Below are positions 1 through 64,000 of a stretch of 64,000 nucleotides of DNA, one piece after another. The position numbers and the translations under genes are program-made. The first letter of the stretch is position 1, and every line of letters starts with the position of its first letter. This DNA comes from Rugalucina vietnamica (taxonomy: Eukaryota > Mollusca > Bivalvia > Lucinida > Lucinidae). The DNA lies in contig OZ024873.1 in assembly GCA_964017185.1 (NCBI GenBank), forward strand, positions 51,260,760 to 51,324,759, written 5' to 3'. The notes below the pieces were generated by a model, which saw nothing but the letters and a program-made list of their open reading frames with translations, had not been told where the DNA came from and did not search any database.

Positions 1-189
1 TTGATTTTATATAAACGGAGAAACGATAAAGATCATTGTCGATCATTTTAAGTACATGTACGTAGGTGTAACGCTTTTTAAGAATGGTAATTGGAATCAT
101 ACGCAAAAAATGCTTATCGCAACACGCGACGTTCGCGTTGCATAATATCTTTACCGTTTTTAAGAAAATCGAATTGAAAGCTTAATTTA

Positions 190-950
190 TTCGATCCGTT
201 GGTATCTCCCAATCTACATTATTCATCTGAAATTTGGGGTATGCATTCTGCGTCAGACATTGAAATGATTCACACTAAATTTCTGCGATGCATTGTTGGT
301 GTCAAAAAATAGACTAACTTAGCTGCACTCTATGGCGAACTTGCAAGAGTATCATTTTCAGAGTTACGAAAATTAATATGATAAAATATTGCATTAAAAT
401 TCTGCAACACGACGATACTTCTTTACTAAAGCAAGTCTATCTTATGCTTTAACGAGACTCGGCTAACAAATTTATAAATTATAGCGGTCAAAACTGGGCT
501 TCACAAATCAACTGTTTTCTACAGTGTCGTAGTGTCGAATACATTTGGAGAGGAGACCAAAATGAAATATCTATTCCATTTCTATCAATTTGTCAGCGTA
601 TACTAGACACATATAAACAAACCTGGTATTCAGAAATTAGCAACTCTAGCAGACTAGATGCATATTGTTTATTCAAACATAACTTTGAACTAAAAAGTAT
701 CAATCTGATTCTTTGTAGTTGAATCTAATGCTGCTCTCACATATACCGAATATCCCTTGCGAATCATAAAATTTGAAATTCGCGCTGACATTATCGAATA
801 TGATGCGAATTGACGAAGCGAGGTTTGTAGAAAACTGTGACGGGATAACCTACCATGATAAAATACGTTGGTGCAATGTATTAGTGGCGTATAGAGTGCT
901 AGCAATATGCAAACTAGAAACATGCATTTTTTTTCACTGTGCAAATGAGT
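190..950 (+). mobile_element. Decayed non-LTR retrotransposon, C-terminal remnant
   Basis: Plus-strand frames read SEIWGMHSASDIEMIHTKFL, then ALYGELARVSFSELRKL and further downstream WYSEISNSSRL and FKHNFEL. This matches the region after the reverse transcriptase in invertebrate LINEs (EIWG...IHTKFC...YGELGR). Several stops and at least one frame change show it is dead. The 5' part lies outside or is lost. Confidence 0.6.
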
Positions 951-989
951 TTATTTTTTGTTTAAGGATGTTCGCTGCTAACATTTGAC

Positions 990-2079
990 ATTTTGGAACT
1001 TCCGGTTTTTCTTTTGTTGAATATCTCGTAAACGGTAGCAGATATTTTCCTAATATTTTATATTTGGATACATATTGATGATATGCACTGAATGAGCTAT
1101 AAAATTGTCAATCTAAGGAACTTCATTTTTTCACCCCATTTTCTGCAACTTTTAAGAAGATTTTAGTTGTCAGTAAAATTTAGGGGGTAGGGTAGATTAA
1201 ACTTGAATATGACACATCTTCAAATTAATTGCACTAGTTCGATGTTTATTTTAGCAGCAGTATATGTGTACATGGTCTTCTAAGTCAGTCTTTCTGTCTT
1301 TGGTACGCTAGTTTCAAAGTTCTGTGCGCTTTTATGAAATGGGCTTTAAGAAACAAAACAGCCGAAAAAAGGCTTAAAATGGCGATTTTCAAGTTGTTGG
1401 TTCTCTCTTATATGCACACTACCCTATTTATTTATTTCTTTTATTCGAACAATATTTCCAAGTTCTATGTTGTGTGAAAATACAAGAAAAAGTTTGAATC
1501 TACAAATATGGGTTTGTCACATTTCAAAGTATTGACTTTTTCCGACTTTTCAAGTATGGGGGTAGGGTTGGAAAACGACTCGTAAAATTTTGTCATCCAC
1601 TACAAGTTGCATTTTTTTCTATAGTTTTGGTCCAAAATAGTCTCCATTACGTAAATATTATGACTTTTGAACGCAATCTAGGTGCATTTTTGTTCAAGAG
1701 AGGTATATTTCAAAGAATTGAAAATTAAATTAATTTTACTAAATTTAAAACAAGGTGTTCAGAGGTCTCATTCACAGGCCTGTAGCTTGAAAAAATGCAC
1801 ATTACCCTATACTTATTTTGTTTTCAAATGTCTTGTGTTGTATTTTGGAATAAAAAAAGAGTGGTTAGAAAAAAAGTTTGAATAGTGAACATCTTTAAAT
1901 ATTATTTGGATTTCAGGGGTTCCCATGAAAAATTATCCTGGGAGTTTGAAGGTATGTCAAATTAGATCACGGGAAATAGTCGTATGCTTGATAAAAATGT
2001 TATAAAGGGTCATTATTTTTTATTTTTATTTTTTTTTTTTTTTTTTTACTTTTTTTTTTTTCTTTTTTGCATGTAAGTC
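990..2079. other. No gene seen
   Basis: AT-rich, with T runs at 2028-2060. Short frames only; no domain, RNA or repeat family recognised. Confidence 0.6.
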
Positions 2080-2335
2080 CCAAAAACCGAGGAAGGAAAA
2101 CATAATTTCCAATCAGGTACTTATATATAGAGAACATATCGTAAGCCGTATGACCAGCTATTTCCCAGTAGGCGGCCACTCAGTTACCTGAACTTATCAA
2201 ATAAATGAAAACGTACATAAGATACAAACAGTTCAAAAATTCAAGACCAAAACATAAAACAATTAGAGCCACATCAGAAGAATCACCTTGGAACGATCAG
2301 TAATATAAAATTACTGGGGTTCTTTTTTTTCGACA
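2080..2335 (+). mobile_element. Family C repeat, diverged
   Basis: Shares with the other copies the order CAATCAGGTACTTATA, CATATCGTAAGCCG, GGCCACTCAGTTACC and GGAACGATCAGTAA. Confidence 0.7.
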
Positions 2336-2530
2336 ACACACTCGGACAGCAAGATGACTAGCTATTTCCCTACAAGGTGACCATCCGGCTAGTTTTAACC
2401 AAAATCAAAGGTAACGACCACAACGGAGAGGCAGACAGACAAAATAAACAGAAGCTGTACCATGATAAAAGATAAATCACTCTTACCGGGAATTCGAATA
2501 CCGATTTTACTGGATTTTATAAAGAAATAA

Positions 2531-2725
2531 ACCCATATGTGACGAATGGATTGTCCCATCAATATCATTTGGGTGAGTCCATTTCAATTCTTAGGGGAAT
2601 CAGTTGTGATTTTTAAATTTTATTCATCTTTTCTATGAAAAATTCTCTTTAGCAAACAAAATAGCACCGGATGGTACGCCGCGTGCTGCCTTGTCACATC
2701 TGGGGGTATTCTGGGGGTATCACAA
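2531..2725. repeat. Family F repeat
   Basis: Shares with 52733-52960 the GACGAATGGATT, CATTTGGG(T/C)GAGTCCA and GTCACATCTGGGG segments. The 3' part (AAAAGGGACGCCAGGCTTAA) occurs separately at 3457-3480. Confidence 0.65.
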
Positions 2726-2748
2726 AGCATCATTCATGTTTTATATTT

Positions 2749-2982
2749 GAGCCTCGACGCGAGAAAACCGGTCTTCGGGGTTTCCGACCAGGTCCGACAC
2801 AAACCGGCCTGTACAAGCTCAGAAAAGAGCTAGAAGCTTGAAATTTCGGATTTAAGTAGAAGAGGAATTGTACTATCCGAGTAGCGAAAACAAAGGCGCT
2901 GATCAGCTTCGCGGTTACCGCGAAGCTGATCTGCGCCTTTGTTTTCGCCTAGGCAAAAATCCGGTTTTCTCACGATGCGGCT
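2749..2982. mobile_element. Family A element
   Basis: About 234 bases with terminal inverted repeats of about 24 bases (GAGCCGCATCGTGAGAAAAC type) and an internal near-perfect palindrome with about 32-base arms (GCGAAAACAAAGGCGC through CGCGAAGCTGATC). No coding capacity. Full-length copy. Confidence 0.85.
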
Positions 2983-3099
2983 TGATGTATACTCATTAAG
3001 AACACGGAAGCACATATATGTACCATAGTAAAATGTTTTCATATATATTGTATCGTAAACTTTATATGTTAATATTTTTTTCAGATAGTTCATGAAGAT

Positions 3100-3626
3100 T
3101 CATTTCAACATGCTTTTTATATTTTGACATGATAAAACAATGATGTTGTCTCCCAAAGTATGTTTAACCATAATGAGCAGTTCTTTTGAAGCTCTACCAC
3201 CATTGCATTACATGGCTATATGTTTAATATTTGCTATGTTTAAATGATTGCCATTGTGTAAATATGTTTGTATTTGCATGTGTACTTGTATTTTGGGCCG
3301 GTGGCCTTTATTACGAAAAAAAAAAAAAAAATAAAAAAAAAAAAAAAATAAAGTACATGTTCACTTTGTTTATATAGTATTCTCTTGTTGCTTACCATAT
3401 GTTGTAAACCTGAGAGTAGTGTAATAAACTTGTAAACTTGTTTGCCCAGCCATATCCCATAAAAGGGACGCCAGGCTTAAATAAGTAAAATAAAACAAAC
3501 ATTGTTTAACCGGCGAACACATGTGACAAAAACTTTAGATGTGATAGAGTAAGAATTCTAACTAAAGACAACAGCCTGTAAGGTACCATTTTTTACATGG
3601 ACAGCAAAATGGTATTCGCGATTTAC

Positions 3627-3657
<31 letters not shown>

Positions 3658-5500
3658 AATAAATAAATGAAAATATATAAATAAATAAATAAAAAAAAAA
3701 AAAAAAAAAAAAGATTTAGATAAATACAAACAATGTGCTCAACTAGCGAACAAATGTACAATTCTTATTTTGCCAAATATTTAAAAAAAATAAAATAAAA
3801 AAATAAAAAAAAATAAATAAAAAATAAATAAATAAATTAAAAAAATAAGGAACTGCCTATATTTTATATTTTTGTCATTATGTTTTTGCTGTAAAAACGG
3901 CGTATTATGTACTTTATTCTTCTAACTTGCAGCTTTATTGCTATTGTTGTCCCTTTACTCATTTTTGTTGGAAATCGCTGTACAGCTGTTTATAAACCAG
4001 CTTATAATATTTTTGTACCTTGAAGTATCAAATCTTGAGGAAAAGGTGTTTATAATTTCATCAAGATTCATATATGTTAACACAAGCCTGTCACAATTTT
4101 TTATTTTTTAAACTTTTTATCTATATCATAAATGAACACTGAAACTTAGTTATTTCAAGGAGCTATAATAATATACGTACTATTAAGTAAAAAAGAAAAA
4201 AAGTTGAAAAAAGAAAGAAAGTAAGAAAAACGTATTTAATTTTTGTTTTTATCACTTGTGATAGAAAGAAAAGTAAATTTAGAATAATCATAATTTAAAT
4301 AATTAATATTACAAATAATTGTAACAATAAACATAAGTTTATAAGTTAATTTAATTGCCATCATAATAAATAAATAAACAAAAACGAAATAAAAAAATAT
4401 ACGACGACCAATACAAAATATTAAATAAATTTAAAAAAATAAATTGGAAAAAAAATCTGTTATTTCCAATATTACCTTCTTTTTCTTCTCTCCTTCCAAT
4501 ACGTTCGGTATCGAGTTTCGCTTAATATTTATAGCTAAAACTCTGAAGGGGCTGCCACACGATAAAGCCAACTTGATGATTTATGTACCAAGCAAAATTT
4601 ATACCAAACAGCACACTCAACGAGAATGTTAAAGCCCTGCTTGGAGTTTCCGACACCTTGTGAATTGTTGCCAACACAGTGGTAAAACATTTTCCACCAC
4701 TGGGACACGTGTTTATGGGTATATTCAATGAGTGCAAACTCTTGATTTTTTTGTGAAATTTGGACAATATGTCGAATTAGTCACTATCCACGTCAACTTG
4801 GATCACGTGATCATGTGGCAGACTCCTACGTGTTGAGTGCACTACAGTGCACGGGACTCTTTTGCACTATTAGAATCACCTTGACCATGAGTCGCATCGG
4901 TGGAAAATTGTGTTTAGGGGTTCCTGAGAACGCTCATCTGAGATTTTGTCTTTAAAAAGTGACCTTTGGTTAAAATCAATTTCTGACCTGGACAAACAAA
5001 CTTCCGTTCAACCATCACACAGAGTCTCCCCTTAAGGTTTGGCATTGATTGGCCAAGCGCTTTCTGGGAAACTTTAGTCGTAATTTTAATATGTAAATGA
5101 CCTAGATCATTCATATTATTCGGCAAATATGTTACTGCATGGGAGGCACCTCATGCATACTTTATTAGACCTACACTGTATAGGTATAAGCTAAGGGTAT
5201 AAGGTTAAAAGATTCAACTCACAGGTTTCATTCGAACTTGCCTATTGGATTGGACAACAAACAAGTAGCTGATTTCTAACGGAAAATATGTGACAGCGGT
5301 CTACGATGACTATATCATCTTCCCACTTAAACAGATGTGGACTAGCCGACCGCGCCCAGATATGAATATTAAAGTTGCCGCCTTTACAGTTACCTATTTG
5401 CCAAATAATACAAACTTTCTTGGCGAGAACTTTGAATTAGCAACGAATTCGCGAATATTCGCGAAAATAAAGTTCTCGCAAACATTTCTGGACTTACAGG
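3100..5500. other. No gene seen; AT-rich
   Basis: Low-complexity A/T tracts and AAAT arrays. A minus frame at 4522-4767 (81 codons) has no recognisable motif. Confidence 0.55.
3625..3850. repeat. (AAAT)n low-complexity
   Basis: AAATA arrays at 3629-3692 and 3782-3846, within an AT-rich stretch that runs on to about 4440. Confidence 0.85.
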
Positions 5501-5734
5501 AGCCGCGACGCGAGAAAACCGGTCTTCGGGATTTCCGACCAGGTCCGACACAAACCGGCCTGTATAAGCTCAGAAAAGAGCTAGAAGCTTGAAATTTCGG
5601 ATTTAAGAAGAAGAGAAATTGTACTATCCGTGTAGCGAAAACAAAGGCGCTGATCAGCTTCGCGGTGACCGCGAAGCTGATCTGCGCCTTTGTTTTCGCC
5701 TAGGCAAAAATCCGGTTTTCTCACGATGCGGCTC
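5501..5734. mobile_element. Family A element
   Basis: Full-length copy in the same orientation as 2749-2982, with both terminal repeats and the internal palindrome intact. Confidence 0.85.
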
Positions 5735-6462
5735 ATTTTGCTTTAGTTCACAGTGTGTTTGTACTTGTAGGCGTTCTCATATGGCGCCTTAACATTTTTA
5801 CACTTATTCCGTGCACCAAGTACCACCCTGTATAGATCCCCCATGGTTTATCGTCGACGTCACGTGACATGCAAGTTGTATTGTATATCGGCTTAGTTAA
5901 CGGAACACGGCCCCAAAAGCCACGTTTGGCACGACACATTTGCTTGTTTTATCTATACAAAGGCACGTAAAACTATGAAGTCTAATGGATGAAAAAGTAT
6001 ATCTGTATTGTCTGATCTTTGGCACCTTTGTTTCCCTTTATCTTTCTTCTTTCTTTGTTCTCGGCAGATGTTTTTGGATTGTAGAATCAGATATGGGTAT
6101 TTGTACTGAATTTTAAATGAATAGAAAAGATATAGTGATTTCATTTAAGATATTTCACAGTAGGAAAAACAATTGAGTGCTGTGCCGAGATGTCAGCTGA
6201 TGCACGCAGATACCCGCGCCCTATGTGCTTAAAAAGCCCCCATCAGCTGTTGCTGGCGATCAACAGATAATGACGTTCACAATAGGATGAGCGGTTTCTT
6301 TCGGGGTTTCAGTGCATTTCTTTAAGTACTCGGATGTGTTATTATTAATAAAACAAACAGATAAAATAATGGGAAAAAAACATGTTTGTTTGTGGAGATG
6401 CTCAACGTCACTGTTAAGAAAAAAACAAGTTTGTTTGTTTGTTGTGATGCTTAACGTCACGG

Positions 6463-6463
<1 letters not shown>

Positions 6464-6510
<47 letters not shown>
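6464..6510. repeat. T homopolymer, 47 bases
   Basis: Preceded by two direct copies of a TTTGTTTG...GATGCTCAACGTCAC unit (6380-6460). Other long T runs: 23108-23140, 24373-24418, 50868-50894, 51213-51259. Run lengths may be unreliable in the assembly. Confidence 0.9.
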
Positions 6511-6623
6511 CAGACATAACTGGACATAGCGGCTATTTTCATGAACACAATGTGTGGAATACACCGGATATTCAAAGACAACTTAAACAATTGACAAAAG
6601 CCGGCGTAGATGGGATGAGTGAA

Positions 6624-8006
6624 GCCTAGGTTACATTTGCCCCGATCATCGTTCGATTTTACGGTCTGCGATTTTCTTTACGATTTTTAGACATCGTAGG
6701 AGATCGTGGGCTACGACGTATGTGTTAACAATTCATACAGGCATCGTGCGGTTTTTTGATCTGCCATTTGTCGACGTTCTCATACAAAAACGCAAGGCGA
6801 CCGTACGGCAGTCGTATATCTCCGCAGATAGTACGTAGATATCGTACGGATCCCGTGCGTTGTCCGTACGGAGTCCCTATACGTTTTGATACAAAACGCA
6901 AAGAGGCCGCACGGTAGTCGTAGGGTCTCCGCAGACTGTTAGTGGATATCGTACGGAGTCCCCTGGACTTCTGACTGATGCCTTGGTTACATTTGGCCTA
7001 CGATTAGTTTGCGATGATCGTACGATGCCATTTTTTGCATTTTCGTGCGGCCTCCGCAGGGTGACCTTACGATGTCCCTACGATTCTACGACTTCCTACG
7101 ATCTCCGTAACCTCTACGATCTTGTAATAGTCTGCACTATTACAAATTTTAAAATCGTAAGACCGTAGACCGTAGACACGTCGTAGGGCATCATACGGGC
7201 ACTGTACGGATACCCTGCGATAATCGAGCGGTCACTGCACGATTTTTTTATGATAATTTGGGGACAAAAGTCGTACAGTGATCGTAGGGAGGCCGCAAGG
7301 GGTCATGCCTAGTAGGTTACATTTGCCCCGATCATTGTACGATTTTTTGGTCCGCGATTTCCCTACGATTTTTTTTAAAAATCGAATGTGATCATGGGCT
7401 ACGACGTACGTGTTTACAATTCACACGGGCATCGTTCGATTTCTTGGTCTAGCTATCTTCGATGTCCTGAGTCGGAACTGTTTGGATATCGTAGGGAAAT
7501 CAAAAGGTCTCCGCACACTTTAAGTTGAAATCGTACAGAGCCCGTGCGATGGCCGTGAGGAGTCCTTACGATTCCTTGCGGCCTCCCTACGATAGCCGTG
7601 CGATGTTAGGTGTCCGTACGATTTTAATAAACTTGTGATATAACCGTACGGATGCCGCACGATCACCCTAAAGGTCTACGATTATCTTATTATTTTAGTC
7701 CCCAAATTATCATAAAACCGTGCGGTGACCGCACGATCATCGCAGGGTTTCCGTAAGGCACCCGTACGATGATGCTACCTACGACGTGTCTACGGGCTAC
7801 GGTCTTACGATTTTTAAAATTTGTAAAAGTGCAGACTACTATAAAATCGTAGAGGCTACGGAGATCGTAGGAAGCCGTAGGAAGTCGTAGGAAGCCGTAG
7901 AATCGTAGGGGCATCATAGGGTCACCCTGCGGAGACCGCACGAAAATGCAAAAATGGCATCGTACGATCATCGCAAGTTAATCGTAGGGCAAATGTAACC
8001 TAGGCT
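6624..8006. mobile_element. Foldback element built of CGTACGAT/CGTAGG short motifs
   Basis: Outer ends AAGCCTAGGTTACATTTGCC and its complement. Inside, arms of about 280 bases (6978-7262 and 7692-7990) are inverted complements of each other. A second start-like segment (6629 on) is directly repeated at 7316. Dozens of short degenerate CGTACGG, CCTACGAT and TCGTAGGG motifs fill the element. No open frame is meaningful; the apparent ones are palindromic artefacts. Confidence 0.8.
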
Positions 8007-8735
8007 TTAAGGGCTATATGATGCGAATACACGCGTGGGTACATTTTACAACAAATCAAAATGATTTGTACCAAGCTGGCGAGTAATTTTCCCTATTGCC
8101 GCTTATTGATTTCAACTGTGTTGGTTGTTCTCAGTCGTGTTGGTTGTCTCTGAATATTCTTAACTGAAGCACTAACTTCAATTTATCATGTAATAAACAA
8201 ATTGCGTATACTTTTCTTTTCCGGCCATAAATGTTAAAATTGGATCCTTCCTCATCGTCTGAAAATATCGCCGCACACTTTGTTTGAGGGAAAGTATACG
8301 CCTTATTTATAGATGTCCTTTTTCGCGTTTAGACAGTCGGTCGTTTTAAAAGCTTACATTGTCATTTTGTCCGACGCAAATAAAAAGTTTTGCCCAAAAC
8401 TGAATTGTCACAGTTCGGATAGGCATTTTGCATGTACAAGGGAGATAATCCAAGCACGTTATAATTGAAATTTTAGCAAATCTGTGGAACGATTTTAGGT
8501 GTTTAGAGATCAGTTACGTTTAATATAAAATTTTGCTATGGTTTGGTGCATTTCAAACTAAAATAATCAATTTTTATTTTTTTTCCGAAAAAAAAAAAAG
8601 TAACTTCCCTTGCTCACATTTTCACAGTCAATTAAAATTATTTTATTGAATAAAAGTTTTATTTGTGAACCGATTTTCAAAATGTTTGCGGCACAATTTA
8701 GGACTTCTAGAATTCAAATTACCGATGCAATCATA

Positions 8736-8978
8736 CATTACGAAAACTTGCCCATGCAATGTACAGAGATTTTTAAGTTGTTAAAATTGAAATTTTTTTC
8801 TGTACACATTTTTGGATATTTTTCTTATTTTTGCTCAAAACATAGATTGTGGGTACCCACAATCTATGTTTTGGAGCAAAAAATAAGAAAAATATGTATA
8901 CCCCTACAAACCCCAGTTTTGCTATAGTAAAAGTGGGGTTCAAGGGGGTATACATTACACGGACATGTTTTCGTGATG
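8736..8978. mobile_element. Family B element, short form
   Basis: Ends CATTACGAAAACTTGCCC and the inverted GACATGTTTTCGTGATG. The central GC-rich hairpin found in most copies is missing, so the two GATTGTGGGTAC arms meet directly in a perfect palindrome. Confidence 0.85.
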
Positions 8979-8999
8979 TTTTGCTGGAGGAGGTGTTTC

Positions 9000-10200
9000 A
9001 GAAAAATGAGATTTTGAAAAAGGCAGTTTCTGTGTATGGACAGTTGGACCATCATGGCTTTGATGTGGAATTGAAAACTATTTTGGGAATGTTAAAAGCT
9101 CCGTATTGATAGTTAAAATGTTTTTGGGGAAAACGAACGCCAAACAATTTTGATGAAGCAAAAGAGGTCCCCAATCAGGAATAGAGTAAAAAAAATGTTA
9201 ATTCAAAAATCCATAATTCAATATAGCATTAGTAACATTTATTTCGAGACTATTCATGACATGCGAGGAAAATGTTTCGGTAAGATTGAAAAAATATGGC
9301 TCAGAGTACACTGTTTAGTACGAATTGACCAAAATATGTATACTTAAGGAATTAAACTACGCAACACATTAAAATTCAACTTTAACGTATTTATTTGACC
9401 TTTTTGATAAAATCTCCTTTAGATATGTCTCGCAGACTGCTTGTGGCATGTTATTAAACGAGAAAAGGTCATTTTATTGACAAAAGTGATGTCAAAACGT
9501 CAAAAATCATGAAAAGGCAAATTGTGACGTAAACGTCGATAGACGGTGAAGATGCAAATTTGTGCATGCTTTAAAATCTGGCGTCGACTTATAATGAGCA
9601 ATAAAAGTTGACGTCATTGCATACTTAGGTGCCATCCCTTGTTGCATAATCCGGTACACGGAATGGAAAAGTGCACCATAAAGAATAATGAACAATTAAC
9701 GTTATTTAGATTACTCAATGTGGGCCTTCTGTGCTTTTACGGTATCTATCGAACCGAGAGACGACACGTCATGCTTTTTAAACAACAGTGACGTCACGAG
9801 TACCATAAAAATGTTTTTGTCATCGGCGTTGGTGATGTAAAACGTCCCAAACATAATGCTAACAATGGGTCAATGGATACTTCTGCAAACACTTTCAACA
9901 GCTTTGGAATCAATAAAATTGTTTTTCGTCCAAATTTGACTTTAATCCATCATGTTTCCAGGGTGTGCTACTGTGGGTCATTGAGGTTATGCGCACGCCA
10001 TCAAGCATACGTAAACCAACATAGTGGCTTTACCTGCTGTAGTTTGACGTTTAGATGCTGCTTCCATGTAATAAGATCACTTACACCACAGACTTTCATT
10101 ACAAAGCCAACCTGTAACAGCCAAAGTGTTTGTTGCGTTTCTTTATTCCTTAAGTATAGAAACCATGAAGAAGATTCTGTTTGTTCAAGGTTAAGGGGAA
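9000..10200. other. No gene seen
   Basis: No domain-bearing frame; the frames of 60-110 codons here lack motifs and splice context. Confidence 0.55.
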
Positions 10201-10207
10201 CATGAAA

Positions 10208-10422
10208 TGAACCACGTGGTGAGAAAACCGAATTTTGCTTATGCGAAAACAAGGCGCAGATCGGCTTCGCAGTAACTGCGAAGCTGATCAGCGCCTTTGT
10301 TTTCGCTACACGGATAGTACAATTTCTCTTCTTCTTCTTCTTAAATCAGAAACTTCAAGCTTCTAGCCTGCTTCAGATCTGTGATTGTACAGGTTAGTTT
10401 GTGTCAGACCTGGTCGGAAACC
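10208..10422. mobile_element. Family A element
   Basis: Reverse-orientation copy with an expanded CTT run (about 10328-10340) and a missing far terminal repeat. Lies 126 bases from the next copy. Confidence 0.8.
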
Positions 10423-10548
10423 TTGAAGAGCTGTTTTCTTCGCGTAGCTGCTCAAATGTGTTTTCTTCAAGTGCAGATTGTCTCGCGACAGATACATGTA
10501 CTAAACGAATATACTTTAGTGCATTGCGTCAACATAATAAATTGTGCC

Positions 10549-10770
10549 GCCTCATGGGAAAACCAACAATCTGCATAGGCGAAAACAAAGGCGCAGATCA
10601 GCTTCGCGGTAACCGCGAAGCTGATCAGCGCCTTTGTTTTCGCTACATGGATAGTACACTTCCTCTTCTTCTTAAATCCGAAATTTCAAGCTTCTAGCCT
10701 GCATCTGTGACTGTACAGGCCGGTTTGTGTCAAACCTGTTCGGAAACCACAGTGTTGGTTTTTCCACGAG
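10549..10770. mobile_element. Family A element
   Basis: Reverse-orientation full copy with terminal repeats GCCGCCTCATGGGAAAACC and GGTTTTTCCACGAGATGGC. With 10208-10422 it forms a direct pair. Confidence 0.8.
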
Positions 10771-10984
10771 ATGGCTCCTTAGTGAAATCCTTACTGGTGC
10801 GATACTTGAGGAAGATAAAACAGACAGTAGGATCTTCAGTGCATTGTGTCAACACATGGTGAAATCTTCCGTACATCAGCCATTAAGTTTTTACAAGAAT
10901 AGAGTTGCAGCCCACTTACTCATGACGAGTGCATTGATCAGGATAACATGTCCATGTTACATCCACACCCAACATTTATACGGT

Positions 10985-11090
10985 GAAAATTGGAGTTTAC
11001 AGGGGTTAACAGGGGTTAACATATTTTCTTACTTTTTGATCGGCGAGGCGGTTCTAACGTAAACCAATAACCAGTGTTTTAGGCAAAAGT
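10985..11090. mobile_element. Family B fragment
   Basis: Diverged piece with GGCGAGGCGGTTCTAACGT and the ACAGGGGTTAAC end region. Confidence 0.5.
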
Positions 11091-11336
11091 AGGGGCCTAT
11101 TAAAACAAAAAAACAAAAAACAAAAAGAAAAATCCAATCAAATGTAAATTTTTCACAACTGAAGAAATATGTACATGTATGTTCCATGGGCAAGTTTTCT
11201 TCAAGTGTACGCATCCGACATGGCAACTATTCAAGACAGAAAGGGACAAAACCGAAATAGCAAGTATTCCAATGAGTATTCTGAATCTGAATCTGAATGG
11301 TTCACTGTTGACAGCCGGATTGACAATACTTCACCG

Positions 11337-11353
11337 GGGGGGGGGGGGGGGGG
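11337..11353. repeat. G homopolymer
   Basis: Seventeen G in a row. Another run of about ten G lies at about 57051-57060. Confidence 0.9.
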
Positions 11354-11514
11354 TCGCCAGGACGGAAATCGGTCCCTGGCTATTCCGGAGACAACTTAAT
11401 GAATTCACAGACTTTCGCGTTATTTATTTATTTATTTATTAAAATATGTATACAAATAAGCATAACAACTTGCTAGTCTTCAGATGCTCTCCAGCTTTGT
11501 AGTTTGTAATGAAG

Positions 11515-11515
<1 letters not shown>

Positions 11516-11547
<32 letters not shown>
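11516..11547. repeat. (AC)n microsatellite
   Basis: Sixteen AC units. Confidence 0.95.
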
Positions 11548-11549
<2 letters not shown>

Positions 11550-11579
11550 TGAAAGCATTGTTATGGCAAGCCAAGCACA

Positions 11580-11930
11580 AATATGTTCTTGTTCTCCCCA
11601 GCTCCCTTAAAATATATTCTTGTTCTCCCCAGCTCCCTTAAAAATACATTCTAGTGCTCCCCAGCTCCCTTAAAATATGTTCTCGTTCTCCCCAGCTCCC
11701 TTAAAATATGTTCTTGTTCTCCCCAGCTCCCTTAAAATATGTTCTAGTTCTCCCCAGCTCCCTTAAAGTATATTCTAGTTCTCCCCCAGCTCCCTTAAAG
11801 TATATTCTTGTTCTCCCTAGCTCCCTTTCAACATATTCTAGTTCTCCCCAGCTCCCTAAAATACATTCTAGTTCTCCCCAGCCCCCTTAAAATACATTTT
11901 AGTGCTCCCCTGCTCCCTTAAACTATCTTA
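11580..11930. repeat. Minisatellite, 31-bp unit, about 11 copies
   Basis: Unit TTCTCCCCAGCTCCCTTAAA plus ATATGTTCTAG; periodic from about 11585. Gives an apparent plus-strand ORF that is an artefact. Confidence 0.88.
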
Positions 11931-11959
11931 TAGTACTCCACAGCTGCTGGAAATAAATT

Positions 11960-13440
11960 GTTCTTTCTTCCCAGCTCCCCAAAACTACTGGTACATTTTG
12001 CAATACCAGACATAAAACTAATAACTATATTTTCCTATGTTGAATTATTCTAGATTCCATAAAATATTCATTTCTTTTTTGCTTTTGCCTTTTTCAGTCC
12101 AAACATGGTTTTTCAGTTTCCCTGCATACACTTGGTACAATGAACATGGTGAAGAATGACTTTCTTAATTAATTATCTATGAATAAGTTGGAAGCATGAC
12201 AGACAGTGTCGTATTTCAAATTCAACAAGATAAGTACTTATTTGGTTTATCTGAGCCGCATCGTGAAAAAAACCTGCTTGTGAGGTCATATGCCGATGAT
12301 GTGGAAAAGGAAATCAAACTTTTAAATACTGGTGTGACTGTTCAACTGACTGTGTTGCCTGAAATCTATAATACTAAAGGAGCGAATTAGGCGGGTAAAG
12401 TTGGAAACGGTACATTTGACCAGCGGTGTTTTGGTATAGAAGTGTGAATATATTGCCCTCATTGATAATTTCGGTCTAAACTTCTTTTTTTATGTTCATT
12501 TTTTTAATATTTTGATATGAATGAAATTTTCTGCTCTATATTCTCCCAACATCATGTACATTTTGACAGCAAATCAAAATGCTCGGGTCATTATGATAAT
12601 ATATTACGCCCATTGTGATTGGTTAAATTTATGCGCTCACGAGACGACACAAAGCGTGCGTTCGGACTTCTTACCATCGGTAAAAATGGTACAATTGGAA
12701 GACGTTTTACTAATGTTACCAATGTTACAAACTTGCCCAGCAAATAATGCAGACAAAATACAGCAAGGGCAAATCTACCAACGCAAAAAAAGTCGCATGA
12801 TTCAATATGGAGAGAATGAAAATGTTTTATGAGTTTATCAAATAAGCACTATTTTTGTCAGACATGCAAATGTAATTAAAGAAATAACAAACTATACATA
12901 TAGAAAATAAAAATGACCGAAACGAGTGAGGTTATATAGATGAATATGATGAAAATTCGTATTGCCTAAATGCGATCTTACTTTAAATTCTATATTAAAT
13001 TGTTTTATAGAAATACAGACTGACCATGTAACATCAACAAATACATCTTCGGCGCTTGCGCGCTTGCGCAAGCAATATAATTCCGTGTTTGCGCGGGCTC
13101 TTTTCTAGTAACTACTAATCCTGGTAATGGTGTCTATGTGATGTAGTTCGCCCTTGCTGTTCTTCATAAATAATGGTCAAATTTTGACCCAAATCAGCTG
13201 TGCTAAGACAATTCCTTGTTGTAAAATGGAGGAGAAGAGGCATATTATTAAGTAGATTATTAATAATAAGTTGATTCGACAAATGTATTTGGAAAATGTA
13301 TAAACATTTCATAAAATGAATGTAGACATTTAAAGGGTTTTTACAGTCATATTAAAAAATAAATGCATATTTCACTGCCAAATAATTTAGAGTTGGTTAA
13401 AAGATTGCAAATAGTGCACGACAAACAGTGTATAGCCTGG
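11960..13440. other. No gene seen
   Basis: Contains a lone family A-like end (GAGCCGCATCGTGAAAA, about 12252-12270) and no other supported feature. Confidence 0.5.
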
Positions 13441-13459
13441 CCCGAGGGTAAAAAAATTG

Positions 13460-13656
13460 CATACTCAGCTCGGCTGAAACTAAAATTTATCCTGCCAATA
13501 AATGTAAAAATGCCGGGCAACAATGGTTGGCATTTTAACATTTATAAGCAGGATAAATTGCAGGCTTTGAAGATCTTAACCTGAACTTTCAATTTATTTG
13601 GGTTATTTTGCCATTTATGGGCAGCTTAAATTTTATGCTCAGCTGAGTTGAGTATG
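13460..13656. mobile_element. Small inverted-repeat element (MITE-like)
   Basis: About 48-base imperfect terminal inverted repeats (CATACTCAGCTCGGCTGAA... / ...TTATGCTCAGCTGAGTTGAG) and an inner inverted pair around 13495-13560. Confidence 0.65.
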
Positions 13657-14162
13657 AAACAAGTCTTATAACCTCGAGACTTGGTCAGAATTCCCTTTCA
13701 GGTACGTTCTGATCTGAGTCCATACAACAAGTTCTCAAGATATTGAGCGAGAACGAAATTCTGATGTCAAACAGGGGCTGTTTCTCCGTCAAAATGTTGC
13801 AAGAAAGGACTAGTTACAATCTCAAGGTAGATCTTGTCAGTGTTGGTGTTCTTACAAAATTTGATAAGATCCTGCTAATTCATTCTCAAGATAAAACAAT
13901 TGTTCACGGAATTAAGGAATCACGGAAGGACCGGGTGAATCCAGTAAAGTCCCACTTTTCCAAAGCGGGCTATGATAATCGGGGTTTCCCCCAAATGACA
14001 AGCATGGAAATTAATATACCAAATGCACATTTTATTCTGACTGATATGAATGCAAAATATCTATAAAAGGTTGAAAATTTCAATTTGATAAATGTTTTCT
14101 TTGTGCTGAAAAATGTCACAAGTGTCTTGCAATTTTTGCGATGATTTAAAGAGGGTTATCTT

Positions 14163-14247
14163 CCCAATCCAAAACATAGATTGTAGGTCCTCGTTAGAGG
14201 CGGTTCTAACGTACACCCACAATCCATGTCTTGAACACAAAAAAAAA
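14163..14247. mobile_element. Family B central fragment
   Basis: Only the central inverted repeat (AAAACATAGATTGTAGG, GAGGCGGTTCTAACGT, CCCACAATCCATGTC) remains. Lies just downstream of the Cys-rich exon. Confidence 0.65.
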
Positions 14248-14289
14248 ACTATCAAAAGTTTTCAACTGATTTTTTTTTTTTTTTTAATT

Positions 14290-14465
14290 TTACTGCTTTA
14301 TATCTTGCACTAGCATGTAGTATTTGTTGTTGATTAAGTATCTATCTTGACAGATCAGCTTGGCCTTGCATCTCCCGCGGCACTCGCATCTGTTCGTGCG
14401 ACGGTTGCAACCGACGTTCCTCTCAAAGCATCGTCCGCGAACACACGATCCTCCCAGCCGCCCAC
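14290..14465 (-). CDS. Isolated Cys-rich basic terminal exon
   Basis: Minus-strand exon with acceptor TATTGTTGCAG and phase 1 entry, ending at TAA. Encodes about 58 residues: GGRLGGSCVRGRCF, then NVGCNRRTNRCECRGRCK, then LICQ and a polar tail. Seven cysteines and many arginines suggest a disulfide-rich secreted peptide. The GC-rich codons contrast with the AT-rich surroundings. No signal-peptide exon could be identified upstream on the minus strand, so this may be a partial gene, an exon relic or part of a gene with very long introns. A poly-A run follows the stop within a few bases. Confidence 0.45.
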
Positions 14466-14517
14466 CTGCAACAATACACATGTATACTGAACAAAAGAGA
14501 AAACGCTACATATAATA

Positions 14518-14800
14518 TTATGAAAACACGACCATGCAATATACAGAGATTTTTTTCAGCCGTAAAAATTGAAATTTTCACCAGAATATTTTGGTATTTT
14601 TAATATTCTTGCTCAAAACATCCATTGTGGGTACACGTTATAACCGCCTCGCCGAGGCAGTTCTAACTAGTACCCACAATGTATGTTTTGGATCAAAAAT
14701 AAGAAAATCGGGTATACCCCCGCAAACCCCAGTTTTTTTTTCTATTAAAAGTGGGCCCGGGTTTACGGGGTATTCACTGCACGGACATGTTTTCCTATGT
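14518..14800. mobile_element. Family B element
   Basis: Full-length, with the central GCCTCGCCGAGGC hairpin and both ends. Confidence 0.8.
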
Positions 14801-15449
14801 ATTTTACTACATTCTTACATTCATGTTTGCTCATGGTATCATTTATCAAAAAGCAGGTTACATGTAGTAAAATTGAAAAATTGTACTAAAAGTGTATGCA
14901 AGTGTACGAGGTATATATAATTTCACGAAGTTGCAAACTCGACAAGGACGTAAAAAATAGCGGAAATTTCAATTCATTTAGAAAACAGTTCCATATCCAT
15001 CATTATTAAACACCTGTAATTTTGAACAAAAATACAGCTTTGGCACTCCAACAGTTTCATGAAATTTTCGACCGCAACGCTGTCCAAAGGTCACGTCGAC
15101 GTCATCAAGTGGCCCAGGGGCACTGTTGGCAGGATTTATAAAGAGGGCCACAGTATTTGTTTTTAGATGAAGTTTTGTGTACTTTATTGTGCGACGCATT
15201 CTGTAAGTTTTCTAGTTTCGTCATTTGTTCAGTTAAAGAGTAAAGCAAAATGGCTGCCAGATATTTTTTTTCAATGGCGATCATCTTACGAAAGTAGCCC
15301 CGCAGGGAACGCCCTTCCTTGGACCCGTGCAATATGACAGAACGTTCCTTGGACACGTGAAATATGACAGAAGTTTCCATGGAAAACATTCTAAACTATT
15401 GAATATGGAAAAACATTCAATGTTTTCAGTAATGCAAAGTGAACGGGAC

Positions 15450-16545
15450 TTTCTTGGGTATATAATAAATATTTATACAAGCTAAAAACTCCAGAAGTAA
15501 ATAGTAGTTAATGGTGTTAAATCTGAGTGGGCTTCTGTTGTGTCTGGTGTCCCTCAGGGCACCGTTCTCGGTCCATTGTTGTTCTCCTTGTACATAAATG
15601 ACATACCCAGTGGCATTGACTCTCAAATCAGGCTTTTGCTGATGACTGTGTTTGTTACCGTGAAATTAGAACAGTAGAAGATACATTGAAACTTCAGAAA
15701 GACATTGACCTTTTAGGGAGCTGGGCCCGAAAATGGGGCATGAGATTTCAACCTGTCAAATGCAACATGATGCAGCTGACAAATAAGCGGATAAATAAAA
15801 TTGAGGCCTCGTACACCCTCGAGGGAACGGTATTGGAAAATGTTGATAGCATTAAATATCTAGGTGTAACAATTACAAATGACCTCAAGTGGAATACACA
15901 TATCAATAATATCTGTACTAAAGCCAACAGAACACTTGGATTCTTGAGGAGAAACTTATTTTCTTGCCCCCAAGATGTTAAAGAAGCAGCTTATAAAGGA
16001 CTGGTGCGCCCAGTCCTGGAATATGGAAGTTCTGTTTGGGATCCTAATACTAAATGCCTCCAGGAGAAATTGGAGAAGGTACAGAATCGTGCCGCTAGAT
16101 TTGTAACTAGGAATTATACTTTCGAGGAAGGTAGTATGACTGGCATTCTTGAACAACTCAAATGGGAATCGCTCAAGAAAAGGAGGACGGATAATCGACT
16201 TATATTACTATACAAAGGTCTGAAGGGTAAAGCCAGAATACCTACAGATGACCTTATCCCAAAGACTAGGCGTTGTAGAAATAGCCACTCCAAGGCATTT
16301 CAGCTTCCATCTGCTAGTATAGAGGCCTATAAATGTAGTTTCTTTCCCCAGACTATCAGGGACTGGAATGACCTCCCTGACTCTCTGTTTTCTACTGCTG
16401 AAATGTCAGATGATTGTGTGTCCAAGTTCGCTTCACTCGTGCGTTCAAGGGACTAATTTCTCCCCCATCCGAACCCCCTGGTGAAATAATGTCATTTGGC
16501 GTGTCACCAGTAAACTATTCAGATTCAGATTCAGATTCAGGTGCG
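15450..16545 (+). mobile_element. 5'-truncated Jockey/CR1-type LINE reverse transcriptase
   Basis: Reads GVPQGTVLGPLLFSLYINDI (15546-15605), the FADD catalytic motif near 15634-15646, then the open frame 15686-16456 with SIKYLGVTITNDLKWNTHI, VRPVLEYGSSVWDP, VQNRAARFVTRNYT and the usual tail up to WNDLPDSLF. A TAA at 15498-15500 and a missing T just before FADD break the protein, so the copy is inactive. The 3' end carries an ATTCAG tandem (16517-16540), typical of this type of element. Confidence 0.85.
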
Positions 16546-16738
16546 TTCCTTTACCACAATGGAGCGGAATGGACTACCGGAAGAGACATTTTCTGTGTCC
16601 TTGAGTACTTTAAACTTGATTTTTGAGGACAGATTGGCCTACAATATACACAGACAATTATAAGTTAGATAATCACGTGGTTTAAGTACAGTTAAATTGG
16701 GTTCCGTATGGCGGGAGTAGTCTAGGTCCGATGCTTAT

Positions 16739-17080
16739 ATATTCTATGTTTCCCCGTACATCATCCATAGTGCAGATTATATTTTCCTTTTGATCCTTTG
16801 GAATCAGTGAATATATTTGGAGTATTTAAAATATTTTGTACGTTAAGAATCATCTTCTTAACAGTATTTTGATTATTTGGCCCCTTTGGGAATATGAGTC
16901 TTTGATTTAGACTACACAGATGTAAATTCTTGAAATTGCAGCAATAATGTCTGGCTTTCGCTGCCAGTTTTGTAAAGGGTCACTGATGAAGGTTCATTAC
17001 CCGAAATTGTACAATATGGCCCATCTTCTTGCTTTAAATGTTTTACTGCTTCCAAAGGATCTAACAATTATTATTATTCA
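16739..17080 (-). repeat. Family D repeat
   Basis: Reverse copy including CCCGTACATCATCCATAGTG, TCTGGCTTTCGCTGCC and GGTTCATTACCCGAAATTG. Medium-copy repeat of 300-400 bases without visible inverted ends. Confidence 0.75.
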
Positions 17081-17694
17081 TACGTCACCGTCACTGCGCC
17101 AGCACATTTCAATCAAATCTACTTCAATTCACCCCTGTGTTTGCTATAGAAAAACAACTGGTGATCTCAATATAACTGATTAAAAGAAATGGAACAGTGG
17201 TCCTACCCCGGACTCCACCACCGACCTAACATAACCACCCTGAGAAGTCAACTGAGATGATTTTTATCTAAAACAAACTATTCTTATCATTAAAGAAGTA
17301 TATTTTATGCAGATAAATATTTTTAAAGCACCCAAAGCTATAGCATTATGTATATTATGGTTGTCTATTCAGTAATGATGCACAATTCGGTATCATTCTA
17401 GTAAAGGAACACACCAATTATATAAGGCACACCCGATCTTTCTGTAACATTTTCTTAATTTCTTTAATTCCAGGTCGAACATTGTCATCAGTTGAGACAC
17501 CGTCTATTATAGCAGGAGAACACAGACTGGGTAGCCAGTAGTAACGCCGGATCATATACCCTCCAAAGCAACACAGCAGTATTCAATCAGCAGTCACTAC
17601 ACCAAAATGAAATCTATGTAACAAGGCTTAAGAAACTCGACACTTTCTGGTACAATATAAAGTCCTCAGTCATTAAAGGAAGAAATATCTAGTA

Positions 17695-18015
17695 AAAATA
17701 TAAATCTGAGATCCTTTAAGAGCAGTGAACACATTAATGAGAAAGGGGGTGGGCCATACCGCGGTTTGGACTATTAAAGTCCCGTCAGTGACCCTCCAGA
17801 ATTTGCAACATGGAGCCAAGAGAATTACTGAAATTTTAAAATTGTCAACACGGTAGTCGATACAAATACTAGTGTTATCTGAATGGGACCAAAAATGTTA
17901 AATAATGGTTAGAAAATGAATTTTAACCGATAATAAATTTATGATATCTCACAATATCCTCGCTGATCTCAAAAGACCAAAAAGAAATTATAACCTGCAC
18001 TATGGATGAAATACG
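17695..18015 (+). repeat. Family D-like repeat, old
   Basis: Diverged member with GATCCTTTAAGAGCAGTGAA and the CTGCACTATGGATGAAATAC end. Confidence 0.5.
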
Positions 18016-18106
18016 GGGAGACTTGTTGAAAACTATGTTGAAAGCTATATTGAAATAATATCAATGACAGTCACAGAATTACCTTACCTGTTATGCCCAA
18101 ACAGTT

Positions 18107-18530
18107 TAAAAAGGTACAAGTAGGCAAAGATCAGGAAAAGGCGCAATCAGAAAAAAGATTCCCACTCCAAAAGCCGAGGTGGGAAAAAACCAAACTAACA
18201 ATCAGGTACTTATAACATGAAACATATCGTAAGCCGAATGAGCAGCTATTTTCCCAATAGGTGGCCACTCAGTTACCTTAACTTAACTAAAAATATGAAA
18301 ACATACATAAGGCGCCAACAGCAAAAATTTTAAACACCAAGACATAAAACAAAAAGAACCACCACATAAGTATCGACTTGGAACGATCAGTAACACAAAG
18401 TTACTGGCGGGCTTAAACCGGTTTTACAGGTACCTAACCTCACCCTCAGCTTCTGCAGTGGTTCATAACATTTAGTTACTGAGTTCTTCGGTCCTCGTGG
18501 TGAATCTCTAACTTGTCAATGAATTGTCTC
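18107..18530 (+). mobile_element. Family C repeat
   Basis: Long copy, from AGGTACAAGTAGGCAAAG through GGAACGATCAGTAACAC and CTCAGCTTCTGCAGTGG to CGTGGTGAATCTCTAAC. No coding capacity; its antisense frame gives a recurring [12 protein letters not shown] peptide that is a repeat artefact. Confidence 0.8.
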
Positions 18531-18789
18531 TTATTATGTGATTCCAATGAGAGTTAATTGAAAATGTCGGTGACGTTTCTAAGTTTTCTTTATCTGGTGG
18601 AATCATCAGAAATAAAGGCGCTTATTTAGTACATATCTTAAGACGTTTCACTTCGGCCCTGTTCAGCTTTAATAGTTTAGTTTAGTACTATTTACTGCAT
18701 AAAAGAAAAGCAATGCGTTTCAAAATTGTAGATAATGTTGATTGCCCATTACAATTGTTTTTCATTAATTGTTAAATTAAAACTTTGTT

Positions 18790-19215
18790 ACGTCTACTCT
18801 GGGTCACGTCATTACCACGTCCTTACTACGTCCTAAAAATCAGGACGCCGTAAGGACGAGGTAAGGTCTTGTAGGAACCTAGTATGGACGTATCGAGGTC
18901 TTGATGGACGTGAAGGTCTTGTTAAAATTTTGCCAGCATGCTTAAAAGAAATGTGGCGAGAACGAGGTGGAATTAGACGTAGAGGGAACTTGAAGAACGC
19001 AGTAAGAACGGTAAGAAAATGATGAAAACGTAGTAAAGTCTTCATGCACGTGATATACGAACCTGTTGAATACCATCCAGACCTCACTACGTCCTCACTA
19101 CATCCGCGCTGCGTCGAGTATGTTCTCGATAATATAATACCAAGTCTTAGAATAATTAAATGCGTTCTTATCACGTCCTTGCGGTTCTTAAGACGCCCTC
19201 TTTAGGTTCTTACAA
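18790..19215. mobile_element. Short-motif-rich element (ACGTCCTTAC repeats)
   Basis: Dense degenerate repeats of AAGGACGTGGTAAGAACG on both strands over about 420 bases, with no coding sense. Resembles the 6624-8006 element in design but with a different motif. Clean ends not seen. Confidence 0.5.
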
Positions 19216-19219
19216 CGTT

Positions 19220-19770
19220 AACTCCACATTAAGATAACAAGGAAGGGTCCTCAGTAATAGCAGGTGGAATAGAATTACACAATGGGTACAATACGGGATA
19301 ACAAGCAGTATTTGAATGAACCTGTAGATGGAAGGCATCATATTAATTTGTGCAAATGGGCTGATATAGTACTGGCTATCAAAGATATTAAATATTTTTG
19401 TGTTGGAATGTCGATCAGGCTGTGTACCACTTTGAAGAAAAGAGTAATTTCGATTTTTGAGCTTATTTATTTCATTGATTAACATTGGATGTGATCTAGC
19501 ATAGATGATATGCTGCTGGTGTTCCCTAAAGAGTTGTTGTTGTATCATGCAGCACGTCTTTGTACTAACTCTTATCGTTGTTACCTCATCCTTGCTGTTA
19601 TGACTGCATAGCGAGCAACAGTATTCAAGGTTTGATCTCACTACACTGGTCTTTTCGCTACAAGATCTTGTTCCGACGCATGACTTCCAGCATTCTGTTT
19701 CATTTACTGGTGATGGTATCGATGTGATTATTCAAAGATTCCTCGGACAAATGTTCATGGAGCCCGGCCA
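19220..19770 (-). mobile_element. Decayed Jockey-type LINE, C-terminal remnant
   Basis: Minus-strand frames read NNHIDTITSK, then SVVRSNLEYCCSL, then in another frame FFKVVHSLIDIPTQKYL and SRIVPMCNSIPPAI. These follow the order of the RT thumb and C-terminal segment seen in the element at 15450-16545. Frameshifts and an internal stop show decay. Confidence 0.65.
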
Positions 19771-20034
19771 CGACGAGCACAGAAGAAACAGAAAGTATAC
19801 ATTATTTATGTACTATTCGTTTCTAAACTGCATTAAGCGATTTCAGGAAACGTTTTTTTTTTAATCCTAAAATGTATGATGAACAGAGCTCTTGAAAGCA
19901 TTGTCCTGTCCGGTCATAACAGTTCGTAAATTAAGTCAAATTGTTTATATTAATAGATTCTCAGAAATTGTTTAAATCTGGTTTATTTTTGGGATTTGAA
20001 GACTTTCATATTTGATATGTTCTGCGCAAAGTAG

Positions 20035-20165
20035 GAATCGCTACAATTCCGGAATTGCACCTGCGCAAAGTATGAATTCTCACTTTGTCGGACAAAGTAA
20101 GAATTCCTACTTTGCGCAGTTCAATTCCGGTATTGTCCGTGCGCAAAGTAGGAATTGGGACAAAG
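20035..20165. repeat. Local inverted repeats around GCGCAAAGTAGGAATT
   Basis: GCGCAAAGTAGGAAT occurs three times directly and once inverted, with CAATTCCGG(A/T)ATTG between. Forms a compact stem-loop region. Confidence 0.55.
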
Positions 20166-20307
20166 TAAAGAAATGATCTATATGTAATTGTTAACTATGT
20201 TCTATAAACTTGATCAAATACGACTAAAATCCATAAAAGAGTGACTTGAATATATCTGGGGAGTTAGCTTGTAATGTGTATGTGTCCGAAAATTTAAGAT
20301 ATCCTAA

Positions 20308-21387
20308 GGACTCTATGATGGCCCCGACTTAAAGCTATTCATTTTAGTTGGTTGGGACCGGAGCGTCTTGTCTGTTGCTTGGCCCACCGGGGTCCAACTG
20401 ATGTTTTTCTTTTGCTCCGGAGTTAGTAAGTTATTCGGCGCCCAGGGATCTCCATCGTCGGGCAGCTTACTGAATCTGTGAGTCCTGGTATTTGATTCGT
20501 CAGGATGTTTTAAATTATCATGATTTATTTGTTTGTTCTTGATGATTCATTGACTAGTTAGAGATTCACCACGAGGACCGAAGAACTAACTAAATGTTAT
20601 GAACTACTGCAGAAGCTGAGGGTGAGGTTATGGCCATGTAAAATCGATTTAAACCCGCCAGTAACTTTGTGTTACTGATCGTTCCAAGTCGATACTTCTG
20701 TGGTGGTTCTTTTTGTTTCATGTCTTGGTGTTTAAATTATTTTGTGCTGTTGGCGCCTTATGTATGTTTTCATATTTTAGTTAAGTTAAGGTAACTGAGT
20801 GGCCACCTATTGGGAAAATAGCTGCTCATTCGGCTTACGAAATGTTTTATGGTATAAGTACCTAATTGTTACTTTGGTTTTTTCCCACCTCGGTTTTTGG
20901 AGTGGGAATCTTTCTCTGATTGCGCCTTTTCCTGATCTTTGCCTACTTGTACCTTGTTATAATGTAGACTCCCATCGTTGATTTATCAGCGAACCTTAGA
21001 AGCATTTTTGGTATGCGAAGTGTGGGAAGGTGAAACCAAGTCGGAATTGGGATATATTTAAATGTGAACTGTTAGACGCCGCTCCCTTTGAACGAAACAA
21101 TTCTTAACCGCTTACGATTGAGTATCTTTATGTAGGTTATTCGGCGCCCAGGGATCTCCATCGTCGGGCAGCTTATTCAATCTGTGAGTCCTGGTTTTTG
21201 ATTCATCATGATGTTTATCATGATTTATTTGTTTGTTCTTGATGATAACTAGCCAATGAATCACTTACTAAATCCGGAGCAAAAGAAAAACATCAGTTGG
21301 ACCCCGGTGGGCCAAGCAACAGACAAGAAGCTCCGGCCCCAACCAACTAAAATGAATAGCTTTAAGTCGGGGCCATCATAGAGTCTG
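20308..21387. mobile_element. Foldback element with long inverted arms, containing family C
   Basis: About 120-base arms (20308-20427 and 21264-21387), with CTCTATGATGGCCCCGACTT at the left and its complement at the right, enclose a minus-orientation family C copy (about 20430-20955). A direct repeat of GGCGCCCAGGGATCTCCATC (20440 and 21144 regions) lies inside. May be the full-length form of family C. Confidence 0.75.
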
Positions 21388-21389
21388 AC

Positions 21390-23106
21390 GCCCGACCCAC
21401 CGGCGTGCAATTAAAGAAGGCAGCGTAGTTATCAACCATGATTGAGTTAAAAACTAAGCAAGACTGAATGTAATTTCGCATTGTTGAAGAATGTATTTAA
21501 TTGTTTCACAAATAGTACATATTCACTTCAACAAGAAACAAAATAAGACTTTTGCATAGAATGTCCTCGAAGGCGTGTGCAGTATAAACAGATATATTGA
21601 GGTGTAAATTTTAATCTTACACCATATACTGGTGCCTCGCTAAGACGACGCGGTAACATTATGCAGAAACAGAAACAATATGGATTTGTGTTTGCTTGTG
21701 TAATAAATATTTTGCAAATTATAATAGTATGAGTATCTATCTGTAAACTGCATTGTAAATCTTGAAATAATATGAGCCTTTGAATGAGAAAACCATCAAT
21801 TTTGTTACTGCACAGCTGATCTGCGTATTTGTTTTCGCATATGCAAATTGCTGGTTTTATCATGCACAGGCTCATTATATAAAATATTTTTATAATTATT
21901 ATTGGTGTGTAAAGATTAAATGTATTTTACAAGGATGCTGCTTGTCTTTTCAGTTAAATTTACACTACTTTTAGACCATTTGACTACTGGTTTAATGCTC
22001 AGTTCTTTGAATAGCTTTGACAAACTGGGTAAAGTGAAACCATTCATAAGTTTTTTTTTAAATGCTAATATTTTAAACTATTGGATGTTATGACATTCTA
22101 TTTTTTGGGAAACTCCCATAAAATAGGGGCAACGTACAAAAATTACCTTACCTAATGATTTGTTAAGCATAAATTCAAACAAACAATGAAGGTGTTTTTA
22201 CGGACCGCATAGGAACGAAATAACCAAGACACATTTTTCAACGCTTTAAAAATGTAATCGTTACAAGGTAATATATACACAACTATCCCGGAGAAAACGA
22301 TCACGCCTGCAGTATCCAACACAGTCATTGGATAAACAATAAATGTAAGTTTTCATCGATTTTGGTACAACTAATTATTGCACAATATACGCATTTCTCG
22401 TCTAATAATGTTTACGGTCTCATAATACCCGATCGTCACTACTTTTATAAGAAATGAGCCATTCTTCTTAATTGGCATTTTAGCCTACACATAATCCAGG
22501 ACGGATATGTAGTATATATACGAAATGAATCCGTTCTGCCCCAGGACTACACATTGAAATGAAGTTCTGGGAATTAGGGGCTCAGAATAGTACGAAGCGC
22601 TATGGCTGTTTGGTTGGTACCGCTTGGAATGCAAACTAAGTGGTAGTTTGCAGCGGTATGTATATTTGTTGAGAATTGTAGCTATCATGTGAATAAATGT
22701 TTCAATGAAGTTATTGTGATTATTTTGGGCAATCAAACAGGCAAATATGATGCATAACTCTAGAGCAAATGGGTTGTAGAGTTATGGGTGATGATTTGCA
22801 TTTTCAATGATGTGGAAGCGTTTTCGCTACTGGAGATTTCATTTGATAAAGTACAATTTAATCAGTATATTAGGCTGTTTTGACAGTTACTATTTTTCAG
22901 GTTCTTAAACTGGTTCTTAAATTGGTTCTATATTGTTGAACATCAAGTTGTAAGAGATGAATGTTGGGTTTCCGGATCGTCGAATCCATCTAAGCCAGGG
23001 CATTCGGAGTGCGGCGTGGGGATGTTCTCGGTGGACTTGATGAAAAAATATCTGTGAGGCCAGAACTTTATGGAACAACCAAAAGTTATGTTTTTTTTAT
23101 GTTGTT

Positions 23107-23141
<35 letters not shown>

Positions 23142-23300
23142 TTTTTGTTTTTTTTTTTCATTTCATGTCATTGTAAATTCCATTAATTAAAATGAAAACT
23201 GAAATTAGTAATTACTGAAACCCGTAGGTAGCAAGCTATAATAACCACCCTTGGCCATTGATGGTTGGTATACCTTAATTGTTATACTATACCGTCAACT
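21390..23300. other. No gene seen
   Basis: Apart from the small family A remnant and a T run, nothing recognised on either strand. Confidence 0.5.
21774..21874. mobile_element. Family A element, internal deletion
   Basis: Only about 100 bases: both ends (TGAGCCTTTGAATGAGAAAACC and the inverted counterpart) and half of the palindrome remain. Shows that the ends define the unit. Confidence 0.7.
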
Positions 23301-23329
23301 GGCTATATGCGCTGTGTATAGCCAGTTCG

Positions 23330-23500
23330 TGACAGTCAGACAGCACAAATATTCGACTCCAAAACATTAAACAAAAGAACCACAACAGAAGTATCACCTT
23401 GGAACGATCAGTAATATGAAAATACTGGGGGGCTTAAGCCAGTCTGACAAGACCCTAACCTCGCCCTCAGCTTCTGCAGTGGTTCAATTGTACACAAATA
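23330..23500 (+). mobile_element. Family C fragment
   Basis: 3' half only, with GGAACGATCAGTAATA and CTCAGCTTCTGCAGTGG. Directly followed by family D. Confidence 0.7.
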
Positions 23501-23519
23501 GAAATAAGTAAAATAAAAT

Positions 23520-24110
23520 ATAAAAGTCTGATCCTTTGGAAGCAGTGAAAACGTTCAAAGGGAGGTAGCATCACGAAAACATGTCCGTGTAATGTACAGT
23601 TAATGTATTATCCCTTGAACCCCACTTTTATATAGCAAAACTGGGGTATGCAGGGGTAGGTCTATTTTTCTTATTTTTGCTCCAAAACATAGATTGCGGG
23701 TACTCGTTAGAACCGCCTCACCGAGGCGGTTCTAACGTGTACCCACAATCTATGTTTTGAGCAAAAATAAGAAAAATATCAAAAAATTTCATTTTTTAAT
23801 GCTTAAAAAATCTCTGTTTATTGCATGGGAATATTTTCGTAATGGCTTGGACCATATTGGACCATATTGAGCACTTTCGGAACACTAATCAGAGGCTCTT
23901 TATAAACCGGCGACGATATAGATTATAGCAAGATAAATGTAAATATACTGCAATTTCAAAACTTTTCACAATGGATGTCTAAATCAAAGACACGTGCCTA
24001 AACAGGGTCAAATAATTAAAAGAAATGTTTAGAAGATGGCTCTTAACGTACAACCTTTGATACTCTGAATATTCTCACTGATCTCAAAACTATTTATTAT
24101 ACATATATAC
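23520..24110 (+). repeat. Family D repeat split by family B
   Basis: D sequence at 23520-23568 and 23845-24110, interrupted by the B element at 23569-23844. Confidence 0.75.
23569..23844. mobile_element. Family B element nested in family D
   Basis: Full copy. Family D sequence stops just before it (about 23520-23568) and resumes after it (about 23845-24110), so B inserted into an existing D copy. Confidence 0.85.
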
Positions 24111-24371
24111 CAACATGCAACATGTATAATGGAAAGCAGGGTGAGCAGCTATTGAAGGTGAGGTGGCCACCGTGCTAGCTAAAAGTATTCGAGAGTATTT
24201 ATAGCCGCTTTTTTTCCTTTGTACAAATTACACATTTAAATCAATATTACTATAGAGTAGTGCGTATAGCTACATGCCTCTGAATACGACCTCAACACCA
24301 GGTTTGAATATAAGAAAAATATGTGGAATGAATACCTGTACACTTCTATATCCATCACAAGTTTTTGCTGT

Positions 24372-24418
<47 letters not shown>

Positions 24419-24714
24419 CTCATAATCATTTAGCTTGTCACAATAAATTCTTATAAACAAGATAATTGCTTTTGAAGATAAGGTTTTTGACTGTGGCCAC
24501 CTGTTTGTTTTAAGAATAAGATGAAATATTTACCATTTGCTTCTAATTTCCACATTGTTTCAAAATTAAACAGTGGATGCAGTGCTTGATTAGACTAAAT
24601 GAAACGCTGATCTGAGACTACTGAGTCTGAGTAGATATTAAACTGGCTGTTTTTCAATATTGAGAATTTCAATACATATGCATGTGCATACTTTCTGCAT
24701 TTTTATCAAAATAT

Positions 24715-25045
24715 TTTAGGTACCCACATGTTGAGTACCCACCTACACTGTGACTCATTAAATATTTCAAGTACCTAAACTTTGTGTTGTAACGTCTGTA
24801 AAATATCTATATCTTATAACTGCCACCAATTCTGGGTGCCTACAAAATTTGACTCAAGTATTTCATTATATCCACACTTTTGAGTACCCACGTGTTTTGG
24901 GTACCAACAAATTTGAAGACCACACATTTTAACCACCCAAAATTTGAGGAAAAAAGTATAGTTTCAAAACTTTTAAAAGTGCTACCAAATTTTGAATACC
25001 CACAATTCCGAGTACCTATATATATTAGTACCCACTAGCTTCTAA
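24715..25045. repeat. Degenerate GAGTACCCAC repeat region
   Basis: More than ten occurrences of GAGTACCCAC, GGGTACC or relatives at about 25-35 base intervals, with CAAATTTTGA spacers. Old tandem array. Confidence 0.6.
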
Positions 25046-25739
25046 CACAAAATGGACAAAAAAATGAAACCTGTAGAAATCTGATATTGGACATCTGGAG
25101 ACTGTTAATTGCTCATTTCACAGTCTACTGATAATGATGATAAAAGCTGAAAGCTACAATATATTTTCTGAGATTTATTACCGGCTCACTCCGCTCCATT
25201 GGAGCTATTTTTGGCGATTACAGGAGTGTGTAAATTCTTAATCTGCCGATAAAAATTGCACAGGTAACAACTTTCCAGCATTATCCAATCAGAATTGACT
25301 ATTGTTAGTGATGTTTATTGTTTATTGTTGACAGGTTAAGCAAAAAGTGAGATAAGATACTCCAGGTGCCCCTTTGATTTCATGTTTAAAAATTAGAAAA
25401 CAAAATAATTAATTTTCATTTATTTCATATATATCTGTCCTTAACACAAGAACATCACGCATACTTTCGTAATTTTGCATACTGTTTTATGCTTATATGA
25501 TAATATGCCTCGGGAAAGTGGCGTGGCACACATTTCGGTAAGACTATACTCAGTAACATGTTAATATGTTTCGACCATATGGTCAAGTTTTCTTACTCAA
25601 ATTCCTTACAACAATTTTGAGATGCGATGTCTTATGCCAAGTTTTCAAGCTAATAGGATTTGGGGTTCTTACTTTAATGTCATTTAACATTTATGGGCAT
25701 AGAGGTCATCTTGGTCAGGTGACGTGGCCCATTCATAAA

Positions 25740-25915
25740 CGTTTCACTCCACAAACTGGCTTCATATTGAGGTTAAGATATGTTATACCAGTTTATGATA
25801 TGTTCTTTTTATAAGTGCCTGATTGTCATTTTAGGTTGTTCGAACATCGGTTTGGGAGTGGGACTTTCGTTCTGAAAGTGCCATTTCCTGATCGTTGCAT
25901 ACTCAATTTAGCTTT
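25740..25915 (-). mobile_element. Family C fragment, old
   Basis: Diverged reverse copy with TGCCTGATTGTCATTTTAGG, then GGTTTGGGAGTGGGACTTTC and CCATTTCCTGATCGTTGC. Confidence 0.5.
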
Positions 25916-26956
25916 GATTTGTCGAGTGGTTTCTGGCTATTAAATGTTTGAACGTTTTAGACGAACACGACGCCGGCGGTAAATGGATGGACGGACAGAC
26001 GGGAGGACGGGCTCCAGAACATGGGGCTAGTATAACTGTGTGCCACACGACTAAGGTGAGCTTACAAACCTCAGAATAAACAGACTAAAATTACGGCGTA
26101 TTCAGTCAATGTATAAATTTGATTCTCAAATTCTTGATTCATTACAGTACAATATTAGCGCTCTATATGTGCCATTTATTCATGTTGATTGTTTTCCTTT
26201 CATTCGTTTTTCTTCATCATTTATTATTAGTATCATTGGTCAATGCTTTCATTCTACACCATTGTTCTTGTTGAATTAGTCATTGGTCATTGCTTAAATT
26301 ATACAGCATGTTTAATATAGCATCAGTAGTTGATCATTGCTTAAATTGAGTCCTCCGTCAAACCACCCATCATTAATATTCATTTTATATTGACCATTCA
26401 AATCTGCACATTAGCTAACGGTCAATGACGGTTAGACAACACGTGGGTTAGACAAACAAACCAACACGTGCTTTTTACAGGTAAATATAGGTGCAAAAAC
26501 ACAATGTTTGTCTAAGGAAATAGAGGTGGACGTGGCTATACCTTGCTGGCGGAGGAGTCAATTGTACATCATGTATCACTTGTACAGACTGGTCATGCTT
26601 TAATTCTACAGCACTATAGAATTAGCCATTGGACATTGCTTTTTGTACAGTAGTATTCCTATAGCATCGGTAATTGGTCATTGCATTAATTCCACACAAC
26701 GGTTCATATTACATCAGCTTTTTGGCCATTGCTTCAATCTTACAGCATGATACCTTAAACATCAGTCATTGGTCATTGTTTAAGTTCTAAACCGTTGTTC
26801 GTATTGTATTGGTAATTGGTTATTTCTTTATTTCGACAGTATGATTCTTATTGCACTAGTGACTGGACATTACTTAAATTCTGCAGCAACTTTCGAATAA
26901 CATTCAGTAGTTGGGTCATTGCTTAAAATCAACAGCAACTTTCAAATTGCATCAGT

Positions 26957-27234
26957 CATTACGAAAACACGCCCGTGCACTATAGAGATTTTTTTTGGTT
27001 GCGAAAATCTAAAATTTCATTATATTTTTTTTTATATTTTTCTTATTTTTGCTCAAAAACATTGATTGTGGGTACACGTTAGAACCGCCTCGGCGAGGTG
27101 GTTCTATTGAGTACCCACAATCTATGTTTTGGAGCAAAAATAAGAAAAATAGGTATACCCCTGCGTACCCAAGTTTTACTATATAAAAGTGGGGTTTAAG
27201 GGGGTATACATTACACGGACATGTTTTCCTGATG
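26957..27234. mobile_element. Family B element in minisatellite
   Basis: Full copy with central hairpin, inserted in the CATTGGTCATTGCTT array. Confidence 0.85.
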
Positions 27235-27352
27235 AATTGGTCATTGTTTTAATTCTTCACAATGGGCCATCGGTTATCACTTAACTTTTATTGCATGTCC
27301 CTATAGCATCAGTCATTGGTCATTGCTTTAGTTTTACACCATTTTCTTATTG

Positions 27353-27638
27353 CATTACGAAAACTTGCCCATGTAATATATGGATTTTTTTTTTTTTTTT
27401 CAGTAGCAAAAATTGAAAATTTCATCAGAAAATTTTCGATATTTTTCTTATTTTTGCTCAAAACATAGATTGTGGGTACACGTTAGAACCGCCTCGCCGA
27501 GGCGGTTCTAACGAGTACCCACAATCCATGTTTTAGAGCAAAAATAAGAAAAATAGGTATACTCTTGCATACCCCAGTTTTACTATATAAAAGTGGGGTT
27601 TAAGGGGGTATTCATTGCACGGACATGTTTTTGTGATG
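27353..27638. mobile_element. Family B element in minisatellite
   Basis: Second full copy in the same array, same orientation, 118 bases from the first. Confidence 0.85.
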
Positions 27639-28829
27639 TTGTTGTTTTTTGTTGTTTTTTCTTTTTCCTTTATTTTGACAGCATGGTCCCTTTGGCCATT
27701 GCATTAATTCTACAGAATAGTTGAATAGTTCTTGTTACATCGGTAATTGGCCATTGCTTAAATTCTACACAACGGTTCTTATTGCTCCAAACATTGTTCA
27801 TTACTCAAAACTCCAAACCATTGTTCGTATTGTATTGGTCATTTCTTTATTTTGATAGCATGGTTCTTGCATTAGTTATTTGTCATGTCTTAAATTCTAC
27901 ACAATAGTTCTTATTGCATCCGCTATTCGGCCATTGCTTACATTGTACAGATCAGTGTATATTGTAGTGGCAAATGGCGGTTGCTCTATTATCAGTCGGT
28001 GACACTATGTGTTATATATTGAGAGGAACTAAAGTCCTAGTGTGTGATAATGGTTTTTCGCAGATATTTTACAGCTGTCCAAATGTAGAAGAAATATTTT
28101 CTTGGCACAATTAAGCATCTAGTTTGTCGCAAAATATACAGCAAAAATTTTGAAAATCGGTTGACAAATAAAAAAAGTTCTGGTCAAAAACATTTTTGAA
28201 TAGGGATTCGTGTACAAAAAGCTCATGGAGGGGAGGTAAATATTTTCCCGCAAAATTTTTAATTTCTAACTTTTTGATTATGATTGCACAAAATTATTAT
28301 AAATTGACACAAATGAGACATAATATTTTATGATGACGTAAAAATTTTCGAAAAATATGCATTTTCACGATCATCGATTATCTCCCTTGACAATGCATAA
28401 TAACTATGCAAAATTCATTTTGGCCATAAAAATTCTATTTGTTCACCGATTTTCAAAATTTTTGCAGGTCTTATTAGGACAAACTAAGATCAAGATTTTG
28501 ACTTGAAAATATTTTTTCTGTCGTCCCCCATACAAAAATTTTCTTCGAAAAACCATTATCCGAGGCAAGTTTTTAGACTTTAGAATCTTACGTTTTAGTT
28601 TTTACAATATTAGTTCAGCCAGGATATATGTGTTATTATAGTTAAAGTGATCTTTCGAATCATTGAGTGCATAGAACACCTCGATGTTTTCATGGTACAA
28701 ACTTAGTTTCTAGTAGAGTTTACTTTTATTTATGTTAGTCAAGGGGTTCTTTTTTCCACTTGTGGACGATCATTGATTTTCAGACCATTTTTCACAGAAC
28801 ACCGTACAGTATAAGCAGACCTTACTTTT

Positions 28830-28992
28830 TGTTGCGGGTCAATCAATTTCTACCCATTACCTCAGGGGTTGTGGAAATGTGACTTGCCTAAGGCCACAAC
28901 ATTAAGAAACCCACCTGAGGTTAGAACCAAGAACCCCAGGCCGACAGTCGTAGGCCGACTGTAGGCCTTACCACTGAACCAGTCAACTCCAA
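28830..28992 (-). mobile_element. CORE-type SINE with tRNA head
   Basis: On the minus strand: an A box (TGGTTCAGTGG), a B box (GGTTCTAACC), then GCCTTAGGCAAGTCAC, which resembles the CORE segment shared by MIR-like SINEs (CCTTGGGCAAGTCAC). No clear tail or target duplication seen. Confidence 0.6.
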
Positions 28993-29600
28993 TTTGCAAA
29001 GATACCATACAATAAGTTCCGTATCTAGACAATATCTAAAGAACTCGACAACAATAAACATTTTAAACCTTTTATTATTCCCACATGACATCGCATAAAG
29101 CTTAATGAACATTCTGTAAGCTAGCAATAGTTTGGACACAGTCAACTTGGCTACACCAATAGGTTCCTACGTTACAACAGAGTCAAATGATGCATGTTGT
29201 CCAAACAATACATGTAGACACAGCATCAATAGTAAAGTGCTACTCTTAAATTATTGTAAACCATTGTTGCATATGGAAATTTATCCAAAATAATCATTGA
29301 TTTGCAATCGTCTGATACTAGCGTCTCTCCGTTCTTTGAACTTAAACAGTTTTCATTAACCGCCTCCAGGAGAGGTATTCAGTAGCTAAACTGACTATTT
29401 CTAAACTCAAGATTCAAACATACGATGCGTATTAAAACGAGCTCGGTTTTTCAGCATAATTTGAGGTTGACTGTACCCAAATAATATCTTAGATTTGAAA
29501 GTATTTTAAAGAGAACATGTTTTTCAACAGGAAACAACAACATAAAACAACAGCATGATAAACCCAAACTGGTGTCTGATATGCTAACGAAAGTTTGACA

Positions 29601-29835
29601 ATTATGAAAATTGGAGTGCACAGGGTTATATAGATGTTTTCTTATTTTGGATCCAAGACATAAATTGTGGTTACTTGTTAGAACCGTCTCGGCGAAGTGG
29701 CTCTTACGGTGTGGCCACAATCTATGTTGTTAGTTGAAATATAGAAAATATCAGAATAATTTCAATGAAACGTTCAATTTTACTGCTGAAAAGTCTCTGG
29801 TTATTATATGGTCAATTCTGTGTTGTAATTTATCA
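29601..29835. mobile_element. Family B element, diverged
   Basis: Central hairpin TTAGAACCGTCTCGGCGAAG and surrounding order are recognisable; ends decayed. Confidence 0.65.
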
Positions 29836-30178
29836 TGCTGTCATAGAAAACATATATCATGTATTGATGCGTCACATTATCTTGGCTTAAAGAAACAGTT
29901 AGTTTGATTTCCTGGTTACATCTTTTTAAGCACATCACGTCCTTTATTGATCTTAATTACAAGGAGTTCACGTGAAACATTTTGAGCAAAGTTGTGTTGT
30001 AATACTGATTGACTTATTCCAATGTCAATTTCATAGGTAACGGTTCAATAATGCCGAGCTATGGTGAAACAACAATTATAAAACAATAAAGAAAACGATT
30101 AAAAGTATATCCCACACTCTACGGCATAGACCCATGTCACAGATTTGCCGTGTGTTTTATGCATGGTTAATGACATAT

Positions 30179-30413
30179 GAGCCTGTGCATGAGAAAATCA
30201 ACAATTTGGGTTCTGACCATGTCCAACACAAACCAGCCTGTACAGTCACAGAAGATGGCTAGAGGCTCGAAATTTTGTATTTAAGTAGAAGAGGGATTGT
30301 ACTATCCGTGTAGCGAAAACAAAGGCGCTGATCAGCTTCGCGGTTACCGCGAAGCTGATCTGCGCCTTTGTTTTCGCCCAAGCATTTTGTTGGTTTTCTT
30401 ATGCAGTGGCTCA
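30179..30413. mobile_element. Family A element
   Basis: Full copy with diverged ends; TGAGCC...GGCTCA is flanked by TA on both sides, compatible with a TA target duplication. Confidence 0.8.
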
Positions 30414-30876
30414 TATATGTTCTATTCTCAAAAGAAATTATTTTTATTCATGGTTGTAACGGTAAATATGTGACGTTGATCTATACTGAAAGATGTCTGA
30501 TTATTGTCTGAATTAATAAGACAATACTTATGTTTATAGTCTGAATTATTAAGAAAATGCTGTCAAAATTCCAGATTTTTGTGAAACTTTAAAAATATAT
30601 AATGCAATACCTGCAATACAGGACAGTTCAAAAATGTAATAGCCTTGAAAAACGTATCGTTATTATTTAGTTTATTTCTTTATAATATGCGCAACCATTA
30701 AGTCAGACTACAATAAAACATGGTCATATAAGCAAAGTATATAAGAGTGCATTTGTTTTCATGAGCGCATGCTGCTGGTATAAAATCTGCAACTAACATT
30801 GCATCTAAGGAAAACAACTTAGCTTTTCATTCAGCTTAGCTGATCAATATCATTGAATTTAAACAACCGTGACCTT

Positions 30877-31156
30877 CATCACGAAAACATGTCCGTATAA
30901 TGTATACCCCCTTGAACTCCACTTTTGTATAGCAAAGCTGGGGTATGCAGGGGTAAACCTATTTTTCTTAGTTTTGCTCCAAAACATAGATTGTGGGTAT
31001 TCGTTAGAACCGCCTCGGCGAGGCGGTTCTAACGTGTACCCACAATCTATGTTTTGAGCAAAAAATATGAAAAATATCAAAATTTTTCAGTTGAAAATTT
31101 TCAATTTTTAAAGCTCAAAAAATATCTGTTTATTGCATGGGCAAGTTTTCGTAATG
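30877..31156. mobile_element. Family B element
   Basis: Full copy from CATCACGAAAACATGTCC to GTTTTCGTAATG with an intact central hairpin. Confidence 0.85.
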
Positions 31157-32123
31157 TTTAAGTCATTTGAATTTCAATTTAATTGTTTTGCAAATCTTTT
31201 TATTCGTTTTACAGGACTTATTTTCATAATTCATAAAACGTGTTAGTTTTTTTATATTAAGTCAATTACAATACGGGAGGTCAGATACACGACAAACAAA
31301 TGCACCATAAAAATGTTTACAATAATATATATGTAATTCAAAAACATTCAGTACCAAATGTACGTGTAAGATAATAAATAAAAGTTGCAAAGTTACTTTC
31401 ATTCACGATTAAGATTGCAATCTCGGGACAAACTTTCAAAACATAATTTATGATCAAAGCAAAAGCAGATGAGGAAACAACAATATTACACATTTCAAAG
31501 CATCTGCTTGCCCTCATTATAATAAATATTGATTTATTATTTTTATTACATTGCGTTCCACACCAAAATCATAAAGATACAAAATTTTGACTACCAAATA
31601 AAGCAAACATTAACATGGGAAATCTGAAGACAAGAAAACACTTTATTTATAGATAATTATATCATGTAGGACTTTTTCAAGAAAATGTTTTGCAATACAC
31701 ACATATAAATTTCAGTTATTGCTTTTACATTAACACTAACATTAAAACAAAAAATTAAAAAAAAACAACACTCTTTTGGCCTTGAATATAAAAAATGATA
31801 AATACTGTAGAATATGTTTGGTTTCATATCAAGAAAAAATCCTAATTAATCGTAATAATAAAACAAAAAGGGAAAAAGAGAAAAAATACTCCATCGTTAT
31901 CCAAATTCGTAAACCAAGTGACTAGCTATCTAGATTAAAATTTATAGTCTCTTTGCAATTGACAATTTTTCATCATAATTTTTTATTATAAGAGTTTTTG
32001 AGGTTCTACAAACTTAATGCTATAATCAAAAAGTCTGTTTTTGATATTGTGATAGAATTTGTATATGAAAGTTCTGTTCAATTAAATTTAGATGTAGTTG
32101 TAAGTGAATGTCAATGTCAATGG

Positions 32124-32124
<1 letters not shown>

Positions 32125-32206
<82 letters not shown>
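32125..32206. repeat. (TA)n microsatellite
   Basis: About 41 uninterrupted TA units; likely highly variable and cruciform-prone. Confidence 0.95.
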
Positions 32207-32209
<3 letters not shown>

Positions 32210-32689
32210 TTTTTAAAAGTTTAAAACATATTTGTACATTTCTCTAATACAAAGATTTAAACTAACAATTCTGATCAGCATAGCTATCCACATTGGGATT
32301 TAAGTACACCATTCATGATTCCAAAGGATAAGGTTGTGTTGGTGCTTACGTTTGGAACCATTTATTAATTTGTAAATGAGTCATGCATTCTACACCCGCC
32401 GTTCACTATTCAATATCTTTACTGATAATCTTTATATGTTTATACCATCAAAGTTCTAAACACAAATCAATCCATTGACGTAACTCAAAGTGTATTTAAA
32501 TCAGTGTCGGTCTATGTTTTATTTTCTCCCATCACAATAGCAAGACCATGCGTTAAAATATGCATCGTTTTAATGTTTAATTATGTAATCTTCATTTTAG
32601 ACACGATAAATAAGTATAATATGAATGAGACTTGCATTATTTCAAAATTGTATCTTATCCGTTTTGTTTATTCTCGCAATTCTCGAAAT

Positions 32690-32820
32690 TGTAGCGGTTT
32701 AGTCTGGCTTTCGTTGCCGGTTTACTGATGAGGATTCATTACCCGAAATTGCGCAATATAGCCCATACTGTCTCCCTTTGAGTGTTTTACCGCTTCCGAA
32801 GGATCAAACCATTATATTTT
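32690..32820 (-). repeat. Family D fragment
   Basis: TCTGGCTTTCGTTGCCGG, ATTACCCGAAATTGCGCAA and CTTCCGAAGGATCAAACC. Confidence 0.7.
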
Positions 32821-33413
32821 ATTGTTTAGCTTTACATTATTTTCATATGGAGACTGAAGTAGGGTCTCGATGTTAGAATCTTTGAAATTATAAGCTTGAA
32901 AAATATACCAAAATCAAGAACATCCAAATGATAAATCAGCAGCTATGGAATACATTTTACACAAATAACTAGTGAAGCAAGGACAAATTTAGATAAGGTG
33001 GACAGGAAAAAGGAGAACATGGACCTATTACTGTGATATTGTGCACATTTAACTCTCAAAAGTACATGTATTTTTCCAGTGATAACTTAATCAGAAAAAC
33101 GTAGGCTACAATGTTAGCTTTAAAAATCACGTGAGTATATATGCTACATGGCATTTGTCTTTTAATTGCGAATGAATGTGTATGAAACGCACGCCTTTAC
33201 AGTAACCATTTAGTATTTCAAATCAACCACGCATTATTCAGCAATTAAATTAATATTAAATATTTAACATCTGGTGTAAAATCGAAAAGAAACACGCTAC
33301 TAAAGAGCAATTTGAACTTAAATTTGCATTTTAATTTTGGATTTACATTTGCAAATTACATGTACCTTTTCAAGAGCAAAGTGTACACAGAGGGGATTTC
33401 AAACATAATGTTC

Positions 33414-34147
33414 TTATCTCTTGGGATATGGAGTAAAAACAGTTGTTTCCTCTACATCATCATCAGCAGTGGTTGTCTGAGCAGTGGAAGTTGTTGTAGA
33501 GTCGGACGTTGTTACCGATGCAGTGCTTGTTTCTGAGGCGGTTGTCGTTTCATCAGCAGTGGTTGTCTGAGCAGTGGAAGTTGTTGTAGATTCGGTCGTT
33601 GTTACCGCTGCAGTGCTTGTTTCTGAGGCGGTTGTCGTTTCATCAGCAGTGGTTGTCTGAGCAGTGGAAGTTGTTGTAGAGTCGGTCGTTGTTACCGATG
33701 CAGTGCTCGTTTCTGAGGCGGTTGTCGTTTCATCAGCAGTGGTTGTCTGAGCAGTGGAAGTTGTTGTAGAGTCGGTCGTTGTTACCGATGCAGTGCTTGT
33801 TTCTGAGGCGGTTGTCGTTTCATCAGCAGTGGTTGTCTGAGCAGTGGAAGTTGTTGTAGAGTCGGACGTTGTTACCGATGCAGTGCTTGTTTCTGAGGCG
33901 GTTGTCGTATCATCAGCAGAGGTGGTGTCACAGGCAATGGTTGTACTAGAAGGAGTTGTTGTTTCTGGGACAGTTGTTGTTTCTACGGTTTCTGTGGCAG
34001 TTGTTGGTTCTGCTGTAGAAGTTGTTTCTGTTGTTGGTAGTTCAGTATTTCGCGGACATGTCGACATTTCCGTACAGCTAAATGAACCAACGTGATCAAT
34101 GCACTGTTCCCCTGGGTGACATGAATTTGGAACGCAGTCATTAAGGC
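33414..34147 (-). CDS. Exon 23: partial EGF and Thr-rich mucin-like tail, stop
   Basis: Acceptor GGTTTTCAG; reads 244 codons to TAA at 33414. It begins with an EGF-like start ([15 protein letters not shown], then VGSFSC) whose last half is missing, followed by about 200 residues of Thr, Ser, Ala and Glu. Five copies of a 30-residue unit lie at 33461-33910 (90-base period). Dense O-glycosylation is expected. The protein ends VFTPYPKR with no membrane anchor. An ATTAAA hexamer on the minus strand at 33330-33335 is a possible polyadenylation signal. Confidence 0.8.
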
Positions 34148-37100
34148 CTGAAAACCAGAGGACAAATGGTCCTGTAAACGCTCACCTGACCTACATGTAG
34201 TTATCACTTTTTCGATGTAAAAGCCTATGTTTCCAAAATTAACCTTGCTGTAAAATAGATCAAGGTCATCCTAGGGTCATCATATGTACAAGCTATGATG
34301 GGCTGAAGTCCTAAATGCTACATACTGAGTTTCGTGAAAATTGGCCAGCCGGTTCTGGAGAAGAAGATTTTTGAGTGTTTTTTACCAGATATGGGCATGG
34401 CAGCCATCTTGGTCAGGTAACCCGGATTTCACGATCAGACTTTCATTCCCCCTACCCATGGATGCTCCACATAAAATTTCACTTTGATTGGCCACGGGGG
34501 TTCAGAGGTGAAAATGTTTGAAAAGTGTGTATGGACGACAGACCATGGCCATGGTTAAGAGATGACCTTGATCTAAATTAATCACAAACCTTCATTTAGT
34601 TGTTTGCATTTACCACTTTTCAGGTCTCAGGCTGCAATAGTTTTCAAAAAATCCATAGTATTTACTTTTTCCCATGTAAAAGCCTGTGTTTCCAAAATTG
34701 ACCTTGCTGTAAAATAGGTCAAGGTCATCCCAAGGTCATCATTTTATCAAACTATGATGGGCTGGAGTCATCGATGCTACATACCAAGTTTCGTGGAAAT
34801 CGGCCCACCGGTTCTGGACAAGAAAATTTTCGAGTGGTTTTACCATATATGGGCGTGGTGGCCATCTTGGTAATGTGACCTGGATTTCGCGATCAAACTT
34901 GAAATGCCGCTACCCAAGGAGGCTTTAATTAAAATTTCAACTTGATCGGCCAAGCGGTTTCAAAGAAGAAGATCTTTGAAATTGTTGACGATGACGGACG
35001 GACGACGGACTCAAGGGCACCTAACTCCGCAGTCCATGGTCAAATCTCGTGGAATTCTGAACTCAACCGAGATCTCATGGCTGTCCTTGTTACATGGAAG
35101 AATAAAACGATCTGATCAAAAATAACAAAGTTAATGCGTGGACACCATTTTCCCATTATAAGTCTATGGGGATTTTTTCAAACGCTCAAGGGCAGATAAC
35201 TCCGCGGCCCGTGGTCGGATCTGGCTGAATTTCAAACTCGTCCGAGCTCTTATGAATGTTGTTATTCCTTGCGAGAATGGAAAAGATCTAATTGAAAATA
35301 GCGGAGATAATGCGTGGACAACATTTTCTCCATACAAAGTCTATGGGGATTTTTTTCAAACGCTCAAGGGCAGATAACTCCGCGGCCCGTGGTCGGATCT
35401 GGCTGAATTTCGTACTCGTCCGAGATCTTATGTATGTTGTTTTTCCTTGCAAGTATGGAAAAGATCCAATTGAAAATAGCAAAGATAATGCGTGGACAAC
35501 ATTTTCTCCATACAAAGTCTATGGGGATTTTTTTCAAACGCTCAAGGGCAGATAACTCCGCAGCCCGTGGTCGGATCTGGCTGAATTTCGAACTCAACCG
35601 AGATCTTATGTATGTTATTGTTCCTTGCAAGTATGGAAAAGATCCAATTGAAAATAGCGCAGATAATGCGTGGACACGATTTTCCCATTATAAGTCTATG
35701 GGGATTTTTTTCAAACGCTCAAGGGCAGATAACTCCGCGGCCCGAGGTCGGATCTGGCTGAATTTCGAACTCATCCGAGCTCTTATGTAAGTTGTTGTTC
35801 CTTGCAAGTATGGAAAAGATCAAATTGAAAATGGCAAAGCCCCACCACAATGATGCCGCATATAAAGCTTGATTGTGATCGGCCAAATGGTCTCAGAGAT
35901 ATTCATCTTTGAAATTGTAGACGACGGACGGACGCCGGATCATGGTCATCCTATAAGCTCAGCTTGTGAGCCTTCGGCTTAGGTGAGCTAATAAGCAAAA
36001 ATAGTGGTGTTTGTGCATTTCTATTATTGAACATTCATGACACTCATACACTGTCACCTGGCACGTATTACGTGATTGTTTATATACAAAAAGTATATGA
36101 AAGGTGTATGTGTTGTTTTGCAGATTTAGAAACAATGTCTGTTCGATCAATTAAGTACCTGATTTAAACAACGCTTATAACTAACTTTATTTGATATATA
36201 CCGCATGTACACACTGTTTTTGTATTCCCGCTTGTGATGGAAGTAGACAATACTTTGAAGCTGACCTGTCTAGGTCTAAATAAAATTATAACGGAAACTA
36301 CATGTTATAATGATACCTACTCGGTTCTTCCATAAATTCAGGGCAGACTTCATCATCTTTCCGACTGCTTGTGCTGCTCCTGTTGGTGCTCCAGCTCCTT
36401 TTATGTCGCCTTTGACCTCTTCGATTTGTGTCTTTGTCTATAGCCAAACAAATATTTTGAATAAATTGATATTAAACCTTATCCTATAAATTGCTGTGTG
36501 TTAATATATTTACTTTCAAGAGGCGAGATCGGGAACTCTATATTTTTCTTTGCGGTGTGGAGCGAAATGGAGAGTTCAGGGAACGTCACAATCGTCACAA
36601 TAAAATAACTTTAGCTTATCCCAAACAAAGAGCAAAATAAATCTATAATGAGCATGCATTAATACTTGTTTCTAACGAAGAACATTCTTGAATGTCGCAT
36701 TTTGCAGATATCCTACCTTCACTGTTACTGCTTTCGCTGCTTTCGCTACTCGACTGGCTTTGGCTTTTACTTTCACTGCTTTTCGATTCTTTGCTTTCAT
36801 GTTGGCTGTCTAAAATAAATAAACTACTTCGTGGACTAGCTGATAGGTGTTTCTATGTTTGTACCAAAGTTTATACATTACTAAAAATATATATATTGAT
36901 TATGTTAAAATCTGTAAATCATCTTGATGATGCGTGTTGATCTTCTTACTTTTATTTAATATTCAATAATTGCTATCCTGTTGTTGTGGTTTATTTTTGT
37001 TTTTTCTAAACAATAATTGTGTATTCGAAATCAGGCCGTACATTTCAAACAGCCGGGAATTTTAATTTCAGCATGCTATTATAAGAAAAGAGCATTGTTT

Positions 37101-40100
37101 CTTCATAAAAGCCAAGAGGCCGAAAATTTGAACAAAGAGTGACTTTAGAATTAAATTTATATTCTAATTATATTAAGGCATTATAGCATATTCCTTGTGC
37201 TTAAATATGTGACCTGGATAAAACAGAATTTTACTTATAATAATCAAGTAATTACCTGTAGGTTCACCGATGACGTACACTTCACAGAGCACCATTTGCT
37301 GTCCCGATCCCACCACCGTCACGTACATTCCGTGTAATGAATCGGGACATTTCACTTCAATCCTGTCATACCTTGCGGCAGGGCATTGTACAATACCGCA
37401 CATTTTTCCCAAGTCGTTTTTGTTGCTACTTATATAAACGGATGCGTTGCATAGTTGTTCCTCTGAAGTAAAATAAATTTTATTTTGCCATCAGGAAAAC
37501 ATGTCCGTGTAATGTGTACCCCCTTGAAACCCACTTTTATATAGCAAAATTGGGGTATGCAGGGGTATACCTATTTTTCTTATTTTTGCTCCAAAACATA
37601 GATTGTGGGTACTCGTTAGAACCGCCTCGGCGAGGCGGTTCTAACGTGTACCCACAATCTATGTTTTGAGTAAAAATAAGAAAAATATCAACATTTTTCT
37701 GCTGAACATTTTCATTTTTTTTAAGCTAAAAAATCTCTGTTTATTGCATGGGCAAGTTTTCGTAATGCAAGGCATTATAGCAATTAGTTTGATATAGGCG
37801 TGTCTCTTATAATTTTAAGGTAAACGTTTGCCTTCTGATAAACAACAAATATAAAACTGGAAGAACATACAACAATGTATTTAAGCATCTGGGCCCAGTT
37901 GTTCAAAACTAACGACGCCGTTAGTTAACGTTACGTTAAAATTTCAAACATTAATATTACAAATACACTGTTATTTTTGTTGAAAAAATGTGAGAATCTT
38001 TTGCAAGGATTCTCACATTTTTTCAACAAAAAATAACAGTGTATTTGTTACTTTAGCTGATATTTGCTAAACAAATTTATGTCCTAACGATATCGTTAAG
38101 CTAACGATGCTTTGAACAACTGGGTCCAGGTTGTAATGTTTTATTTTGGTAACTCAACGTCATCATGAAGCGTGGCCTAAAAATCGTTAAAATGTATATT
38201 ACAATTTATATAAAAACCACTTCGCTCCCTTTATACTCATTCATAAGGACTCCGAGTATTATCGTAAGGCGGCATTTAGTATTGATCAATTATTTGTCGA
38301 AGACATCTCAGATCATTTTTGACCTGCATCCCGGTTTTTTTTCCATATGGAAGATGAAAAAGGCAACAAACTGCATCTCTTTAAAAAGTTCTTTAAGATG
38401 ATGTTTTTACTATACAAAGGTACAAGTAGGCACAGATCAGGAAAAGGCGCAATCAGAAAGAGATTCCCACTCCAAAAACCGAGGTGGGAAAAAACCAAAC
38501 TAACAATCAGGCACTTATACCATGAAATATATCGTGAGCCGAATGAGCAGCTATTTTCCCAATAGGTGGCCACTCAGTTACCTTAACTTAATTAAAAATA
38601 TGAAAAGATACATAAGGCGCCAACAGCACAAAAAAATTAAACACCAATACATAAAACAAAAAGAACCACCACGGACGTATCGCCTTGGAACGATCAGTAA
38701 CACAAAGTTACTGGCGGGCTTAAACCGATTTTACAGGACCCTAACCTCGCCCTCAGCTTCTGCAGTGGTTCATTTAAACACAAATATAAACAAGAAATAA
38801 GTCATCATTGATCCTTATTGTTATTCATTTTAATCGCTTTTTGTGTGACGAAAGCTTTTGCAAAGAAAAATTGTGGATTTTGAAATTTTATGATCCATGC
38901 AGGCCATCGAAGATAAGATGCGTTCGGATTTTCTCCATTGAATATAGGCGTGTTCAGATCAAAGGCTCTGCTTCACAGAACGAGTTGTTTCCGCCAGTAA
39001 GGGCTCACCGCACAATAACGATATTTTTACTACATTGTTTTAATCAGATTGATATCCAGGAATTTTGGGGTAGGTATATATGCATTAAAACTGTCAACGT
39101 TAAAACGAATAGGTACAGTTTTTTTCACTGAGCGTTTAGCTGTCAGGCTTAGATACTGATGTCATTTCAACAACAGAGCAAATTAGTCTTGTGTCCGCCA
39201 AAGATGGATTTCTGTCCCACATCTATATATCTTGTGCTTAGGTATCACTACTACATCACTGAGCTTCTATGCACTGTCAACAATTTATATTTTAGAATAA
39301 ATCATAAATAAAATGTACATCATGCATCCTGTACCCTATTGCAGAACAGATATTAATCTTCGACAATTATCATTTTTAAAGATATTTCTTGTTTATGAAT
39401 ACAGGTGATGCTGTCAAAGTTAATGTTTAAAACTGAACTCTGGAGGAAGGTTTAACAAATGACAATTGTAGTCTATAATCTTACGGCAGCAATCTGGTCT
39501 GTTTACTATCACAACGGTAGAAACACTGTGTCGTCCATTGAGCTTTACCTTCCACTTGGGGTTTTGCGTCGAAGTTATCTTTGAACACTCACACAGGGCG
39601 CTGAATTTTCCATCAATGGCCTTGTCCGACTCAGCCTGCCACTTTGCCTGACAACTTTGCTCAGGGCTGTGGATCTTGACAACAACAATGCCTTGAAATA
39701 ATAAATATACATCAGGAAAACACGTCCGTGTAATGAATACCCCCTTATACCCTACTTTTATATAGTAGAACTGGGGTATGCAGGGGTATACCTATTCTTC
39801 TTATTTTTGCTTCAAAACATAGATTGTGGATACATATTCCTATTTTTCTTATTTTTGCTTCAAAACATAGATTGTGGGTACCCACAATCTATGTTTTGAA
39901 GCAAAAATAAGAAAAATAGGTACATGTGTACCCCTGCATACCCCAGTTTTGCTATATAGTGGGTTTGAGGGGGTTAACATTTCACGGACATGTTTTCCTG
40001 ATGGTTAAAGAAAAAATATACACAGTGTATAAGGTCATTTAATCTTTTGAAGAAAGAAGTATTACATGTAAGAGAGCTTCATGTTTTTCGTTTGCGTTAT

Positions 40101-43100
40101 ATGCTACATGTACGATAGTGTGTTTGACAGATACTTACACTTTTTACTACTAATTATTGAAAATATTAGGTTCAAACCGTGGTTTATCTGCAAATATACA
40201 TCAAACTTACACTCAGTTTGATCTTCATTAGGGATTTGGTGTGGTGGGCATTGCATGCATTCTTCGCCACCAGACAAAGCTATCGCATTAGGAGGACAGC
40301 ATACACATTTAGATCTCAGATAATTAGCCACAGTGCCGTTAGAACACGGGGTACAACTAGTCGCACTTCCAGTTTCACTGACGTAACCGGGAGGACAATT
40401 CTCACACTTTTCTTCAGTTGCATCAAAGTACTGTCCAGCTTTACAGGCCTCTATAGATGAAACACATTCAATCAGAAAACACTCGAAATTGAACAATTCT
40501 GTACTATTTATGTATACAAAAATGTTACTTGTTCTGTACTTGTATTATTGAGGCGGGATTTTTAGATTTTATTAAAGATAGACGCATAAGTTTTGTGAAG
40601 AGCTAATCTACTTTTTTATCCCTCATTCAGCCAGTTTCCATTGTGCTTGTCTGCTTCCATGTAAGGTTGGATTTGCATGATAAATTTTCTATATTAACAA
40701 ACCGTGGCTCTTAGGTATAAAGTGTTATGTGTAGTACAATGCAATACAATATAGTATGAGACTGATAATGTAGACATTGTGTCCTTTGGAATCGCCGAGA
40801 TTGCATGATTTTTATCAAAAATTACGCATATGTAGAGGCAAGGAGACCAAACCATGCTCTACTTTCTTTGTTATTTTTTCTCACTGCTGACATGACATTT
40901 GTTAAACTTTTCCTATGTCGAAATTCATTTAACTAAATAGGCAAAGGCAATCGTAGCACCAAGTAATGTTACAGATGTGAAATTTTAATGAAAAATTTGA
41001 TTTACAGATATAAAAAGGACGACTGCAACAAGCAGTATCAAGAATGTTTGAATTTTATTTAATATTTTATTTACCATCCTGACAGAGTGGACCGGTGTAG
41101 CCATCCACACATTGACACGTAAATCCCCCTGGAGTATTGCTACAGGTTGCACCGTTATAACAAGGATCACTGGGGCATTCATCGATATCTGGGCAATATA
41201 TAAACATAGCATTGGTATACGGGTTATGTAAATAAACAAACACGACATTTACATCAGATATTTAGACAATAAACACATTAAATTGATGTTTAATATCTGG
41301 ACAATAAACAAACAAAACATTATATACATGGATACAACAAACGAACATTGTATTGATCTTTACATCGATTCTGAAAAGTCTCACTTTAGAAACAAAACAT
41401 CCAAATTTTGGGCTTACCTTGAGAGCAATTTTCACCAGTCCATCCGGGAGCACACTCACATTGATAACCCCCACAAAGGTTGTAACAGGTGGCGCCGTTC
41501 TGACATGTCATGGCACTGTTACACTCATTGACATCTTGACAAATACAAAGTGATATAATTGCATTTAAGACAGTCGGATTAGATTTGACAAGGGTTTAGA
41601 ATTTTTGTAGAATTCATGGTATTAGAAACCTATAGTGACTTTTTCTGTTAACTAGAGTTTAATTGGAAGTCTCGTAACTTTGTCGCCGAGTGCACACGTT
41701 ATCACGTCATATGTGTGTGCCAGGTATTTGTACATTTAGCAGAGAGCATTTAACTTTTATTCATTTGTAAAGTTGCTAAATAATTCTAATTAATCTTTTA
41801 CCTATTTCACAATTATTTCCCATCCAACCAGATGGGCATGTGCACGTGTAACTCCCGTTGTTATTATTGCACGTGCCACCATTCTTACAGGGTCCGTAAC
41901 CATAGTTACCATCCTCCATACACTCATTTACGTCTGGAAAGTATAACGAGAAAATTTACGAATGTGGATGGCCCATACTATTTCTCGTTGAATGTTTTCA
42001 TGGCTTCCAAAGAAACTAACTTTTATATTTTAACTATTCATGCAATTGGAGAATCTTTGAATAGCTTTGAACTACGTAGTAGTTTTGGGTTTCCCTGCCT
42101 TCTTAACTTCAGCATCAGTATTTTATATATGGGTTTTATTTTCTTAATTCCTGCTTACTACATTAAATGCCCATTTTTGACGCATCATGCACATCATGAC
42201 TTTCCCCAGCAGGCACATGACGTAAGAATGATGTCAGATTGACGTCATGGCGTCGCATCGACGTTGATATGATGTCATTTTGACGTCATGTGCCCGCTGG
42301 GTCCTCTGTCAGGTGATGAAGCCAGTTATTTATTTGATGTACGTAGTCAATATATAGATGGCTCACCAGTAGTACAAACGTCACCGGTCCACCCACTTGC
42401 ACAGTTACATTGGAACCTGCCCGGTGTGTTGATGCAGAGTCCGTTATTCTTACACGGCTGGTCAGTGCATTCGTCCTTATCTGTAGAACACAACTATGTT
42501 TTTCAGTTGTAGCTATCGTTTTATCGTTAACTTTTCGAAAACTTGCCCATGCAATATACAGAGATTATGTTCAAAAGCAAAATTTTAAAATTTTATTTAA
42601 AAATTTTGATATTTTTAATAGTTTTGCTCAAAACATAGATTGTGGGTTTAAGTTTAAACCGCCTTGGCAGGGCGGTTCTAATGAGTATATAGAATCTAAG
42701 TTTTTGACCAAAAATAAGAAAAAATAAGTAAACTAAGTATAACCCAGTAAAGCCCAGTTTTACTTTATAAAAGTTGGGTATGAGATGTGTATATCTCAGG
42801 GATATGTTTTCCTGATGAATTCTAGGTTTAAAAACGGACGATTGTGTCTTCAACTTCAACTTCAATGACATTTCTTGTCAAAATCCGCTGGGCAGACATC
42901 TCGACAAGGATGTCGTTCAGAGGATGTGTTTATATCTACAGACATATTGAATATTGTTATACACACAGAACTGTTGTAACAATACGACCGATTAGCCCAT
43001 GTAATAAAGTAGTAAAGTAACAAATAAGTATGCCAGACATAGTGTAAAGCCTAATGACATGACTGTGTAGTAAAGATCCAGGCATCTGGTTCTAACAAAA

Positions 43101-46100
43101 CAAATGCTTAAACAATGGGTACCTTGGCGTGTCAACAATTATTTTGTAGCCTCGGGAACGATTGTAGTAAGCAATAATCAACGTACCTGTTTGCTACTCA
43201 GTGTCAGTCCTAGTGTAATATTATCAGTAATAAATCAACCCACCTGTCTGACAGTCAGAACCAGTCCAACCTTCAGGGCAGGTGCAGGTGTAACCACCAA
43301 GTGTGTTGTTGCAATGTCCTCCGTTTCTACAGGGACCATTTCCATTATTAACTGCGCATTCATCCACGTCTGTAGATAAAACATTACAGTTTCAATATCT
43401 CATTCCTGAATACAAACAACATACGAAACCAAAGACATTAAAAGATACATTAAAATAAAGATTAAGATAAAAGAGTTAACAAAAATAATTTGACATTTGT
43501 AAACAGAGATAAGAGCCGGGTACATTGCTACAGTATAATTGTACATGTACTTACCCTGACTACAGTTTCGGCCGGTAAAACCAGCTGGACATTCGCAGAG
43601 ATAAGATCCGGGTAAATTGACACACGTGGCTCCATTATCACAAGGCCTACTGTCACATTCGTTTACAACTAGAGGTCAAAATAAAGGTCAACATTAGATT
43701 GTCTTCAGGTCAGAAAAGTGAACGGATCAGCAATACCCAGAACAAAATACATCAGGAAAACATGTCTGTGTAATGTATACCCCCTTATACCCCACTTTTA
43801 TATAGCAAAACTTGGGTATGCAGGAGTATACCTATTTTTCTTATTTTTCCTCCAAAACATAGACTGTGAATACTCGTTAGAACCGCCTCGGCGAGGCGGT
43901 TCTAACGTGTACCCACGATCTGTTTTGAGCATAAATAAGAAAAATATCAAAGATTTTCTACAAAATATTTTCAATTTTTACTATTGAAAAAATCTCTGTA
44001 TATTGCACGGGCAAGTTTTTGTAATAATATTGATATATGGTCTGATATCCTTCTATTAATTTGAAGAGTTTAACTTAGTTTCTGCACAAATAATGAGTAA
44101 GTGAATGTTGGCCACATGCCTCATCTTTGGCATTTTTGAACCGGCATGGGAGCCGATGAAATTATTATTAGAGGCAGCATGACGATATACGAAAATATTA
44201 TTGAATAACTACAGAAACTCTTGCAGTGTAAACTGAACGCTTTTAAACCTGAAAAGCTGACGAATCGGAATAAATTTAATACAAACCTGTTTGACAATGG
44301 TCACCTGTGTATCCTTTGGGACAACACACATACCCTCCATCGTAATTGGTACATTGTGAGTCAGATGGACATTGGTTATTAGGCCCATCACATTCATTGA
44401 TATCTATAAGTATACATTTAAAACGCATTGTTAACACAATCATGTAAGTACATGTGAATACATATTACCATACAATATACAAGTATAGCCAAACAAGTGG
44501 AATTACACATGTTAACACTGAAGCATCAGTTGTCTTAAACATGTAAATGCATGATTATATTAATTAACCAAGATGGCTAGTACGGTTGAATACATTATGT
44601 GTACAGATCATTTCAGATACTGAAAATCATATTTATTCGTCCATACCTATCAACCCATATAATCAAATATGTGTATTACTAAATGCAAAATACACAACCT
44701 ATGTGCACAGGTCCTACATCAATTCATATACTTAAAGGGTGACCATGCATAATTTAATCAACGGTCTGGTCTAAATTTCTCACCAGTGTCACAGTGTTCA
44801 CCAGTCCAGCCATTTTCACACAAACAGTAGTAACTGCCTACTGTATTGTTACATGTCCCGTGCTCACCACATGGACTTGACGTCCCACACTCGTTTATGT
44901 CTAAGGAAACAGATTTAAAGCAGCATTTTCAATATCACGTACTTACAAAAGATAAAATACAAATGCTTACATGGAATTCATGCAATGGATTCGAAGTTGT
45001 GACTCACAACCGAAGTGGCAAAAACAATGAAAAAATGAAACAACATATAATGTGATAGAACCCGAGTTTATATTCTAACTCATTACACGTCATCTGAACA
45101 TTTTCACATTCATTTTGTTGATTGAGATATTAGCATGGCTCATTTCTGAGTTATTGGCAAAATATAGAGCTAAAATTAGAGCGAATGTGACGCAGTCAGT
45201 ATTCTGACTTCATCTTTGGACATAGGAAACAATGCTTTAGATCGAACAATTTGCGAATCAAACTTTCACAAGCCTTGAACCTTTTGTATCACTTGATAGC
45301 TTAGACGTGGTAAACATTTTTCAGACTTTCCTGCAAATAATTTATTATTCTTTTAACCAAGAACAGATAAATCTTTTTGTTTTTGCTATTACTGCAGCTG
45401 GTGTTGTGCCGTGTGGCTGCCCTAAAAAGTCTCCCCGTACATCATCCATAGTGCAGATTATATTTTTATTTAGGTCCTTTGAGATCAGTAAAGATATTCA
45501 GAGTATTCAAAATACTCACGTTTAGAAACATACTTCTAAGCAATGTTTAAATTATTTGACCCCGTTTAGGAATTTGTCTTTGATTTAGACTTTTCGTGTA
45601 AATTTTCGAAATTACAGTACAATAGTCTGGCTTTCGTTGCCGGTTTTAAAAGGGCTACTGATGAAGGTTCATTACCCGAAATTGCGCAATATAGTCCATA
45701 CTATCTCCCTTTGAATGTTTTTACTGCTTCCAAAGGATCAGACCTTTATATTATATTTTATAGAATGAGAAAATAAATCTGTTTCTCTCACCCGTGTCAC
45801 AGTGGTCACCAGTCCAGCCATTTTCACACAAACAGTAGTAACTGCCCACTGTGTTGTTACATGTCCCGTGCTCACCACATGGACTTGACGTATTACACTC
45901 GTTAATATCTGATGAAACAGGCATAAAACAGTTTAATAAAGGTAAAGTAGTTACAGAAGTTAAACTACAAACGATGACAGAGGATTTATACAATCAGACT
46001 GAAGGTCTGACCAACAACAAAATATATATAAATTTATAGAAACCGTGAGTATATTCCCAAACGTTACATATTGTCTAGAACGGTAAAGGTTAACAATGAC

Positions 46101-49100
46101 CAGGAAATGAAGCATTCAGAGAGAATGCTACAATTTAGACAGGCCGCTTCTTCCCATCAAGATGGTCCATCTGAAATGGGCGGTTTGCCTTTATTACGTC
46201 AGGGTGAACATTTGTCACCAACATGACAGGCATACATGACAGTTTCGAACCCGCAACCTCTAGATTGCTAAGCGAATACGCTATCCATTACACCACCGCG
46301 GCTGTACAATGCAACTGTCTCCATTTAGATTTGTGATAATCTACAAGGATCCAAAGCTACAATTGGAAGATTAAATGCGCTGTTCAAACTTTTTGTCTTA
46401 AACCTCGCAGTACATAAGATGCAATATGTTAAAAATCTTACAGATACTATTATAGTCAATATCTTGCAAATCATGTTTAGCATTTTAGACTCTCCTAGAA
46501 ATAACTCAATATTATTTTTAAAACCAAGGGCAGATGAATCTATAATAAACTGAGAAGATAAATCTGTATTTCCTACCCGTCTCACAGTGGTCACCAGTCC
46601 AGCCATTGTCACAAGAACAGTAGTAACTGCCCTCTGTGTTGTTACATGTCCCGTGCTCACCACATGGACTTGACGTCTCACACTCATTAATATCTGATGA
46701 AACAGACATAAAACAGTTTAATAAAGGTAAAGTAGTTACAGTAGTTAAAATACAAACGATGACAGAGGATTTATACAATCAGGCTGAAGGTCTGACCAAC
46801 AACAAAATATATATAAATTTATAGAAACCGTGAGTATATTCTTAAATGTTACATAGTTTCTGGAACGGTAAAGGTTAACAATGATCAAGAAATGATGCAT
46901 TAAAAAAGAATGCTACAATTCTGACAGGCCGCTTCATCCCATCCGTCTGGACATTAACAGTTGAACCTCGATGGTCCATCTGAATTGCAACAGCCTCCAT
47001 TTAGATTTGTGATTATTTACAAGGATCCAAAGCTACAAGTAAAAGATACAATGCGCTGTTCAAACTTATTGTCTTAAATCTCGCTGTACATAAGATGCGA
47101 TATGTTTAAAATCTTACAGATACTATTCCAGTCAATACCTTGCAAATTCTGTTTAACATTTTAAGTCTTTCCTAGAAATAATGGATTTATACAATCAGGC
47201 TGAAGGTCTAACCAACAACAAAATATATATAAATTTATAGAAAGGTACAAGTAGGCAAAGATCAGGAAAAGGCGCAATCAGAGAAAGATTCCCACTCCAA
47301 AAACCGAGTTGGGAAAAAACCAAACTCACAATCAGGTACTTATACCATGAAACATATCGTAAGCCGAATGAGCAGCTATTTTCCCAATAGGTGGCCACTC
47401 AGTTACCTTAACTTAACTAAAAATATGAAAACATACATAAGGCGCCAACAGCACAAAAAAAATATACACCAAGACATAAAACAAAAAGAACCACCACAGA
47501 AGTATCGACTTGGAACGATCAGTAACACAAAGTTAACCGTGAGTATATTCTTAAATGTTACATAGTTTCTAGAACGGTAAAGGTTAGCAATGATCAAGAA
47601 ATGATGCATTAAAAAAAGAATGCTACAATTCTGACAGGCCGCTTCATCCCACCCGTCTGGACATTTACAGTTGAACCTCGATGGTCCATCTGAATTGCAA
47701 CAGCCACCATTTAGATTTGTGATTATTTACAAGGATCCAAAGCTACAAGTAAAAGATACAATGCGCTGTTCAAACTTTTTGTCTTAAATCTCGCTGTACA
47801 TAAGATGCGATATGTTTAAAATCTTACAGATACTATTCTAGTCAATACCTTGCAAATTCTGTTTAACATTTTAAGTCTTTCCTAGAAATAATTCAATACT
47901 TTTTAAAACCAAGGGCAGATAAATCTATTATAAACTACGAAAATAAATCTGTTTCTCTCACCCGTCTCACAGTGGTCACCAGTCCAGCCATTGCCACACG
48001 AACAGTAGTAACTGCCCTCTGTGTTGTTACATGTCCCGTGCTCACCACATGGACTTGACGTCTCACACTCGTTAATATCTGATGAAACAGACATAAAACA
48101 GTTTAATAAAGGTAAAGTAGTTACAGAAGTTAAACTACAAACGGTGACAGCGGATTTATACAATCAGGCTGAAGGTCTGACCAACAACAAAATATATATA
48201 AATTTATAGAAACCGTGAGTATACATGTATTCCCAAACGTTACATATTGTCTAGAACGGTAAAGGTTAACAATGACCAGGAAATGAAGCATTCAGAGAGA
48301 ATGCTACAATTTAGACAAGTTGCTTCTTCCCATCCGTCTGGACATAGACAGATGAAACCAGATGGTCCATCTGAACTGCAACTGCCTCAATTTAGACATG
48401 TGCTTATTTACAAGGATCCAAAGCTACAATAGGAAGATAAAATGCGCTGTTCAAACTTTTTGTCTTAAACCTCGCTGTACATAAGATGCGATATGTTAAA
48501 AATCTTACAGATACTATTTCAGTCAATACCTTGCAAATTCTGTTTAACATTTTAAGTCTTTCCTAAAAATAATTCAAGATTTCTAAAACCAAGGGCAGAT
48601 GGATCTATTATCAAATGAGAAAATAAATCTGTATTTTTCACCCGTGTCACAGTGGTCACCAGTCCAGCCATTGTCACACGAACAGTAGTAACTGCCCGCT
48701 GTGTTGTTACATGTCCCATGCTCACCACATGGACTTGACGTCTCACACGGATCCAAAGCTACAATTAAAAGATAAAATGCGCTGTTCAAACTTTTTGTCC
48801 TAAACCTTGCTGTACATAAGATGCAATATGTTCATTATCTTATAGATACTATTTCTGTGTATACCTTGCAAATCTTGTTTAGCATTTTTAGACTTTCCTA
48901 AAAATAATTCAAGATTTTTAAAACCAAGGGCAGATGGATCTATTATCGAATTAGAAAATAAATCTGTTTCTCTCACCCGTCTCACAGTGGTCCCCAGTCC
49001 AGTCATTGTCACACGAACAGTAGTAACTGCCCACTGTGTTGTTACATGTCCCGTGCTCACCACATGGACTTGTAGTTGCACATTCGTCTATGTCTAAGGA

Positions 49101-50856
49101 AACAGAATTTAAAACAGAATTTTATATCACCACATTGTTGTTGACAATTTCATATGATGTTTCACCTACGGAAAGAACAAATAAAGTGTGTGAAACCGAA
49201 GCAATTAGAGCCAGCATTGCGCTCTAAAACAAGTCTGGAATACAAGTTGTTTGATACAAAGACAGCAAACGGTCATTCGCGTACCCCATAATCAATAACT
49301 AAAGGGTTAAACATGTCGTGGATAATGACACGGTTGTCACGTAAAAAGGTTTTTTTGTTCATCTTTTTCTTAAGGCATGCCAAACTATGAAAGTTCGAGT
49401 ATGTTGAGCTCTCAACATTATCTTAAAGTTTTTAGATATTGCAAAACGATAACTTAAAGGCTTTTAGCATAAATGCAGAACGAAATAGCATACATATTCA
49501 TCAATGACTTTTTAAGGAAAAGAAAACGCTCAGTGCGCGGTGGGACGTCATATGATTCAAGCTGGAAGCAAGATAAAGAAGAATGAGTCTCATATGAACG
49601 AGAGCTCACTAGACAATATTCTTACCTCCAGCATAGCAGATAGTGGCATTTATCTCACAACGGCTGTTGATAATGAATGCACAATCCCAGTAATGTTCAT
49701 ATCCCCATAGGTGATCTTCGTCATAATAATTATCCACCGCATAATCAACATAATAAGGACTTGACATCTCACATTCTTCCTTGACGTATGTAATGCTTGG
49801 ATGGGTTTGTCCCTCGGGTAACATTACGTTGCGACAATTCTCGACGTGACAGATTTTACTCTGTGCGTATTCACTTTTACAATGGAAGGATACTGTTCCG
49901 CCTGGGCATGGTTGTGAAGGTCCTAAAAGAAGACACAACAGAATGATTTTCGAAGATGGCTAGAGGCTTGAAATTTTGGATTTAGAAAGAAGAGGAATTG
50001 TACTATCCGTGTAGCGAAAACAAAGGCGCTGATCAGCGCCTTTGTTTTCGCATATGCAGATTGTTGGTTTTCTCATGAGGTGGCTCATTTTTCTGCTGAA
50101 TCAAAACCTGTCCATTGTGTGTAAAATAAGGCTGAGTTAATCGTTTCGTCATTATTGTATAAAACAACGAAAACGTAAACAATTTTTGAAAACGGGCTTT
50201 ACAAACTAAGCAATAAACTTTCGAATCATTCCTTAGGATCATGCGAAACCGACAAGACGTTTGTTTGAGCCACCTCGTGGGAAAACCAACAATGTGGTTT
50301 CCGAACAGGTCTGACGCAAACCGGCCTGTACAAGCACAGAAAAGAGCTAGAAGCTTGAAATTTCGGATTTAAGTAGAAGAGGAATTGTACTATCTGAGTA
50401 GCGAAAACAAAGGCGCTGATCAGCTTCGCGGTTACCGCGAAGCTGATCTGCGCCTTTGTTTTTGCCTTTGCAGATTGTTGGTTTTCCCATGGGGCGGCTC
50501 ATTTGTTTGATATACTTCTCCCTATGTCAATTGAAATACGCATACTCCCTTTGCGATTCCGACTGGGCCATTTTGTCTGCAAAATGTGGATTTTGTAACA
50601 ATTTAACCGAAAATTAAAGATGTTAATCTGAAGAATATGTCCACATATATCACTTAATACCCACTTGTAAAACTGGTGTGTACACATTTGTTTCTCTTAA
50701 CATCATCTTCTTGAAAACATAGTGGGTACTCATTACAACCACCTAGCCAAAGCGGTTCTTACGCGAGCCCACGATCTATATATTATCGAATTATTAGGAA
50801 ACACATCAAATGTTTTGTTGTTTTTTTTTGTTTGTTTGTTTGTTTTTTTTTTTGTT

Positions 50857-50898
<42 letters not shown>

Positions 50899-51209
50899 AA
50901 AATTTTTTTTAATAAAAAATTAAGTTTTTACTGGTGACAAAAACTGAATATTGTATAGGCTAGTCTTCATAAGGCTTGATATACCTATTTCACAGTATTC
51001 TCCAGAATATCCATCGAGACATTCACACTTGTAACCGCCGTAACGTTTCAGTCTGCATACTCCACTATTTTGACAAGGCCCTCGACCATCATTCTCAACA
51101 CAGTCCACTGACAATAGAAAAAATAAAAAGGACTATTCATACGTAAAATCATATTCTAACACCACGCTATCGTTTTTCCTAATGGAAAGTCGCCGTTTGC
51201 AAATTAACA

Positions 51210-51262
<53 letters not shown>

Positions 51263-54200
51263 TATGAATATTGATTTCATGACTCGTGTTCATTTTCAGA
51301 ATTTTTTAGACAAGTTCGTCTGACTTCAGGGACATTAGAATATTAACTTTTCTACAAAAATGTGCTAGGGAGACGGTTATGATGTCTGGACATTGGTTTC
51401 CGCCACATAGCCCCTCCCAACACAGCTCAATATACTGTCACACATTTTGGCGCACCCTTGTTGCTTGAAGACTTTTTGTTCTGTTTTAGTTAAGTCAGGT
51501 CTGAATCTTATTTTGTTTTATGAGACACATTTCGCATTATTTTAATTCTTTATTTGACTTCACAATATTTGAATGAATTTTCAATTTTAATGTCTAATCA
51601 CAAATAGGTGCAATATTGCAGCATTTGTGGATAAACTTAATGAACGTTAATAATATTACTCATTAGGATTTTTTCTTTAGATATTTTACTGACAGGCATT
51701 GGTTCCTCAGACTATATATCTTACATGTACATCACACATTGTTTTAATATGCATGTTGTAAATATTGTGTAAATAGTATTTTTTATTTTGTTTTTCATCG
51801 AGGACCATGTGAGATTAGTCTTGTACTAATATGTTATCCCCGTAAAACCAAGCGTGTTGCTAATATTAGAATTTCCACGACTGTGAAAGGACGAGTGAAA
51901 ATATTTATGCTTTTTTACCGACTTTGAATCTATATGGTATTCAAAGCAATCACAGTAAATTGTCCTTTTATTTTATACAATACATGCACGCACAAAATAA
52001 ATTGTATGAGCAGTAGTTGGAAAATCTAAAACGCAAAAACATGAAAACGCAAATAGTTTTGTTATCAATTTGTTCCATACGTTTTTACAGAGAAAATGAT
52101 GTTTTCATTTACATATTTATATGCATGTAAATTTCTGTACTGAAGCTCATTTATTCACGATAAAGCGAATGAAAACGTCAAATATAATCCAAAATTCTAC
52201 ACTGAAAAATATTCATTTATGAAAAGATCACTATCATATTAGCAAACTTCTTAGAGTTACTAAGCCTATTCAGTACTTACATGAACCATAACATATTTCA
52301 GTACCACTTAGGTCACACCCTTGGTTCGCAAGGAGGTAGCATGGGTCAGATACAAGTATGGTTTCACAATTATAGGTCCAAGTGTTTGGTTTATTATACT
52401 CAAAGTCGACATAATGAACATATTGACAGGATGATTCCATTCCGTTGCTGTCTCTAACTTCAGGGCGATATGTTCCATCGACAAGTAGAATTCTATTTCT
52501 GCTGTGTCGGAAGTAACAACCTCTAGTTCCCACGGCTTCACCTTTACAATCGTTCAGTAAAATGGTTCCTTCCGGACAGGGATCTGGTACACCAATGCCA
52601 CTTGCCATAGAAGGGCCGCCTGAAACAAAAATAATACTGTTATCGCCATATACCCAGCCTCTTCTCAAGACATACAGGGTGTTTCATAATATGTGCCCCC
52701 ATGTATGTTGCTCAAACGTCAAAAATTATTTAACCCATATTTGACGAATGGATTTTCCCATCATTATCATTTGGGCGAGTCCACTTCAGTTCATGGGGGC
52801 ATAAGGTGTGATTTTTAAATGTTATTCAAGTTTTCGATGAAAATTCTATTAGCAAATAGAAAAGCCCCAGATGGGACTCCGCGTTCTGCGGCGTCACATC
52901 TGGGGCTATTCTGTTTGCCTTTGTCCCATAAAAGGGACGCCAGGCTTAAATGAGTTAAGGTGTGAGTCGCAATACAATGTCATATAATCAACATATATCC
53001 TATTTATTCACAATACATACATTGCTATACATGTCACATAAAATTCGGCATGTGTTCAAACTAGATGCTTATGGCATACACCAATTCAACGTTTACGATT
53101 TCTATGCTGTGAGATGTGATGTCGGGTAGCCTCTTTCCTTGCTAAGTTACATTTGAATAAAAAATATGAGCCGCCTCGTGGGAAAACCAACAATGTGGTT
53201 TCCGAACAGGTCTGACACAAATCAGGCTGTACAGTCACAGAAAAGAGCTAGAAGCTTGAAATTTTGGATTTAAGTAGAAGAGGAATTGTACTATCCGAGT
53301 AGCGAAAACAAAGGCGCTGATCAGCTTCGCGGTTACCGCGAAGCTGATCTGCGTCTTTGTTTTCGCCTATGCAGATTGTTGGTTTTCCCATGAGGCGGCT
53401 CATATAAAGGTTTGATCCTTTGGAAGAAGTAAAAATATCCAAAGGGAGATAGTATGGACTATATTGCGCAATTTCGGGTGATGAATCCTCATCAGTAGCC
53501 CTGTTTAAACCGGCAACGAAAGCCAGACTATTGTACTGTAATTTCAAAATATTTACACAAGAAGTCTAAATCAAAGGACTATTCCTAAATGGGGTCAAAT
53601 AATTGAAACATTGCTTAGAAGTATGTTTCTAAACATGAGTGTTTCGAACACTCTGAATATCTTTACTGATCTCAAAGGACCTAAATAAAAGTATAATTTG
53701 TACTATAGATGATGTACGGGGAGGCATTTTATGGCCGCCACACGGCACAGCACCAGCTGCAGTAATAGCAAATAAAATATAAAGTTTTGATGCTTTGGAA
53801 GCAGTATGGACTATATTGCGCAATTTCGGGTAATGAACCCTCATCAGTAGCCCTGTTTAAACCGGCAACGAAAGTCAGACTATTATACTGTAATTTTGAA
53901 AATTTACACATTAAAAACATATCTAGTAAAGGTGTAACCTTACATGTGTATTCGTGAAATATATTCTTTTCGACTCATTTCTTCTGCAAAACCATTATCA
54001 GAGGTAATGTTTTAAATTACAGATTTTCAATGTACTGTCAAATGTGAATTCAACGGTGGAAACCTACAAGGTGGGGGACGGGGGGTAAATCTGTGCCAAA
54101 CGAGAGGGAGTTAGTTTCTTTAAAATTATCATATTATTGTAAGAAAACATAAATTAAGATATAGAATTAGATTATATAGCAAAATACTATAATTTGCTTA

Positions 54201-54972
54201 TTGCAAACTTAAAATTTTGGTAATCTATTTATGCACGAATCACAGGTTCACAATGAGGTTATGGCCATGTAAAATCGATTTCCTGATAGGTTTACATGTA
54301 TACTAAGAAATCATATTGTAAGCCGAATGGGCAGTCATTTTTTCAATAGGTGGCCACTCAGCCACCCAAACTTATACTCAAACTTAACTAAAATATGCAA
54401 ACACACATAAGGTGCTAACAGCACGAAAATTCGAGAAGACATAAAACAATAAGAACCACCACAGAAGTATCGCCTCGGAACGATCAGTAATATAAATCAC
54501 TGGCGGGCTTAAATCGATTTTACATGGCCATAACCTCATTGTGAACCTGTGATTCGTGCATAAATAGATAACCAAAAGTTTAAGTTTTGGAGCAAAAATA
54601 AGAAAAATAGATATACCCCTGCAAACCCCAGTTTTACTATATAAAAGTGGGGTTCAAGGGGGTATGCATTACACGGACATGTTTTCATGATGTCATAAGT
54701 TTCCGATCATTCTCCTTATTGTTTCAACATATTATCGAAATTTTAGAGATGTGATAAAGTCTAAGATGAAAACAAAAAATTGAATAAAAGTGAAAATAAA
54801 ATGAGACCAATAGGCGTAAATAAATAAATAAATAAATAAATAAATCTGAATAAAAGTGAAAATAAGTTGAAACCGATAGACATTAATAAATAAATAAATA
54901 AATGAATAAATAAATAAACCTACCTGTACCCGAGAGGGCAGCGAATGCTAAGAGTTGTAACAGTATCCACAT
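33414..54972 (-). CDS. Secreted multi-EGF / F-type lectin / mucin-like protein, 23 coding exons
   Basis: Spliced gene model read directly from the minus strand; the exons are listed separately. All 22 introns interrupt codons after the first base (phase 1) and have GT donors and AG acceptors. The joined frame stays open for 1313 residues. Order: signal peptide (1-17), 8-Cys domain (17-129), EGF (130-170), second 8-Cys domain (171-269), thirteen EGFs (270-781), GCC2/GCC3-like module (782-861), F-type lectin domain (862-999), Ser-rich linker (1000-1030), basic linker with a furin-type site (1031-1069), partial EGF plus Thr-rich tail (1070-1313). There is no transmembrane segment, so secretion is expected. 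EGF and F-type lectin assignments rest on cysteine spacing and family motifs. The role is inferred: an extracellular matrix, cell-surface or immune lectin-like glycoprotein. The exact orthologue is not recognised. The least certain points are whether all near-identical EGF exons join one transcript and where the 3' end of the mRNA lies. Confidence 0.85.
33461..33910 (-). repeat. Coding minisatellite, 90 bp x 5
   Basis: Five in-frame tandem units of 90 bases encode [20 protein letters not shown]-type 30-residue repeats. Copies are nearly identical, so unit number probably varies between individuals and could change mucin tail length without breaking the frame. Confidence 0.9.
34210..35035. repeat. 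Two direct repeats of a molluscan-type dispersed unit
   Basis: Units start near 34218 and 34676 (period about 458) and share GTAAAAGCCT, CCTTGCTGTAAAATAG, CTATGATGGGCTG and GGCCATCTTGGT, ending in ACGGACGGACGAC. In intron 22. Confidence 0.75.
35127..35835. repeat. Tandem array, 178-bp unit, four copies
   Basis: CAAACGCTCAAGGGCAGATA recurs at 35179, 35357, 35535 and 35712. Units are over 90% alike by eye. Followed by a GACGGACGGACGCC-type end at about 35925-35990. Confidence 0.88.
36321..36437 (-). CDS. Exon 22: basic linker with furin-type site
   Basis: 117-base phase 1-1 exon, acceptor TGGCTATAG. Two donors are possible; GTAGGT after CCG A keeps phase 1 and the reading frame into exon 23. 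It is rich in Arg, Lys and Ser and includes RRHKR followed by Ser (residues 1040-1044), an R-x-K-R proprotein convertase consensus. An acidic patch with one cysteine, DDEVCPEF, follows. Confidence 0.68.
36717..36809 (-). CDS. Exon 21: Ser-rich acidic linker
   Basis: 93-base phase 1-1 exon, acceptor TATTTTAG, donor GTAGGATA. Encodes residues 1000-1030, almost only Ser, Glu, Lys and Gln, with several S-x-E sites (the Fam20C-type secretory kinase pattern). No cysteine and no fold expected. Low complexity makes exon calling harder, but both splice sites and the phase agree with the neighbours. Confidence 0.7.
37256..37462 (-). CDS. Exon 20: F-type lectin domain, C-terminal half
   Basis: 207-base phase 1-1 exon, acceptor ACTTCAG, donor GTAATTAC. 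Continues the fold with [18 protein letters not shown], a YDRIEVKC strand and the family's YVTVVG...VLCEVYVIG ending. The second basic ligand residue (CCxxR in active lectins) is Gln (CCQEQ). The domain is complete but its canonical fucose site looks altered. Confidence 0.83.
37489..37768. mobile_element. Family B element
   Basis: Full copy in intron 19, ending 26 bases before the exon 20 acceptor edge. Confidence 0.85.
37890..38128. mobile_element. MITE with TGGGCCCAGTTGTTCAAA ends
   Basis: Ends TGGGCCCAGTTGTTCAAA and TTTGAACAACTGGGTCCA. Centre (37961-38047) is a near-perfect 37-base inverted repeat with a 9-10 base loop. In intron 19. Confidence 0.82.
38420..38778 (+). mobile_element. Family C repeat
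   Basis: Near full-length copy in intron 19, well conserved. Confidence 0.8.
39485..39691 (-). CDS. Exon 19: F-type lectin (fucolectin) domain, N-terminal half
   Basis: 207-base phase 1-1 exon, acceptor TATTTCAAG, donor GTAAGATT. Contains the family's DG-K-F...C.C segment, NPKWKVKL in place of the usual PWWxVDL, and the strand ending [10 protein letters not shown], matching the NRxDCC element with its vicinal cysteines. The His of the H-x26-RxD-x4-R/K sugar motif is replaced by Lys (CSKIT for CTHT), with the 26-residue spacing kept. A family B element begins only 18 bases beyond its acceptor end. Confidence 0.82.
39710..40003. mobile_element. Family B element, short form with internal duplication
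   Basis: No central GC hairpin; a 50-base stretch containing the CTTATTTTTGCTTCAAAACA segment is repeated. Lies 18 bases upstream of exon 19 on the transcribed strand, covering the branch-point region. Confidence 0.83.
40211..40450 (-). CDS. Exon 18: GCC2/GCC3-like (ephrin-receptor-like) Cys-rich module
   Basis: 240-base phase 1-1 exon, acceptor CATCTATAG, donor GTAAGTTT. Encodes residues 782-861 with repeated CxxCPPG-type units ([42 protein letters not shown]), as in GCC2/GCC3 or tyrosine-kinase-ephrin A/B receptor-like domains. Such modules often sit between EGF and other extracellular domains. The last cysteine is completed across the next splice junction. Confidence 0.83.
41075..41188 (-). 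CDS. Exon 17: calcium-binding-type EGF
   Basis: 114 bases, acceptor ATTGCCCAG, donor [24 protein letters not shown] start and [10 protein letters not shown] end. Last complete EGF before the GCC2/GCC3-like module. Confidence 0.87.
41418..41534 (-). CDS. Exon 16: calcium-binding-type EGF
   Basis: 117 bases, acceptor TTTGTCAAG, donor [25 protein letters not shown] start and [10 protein letters not shown] end. An extra cysteine ([10 protein letters not shown]) is unusual for an EGF of this length. Confidence 0.86.
41802..41933 (-). CDS. Exon 15: calcium-binding-type EGF
   Basis: 132 bases, acceptor ACTTTCCAG, donor [24 protein letters not shown] start, CKNGGTC core and [10 protein letters not shown] end; the C1-C2 loop is long. 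Confidence 0.87.
42205..42301. mobile_element. Short MITE with CCCAGC(A/G)GGCACATGACGT ends
   Basis: 97 bases, ends CCCAGCAGGCACATGACG and CATGTGCCCGCTGGG; interior rich in TGACGTCA-type motifs. In the intron between exons 14 and 15. Confidence 0.78.
42367..42480 (-). CDS. Exon 14: calcium-binding-type EGF
   Basis: 114 bases, acceptor GTTCTACAG, donor [24 protein letters not shown] start and [10 protein letters not shown] end. Confidence 0.87.
42531..42818. mobile_element. Family B element, diverged
   Basis: Central hairpin mutated (CCGCCTTGGCAGGGCGG). In the intron between exons 13 and 14. Confidence 0.75.
43244..43369 (-). CDS. Exon 13: calcium-binding-type EGF
   Basis: 126 bases, acceptor TATCTACAG, donor [26 protein letters not shown] start and [10 protein letters not shown] end, with a longer C1-C2 loop than its neighbours. 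Confidence 0.87.
43555..43668 (-). CDS. Exon 12: EGF domain
   Basis: 114 bases, acceptor GACCTCTAG, donor GTAAGTAC. Start [16 protein letters not shown], end [10 protein letters not shown]. The first Asp of the calcium signature is Val here, so calcium binding may be weaker. Confidence 0.86.
43750..44025. mobile_element. Family B element
   Basis: Full copy in the intron between exons 11 and 12. Confidence 0.83.
44287..44403 (-). CDS. Exon 11: calcium-binding-type EGF
   Basis: 117 bases, acceptor CTTATAG, donor GTTTGTAT. Starts [18 protein letters not shown] and has [11 protein letters not shown]. The shorter spacing before C3 separates it from the GEHGTC group. Confidence 0.85.
44784..44900 (-). 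CDS. Exon 10: calcium-binding-type EGF
   Basis: 117 bases, acceptor TTTCCTTAG, donor [25 protein letters not shown] start and [12 protein letters not shown] end. Closest to exons 5 to 9 but with more changes, so probably the older parent of the array. Confidence 0.86.
45370..45755 (-). repeat. Family D repeat, long form
   Basis: Reverse copy in the intron between exons 9 and 10, including the GCTGGTGTTGTGCCGTGTGG end. Confidence 0.78.
45792..45908 (-). CDS. Exon 9: calcium-binding-type EGF
   Basis: 117 bases, acceptor TTTCATCAG, donor [25 protein letters not shown] start and [12 protein letters not shown] end. Last copy of the tight array; a family D repeat lies between it and exon 10. Confidence 0.86.
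46127..46356 (-). pseudogene. Dead EGF exon, second type, copy 4, split by a SINE
   Basis: LDPC start and acceptor at 46356, the middle interrupted by a tRNA-headed SINE at about 46176-46305, then the remaining EGF sequence with DGPS. Lies in the intron between exons 8 and 9. Confidence 0.7.
46176..46305 (-). mobile_element. tRNA-derived SINE
   Basis: On the minus strand it starts GCCGCGGTGGTGTAATGG and carries an A box (46285-46295, TGGTGTAATGG) and a B box (46241-46251, GGTTCGAAACT) at tRNA-like spacing. The T stem does not pair well and no CCA-ready tRNA can be folded by eye, so this is a SINE head and not a functional tRNA gene. Inserted in dead EGF exon copy 4. Confidence 0.65.
46577..46693 (-). 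CDS. Exon 8: calcium-binding-type EGF
   Basis: 117 bases, acceptor TTTCATCAG, donor [25 protein letters not shown] start. Differs from exon 7 by very few residues ([10 protein letters not shown] for [10 protein letters not shown]). Part of the recently duplicated array. Confidence 0.86.
46825..47190. repeat. Intron block duplicated at 47536-47895
   Basis: Near-identical direct repeat of 47536-47895, including a dead EGF exon. The intervening 47190-47245 carries the usual flank of a live EGF exon, but the exon itself is absent, and a family C fragment (47246-47535) occupies the junction. Confidence 0.75.
46917..47032 (-). pseudogene. Dead EGF exon, second type, copy 3
   Basis: Almost the same as the copy at 47626-47742 and within a roughly 365-base duplicated intron stretch (46825-47190 against 47536-47895). 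Same acceptor, same premature TAA, same shifted EGF remainder. Confidence 0.75.
47246..47535 (+). mobile_element. Family C repeat, 3' truncated
   Basis: Ends abruptly within ACACAAAGTT, where host intron sequence resumes. Inside the EGF exon array, at the site where a live exon is missing. Confidence 0.78.
47626..47742 (-). pseudogene. Dead EGF exon, second type, copy 2
   Basis: Acceptor and LDPCK start, then TAA in frame; another frame reads [19 protein letters not shown] followed by PDGWDEAAC. The frame defect after LDPC matches the other copies, so the exon died before the block was duplicated. Confidence 0.75.
47962..48078 (-). CDS. Exon 7: calcium-binding-type EGF
   Basis: 117 bases, acceptor TTTCATCAG, donor GTGAGAGA. 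Starts [17 protein letters not shown] and carries the Asn-hydroxylation pattern and the GNGWTGDHC end. Nearly identical to exons 8 and 9, and its flanking intron sequence is duplicated with it. Confidence 0.86.
48305..48423 (-). pseudogene. Dead EGF exon, second type, copy 1
   Basis: In the intron between exons 6 and 7. The acceptor ATTGTAG and start CTTTGGATCCTTGT (LDPC) remain, then a frame break with stops. In a shifted frame [19 protein letters not shown] follows, clearly the rest of an EGF. A TGA replaces the expected Gly codon before GSC. It cannot be translated as one EGF. Confidence 0.75.
48642..48758 (-). CDS. Exon 6: hybrid EGF with ALDPC start
   Basis: 117-base phase 1-1 exon, donor GTGAAAAA. 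Its body is the GEHGTCNNT-type EGF, but the acceptor and first bases (CTTTGGATCC) come from the other, dead exon type seen at 48423, 47742, 47032 and 46356. The encoded start is ALDPCETSS in place of DINECETSS, so calcium-ligand residues are lost while frame and cysteines are kept. Looks like a deletion fusion. Confidence 0.8.
48977..49093 (-). CDS. Exon 5: calcium-binding-type EGF
   Basis: 117-base phase 1-1 exon, acceptor TTTCCTTAG, donor GTGAGAGA. Starts [17 protein letters not shown] and has [12 protein letters not shown], which fits the EGF Asn-hydroxylation pattern. First member of the recently expanded group of near-identical exons (5 to 10). Confidence 0.87.
49626..49922 (-). CDS. Exon 4: unrecognised 8-cysteine domain, copy 2
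   Basis: 297-base phase 1-1 exon with acceptor CTTCTTTTAG and donor GTAAGAAT. Encodes residues 171-269. It shares with exon 2 the PCPGGT start, an early C-K pair, a YVDY motif, an aromatic stretch before a central cysteine and the ending ICYAG. The exons are divergent paralogues, so duplication is old. Confidence 0.87.
49956..50088. mobile_element. Family A element, truncated
   Basis: Left end missing. The palindrome has collapsed to a short perfect one (GGCGCTGATCAGCGCC). Within the intron between exons 3 and 4. Confidence 0.75.
50267..50501. mobile_element. Family A element
   Basis: Full copy in the intron between exons 3 and 4. TTTGTT occurs immediately outside both TGAGCC/GGCTCA ends. 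Confidence 0.82.
50712..50800. mobile_element. Family B central fragment, diverged
   Basis: GAAAACATAGTGGGTACTC, then AAAGCGGTTCTTACG, then CCCACGATCTATAT. Weak but in the right order. Followed by a long T run. Confidence 0.45.
50985..51107 (-). CDS. Exon 3: EGF domain 1
   Basis: Phase 1-1 exon of 123 bases between acceptor TATTGTCAG and donor GTATAT. Encodes a six-cysteine EGF with the core GPCQNSGVC and the end [10 protein letters not shown]. It starts with LDCVEN, not DxDEC, so it is not a clear calcium-binding EGF. It separates the two 8-Cys domains. Confidence 0.88.
52281..52619 (-). CDS. Exon 2: unrecognised 8-cysteine domain, copy 1
   Basis: Acceptor TTTGTTTCAG, donor GTAAGTAC. Encodes residues 17-129 with eight cysteines; it begins after a Gly/Ser-rich stretch with [12 protein letters not shown] and ends with GTEICYGS. 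A second copy with the same layout is encoded by exon 4 (PCPxGT start, YVD motif in the middle, ICY near the end). I do not recognise the fold. It lacks the ANYGR-type motif of rhamnose-binding (SUEL) lectins and has no EGF spacing. Confidence 0.85.
52733..52960. repeat. Family F repeat
   Basis: Longer copy, containing an internal inverted pair CCCCAGATGGGACTCCGCG / GCGGCGTCACATCTGGGG and the AAAAGGGACGCCAGGC end. In intron 1. Confidence 0.65.
53167..53402. mobile_element. Family A element
   Basis: Full copy in intron 1 with well-kept ends, flanked by TA on both sides. It abuts a family D copy that starts at about 53405. Confidence 0.83.
53403..53900 (+). repeat. Two family D copies in tandem
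   Basis: A long copy (53403-53780) followed directly by a partial one (53785-53900) sharing GACTATATTGCGCAATTTCG. In intron 1. Confidence 0.78.
54221..54572. mobile_element. Family C copy with flanking inverted arms
   Basis: Arms of about 60 bases (54221-54281 and 54507-54572), sharing CACGAATCACAGGTTCACAA, enclose an internal C segment. In intron 1. Confidence 0.72.
54583..54692. mobile_element. Family B right half
   Basis: Begins at GTTTTGGAGC and runs to the terminal GACATGTTTTCATGATG; the left half is lost. Confidence 0.75.
54820..54917. repeat. (AAAT)n arrays next to exon 1
   Basis: Two AAAT tracts separated by a repeated AATAAAAGTGAAAATAA segment, ending about 7 bases from the exon 1 donor. 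Confidence 0.85.
54924..54972 (-). CDS. Exon 1: signal peptide
   Basis: ATG followed by a hydrophobic run, [17 protein letters not shown], a typical secretory signal peptide with probable cleavage near residues 15-18. The donor is GTAGGT directly after ACA G, leaving phase 1, which matches the acceptor of exon 2. A TATA box precedes it. Confidence 0.85.
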
Positions 54973-55010
54973 CTCAGCGGTGAGTTGGTAAGTAATGGTG
55001 AATCTCGGGT

Positions 55011-55018
55011 TATTTATA
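55011..55018 (-). promoter_or_regulatory. TATA box of the EGF/lectin gene
   Basis: On the minus strand the octamer TATAAATA lies about 40 bases upstream of the start codon at 54972. Initiation 25-30 bases downstream would give a 5' leader of only about 15-20 bases. A good TATA box this close to a signal-peptide ATG supports 54972 as the true start and argues against an upstream non-coding exon. Confidence 0.6.
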
Positions 55019-55133
55019 CAATGTCTCAGGCTCAGAGAGATACTTGACAGAAAGTTACTGGTGGCAGCTGTTACCCCTTATTGACATTATAAGAAAAGTC
55101 TGAAATTAGTCTTGAATCGATTATCGAGTGAAA

Positions 55134-55310
55134 AGGTACAAGTAGGCAAAGATCAGGAAAAGGCGCAATCAGAAAAAGATACCCACTCCAAAAACCGAGA
55201 AGGTACTTTTACCATGAAAACATATCGTAAGCCGAATGAGCAGCTATTTTCCCAATAGGTGGCCACTCAGTTACTTAAACTTAACTAAAACTATGCAAAC
55301 ATACATGAAA
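55134..55310 (+). mobile_element. Family C 5' fragment
   Basis: GGTACAAGTAGGCAAAGATC start and GCAGCTATTTTCCCAATAGG; ends after AAACATACAT. About 120 bases upstream of the gene's TATA box. Confidence 0.75.
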
Positions 55311-55929
55311 ACCTACTTCTGACAAGTCAGTGAGTTTGGATCTGTAAACAAAATAAAACAGGGTGATCTTTGCAACAGACACGTGCTAAAGTCGGTAAAT
55401 GATTAACAGAACCACAGAACAGACACCCATTAAGGGAATTTAATCGTAAGGGAAGGTATAAATCACATTAGCCAAACTGACTGTCAAGTGGGTGTCTGTT
55501 CCCACGTTACGCATATAGAAAGTCTTATGATGTTGGGAAAATAATAATGTCTCTAAAGTTTGATTTTATAATGTGGAACATTAAAAAAGACGGAAACAGT
55601 TCAAAATTGACCAAAAATATTTAATGATCATTATCAATGTGTGCAGATAGAGCACGGCGTAATATTTGGCCCAAATTTAAAAGTAAACTCGATAAAAGCC
55701 TTAGAATGTATTAATTGCGCTTATCCTAATATTTCCATAAAGTATGGGAGTCGCATTATCGATAGAGAATTCGCTGGCTGCATCTCTAAACTCAACTTCC
55801 AGTTTCAATATGGCTGTTGAGAAAGATTATACGAAACACAAATACGATAAACAAGTAAGATTTTAGTATTAAATTAAGAGCAACAATTTTAGTCAGTTAC
55901 TTTAACAAGCTGTTATTTATATTTATCTG

Positions 55930-56490
55930 CCTGCTCTGGGCACACTGGCGTGTCACCTTGATAAGCGTGGGAGGTACGCGGCAAAGCACGCCGTGACGCT
56001 CCAGCGCCAGATTGGAGGGTCAGTATCCAAGACGATCTGTATTATCTGCAGCTGACTTAAATTTTGGGAACACTGACATGTCACCTTGATAGGCACGCTC
56101 CAGCGTCAGATTCTTGGGGGTGGGGTTCGGTATCAATGACGAGTCTGTATTATCTGCCGCTTACTCTGGGAACACTGACGTGTCACCTTGATAGGCATGG
56201 AAGGCACGCGTAGAAGCTCCCCGTGACGCTCCAGCATCAGATTTTTGGGGGTGGTGGTTCGGTATCCATGACGATATGCATTATCTGCCGCTGTCTCTGG
56301 GCACACTGGCGTGTCACCACGATAGGCACACGGAGAAGCTCCCCGTGACGCCCCAGCGTCAGATTCTTGGGGGTGGGGGCTTAGTATCCATGACTATCTG
56401 TATCATCTATCGCCTGTTCTGCTAACACTGACGTGTCACCTTGAGAGGCGTGGGAGGTACGCGGAGAAGCTCCCCATGACGCCCAAGTAC
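55930..56490. repeat. GC-rich tandem array, about 100-130 bp unit, five copies
   Basis: CACTG(G/A)CGTGTCACC starts recur at 55943, 56071, 56172, 56304 and 56426, each followed by a GATAGGC..., CGTGACGCTCCAGC, CAGATTCTTGGGGGTGG pattern. Copies differ mainly by internal deletions. Confidence 0.85.
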
Positions 56491-56529
56491 CACTGCAATA
56501 TTTTTTCCACTTATGTAATATAATTAAAA

Positions 56530-56845
56530 TATAATTGTTAGATCCTTTGGAAGCAGTAAAAACATTCAAAGAGAGAAGGTGGGCAATATCGTACAATTTC
56601 GGGTAATGAACCTTCATCAGTGACCCTTTACAAAACTGACAGCGAAAGTCAGACATTCGTGATTGCTGCAATTTCCAGAATTTACACCAGTATAGTCTAA
56701 ATCGAAGACTAATATTCCTAAAGAGGCCAAATATTCAAAATTCTGTTAAGATGGTGATTCTTAACGTACAATGTATTTGAAACACTCCAAATATTTTCAC
56801 TGGTCTCAAAGGATCAAAAGAAAAATATAATCTGCACTATGGACA
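56530..56845 (+). repeat. Family D repeat
   Basis: GATCCTTTGGAAGCAGTAAA start and TAATCTGCACTATGGA end. Confidence 0.75.
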
Positions 56846-57345
56846 CCTTATGTTTAACCCTAATTTGCTGACAATCCCGAAGAGCCAAGAATGAATTCAT
56901 CACTTGCATTATATAGGAGAATGCCTCGAAATTACAGGCCACTAGAACAGCAATTGTTCTGTCAAAATCCATTAAGATTGCTTTGTAAAATTTTGATTTT
57001 GCCTCAAATTTGATTTCGTTTGTCAATATGGGCTCAAACGTCATTGAAGGGGGGGGGGGGTTAACTTCCAGGAAATGGACAAATGGACAAAATATTTATG
57101 ATTCTGAAAATATAATTGACCCCAGGGGTTCATTTGTCCCTGCCCTGGGGCTATATACATGTATATGTCCATAACAGTCAAACAAGTCAAACAAGTTTAT
57201 TGGGTTATATATACCGGATCTGAGGCGAGTGTTTACAGGACCATTGGTCCTCCGGTTTTAGGTTACAGATTGCTAACTGGTATTCTTTTTTATTACAATG
57301 ATCTCCTATAATATCCCATTTGTGTAGATGTAGTAATTGCATGCA

Positions 57346-57547
57346 ATTACAAAAACACGCCCATGCAAAATACAGAATTTTTTTCACATGTAAATTTTGA
57401 AGAATCTTTAATATTCTTCTTATATTTGCTCAAAACATAGGTTTTGGAGCAAAATAAGAAAATTTTTATATCCCTGATCACCCCAGTTTTACTATATAAA
57501 AATGGGGTATAAGGGGGTATTTATTTCACGGACAGGTTTTCCTGATG
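57346..57547. mobile_element. Family B element, central deletion
   Basis: Both ends present, but the central palindrome is deleted down to CAAAACATAGGTTTTGG. Confidence 0.75.
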
Positions 57548-57669
57548 TTAGTAATTGCTTGTTTGCTTGTAAAGGATGTTTTAGACTTGAATTAGCGAAA
57601 ATTTTTACATTGTTTATAAAATGCCATGTCCCATCCGGTTTCAATTGCCAGGTCGTTACTTATGGATAA

Positions 57670-57775
57670 AACATTAAACATTTCGATCCGTTGAAAGCAG
57701 TGAACATTCAAAGGTAGAACGTATAAGTCTGTTGTGCAATACTGGGTAATAAACACTCATCATTTAACCTTTTTT
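57670..57775 (+). repeat. Family D fragment, old
   Basis: GTTGAAAGCAGTGAACATTC and a decayed CTGGGTAATAAACACTCATC. Confidence 0.5.
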
Positions 57776-57779
57776 ATAT

Positions 57780-59640
57780 TTTATTTTAATATTTGTTCTT
57801 TCACACAACAACAATGAACATGTATAGAGAACATTTACAAAAATTGTACATATGCATAAGTATAATAGTTGGTGGTCACACGCATATAAATACCGTATGC
57901 ATTTCATATAAGTGTTAATAATGCCTAAACTATATGCTCTTAGTCATCATTTTGGAAGCTTGAAAAACAACAGCCCCAAACTATAAACCATCAAGGCTTC
58001 CACAAACACCACTGAGCTGTTACACACCATAAACGTTTACATATAGATTGAGACAAAAACACACTGAGCGTATGTGTGTGATCATAAGTATATAAAACTT
58101 ACGAGGGGTGTTCTTTAATACATGTCACTTGCTTGATTATTTTTTCTGTGGACAATCAATTATAATGTTGTTCATATGTGGTGAAAGCCCAATCTTTTCT
58201 GATCAGATTGGTATCAAAATTATTGCTGTCCGACGCAGGGTCATATATCAATCGCATTTTAAAACAGGGTACAGTAATGACACTGCATTAATTTTCTGTT
58301 AATTTAAAATATGTTATTTTAGTCCCTAGTATAGAAAAGGCTTTAAATTTTGCAATAGTATATACAGGTCCACTTTTATCTTACACATTATGTAGTCATT
58401 CATATGGGCAACAGAAAACACTTTTGTAGAATAATTTTATTTTGACTTTATAGAGTTATTGCTCCTGCTTTATGACGTTATAATATTTTTGATATACGTC
58501 ATTCAAAATCACCGCACAGGTTACATCTTTTCGTAGTTTTAAATTTTGTCAGTTGAATTGTGCGGTGAATATCTCAAGTTGATAGGTATCTCAAGTTTGT
58601 CTAAAATGGTCTAAATGGGCATTCGCTGTAAGTTACTGTACATGCAATTTAACATTTCCTTCACATATAAGGTGGAGCAGGTGCTTAATTTCTAAGAGAG
58701 CTGTCCGTCTCTATCATAATAGAAACTCTGTCAAATTTCATGATTGAAAACGTCAACCAAAACGCTTCTAGAACTTATCAAGTAAATAGTTTTTTGAAGT
58801 TGTAGTAGTATTTGTACATGCTATTTTTGTGGTAAAGACAGCTCTTCCATTGACAAATTCGTGTTATCTTTCAAAATGTTATTACTCATAAACCAATATT
58901 TTAGTGGATAAATAATCCAAAACTTATATCAATGGAATCAGCAAAAATCTGACACAAAGCAGCATTAACATTTTGGATGAGTCATAACTGGGCAGGAAAT
59001 TATTAGGCTCTGAAACTACTATTCCGACGTTCATTCAATTTATCAACACGTGAAAACTGGCATGGTACTATGTTTACAGCTCTCGTAAAACTTGTAATTT
59101 CTGTTTTAGGAAAATAACTTTTCACCTATGCGTTTGCAAGGTAATGGAGATCTCACAGGTATAAAACCGTGATTCTAACCCTTTTAATTCAAACATTATT
59201 GAGACAGGATGAAGAAGGTATTTGCAGTGTCATATGGGTGCCCCTCTTTAGAGTCTCAGTTTGCTATGATAAATTGCACCGACCTAAAATTGTTGGGTGA
59301 TTTCAATATCGCAAAGAACCCGCCTATAATTACCAAGTCTTTTTGCTCTGGTACAGATGCTGGTTTAGGAGAAATTGTGTCGATGACAAGAATTAAAGAA
59401 CATCCCTCGTATATGGTTCCGTTACTAATCTATTTTATTGGGCACTGGGCTTAATTAAGAAACTGAACTCTTATTTAAAAGTAACATCTTTGATATTATT
59501 TTTGTTAAAAACACAGCACAAATTAAGAAATGACTGAATATCATGTGACAATATACTTTTACGTATTTATCTCCTCTTAGTTTATGGTGATCATGTAATT
59601 GTAGAAGGGGAATTATACTTGTGAAGGGGAAGAGAAAATT
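57780..59640. other. No gene seen
   Basis: A plus frame at 59209-59454 (81 codons, starting MKKVFAVSYGCPSL) has no recognised motif or clear splice context and is not called. Confidence 0.5.
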
Positions 59641-61340
59641 ATATTCTTCAAATCAATTTGCAAATTAATATTGGCCTTTTTCTAACCATTGTTTTAAATT
59701 CTTCCAAAAATTTGAAGCTATCTCACATGAAAATAGGAGATGAGTAATAGTTTCTACTTCCTGATTACAGTATGAACACAAATGTGTTTCCTTCTTTGTA
59801 ATTTTAAATAGGAAAGTATTTGTGACGTTTATTTTAAACTGGAAGTCTCTTAATTTTATTTCTTTATATTGTAAAGATTTCTATTGATTCTTTTCCACTC
59901 TTCAACCGATATATCGCCAACTTCATTTAACCACTTATTTGGTACAAATGTTTCGTTTACGGGAACTATTTTATCATATACATCGCGACAACCTCGCCTT
60001 TTACGTAAAAGACAGAAGCTGTATGAATTTATTTGGACGTTATATCTGTACAAGCTAATTTTCCTACTATTTTCGATGATCGTTTCTCTCCATAATCTAG
60101 GTATTCGATTTATTAAATGCGCATAATCTAAATAGGTACCATGTATATTATACAAGTCTTTTAATGTCTGTAAATCGTGCATTAAACCATTCTCGTCAAT
60201 TAAATCAATAACGTTCCTTATCCCTTTATTATACCATTCGTTTACAATATCATTTCGGTTTCCATTTATTTGAGAGTTTCCCCATAGAGGCGAATATATG
60301 ACTTTTACTAAACTATCAATTTTAAAAGATCTTATATACTGACTCCAGCTCTCCAAAATATTTTTCCAAAATGGATTTCGTAAATCTTTAGTAACCATAC
60401 CACTATATGCATCTCCCATAGAAACTATTTTATTAAAATTAATTTTACTCAAAGTACTCCAATTATCGTTATCAGGTAATATTAATAGTCTTCTTAACCA
60501 AGTAACCTTCAGTGAAGTAATAAAAGCATTAACATTTATCATTCGTAAACCCGCAGCTTGTATACTTTTAACAATGTTTATCTCCAAATTCTATCTGGAC
60601 AATTATTCCATAGAAACTTATTCAGTTTTCTCTCCAATAGTTTTTGGAATATCCCTGGTGGATTTGGTAGAGCCAGAAATAGATGAGTAAATTTTGATAA
60701 TATTAGAGACTTGATTACTGTAATTCTACCTGGTAAAGTCAACTTTCTTTTAGACCATGTATTAATCAACGAACTAATTTTATGCATTGCGTCATCCAAA
60801 TTGTGATCCCAAATATCAAAAACCTCAGCGGTGAATGTAACTTCTAAATTTTTTAAGGGTTTTTGTTCCCAATCAAGATTATAATTCTTACACATTATTT
60901 TATTAGACTTACACATTGCCCAAATCCATCAAGCTTTGGCTTATCCTCATTTACTTTAAGACCTGATATATTGTAGAACCGTTTCAGTATTGACATTAAA
61001 TGATGTAATGATTTCTCAGATCCATCTAGAAATACCTGAGTATCATCAGCATATTGACATAATTTAAATTCTTTATTATTTATTTTAATCCCTTGCAAGG
61101 TTTTATCATCTCTAATCATCTTACCCAAAATTTCAACACATATAATAAAAATGTATGGTGAAATAGGATCCCCTTGTCTGCAAACCCTTTGTAAATTATA
61201 AGATTCTGAAAGTTCCCTGTTTGTGCACCTGTTTGAAACAGTTTTATCCATTCTTTACAGATGGGCCAAAATTGAAATAATCCAAAGTTTTGTCTATAAA
61301 TTTCCAAGAGACTGTATCAAAAGCTTGCTGAAAATGTTAT
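59640..61340 (-). mobile_element. L1/Tx1-type LINE fragment (RT 3' half plus zf-RVT)
   Basis: Minus strand. FDTVSWKFIDKTLDYFNF, then CRQGDPISPYIFIICVEILG, the catalytic YADDT (61039-61053), the template-binding region KISSLINTWSKRKLTLPGR, a long C-terminal part (59856-60587) and a zinc-knuckle-like CSYCNQEVETITHLLFSC (about 59720-59780), the zf-RVT module. At least four frame changes separate these pieces, so it is a dead, 5'-truncated copy. Confidence 0.85.
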
Positions 61341-62008
61341 AGGTTAGCAATAGAATATCTGCATAATTTCTTTCAAGCTTAACCAGCAAGCTGACACCTT
61401 ACTGCATTCATAAATACAGTCATTACCTTGTATGAAACCAAAATCTGCCATTTTGTGGCAGAAAATGTCAGAAAAAATTGTCACCAAACCTAATACAAAC
61501 AAACCACACATATGGTAACTTTATTATATATTTGAGGCGTACATCAGAAAGTTGTAAACACTACAAAATAAAATTTAAATCTGGGTTCCTTAAAGAGCAG
61601 TGGCAACATGGACCAAACCGCGGTTTCGGCTGTACAAACCTCATCAATATCCCTCTTAAACTGTCAACAATGAGAGAAAGAAAACTAGTGCAATTTGCAA
61701 ACATCAAATAAAAGCAATTTCATTCTTTGTTACTGGATGAGTTTTGCTTTTGCAGCAAATACATAACAAAAACCTCCGCGTAAATTCAATATAATGCAGC
61801 TAAATGTAAAAAGGTACAAGTAGTATATAAGCAAAGGGCCGAGTAAAAAAAAGCCCCATTTCAGATTTTTTTTCAACCCATTTGGTAGAAAAATTCTAGT
61901 GGTACAGTGGGTTAGTATTTAGTCCATAAAAGGCACTTTAAGCATGGATGCCAGATCTAAAAGTGGTGCAGATTTTTTTTTTATACGCTAACAAACACAC
62001 CCACTCTA

Positions 62009-62515
62009 AAAAGGTACAAGTAGGCAAAGATCAGGAAAAGGCGCAATCAGAAAGAGATTCACACTCCAAAAACCGAGGTGGGAAAAAACCAAACTAACAA
62101 TCAGGTACTTATACCATGAAACATATCGTAAGCCGAATGAGCAGCTATTTTCCCAATAGGTGGCCACTCAGTTACCTTAATTGAAAATATGAAAACATAC
62201 ATAAGGCGCCAACAGCACATAAAAAATTATAAACACCAAGACATAAAACAAAAAGAACCACCACAGAAGTATCGCCTTGGAACGATCAGTAACACAAAGT
62301 TACTGGCGGGCTTAAACCGGTTTTACAGGATCCTAACCTCACCCTCAGCTTCTGTGGTGGTTCATAACATTTAGTTAGTTCTTTGGTCCTCGTGGTGAAT
62401 CTCTAACTAGTCAATGAATCACCAAGAACAAACAAATAAATCATGATAAACATCCTGATGAATCAAAAACAAGGACTCACAGATTGAGTAAGCTGCCCGA
62501 CGATTCACATACATG
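62009..62515 (+). mobile_element. Family C repeat, long form
   Basis: Extends past the usual end to ACTCACAGATTGAGTAAGC, matching the complement of the inner region of the foldback at 20308-21387. Confidence 0.78.
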
Positions 62516-62519
62516 ACTC

Positions 62520-64000
62520 TGATAAATGGGGGTGCACTTACAAAATCAGTCATAACTCAGCTGCTGGTAAGCCTAGACCACTGAAGTATATATCAAACTA
62601 CAGCTTAAACATTGGCCTAACTTTTTATGGTAACATATGCAAATGTTTTAATTTGCATATTCATGAATATTAATTTTGATCATCATAAAAAGTTAAAAAT
62701 CATAAAATAGATATTAAAATGTGGAAAAAAAAAACAATAAAATACCAAAGTAAACCAATTTAAGCCACGTACCATTATTGTGGCATATAAATATGAAATA
62801 ATTGATGCAATTGACAACTTCTCTCTTGCAACTGACATATGATTACCTCATTATCTATGGATATTAATGAAAAGTTTGAACATTATGCAAAAGTATAAAG
62901 TAGGAGAAACAAATGACAAATGATGGTTTATCTCTACAGATAGGCAGATTTGTTATATGCTAGACTACTGAACTTGATCTCATATATGAAACTAGACATT
63001 TATTGTAGCTCTATCATTCACTGACATGTTTTGCAAAATAAGCTAATTTGCATAATCATGAAGATTTAACGCATTAATTAAGCATAAAAAAACCTCGTTA
63101 AAACCAGTTAATAGCTACAAAAGGCCAAAACCATCATTGTTTGGCATGGTGCTTTTCCACCGTTGATACCGTTTGGCATATTTTCTAGTACCATAAACAT
63201 ATATGACAGTTATTATATTTGCACACTCATGGTAATAAATACAATAATAAATACAATCCTGAGAAGTTGGCAAAAAAAAGAAAATGTAAGATGGTTTTCC
63301 TCTTGTATCTGTAAGTGACATTATAAATTATACTCCTTAAAATGGTATCAAGGAAATAATAATGCAAATTTTCTTGTATCATGAACATACATGTATAGGA
63401 CAAATATCTCATCTGCATATTCATAAATATTAATACCGTAAATACTTAAGAAATTGGCGAAAAATCAAGGAAATGTAAGGTTGTATACCCCTTTTTTGGG
63501 CTGTTAACTGACATTGAGTATTCAAAATGCTATCAGGTAAATGGGAATGCAGTTTACTATATATTACAAGAATCTGTTTTTTGTTTTATGAATTATTTTG
63601 AAAACAATCACAAACTGAAGAAAATTGAGGAAAAACTGAAACGATTCAATGTGTATGCCTACAAAATCACCCTCTTCGTGGTTGCTTATACTAATAGACC
63701 ACGGAAAATGGTATCAAATGATTACCAGGACATTGCACTACTGTCAAATGGTCTGATATACAAGTCATACATGCTTAAGTTTCATGAATAATAAGAAAGA
63801 CTATAAAAATGATGAAAAAAAATGAACAGATAAAAAAAACGTAAGAAGATACATGTATCCAACAAAGTCTTTGAATCATGTCTGCCAACTCGTATCCTGA
63901 ATCTATATCAGACCTCATGTAAATAATATGTCATGACAGCCATTTAATGTAGTTTTCAGCACTCTTGGACTATACATAACGAAGGTTGGCATGCTTATGT
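62520..64000. other. No gene seen; AT-rich
   Basis: Repeated TTTGCATATTCATGAATATT-like segments and a weak tandem. No coding evidence. Confidence 0.5.
63240..63570. repeat. Weak two-copy tandem, about 190 bp
   Basis: Copies near 63255 and 63450 share AAGTTGGC/GAAATTGGCGAAAAA, a TGTAAG(A/G)T step, CTGACATTR, ATGGTATCAAGG and ATATTCATAAATATT segments. Old and degenerate. Confidence 0.4.

Follow-up and report, generated by a model that had tools for sequence, protein, structure and literature searches.

A mosaic F-type-domain gene of the bivalve Rugalucina vietnamica, with fast-changing paired N-terminal domains, belongs to a small family

Does a reading frame that joins two unclassified N-terminal domains to a row of EGF domains, a GCC2/GCC3 module, an F-type domain and a Thr-rich tail belong to one gene, and what kind of protein might such a gene encode? 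The frame lies in a stretch of 64 000 nucleotides (hereafter the window; C5:51260760-51324759 of the 1.09-Gb genome). We reassembled it from splice borders and phase-1 exons on the minus strand, between positions 54972 and 33414, and the result reproduced the figures of a preliminary description of this DNA: 23 exons and a coding sequence of 3942 bases, giving 1313 residues and a single terminal stop, with all 22 introns in phase 1 and bordered by AG and GT. An alternative signal-peptide start at 52649 was dropped, as its frame lacked a listed donor. The positions of all exons and related features are given in Table 1.

Table 1. Features of the gene and of related loci. Positions are those of the window unless a C number precedes them; copies A and B are the paralogues described in the text.
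Feature	Position	Strand	Content
Exon 1	54924..54972	-	start codon and signal peptide (16 protein letters), donor in phase 1; 94% identical to copy A over 17 residues
Exon 2	52281..52619	-	first unclassified N-terminal CPGG domain; 64-67% identity to copy A
Exon 3	50985..51107	-	EGF domain separating the two CPGG domains; 93% identity to copy A
Exon 4	49626..49922	-	second CPGG domain, with 27-codon hypervariable loop; 80% identity to copy A
Exons 5-10	44784..49093	-	six near-identical EGF exons with three decayed EGF remnants between them
Exon 6	48758-48642	-	one of EGF exons 5-10
Decayed EGF remnants	48404-48309, 47714-47628, 47004-46918	-	between EGF exons 5-10
Exons 11-17	41075..44403	-	seven EGF exons, collinear one to one with copy A
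Exon 18	40211..40450	-	GCC2/GCC3 (Ephrin_rec_like) module; identity 91% to copy A, 81% to copy B
Exon 19	39485..39691	-	F-type domain, first half (Pfam, PDB, tblastn)
Exon 20	37256..37462	-	F-type domain, second half (Pfam, PDB, tblastn)
Exon 21	36717..36809	-	Ser/Glu-rich linker; DNA alignment and splice sites in copies A and B, missed by tblastn
Exon 22	36321..36437	-	basic linker with furin-type site RHKR (residue 1041), also in copies A and B
Exon 23	33414..34147	-	truncated EGF, Thr-rich mucin-like tail of 90-bp repeats, stop; tails of copies A and B stop at the equivalent place
GCC2/GCC3-then-F-type loci	C5:20.80-20.82; C11:37.34, 41.24, 43.18 Mb	same strand per locus	GCC2/GCC3 and F-type matches
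Long GCC2/GCC3 frames of 2113, 1634 and 1558 residues	C5:20.819-20.823; C11:37.340-37.343; 43.176-43.180 Mb		

The domain order set out in the preliminary description was borne out by Pfam and PDB searches of the translation and by the same order in a second copy (copy A, below). Pfam returned EGF_CA at 2.5e-79 in 14 stretches of the whole protein, and exons 3 and 5-17 are indeed 14 complete EGF exons; that count leaves out a truncated fifteenth EGF at the start of exon 23, which scored 21.5 bits, below the 27-bit cut-off. Searched alone, exon 18 matched Ephrin_rec_like (GCC2/GCC3) with 26.3 bits against a cut-off of 23.1, a match absent from the listing of the whole-protein scan, and exons 19-20 matched F5_F8_type_C_2 at 4.3e-10. 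No family with this domain order was found in the libraries and open-access full texts searched, in keeping with the earlier statement that no named family was known.

A simple pattern for the calcium-type N-terminus was matched in 11 of the 14 EGF exons. The O-fucose consensus C-x4-(S/T)-C was matched in 10 of 14; in exon 16 the pattern took an earlier cysteine and the usual site follows. The protein contains 15 N-glycosylation sequons. Its last 217 residues are mucin-like, as had been described: 62% are T, S or P, the C-terminus is polar, and the tail is built from a 90-bp unit present in 5.2 copies with a 97% match. This repeat region (33460-33923) differs in length among the window copy and copies A and B. 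The motif RHKR, which fits the furin-type cleavage consensus R-x-K-R, precedes the tail in all three copies, and a second such motif, RLKR at residue 148, falls within an EGF and is unlikely to be used. When the C-terminus was read by eye, no hydrophobic anchor was seen after RHKR; a cell-surface protein, one of the roles first proposed, is thus not indicated.

The gene had been called a single-gene chimera, and as a unique fusion it is not one, since the architecture occurs at least twice more in the same genome. Copy A (C16:36.98-37.00 Mb) is intact, with 19 exons and 1240 residues from start to stop. Its 18 introns are all in phase 1, which agrees with the modular phase-1 exons first noted in the window copy, and it carries the same parts, joined in frame and in unchanged order between a single signal peptide at the start and a single stop at the end. 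Twenty-two of the 23 window exons were matched in copy A by tblastn, and exon 21 was found by DNA alignment with its splice borders. Copy B (C16:5.718-5.739 Mb) is partial: two of the N-terminal domains, EGF, GCC2/GCC3, F-type, linker and tail are present in the order of the window copy and are largely collinear with it, and a copy B exon at 29501-29376 reads in frame; a signal exon was not found there, the best match having E=6.8. Exons 2 and 4, used as queries, each have a close relative at about 36.99 Mb of C16 (67% and 80%), and exon 4 also has more distant copies at C16:5.73-5.74 Mb (40% and 38%). An extra tail exon with a much shorter repeat region lies downstream of copy B (C16:5707687-5707932, minus strand).

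The exons of the window copy diverge less than the sequence around them. Against copy A the divergence was 10.2% in exons and 27.4% in flanks (15 exon pairs; exons 1 and 23 excluded from the total), and against copy B 10.4% and 36.5% (10 pairs; exon 23 excluded), the flanks being 150 bases long and globally aligned. A figure of 7% for intron divergence, obtained from local alignments, was biased low; it was withdrawn and replaced by that for the global flanks (27%). Because a 1240-residue paralogue is open in the same order, and because exons diverge less than flanks, the frame is open beyond chance. We conclude that this is an animal gene for a long secreted glycoprotein, a mosaic F-type-domain protein belonging to a small family rather than a one-off; its structure and the existence of the family are near certain.

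Between the window copy and copy A, dN/dS was 0.42 overall; by part it was 0.28 in EGF exons 3 and 11-17, 0.23 in the F-type exons, 0.35 in exon 22 and 0.48 in exon 23. The corresponding values against copy B were 0.23 (EGF), 0.30 (F-type), 0.59 (exon 18), 0.53 (exon 22) and 0.33 overall, with 1.15 for a stretch of exon 23 that holds 2 synonymous and 7 nonsynonymous changes; exon 13 was here compared with copy B 28363-28238, the collinear exon being 26077-25952, so that its copy B figures are uncertain. It was also observed that exon 18 has 0 synonymous and 7 nonsynonymous changes relative to copy A, where neighbouring exons have several synonymous ones; gene conversion is possible. Such unevenness of dN/dS in exons 18 and 23, outside the N-terminal domains, counts against the recognition role favoured below.

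For the paired domains of exons 2 and 4 we coined the name CPGG domain. As the preliminary description supposed, they are unclassified: searched singly, neither had a Pfam match up to E=1, and when six members of the group were compared with Pfam up to E=10 the sole results were weak matches to three families unrelated to one another, the best at 0.09. Against the PDB, whether by sequence or by profile, nothing scored better than E=0.39. The two domains are 33% identical to each other by the tool's count. Compared with four paralogous copies, they show cysteines that never vary, an opening C(P/L)xG and a closing TxxCY or TxCY. An AlphaFold model of the two window copies was poor (pLDDT 48.8, pTM 0.38).

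The N-terminal domains are the fastest-changing part of the gene, mainly in one 27-codon loop. This rate comes from the single pair of the window copy and copy A, because the CPGG domains of copy B are too divergent for such a comparison. In that pair dN/dS was 0.80 for exon 2, 1.05 for exon 4 and 0.88 for the two jointly (bootstrap 0.55-1.52), against 0.30 (0.21-0.43) for a core of exons 3 and 11-20. The ratio of nonsynonymous to synonymous differences was 66:19 in exons 2 and 4 and 74:58 in the core (Fisher p = 8e-4). The exon 4 alignment is free of gaps at the DNA level and intact in frame, and 17 of the 20 amino-acid differences in it fall within one window of 27 codons, an arrangement that none of 20,000 shuffles matched. 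For the loop the ratio was 24:2, compared with 4:4 in the remainder of exon 4 (p = 0.018) and 74:58 in the core (p = 2e-4), the loop having been picked after the alignment was seen. Its dN/dS of 0.48/0.19 rests on about 2 synonymous changes, and its dN exceeds the gene-wide dS (24/67 vs 112/581, p = 0.002). Exons 2 and 4 without the loop were still above the core (42:17 vs 74:58, p = 0.034). Since the loop was chosen post hoc and contains so few synonymous changes, these results suggest, and do not prove, that it has been under diversifying selection; relaxed constraint or local gene conversion are possible alternatives.

The explanation that we favour, placing it ahead of a matrix or mucus protein, is a secreted glycoprotein that serves recognition or adhesion and bears variable heads, to which we give about an even chance. 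Such a protein would bind its ligand at the end bearing the two CPGG heads, which would touch their partner through the one loop that changes far faster than the rest. The EGF rod would serve as a spacer whose length is altered by tandem exon duplication, and the GCC2/GCC3 and F-type part might bind a component of the matrix or of a glycan that is not terminal fucose. A proprotein convertase could cut between this part and the tail, making the mucin tail a removable spacer or hydration segment. The setting might be an immune surface, a gamete coat or mucus, with the protein acting as something other than a classical fucose lectin. We infer the ligand, the tissue and the cleavage from sequence. 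Should the CPGG domains prove to be variable recognition heads, their paralogues would provide a ready test of diversifying selection in a domain without a Pfam or PDB match. Taking all parts jointly, the undescribed CPGG family would be a variable recognition head with a fixed cysteine scaffold and one fast loop, present twice per molecule on an EGF rod of changing length, the F-type domain would have turned to a non-fucose ligand and the tail would be released at the furin-type site, amounting to a self/non-self or gamete recognition system undescribed in this lineage; we consider that full combination rather unlikely.

The next explanation, which we hold to be possible if less probable than the favoured one, is a structural matrix or mucus glycoprotein of shell, byssus, egg capsule or mucus, in which the EGF rod and tail would provide bulk and calcium binding and the N-terminus would be loosely constrained. 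The Thr-rich tail, with its 62% of T, S and P, and the Ser/Glu-rich exon 21 would suit such a protein. EGF proteins are named among mussel foot and clam biomineralisation genes (PMC5549309, PMC8902148), and a fucolectin-type domain is said to occur in the shell of Mya truncata (PMC8902148). However, general relaxation does not lead one to expect what is seen in exon 4, where a single loop has changed and the protein segments on either side of it are 96% and 95% identical. Even if this were only a matrix protein, its domain combination would still be unusual, and its gene would clearly illustrate how phase-1 exons are shuffled and EGF exons multiplied.

A soluble fucose-binding F-type lectin of innate immunity, with EGF domains added, seems improbable. 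The F-type part resembles FBP32 (3cqo, 3.3e-19) and the 158-residue lectin 1k12 (6.8e-10), which we take to be the eel agglutinin AAA, and the F-type fold named in the preliminary description therefore stands by homology. When the three copies were aligned to 1k12 and FBP32, C50, C82, C83, C108, C124 and C146 were kept in each, and with them the adjacent Cys pair and both fold disulphides. The fucose contacts of the eel lectin are given in PMC5712786 as His52, Arg79 and Arg86, within a motif H..RxDx4(R/K) whose last residue is basic; the spacing from His to the first Arg is 24 residues as printed there and 26 by that paper's numbering and the 1k12 segment. Arg79 and Asp81 (R-P-D) are retained in all three copies. 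However, each has Lys for His52 and Gln for Arg86, so that two of the three contact residues are lost, the motif does not fit, and the label of fucose lectin is not supported. The cation motif h2DGx (x = N, D or S) is represented by AIDGK, of which the first part fits and the last residue is K. Changed fucose-contact residues may mean another specificity or lost sugar binding, according to the same paper (PMC5712786). That three constrained copies share the same residue change argues for altered function and not for recent decay. An F-type domain kept under constraint after the loss of its canonical fucose contacts bears on how new ligands are gained.

Among the matches listed, and grouped by eye, F-type matches occur at 12 places besides the three copies. 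In at least 4 of the 12, GCC2/GCC3 matches precede the F-type exons on the same strand at a distance of 1.7-11.3 kb, a further point against a unique fusion in the window; the 4 are a lower bound, because GCC2/GCC3 scoring covered 150 of 815 candidates and these did not include the modules of the three copies. Many GCC2/GCC3 places among the matches listed have no F-type match nearby. These loci share order and strand with the window gene and differ from it in that their GCC2/GCC3 matches lie in long open frames of 582 to 2113 residues. The pairing of GCC2/GCC3 with F-type seems to be an old module that has been put to use again in this gene. Three of the long frames, with many GCC2/GCC3 matches and with F-type exons downstream, are entered in Table 1. 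Elsewhere, at C16:31766430-31768523 (minus strand), at least 16 short, regularly and closely spaced matches to the start of the exon 20 half-domain appear to form a tandem array of a partial F-type domain.

EGF exons 5-10 are 85-97% identical to one another, and all are best matched by a single exon in copy A. The three decayed remnants between them match an intact EGF at copy A 11292-11408, two of the three with a stop inside the match. It follows that the EGF rod of the window copy seems to have been lengthened as a unit of two EGFs was duplicated several times over, with the loss of one EGF of the unit to decay; the tandem repeat of 335 bases at 48410-49072 is part of this duplication. As a separate observation, the last intron contains an insertion of about 1.8 kb (34155-35990, ends placed by eye) that is absent from the last introns of copies A and B; only 7 bases separate its end from exon 23, so that the insert now supplies the more upstream portion of the acceptor. 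These remnants and this insertion might be taken to mean that the window copy is a duplicate in decay. Each of the 23 exons that it retains is nevertheless open and has splice borders, and dN/dS against copy A is 0.42 overall and 0.30 in the core; we regard decay as highly improbable. Introns of about 0.2 to more than 2 kb could conceal gene ends, so that two adjacent genes (CPGG/EGF and GCC2/GCC3-F-type-mucin) might have been fused by the gene model, and copy A, being a duplicate, could reflect the joint copying of an adjacent pair and is not fully independent evidence, but we ruled this very unlikely reading out because copy A, with flanks 27% diverged, joins all the parts in one frame in the same order and phase, and copy B retains the order too.

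How does the gene compare with known systems? Notch and fibropellin are calcium-binding EGF stalk proteins, and the window protein has the tandem EGF_CA domains of that class; it resembles them in its phase-1 EGF exon arrays with calcium-binding and O-fucose consensus sites. In contrast to them, neither Notch repeats nor ankyrin nor an avidin domain was listed by Pfam up to E=1, and no membrane segment was visible. It shares a Thr-rich tail with gel-forming mucins, whereas von Willebrand D and cystine-knot domains were not listed by Pfam. The gene is of a kind with mosaic F-type-domain proteins, which in PMC5712786 include Drosophila furrowed and CG9095, sea urchin SpCRL and a Nematostella protein where CCP and EGF-like domains accompany an F-type domain, so that F-type/EGF mosaics have already been reported. 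As in those proteins, the F-type domain lies in a long protein with other extracellular modules, and CG9095 likewise lacks two residues of the triad (PMC5712786). Unlike them, the window gene has no CCP or C-type lectin domains listed by Pfam, and it has paired CPGG domains, a GCC2/GCC3 module adjoining the F-type domain and a mucin tail preceded by a furin-type site. Oyster sperm bindins, which are F-type lectin repeats, are similar in being an invertebrate gene family with a fast-evolving surface and a possible recognition role (PMC5712786). However, oyster bindins are recognised by one to five F-type domains without other modules and by a fast-evolving pocket; here the fast part is the CPGG domain, and the F-type domain is slow (dN/dS 0.23), single and accompanied by an EGF stalk and a mucin tail.

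Other elements were seen in the window. A SECIS element on the minus strand (21320-21387) scored 39 bits against an Rfam gathering score of 35, and a selenoprotein gene on that strand is possible; no coding exons for it were identified by eye in the open frames. Two reverse-transcriptase fragments were also present, one at 15620-16456 on the plus strand (RVT_1 1.9e-6, just under the cut-off) and one at 60895-61254 on the minus strand (RVT_1 7.6e-16).
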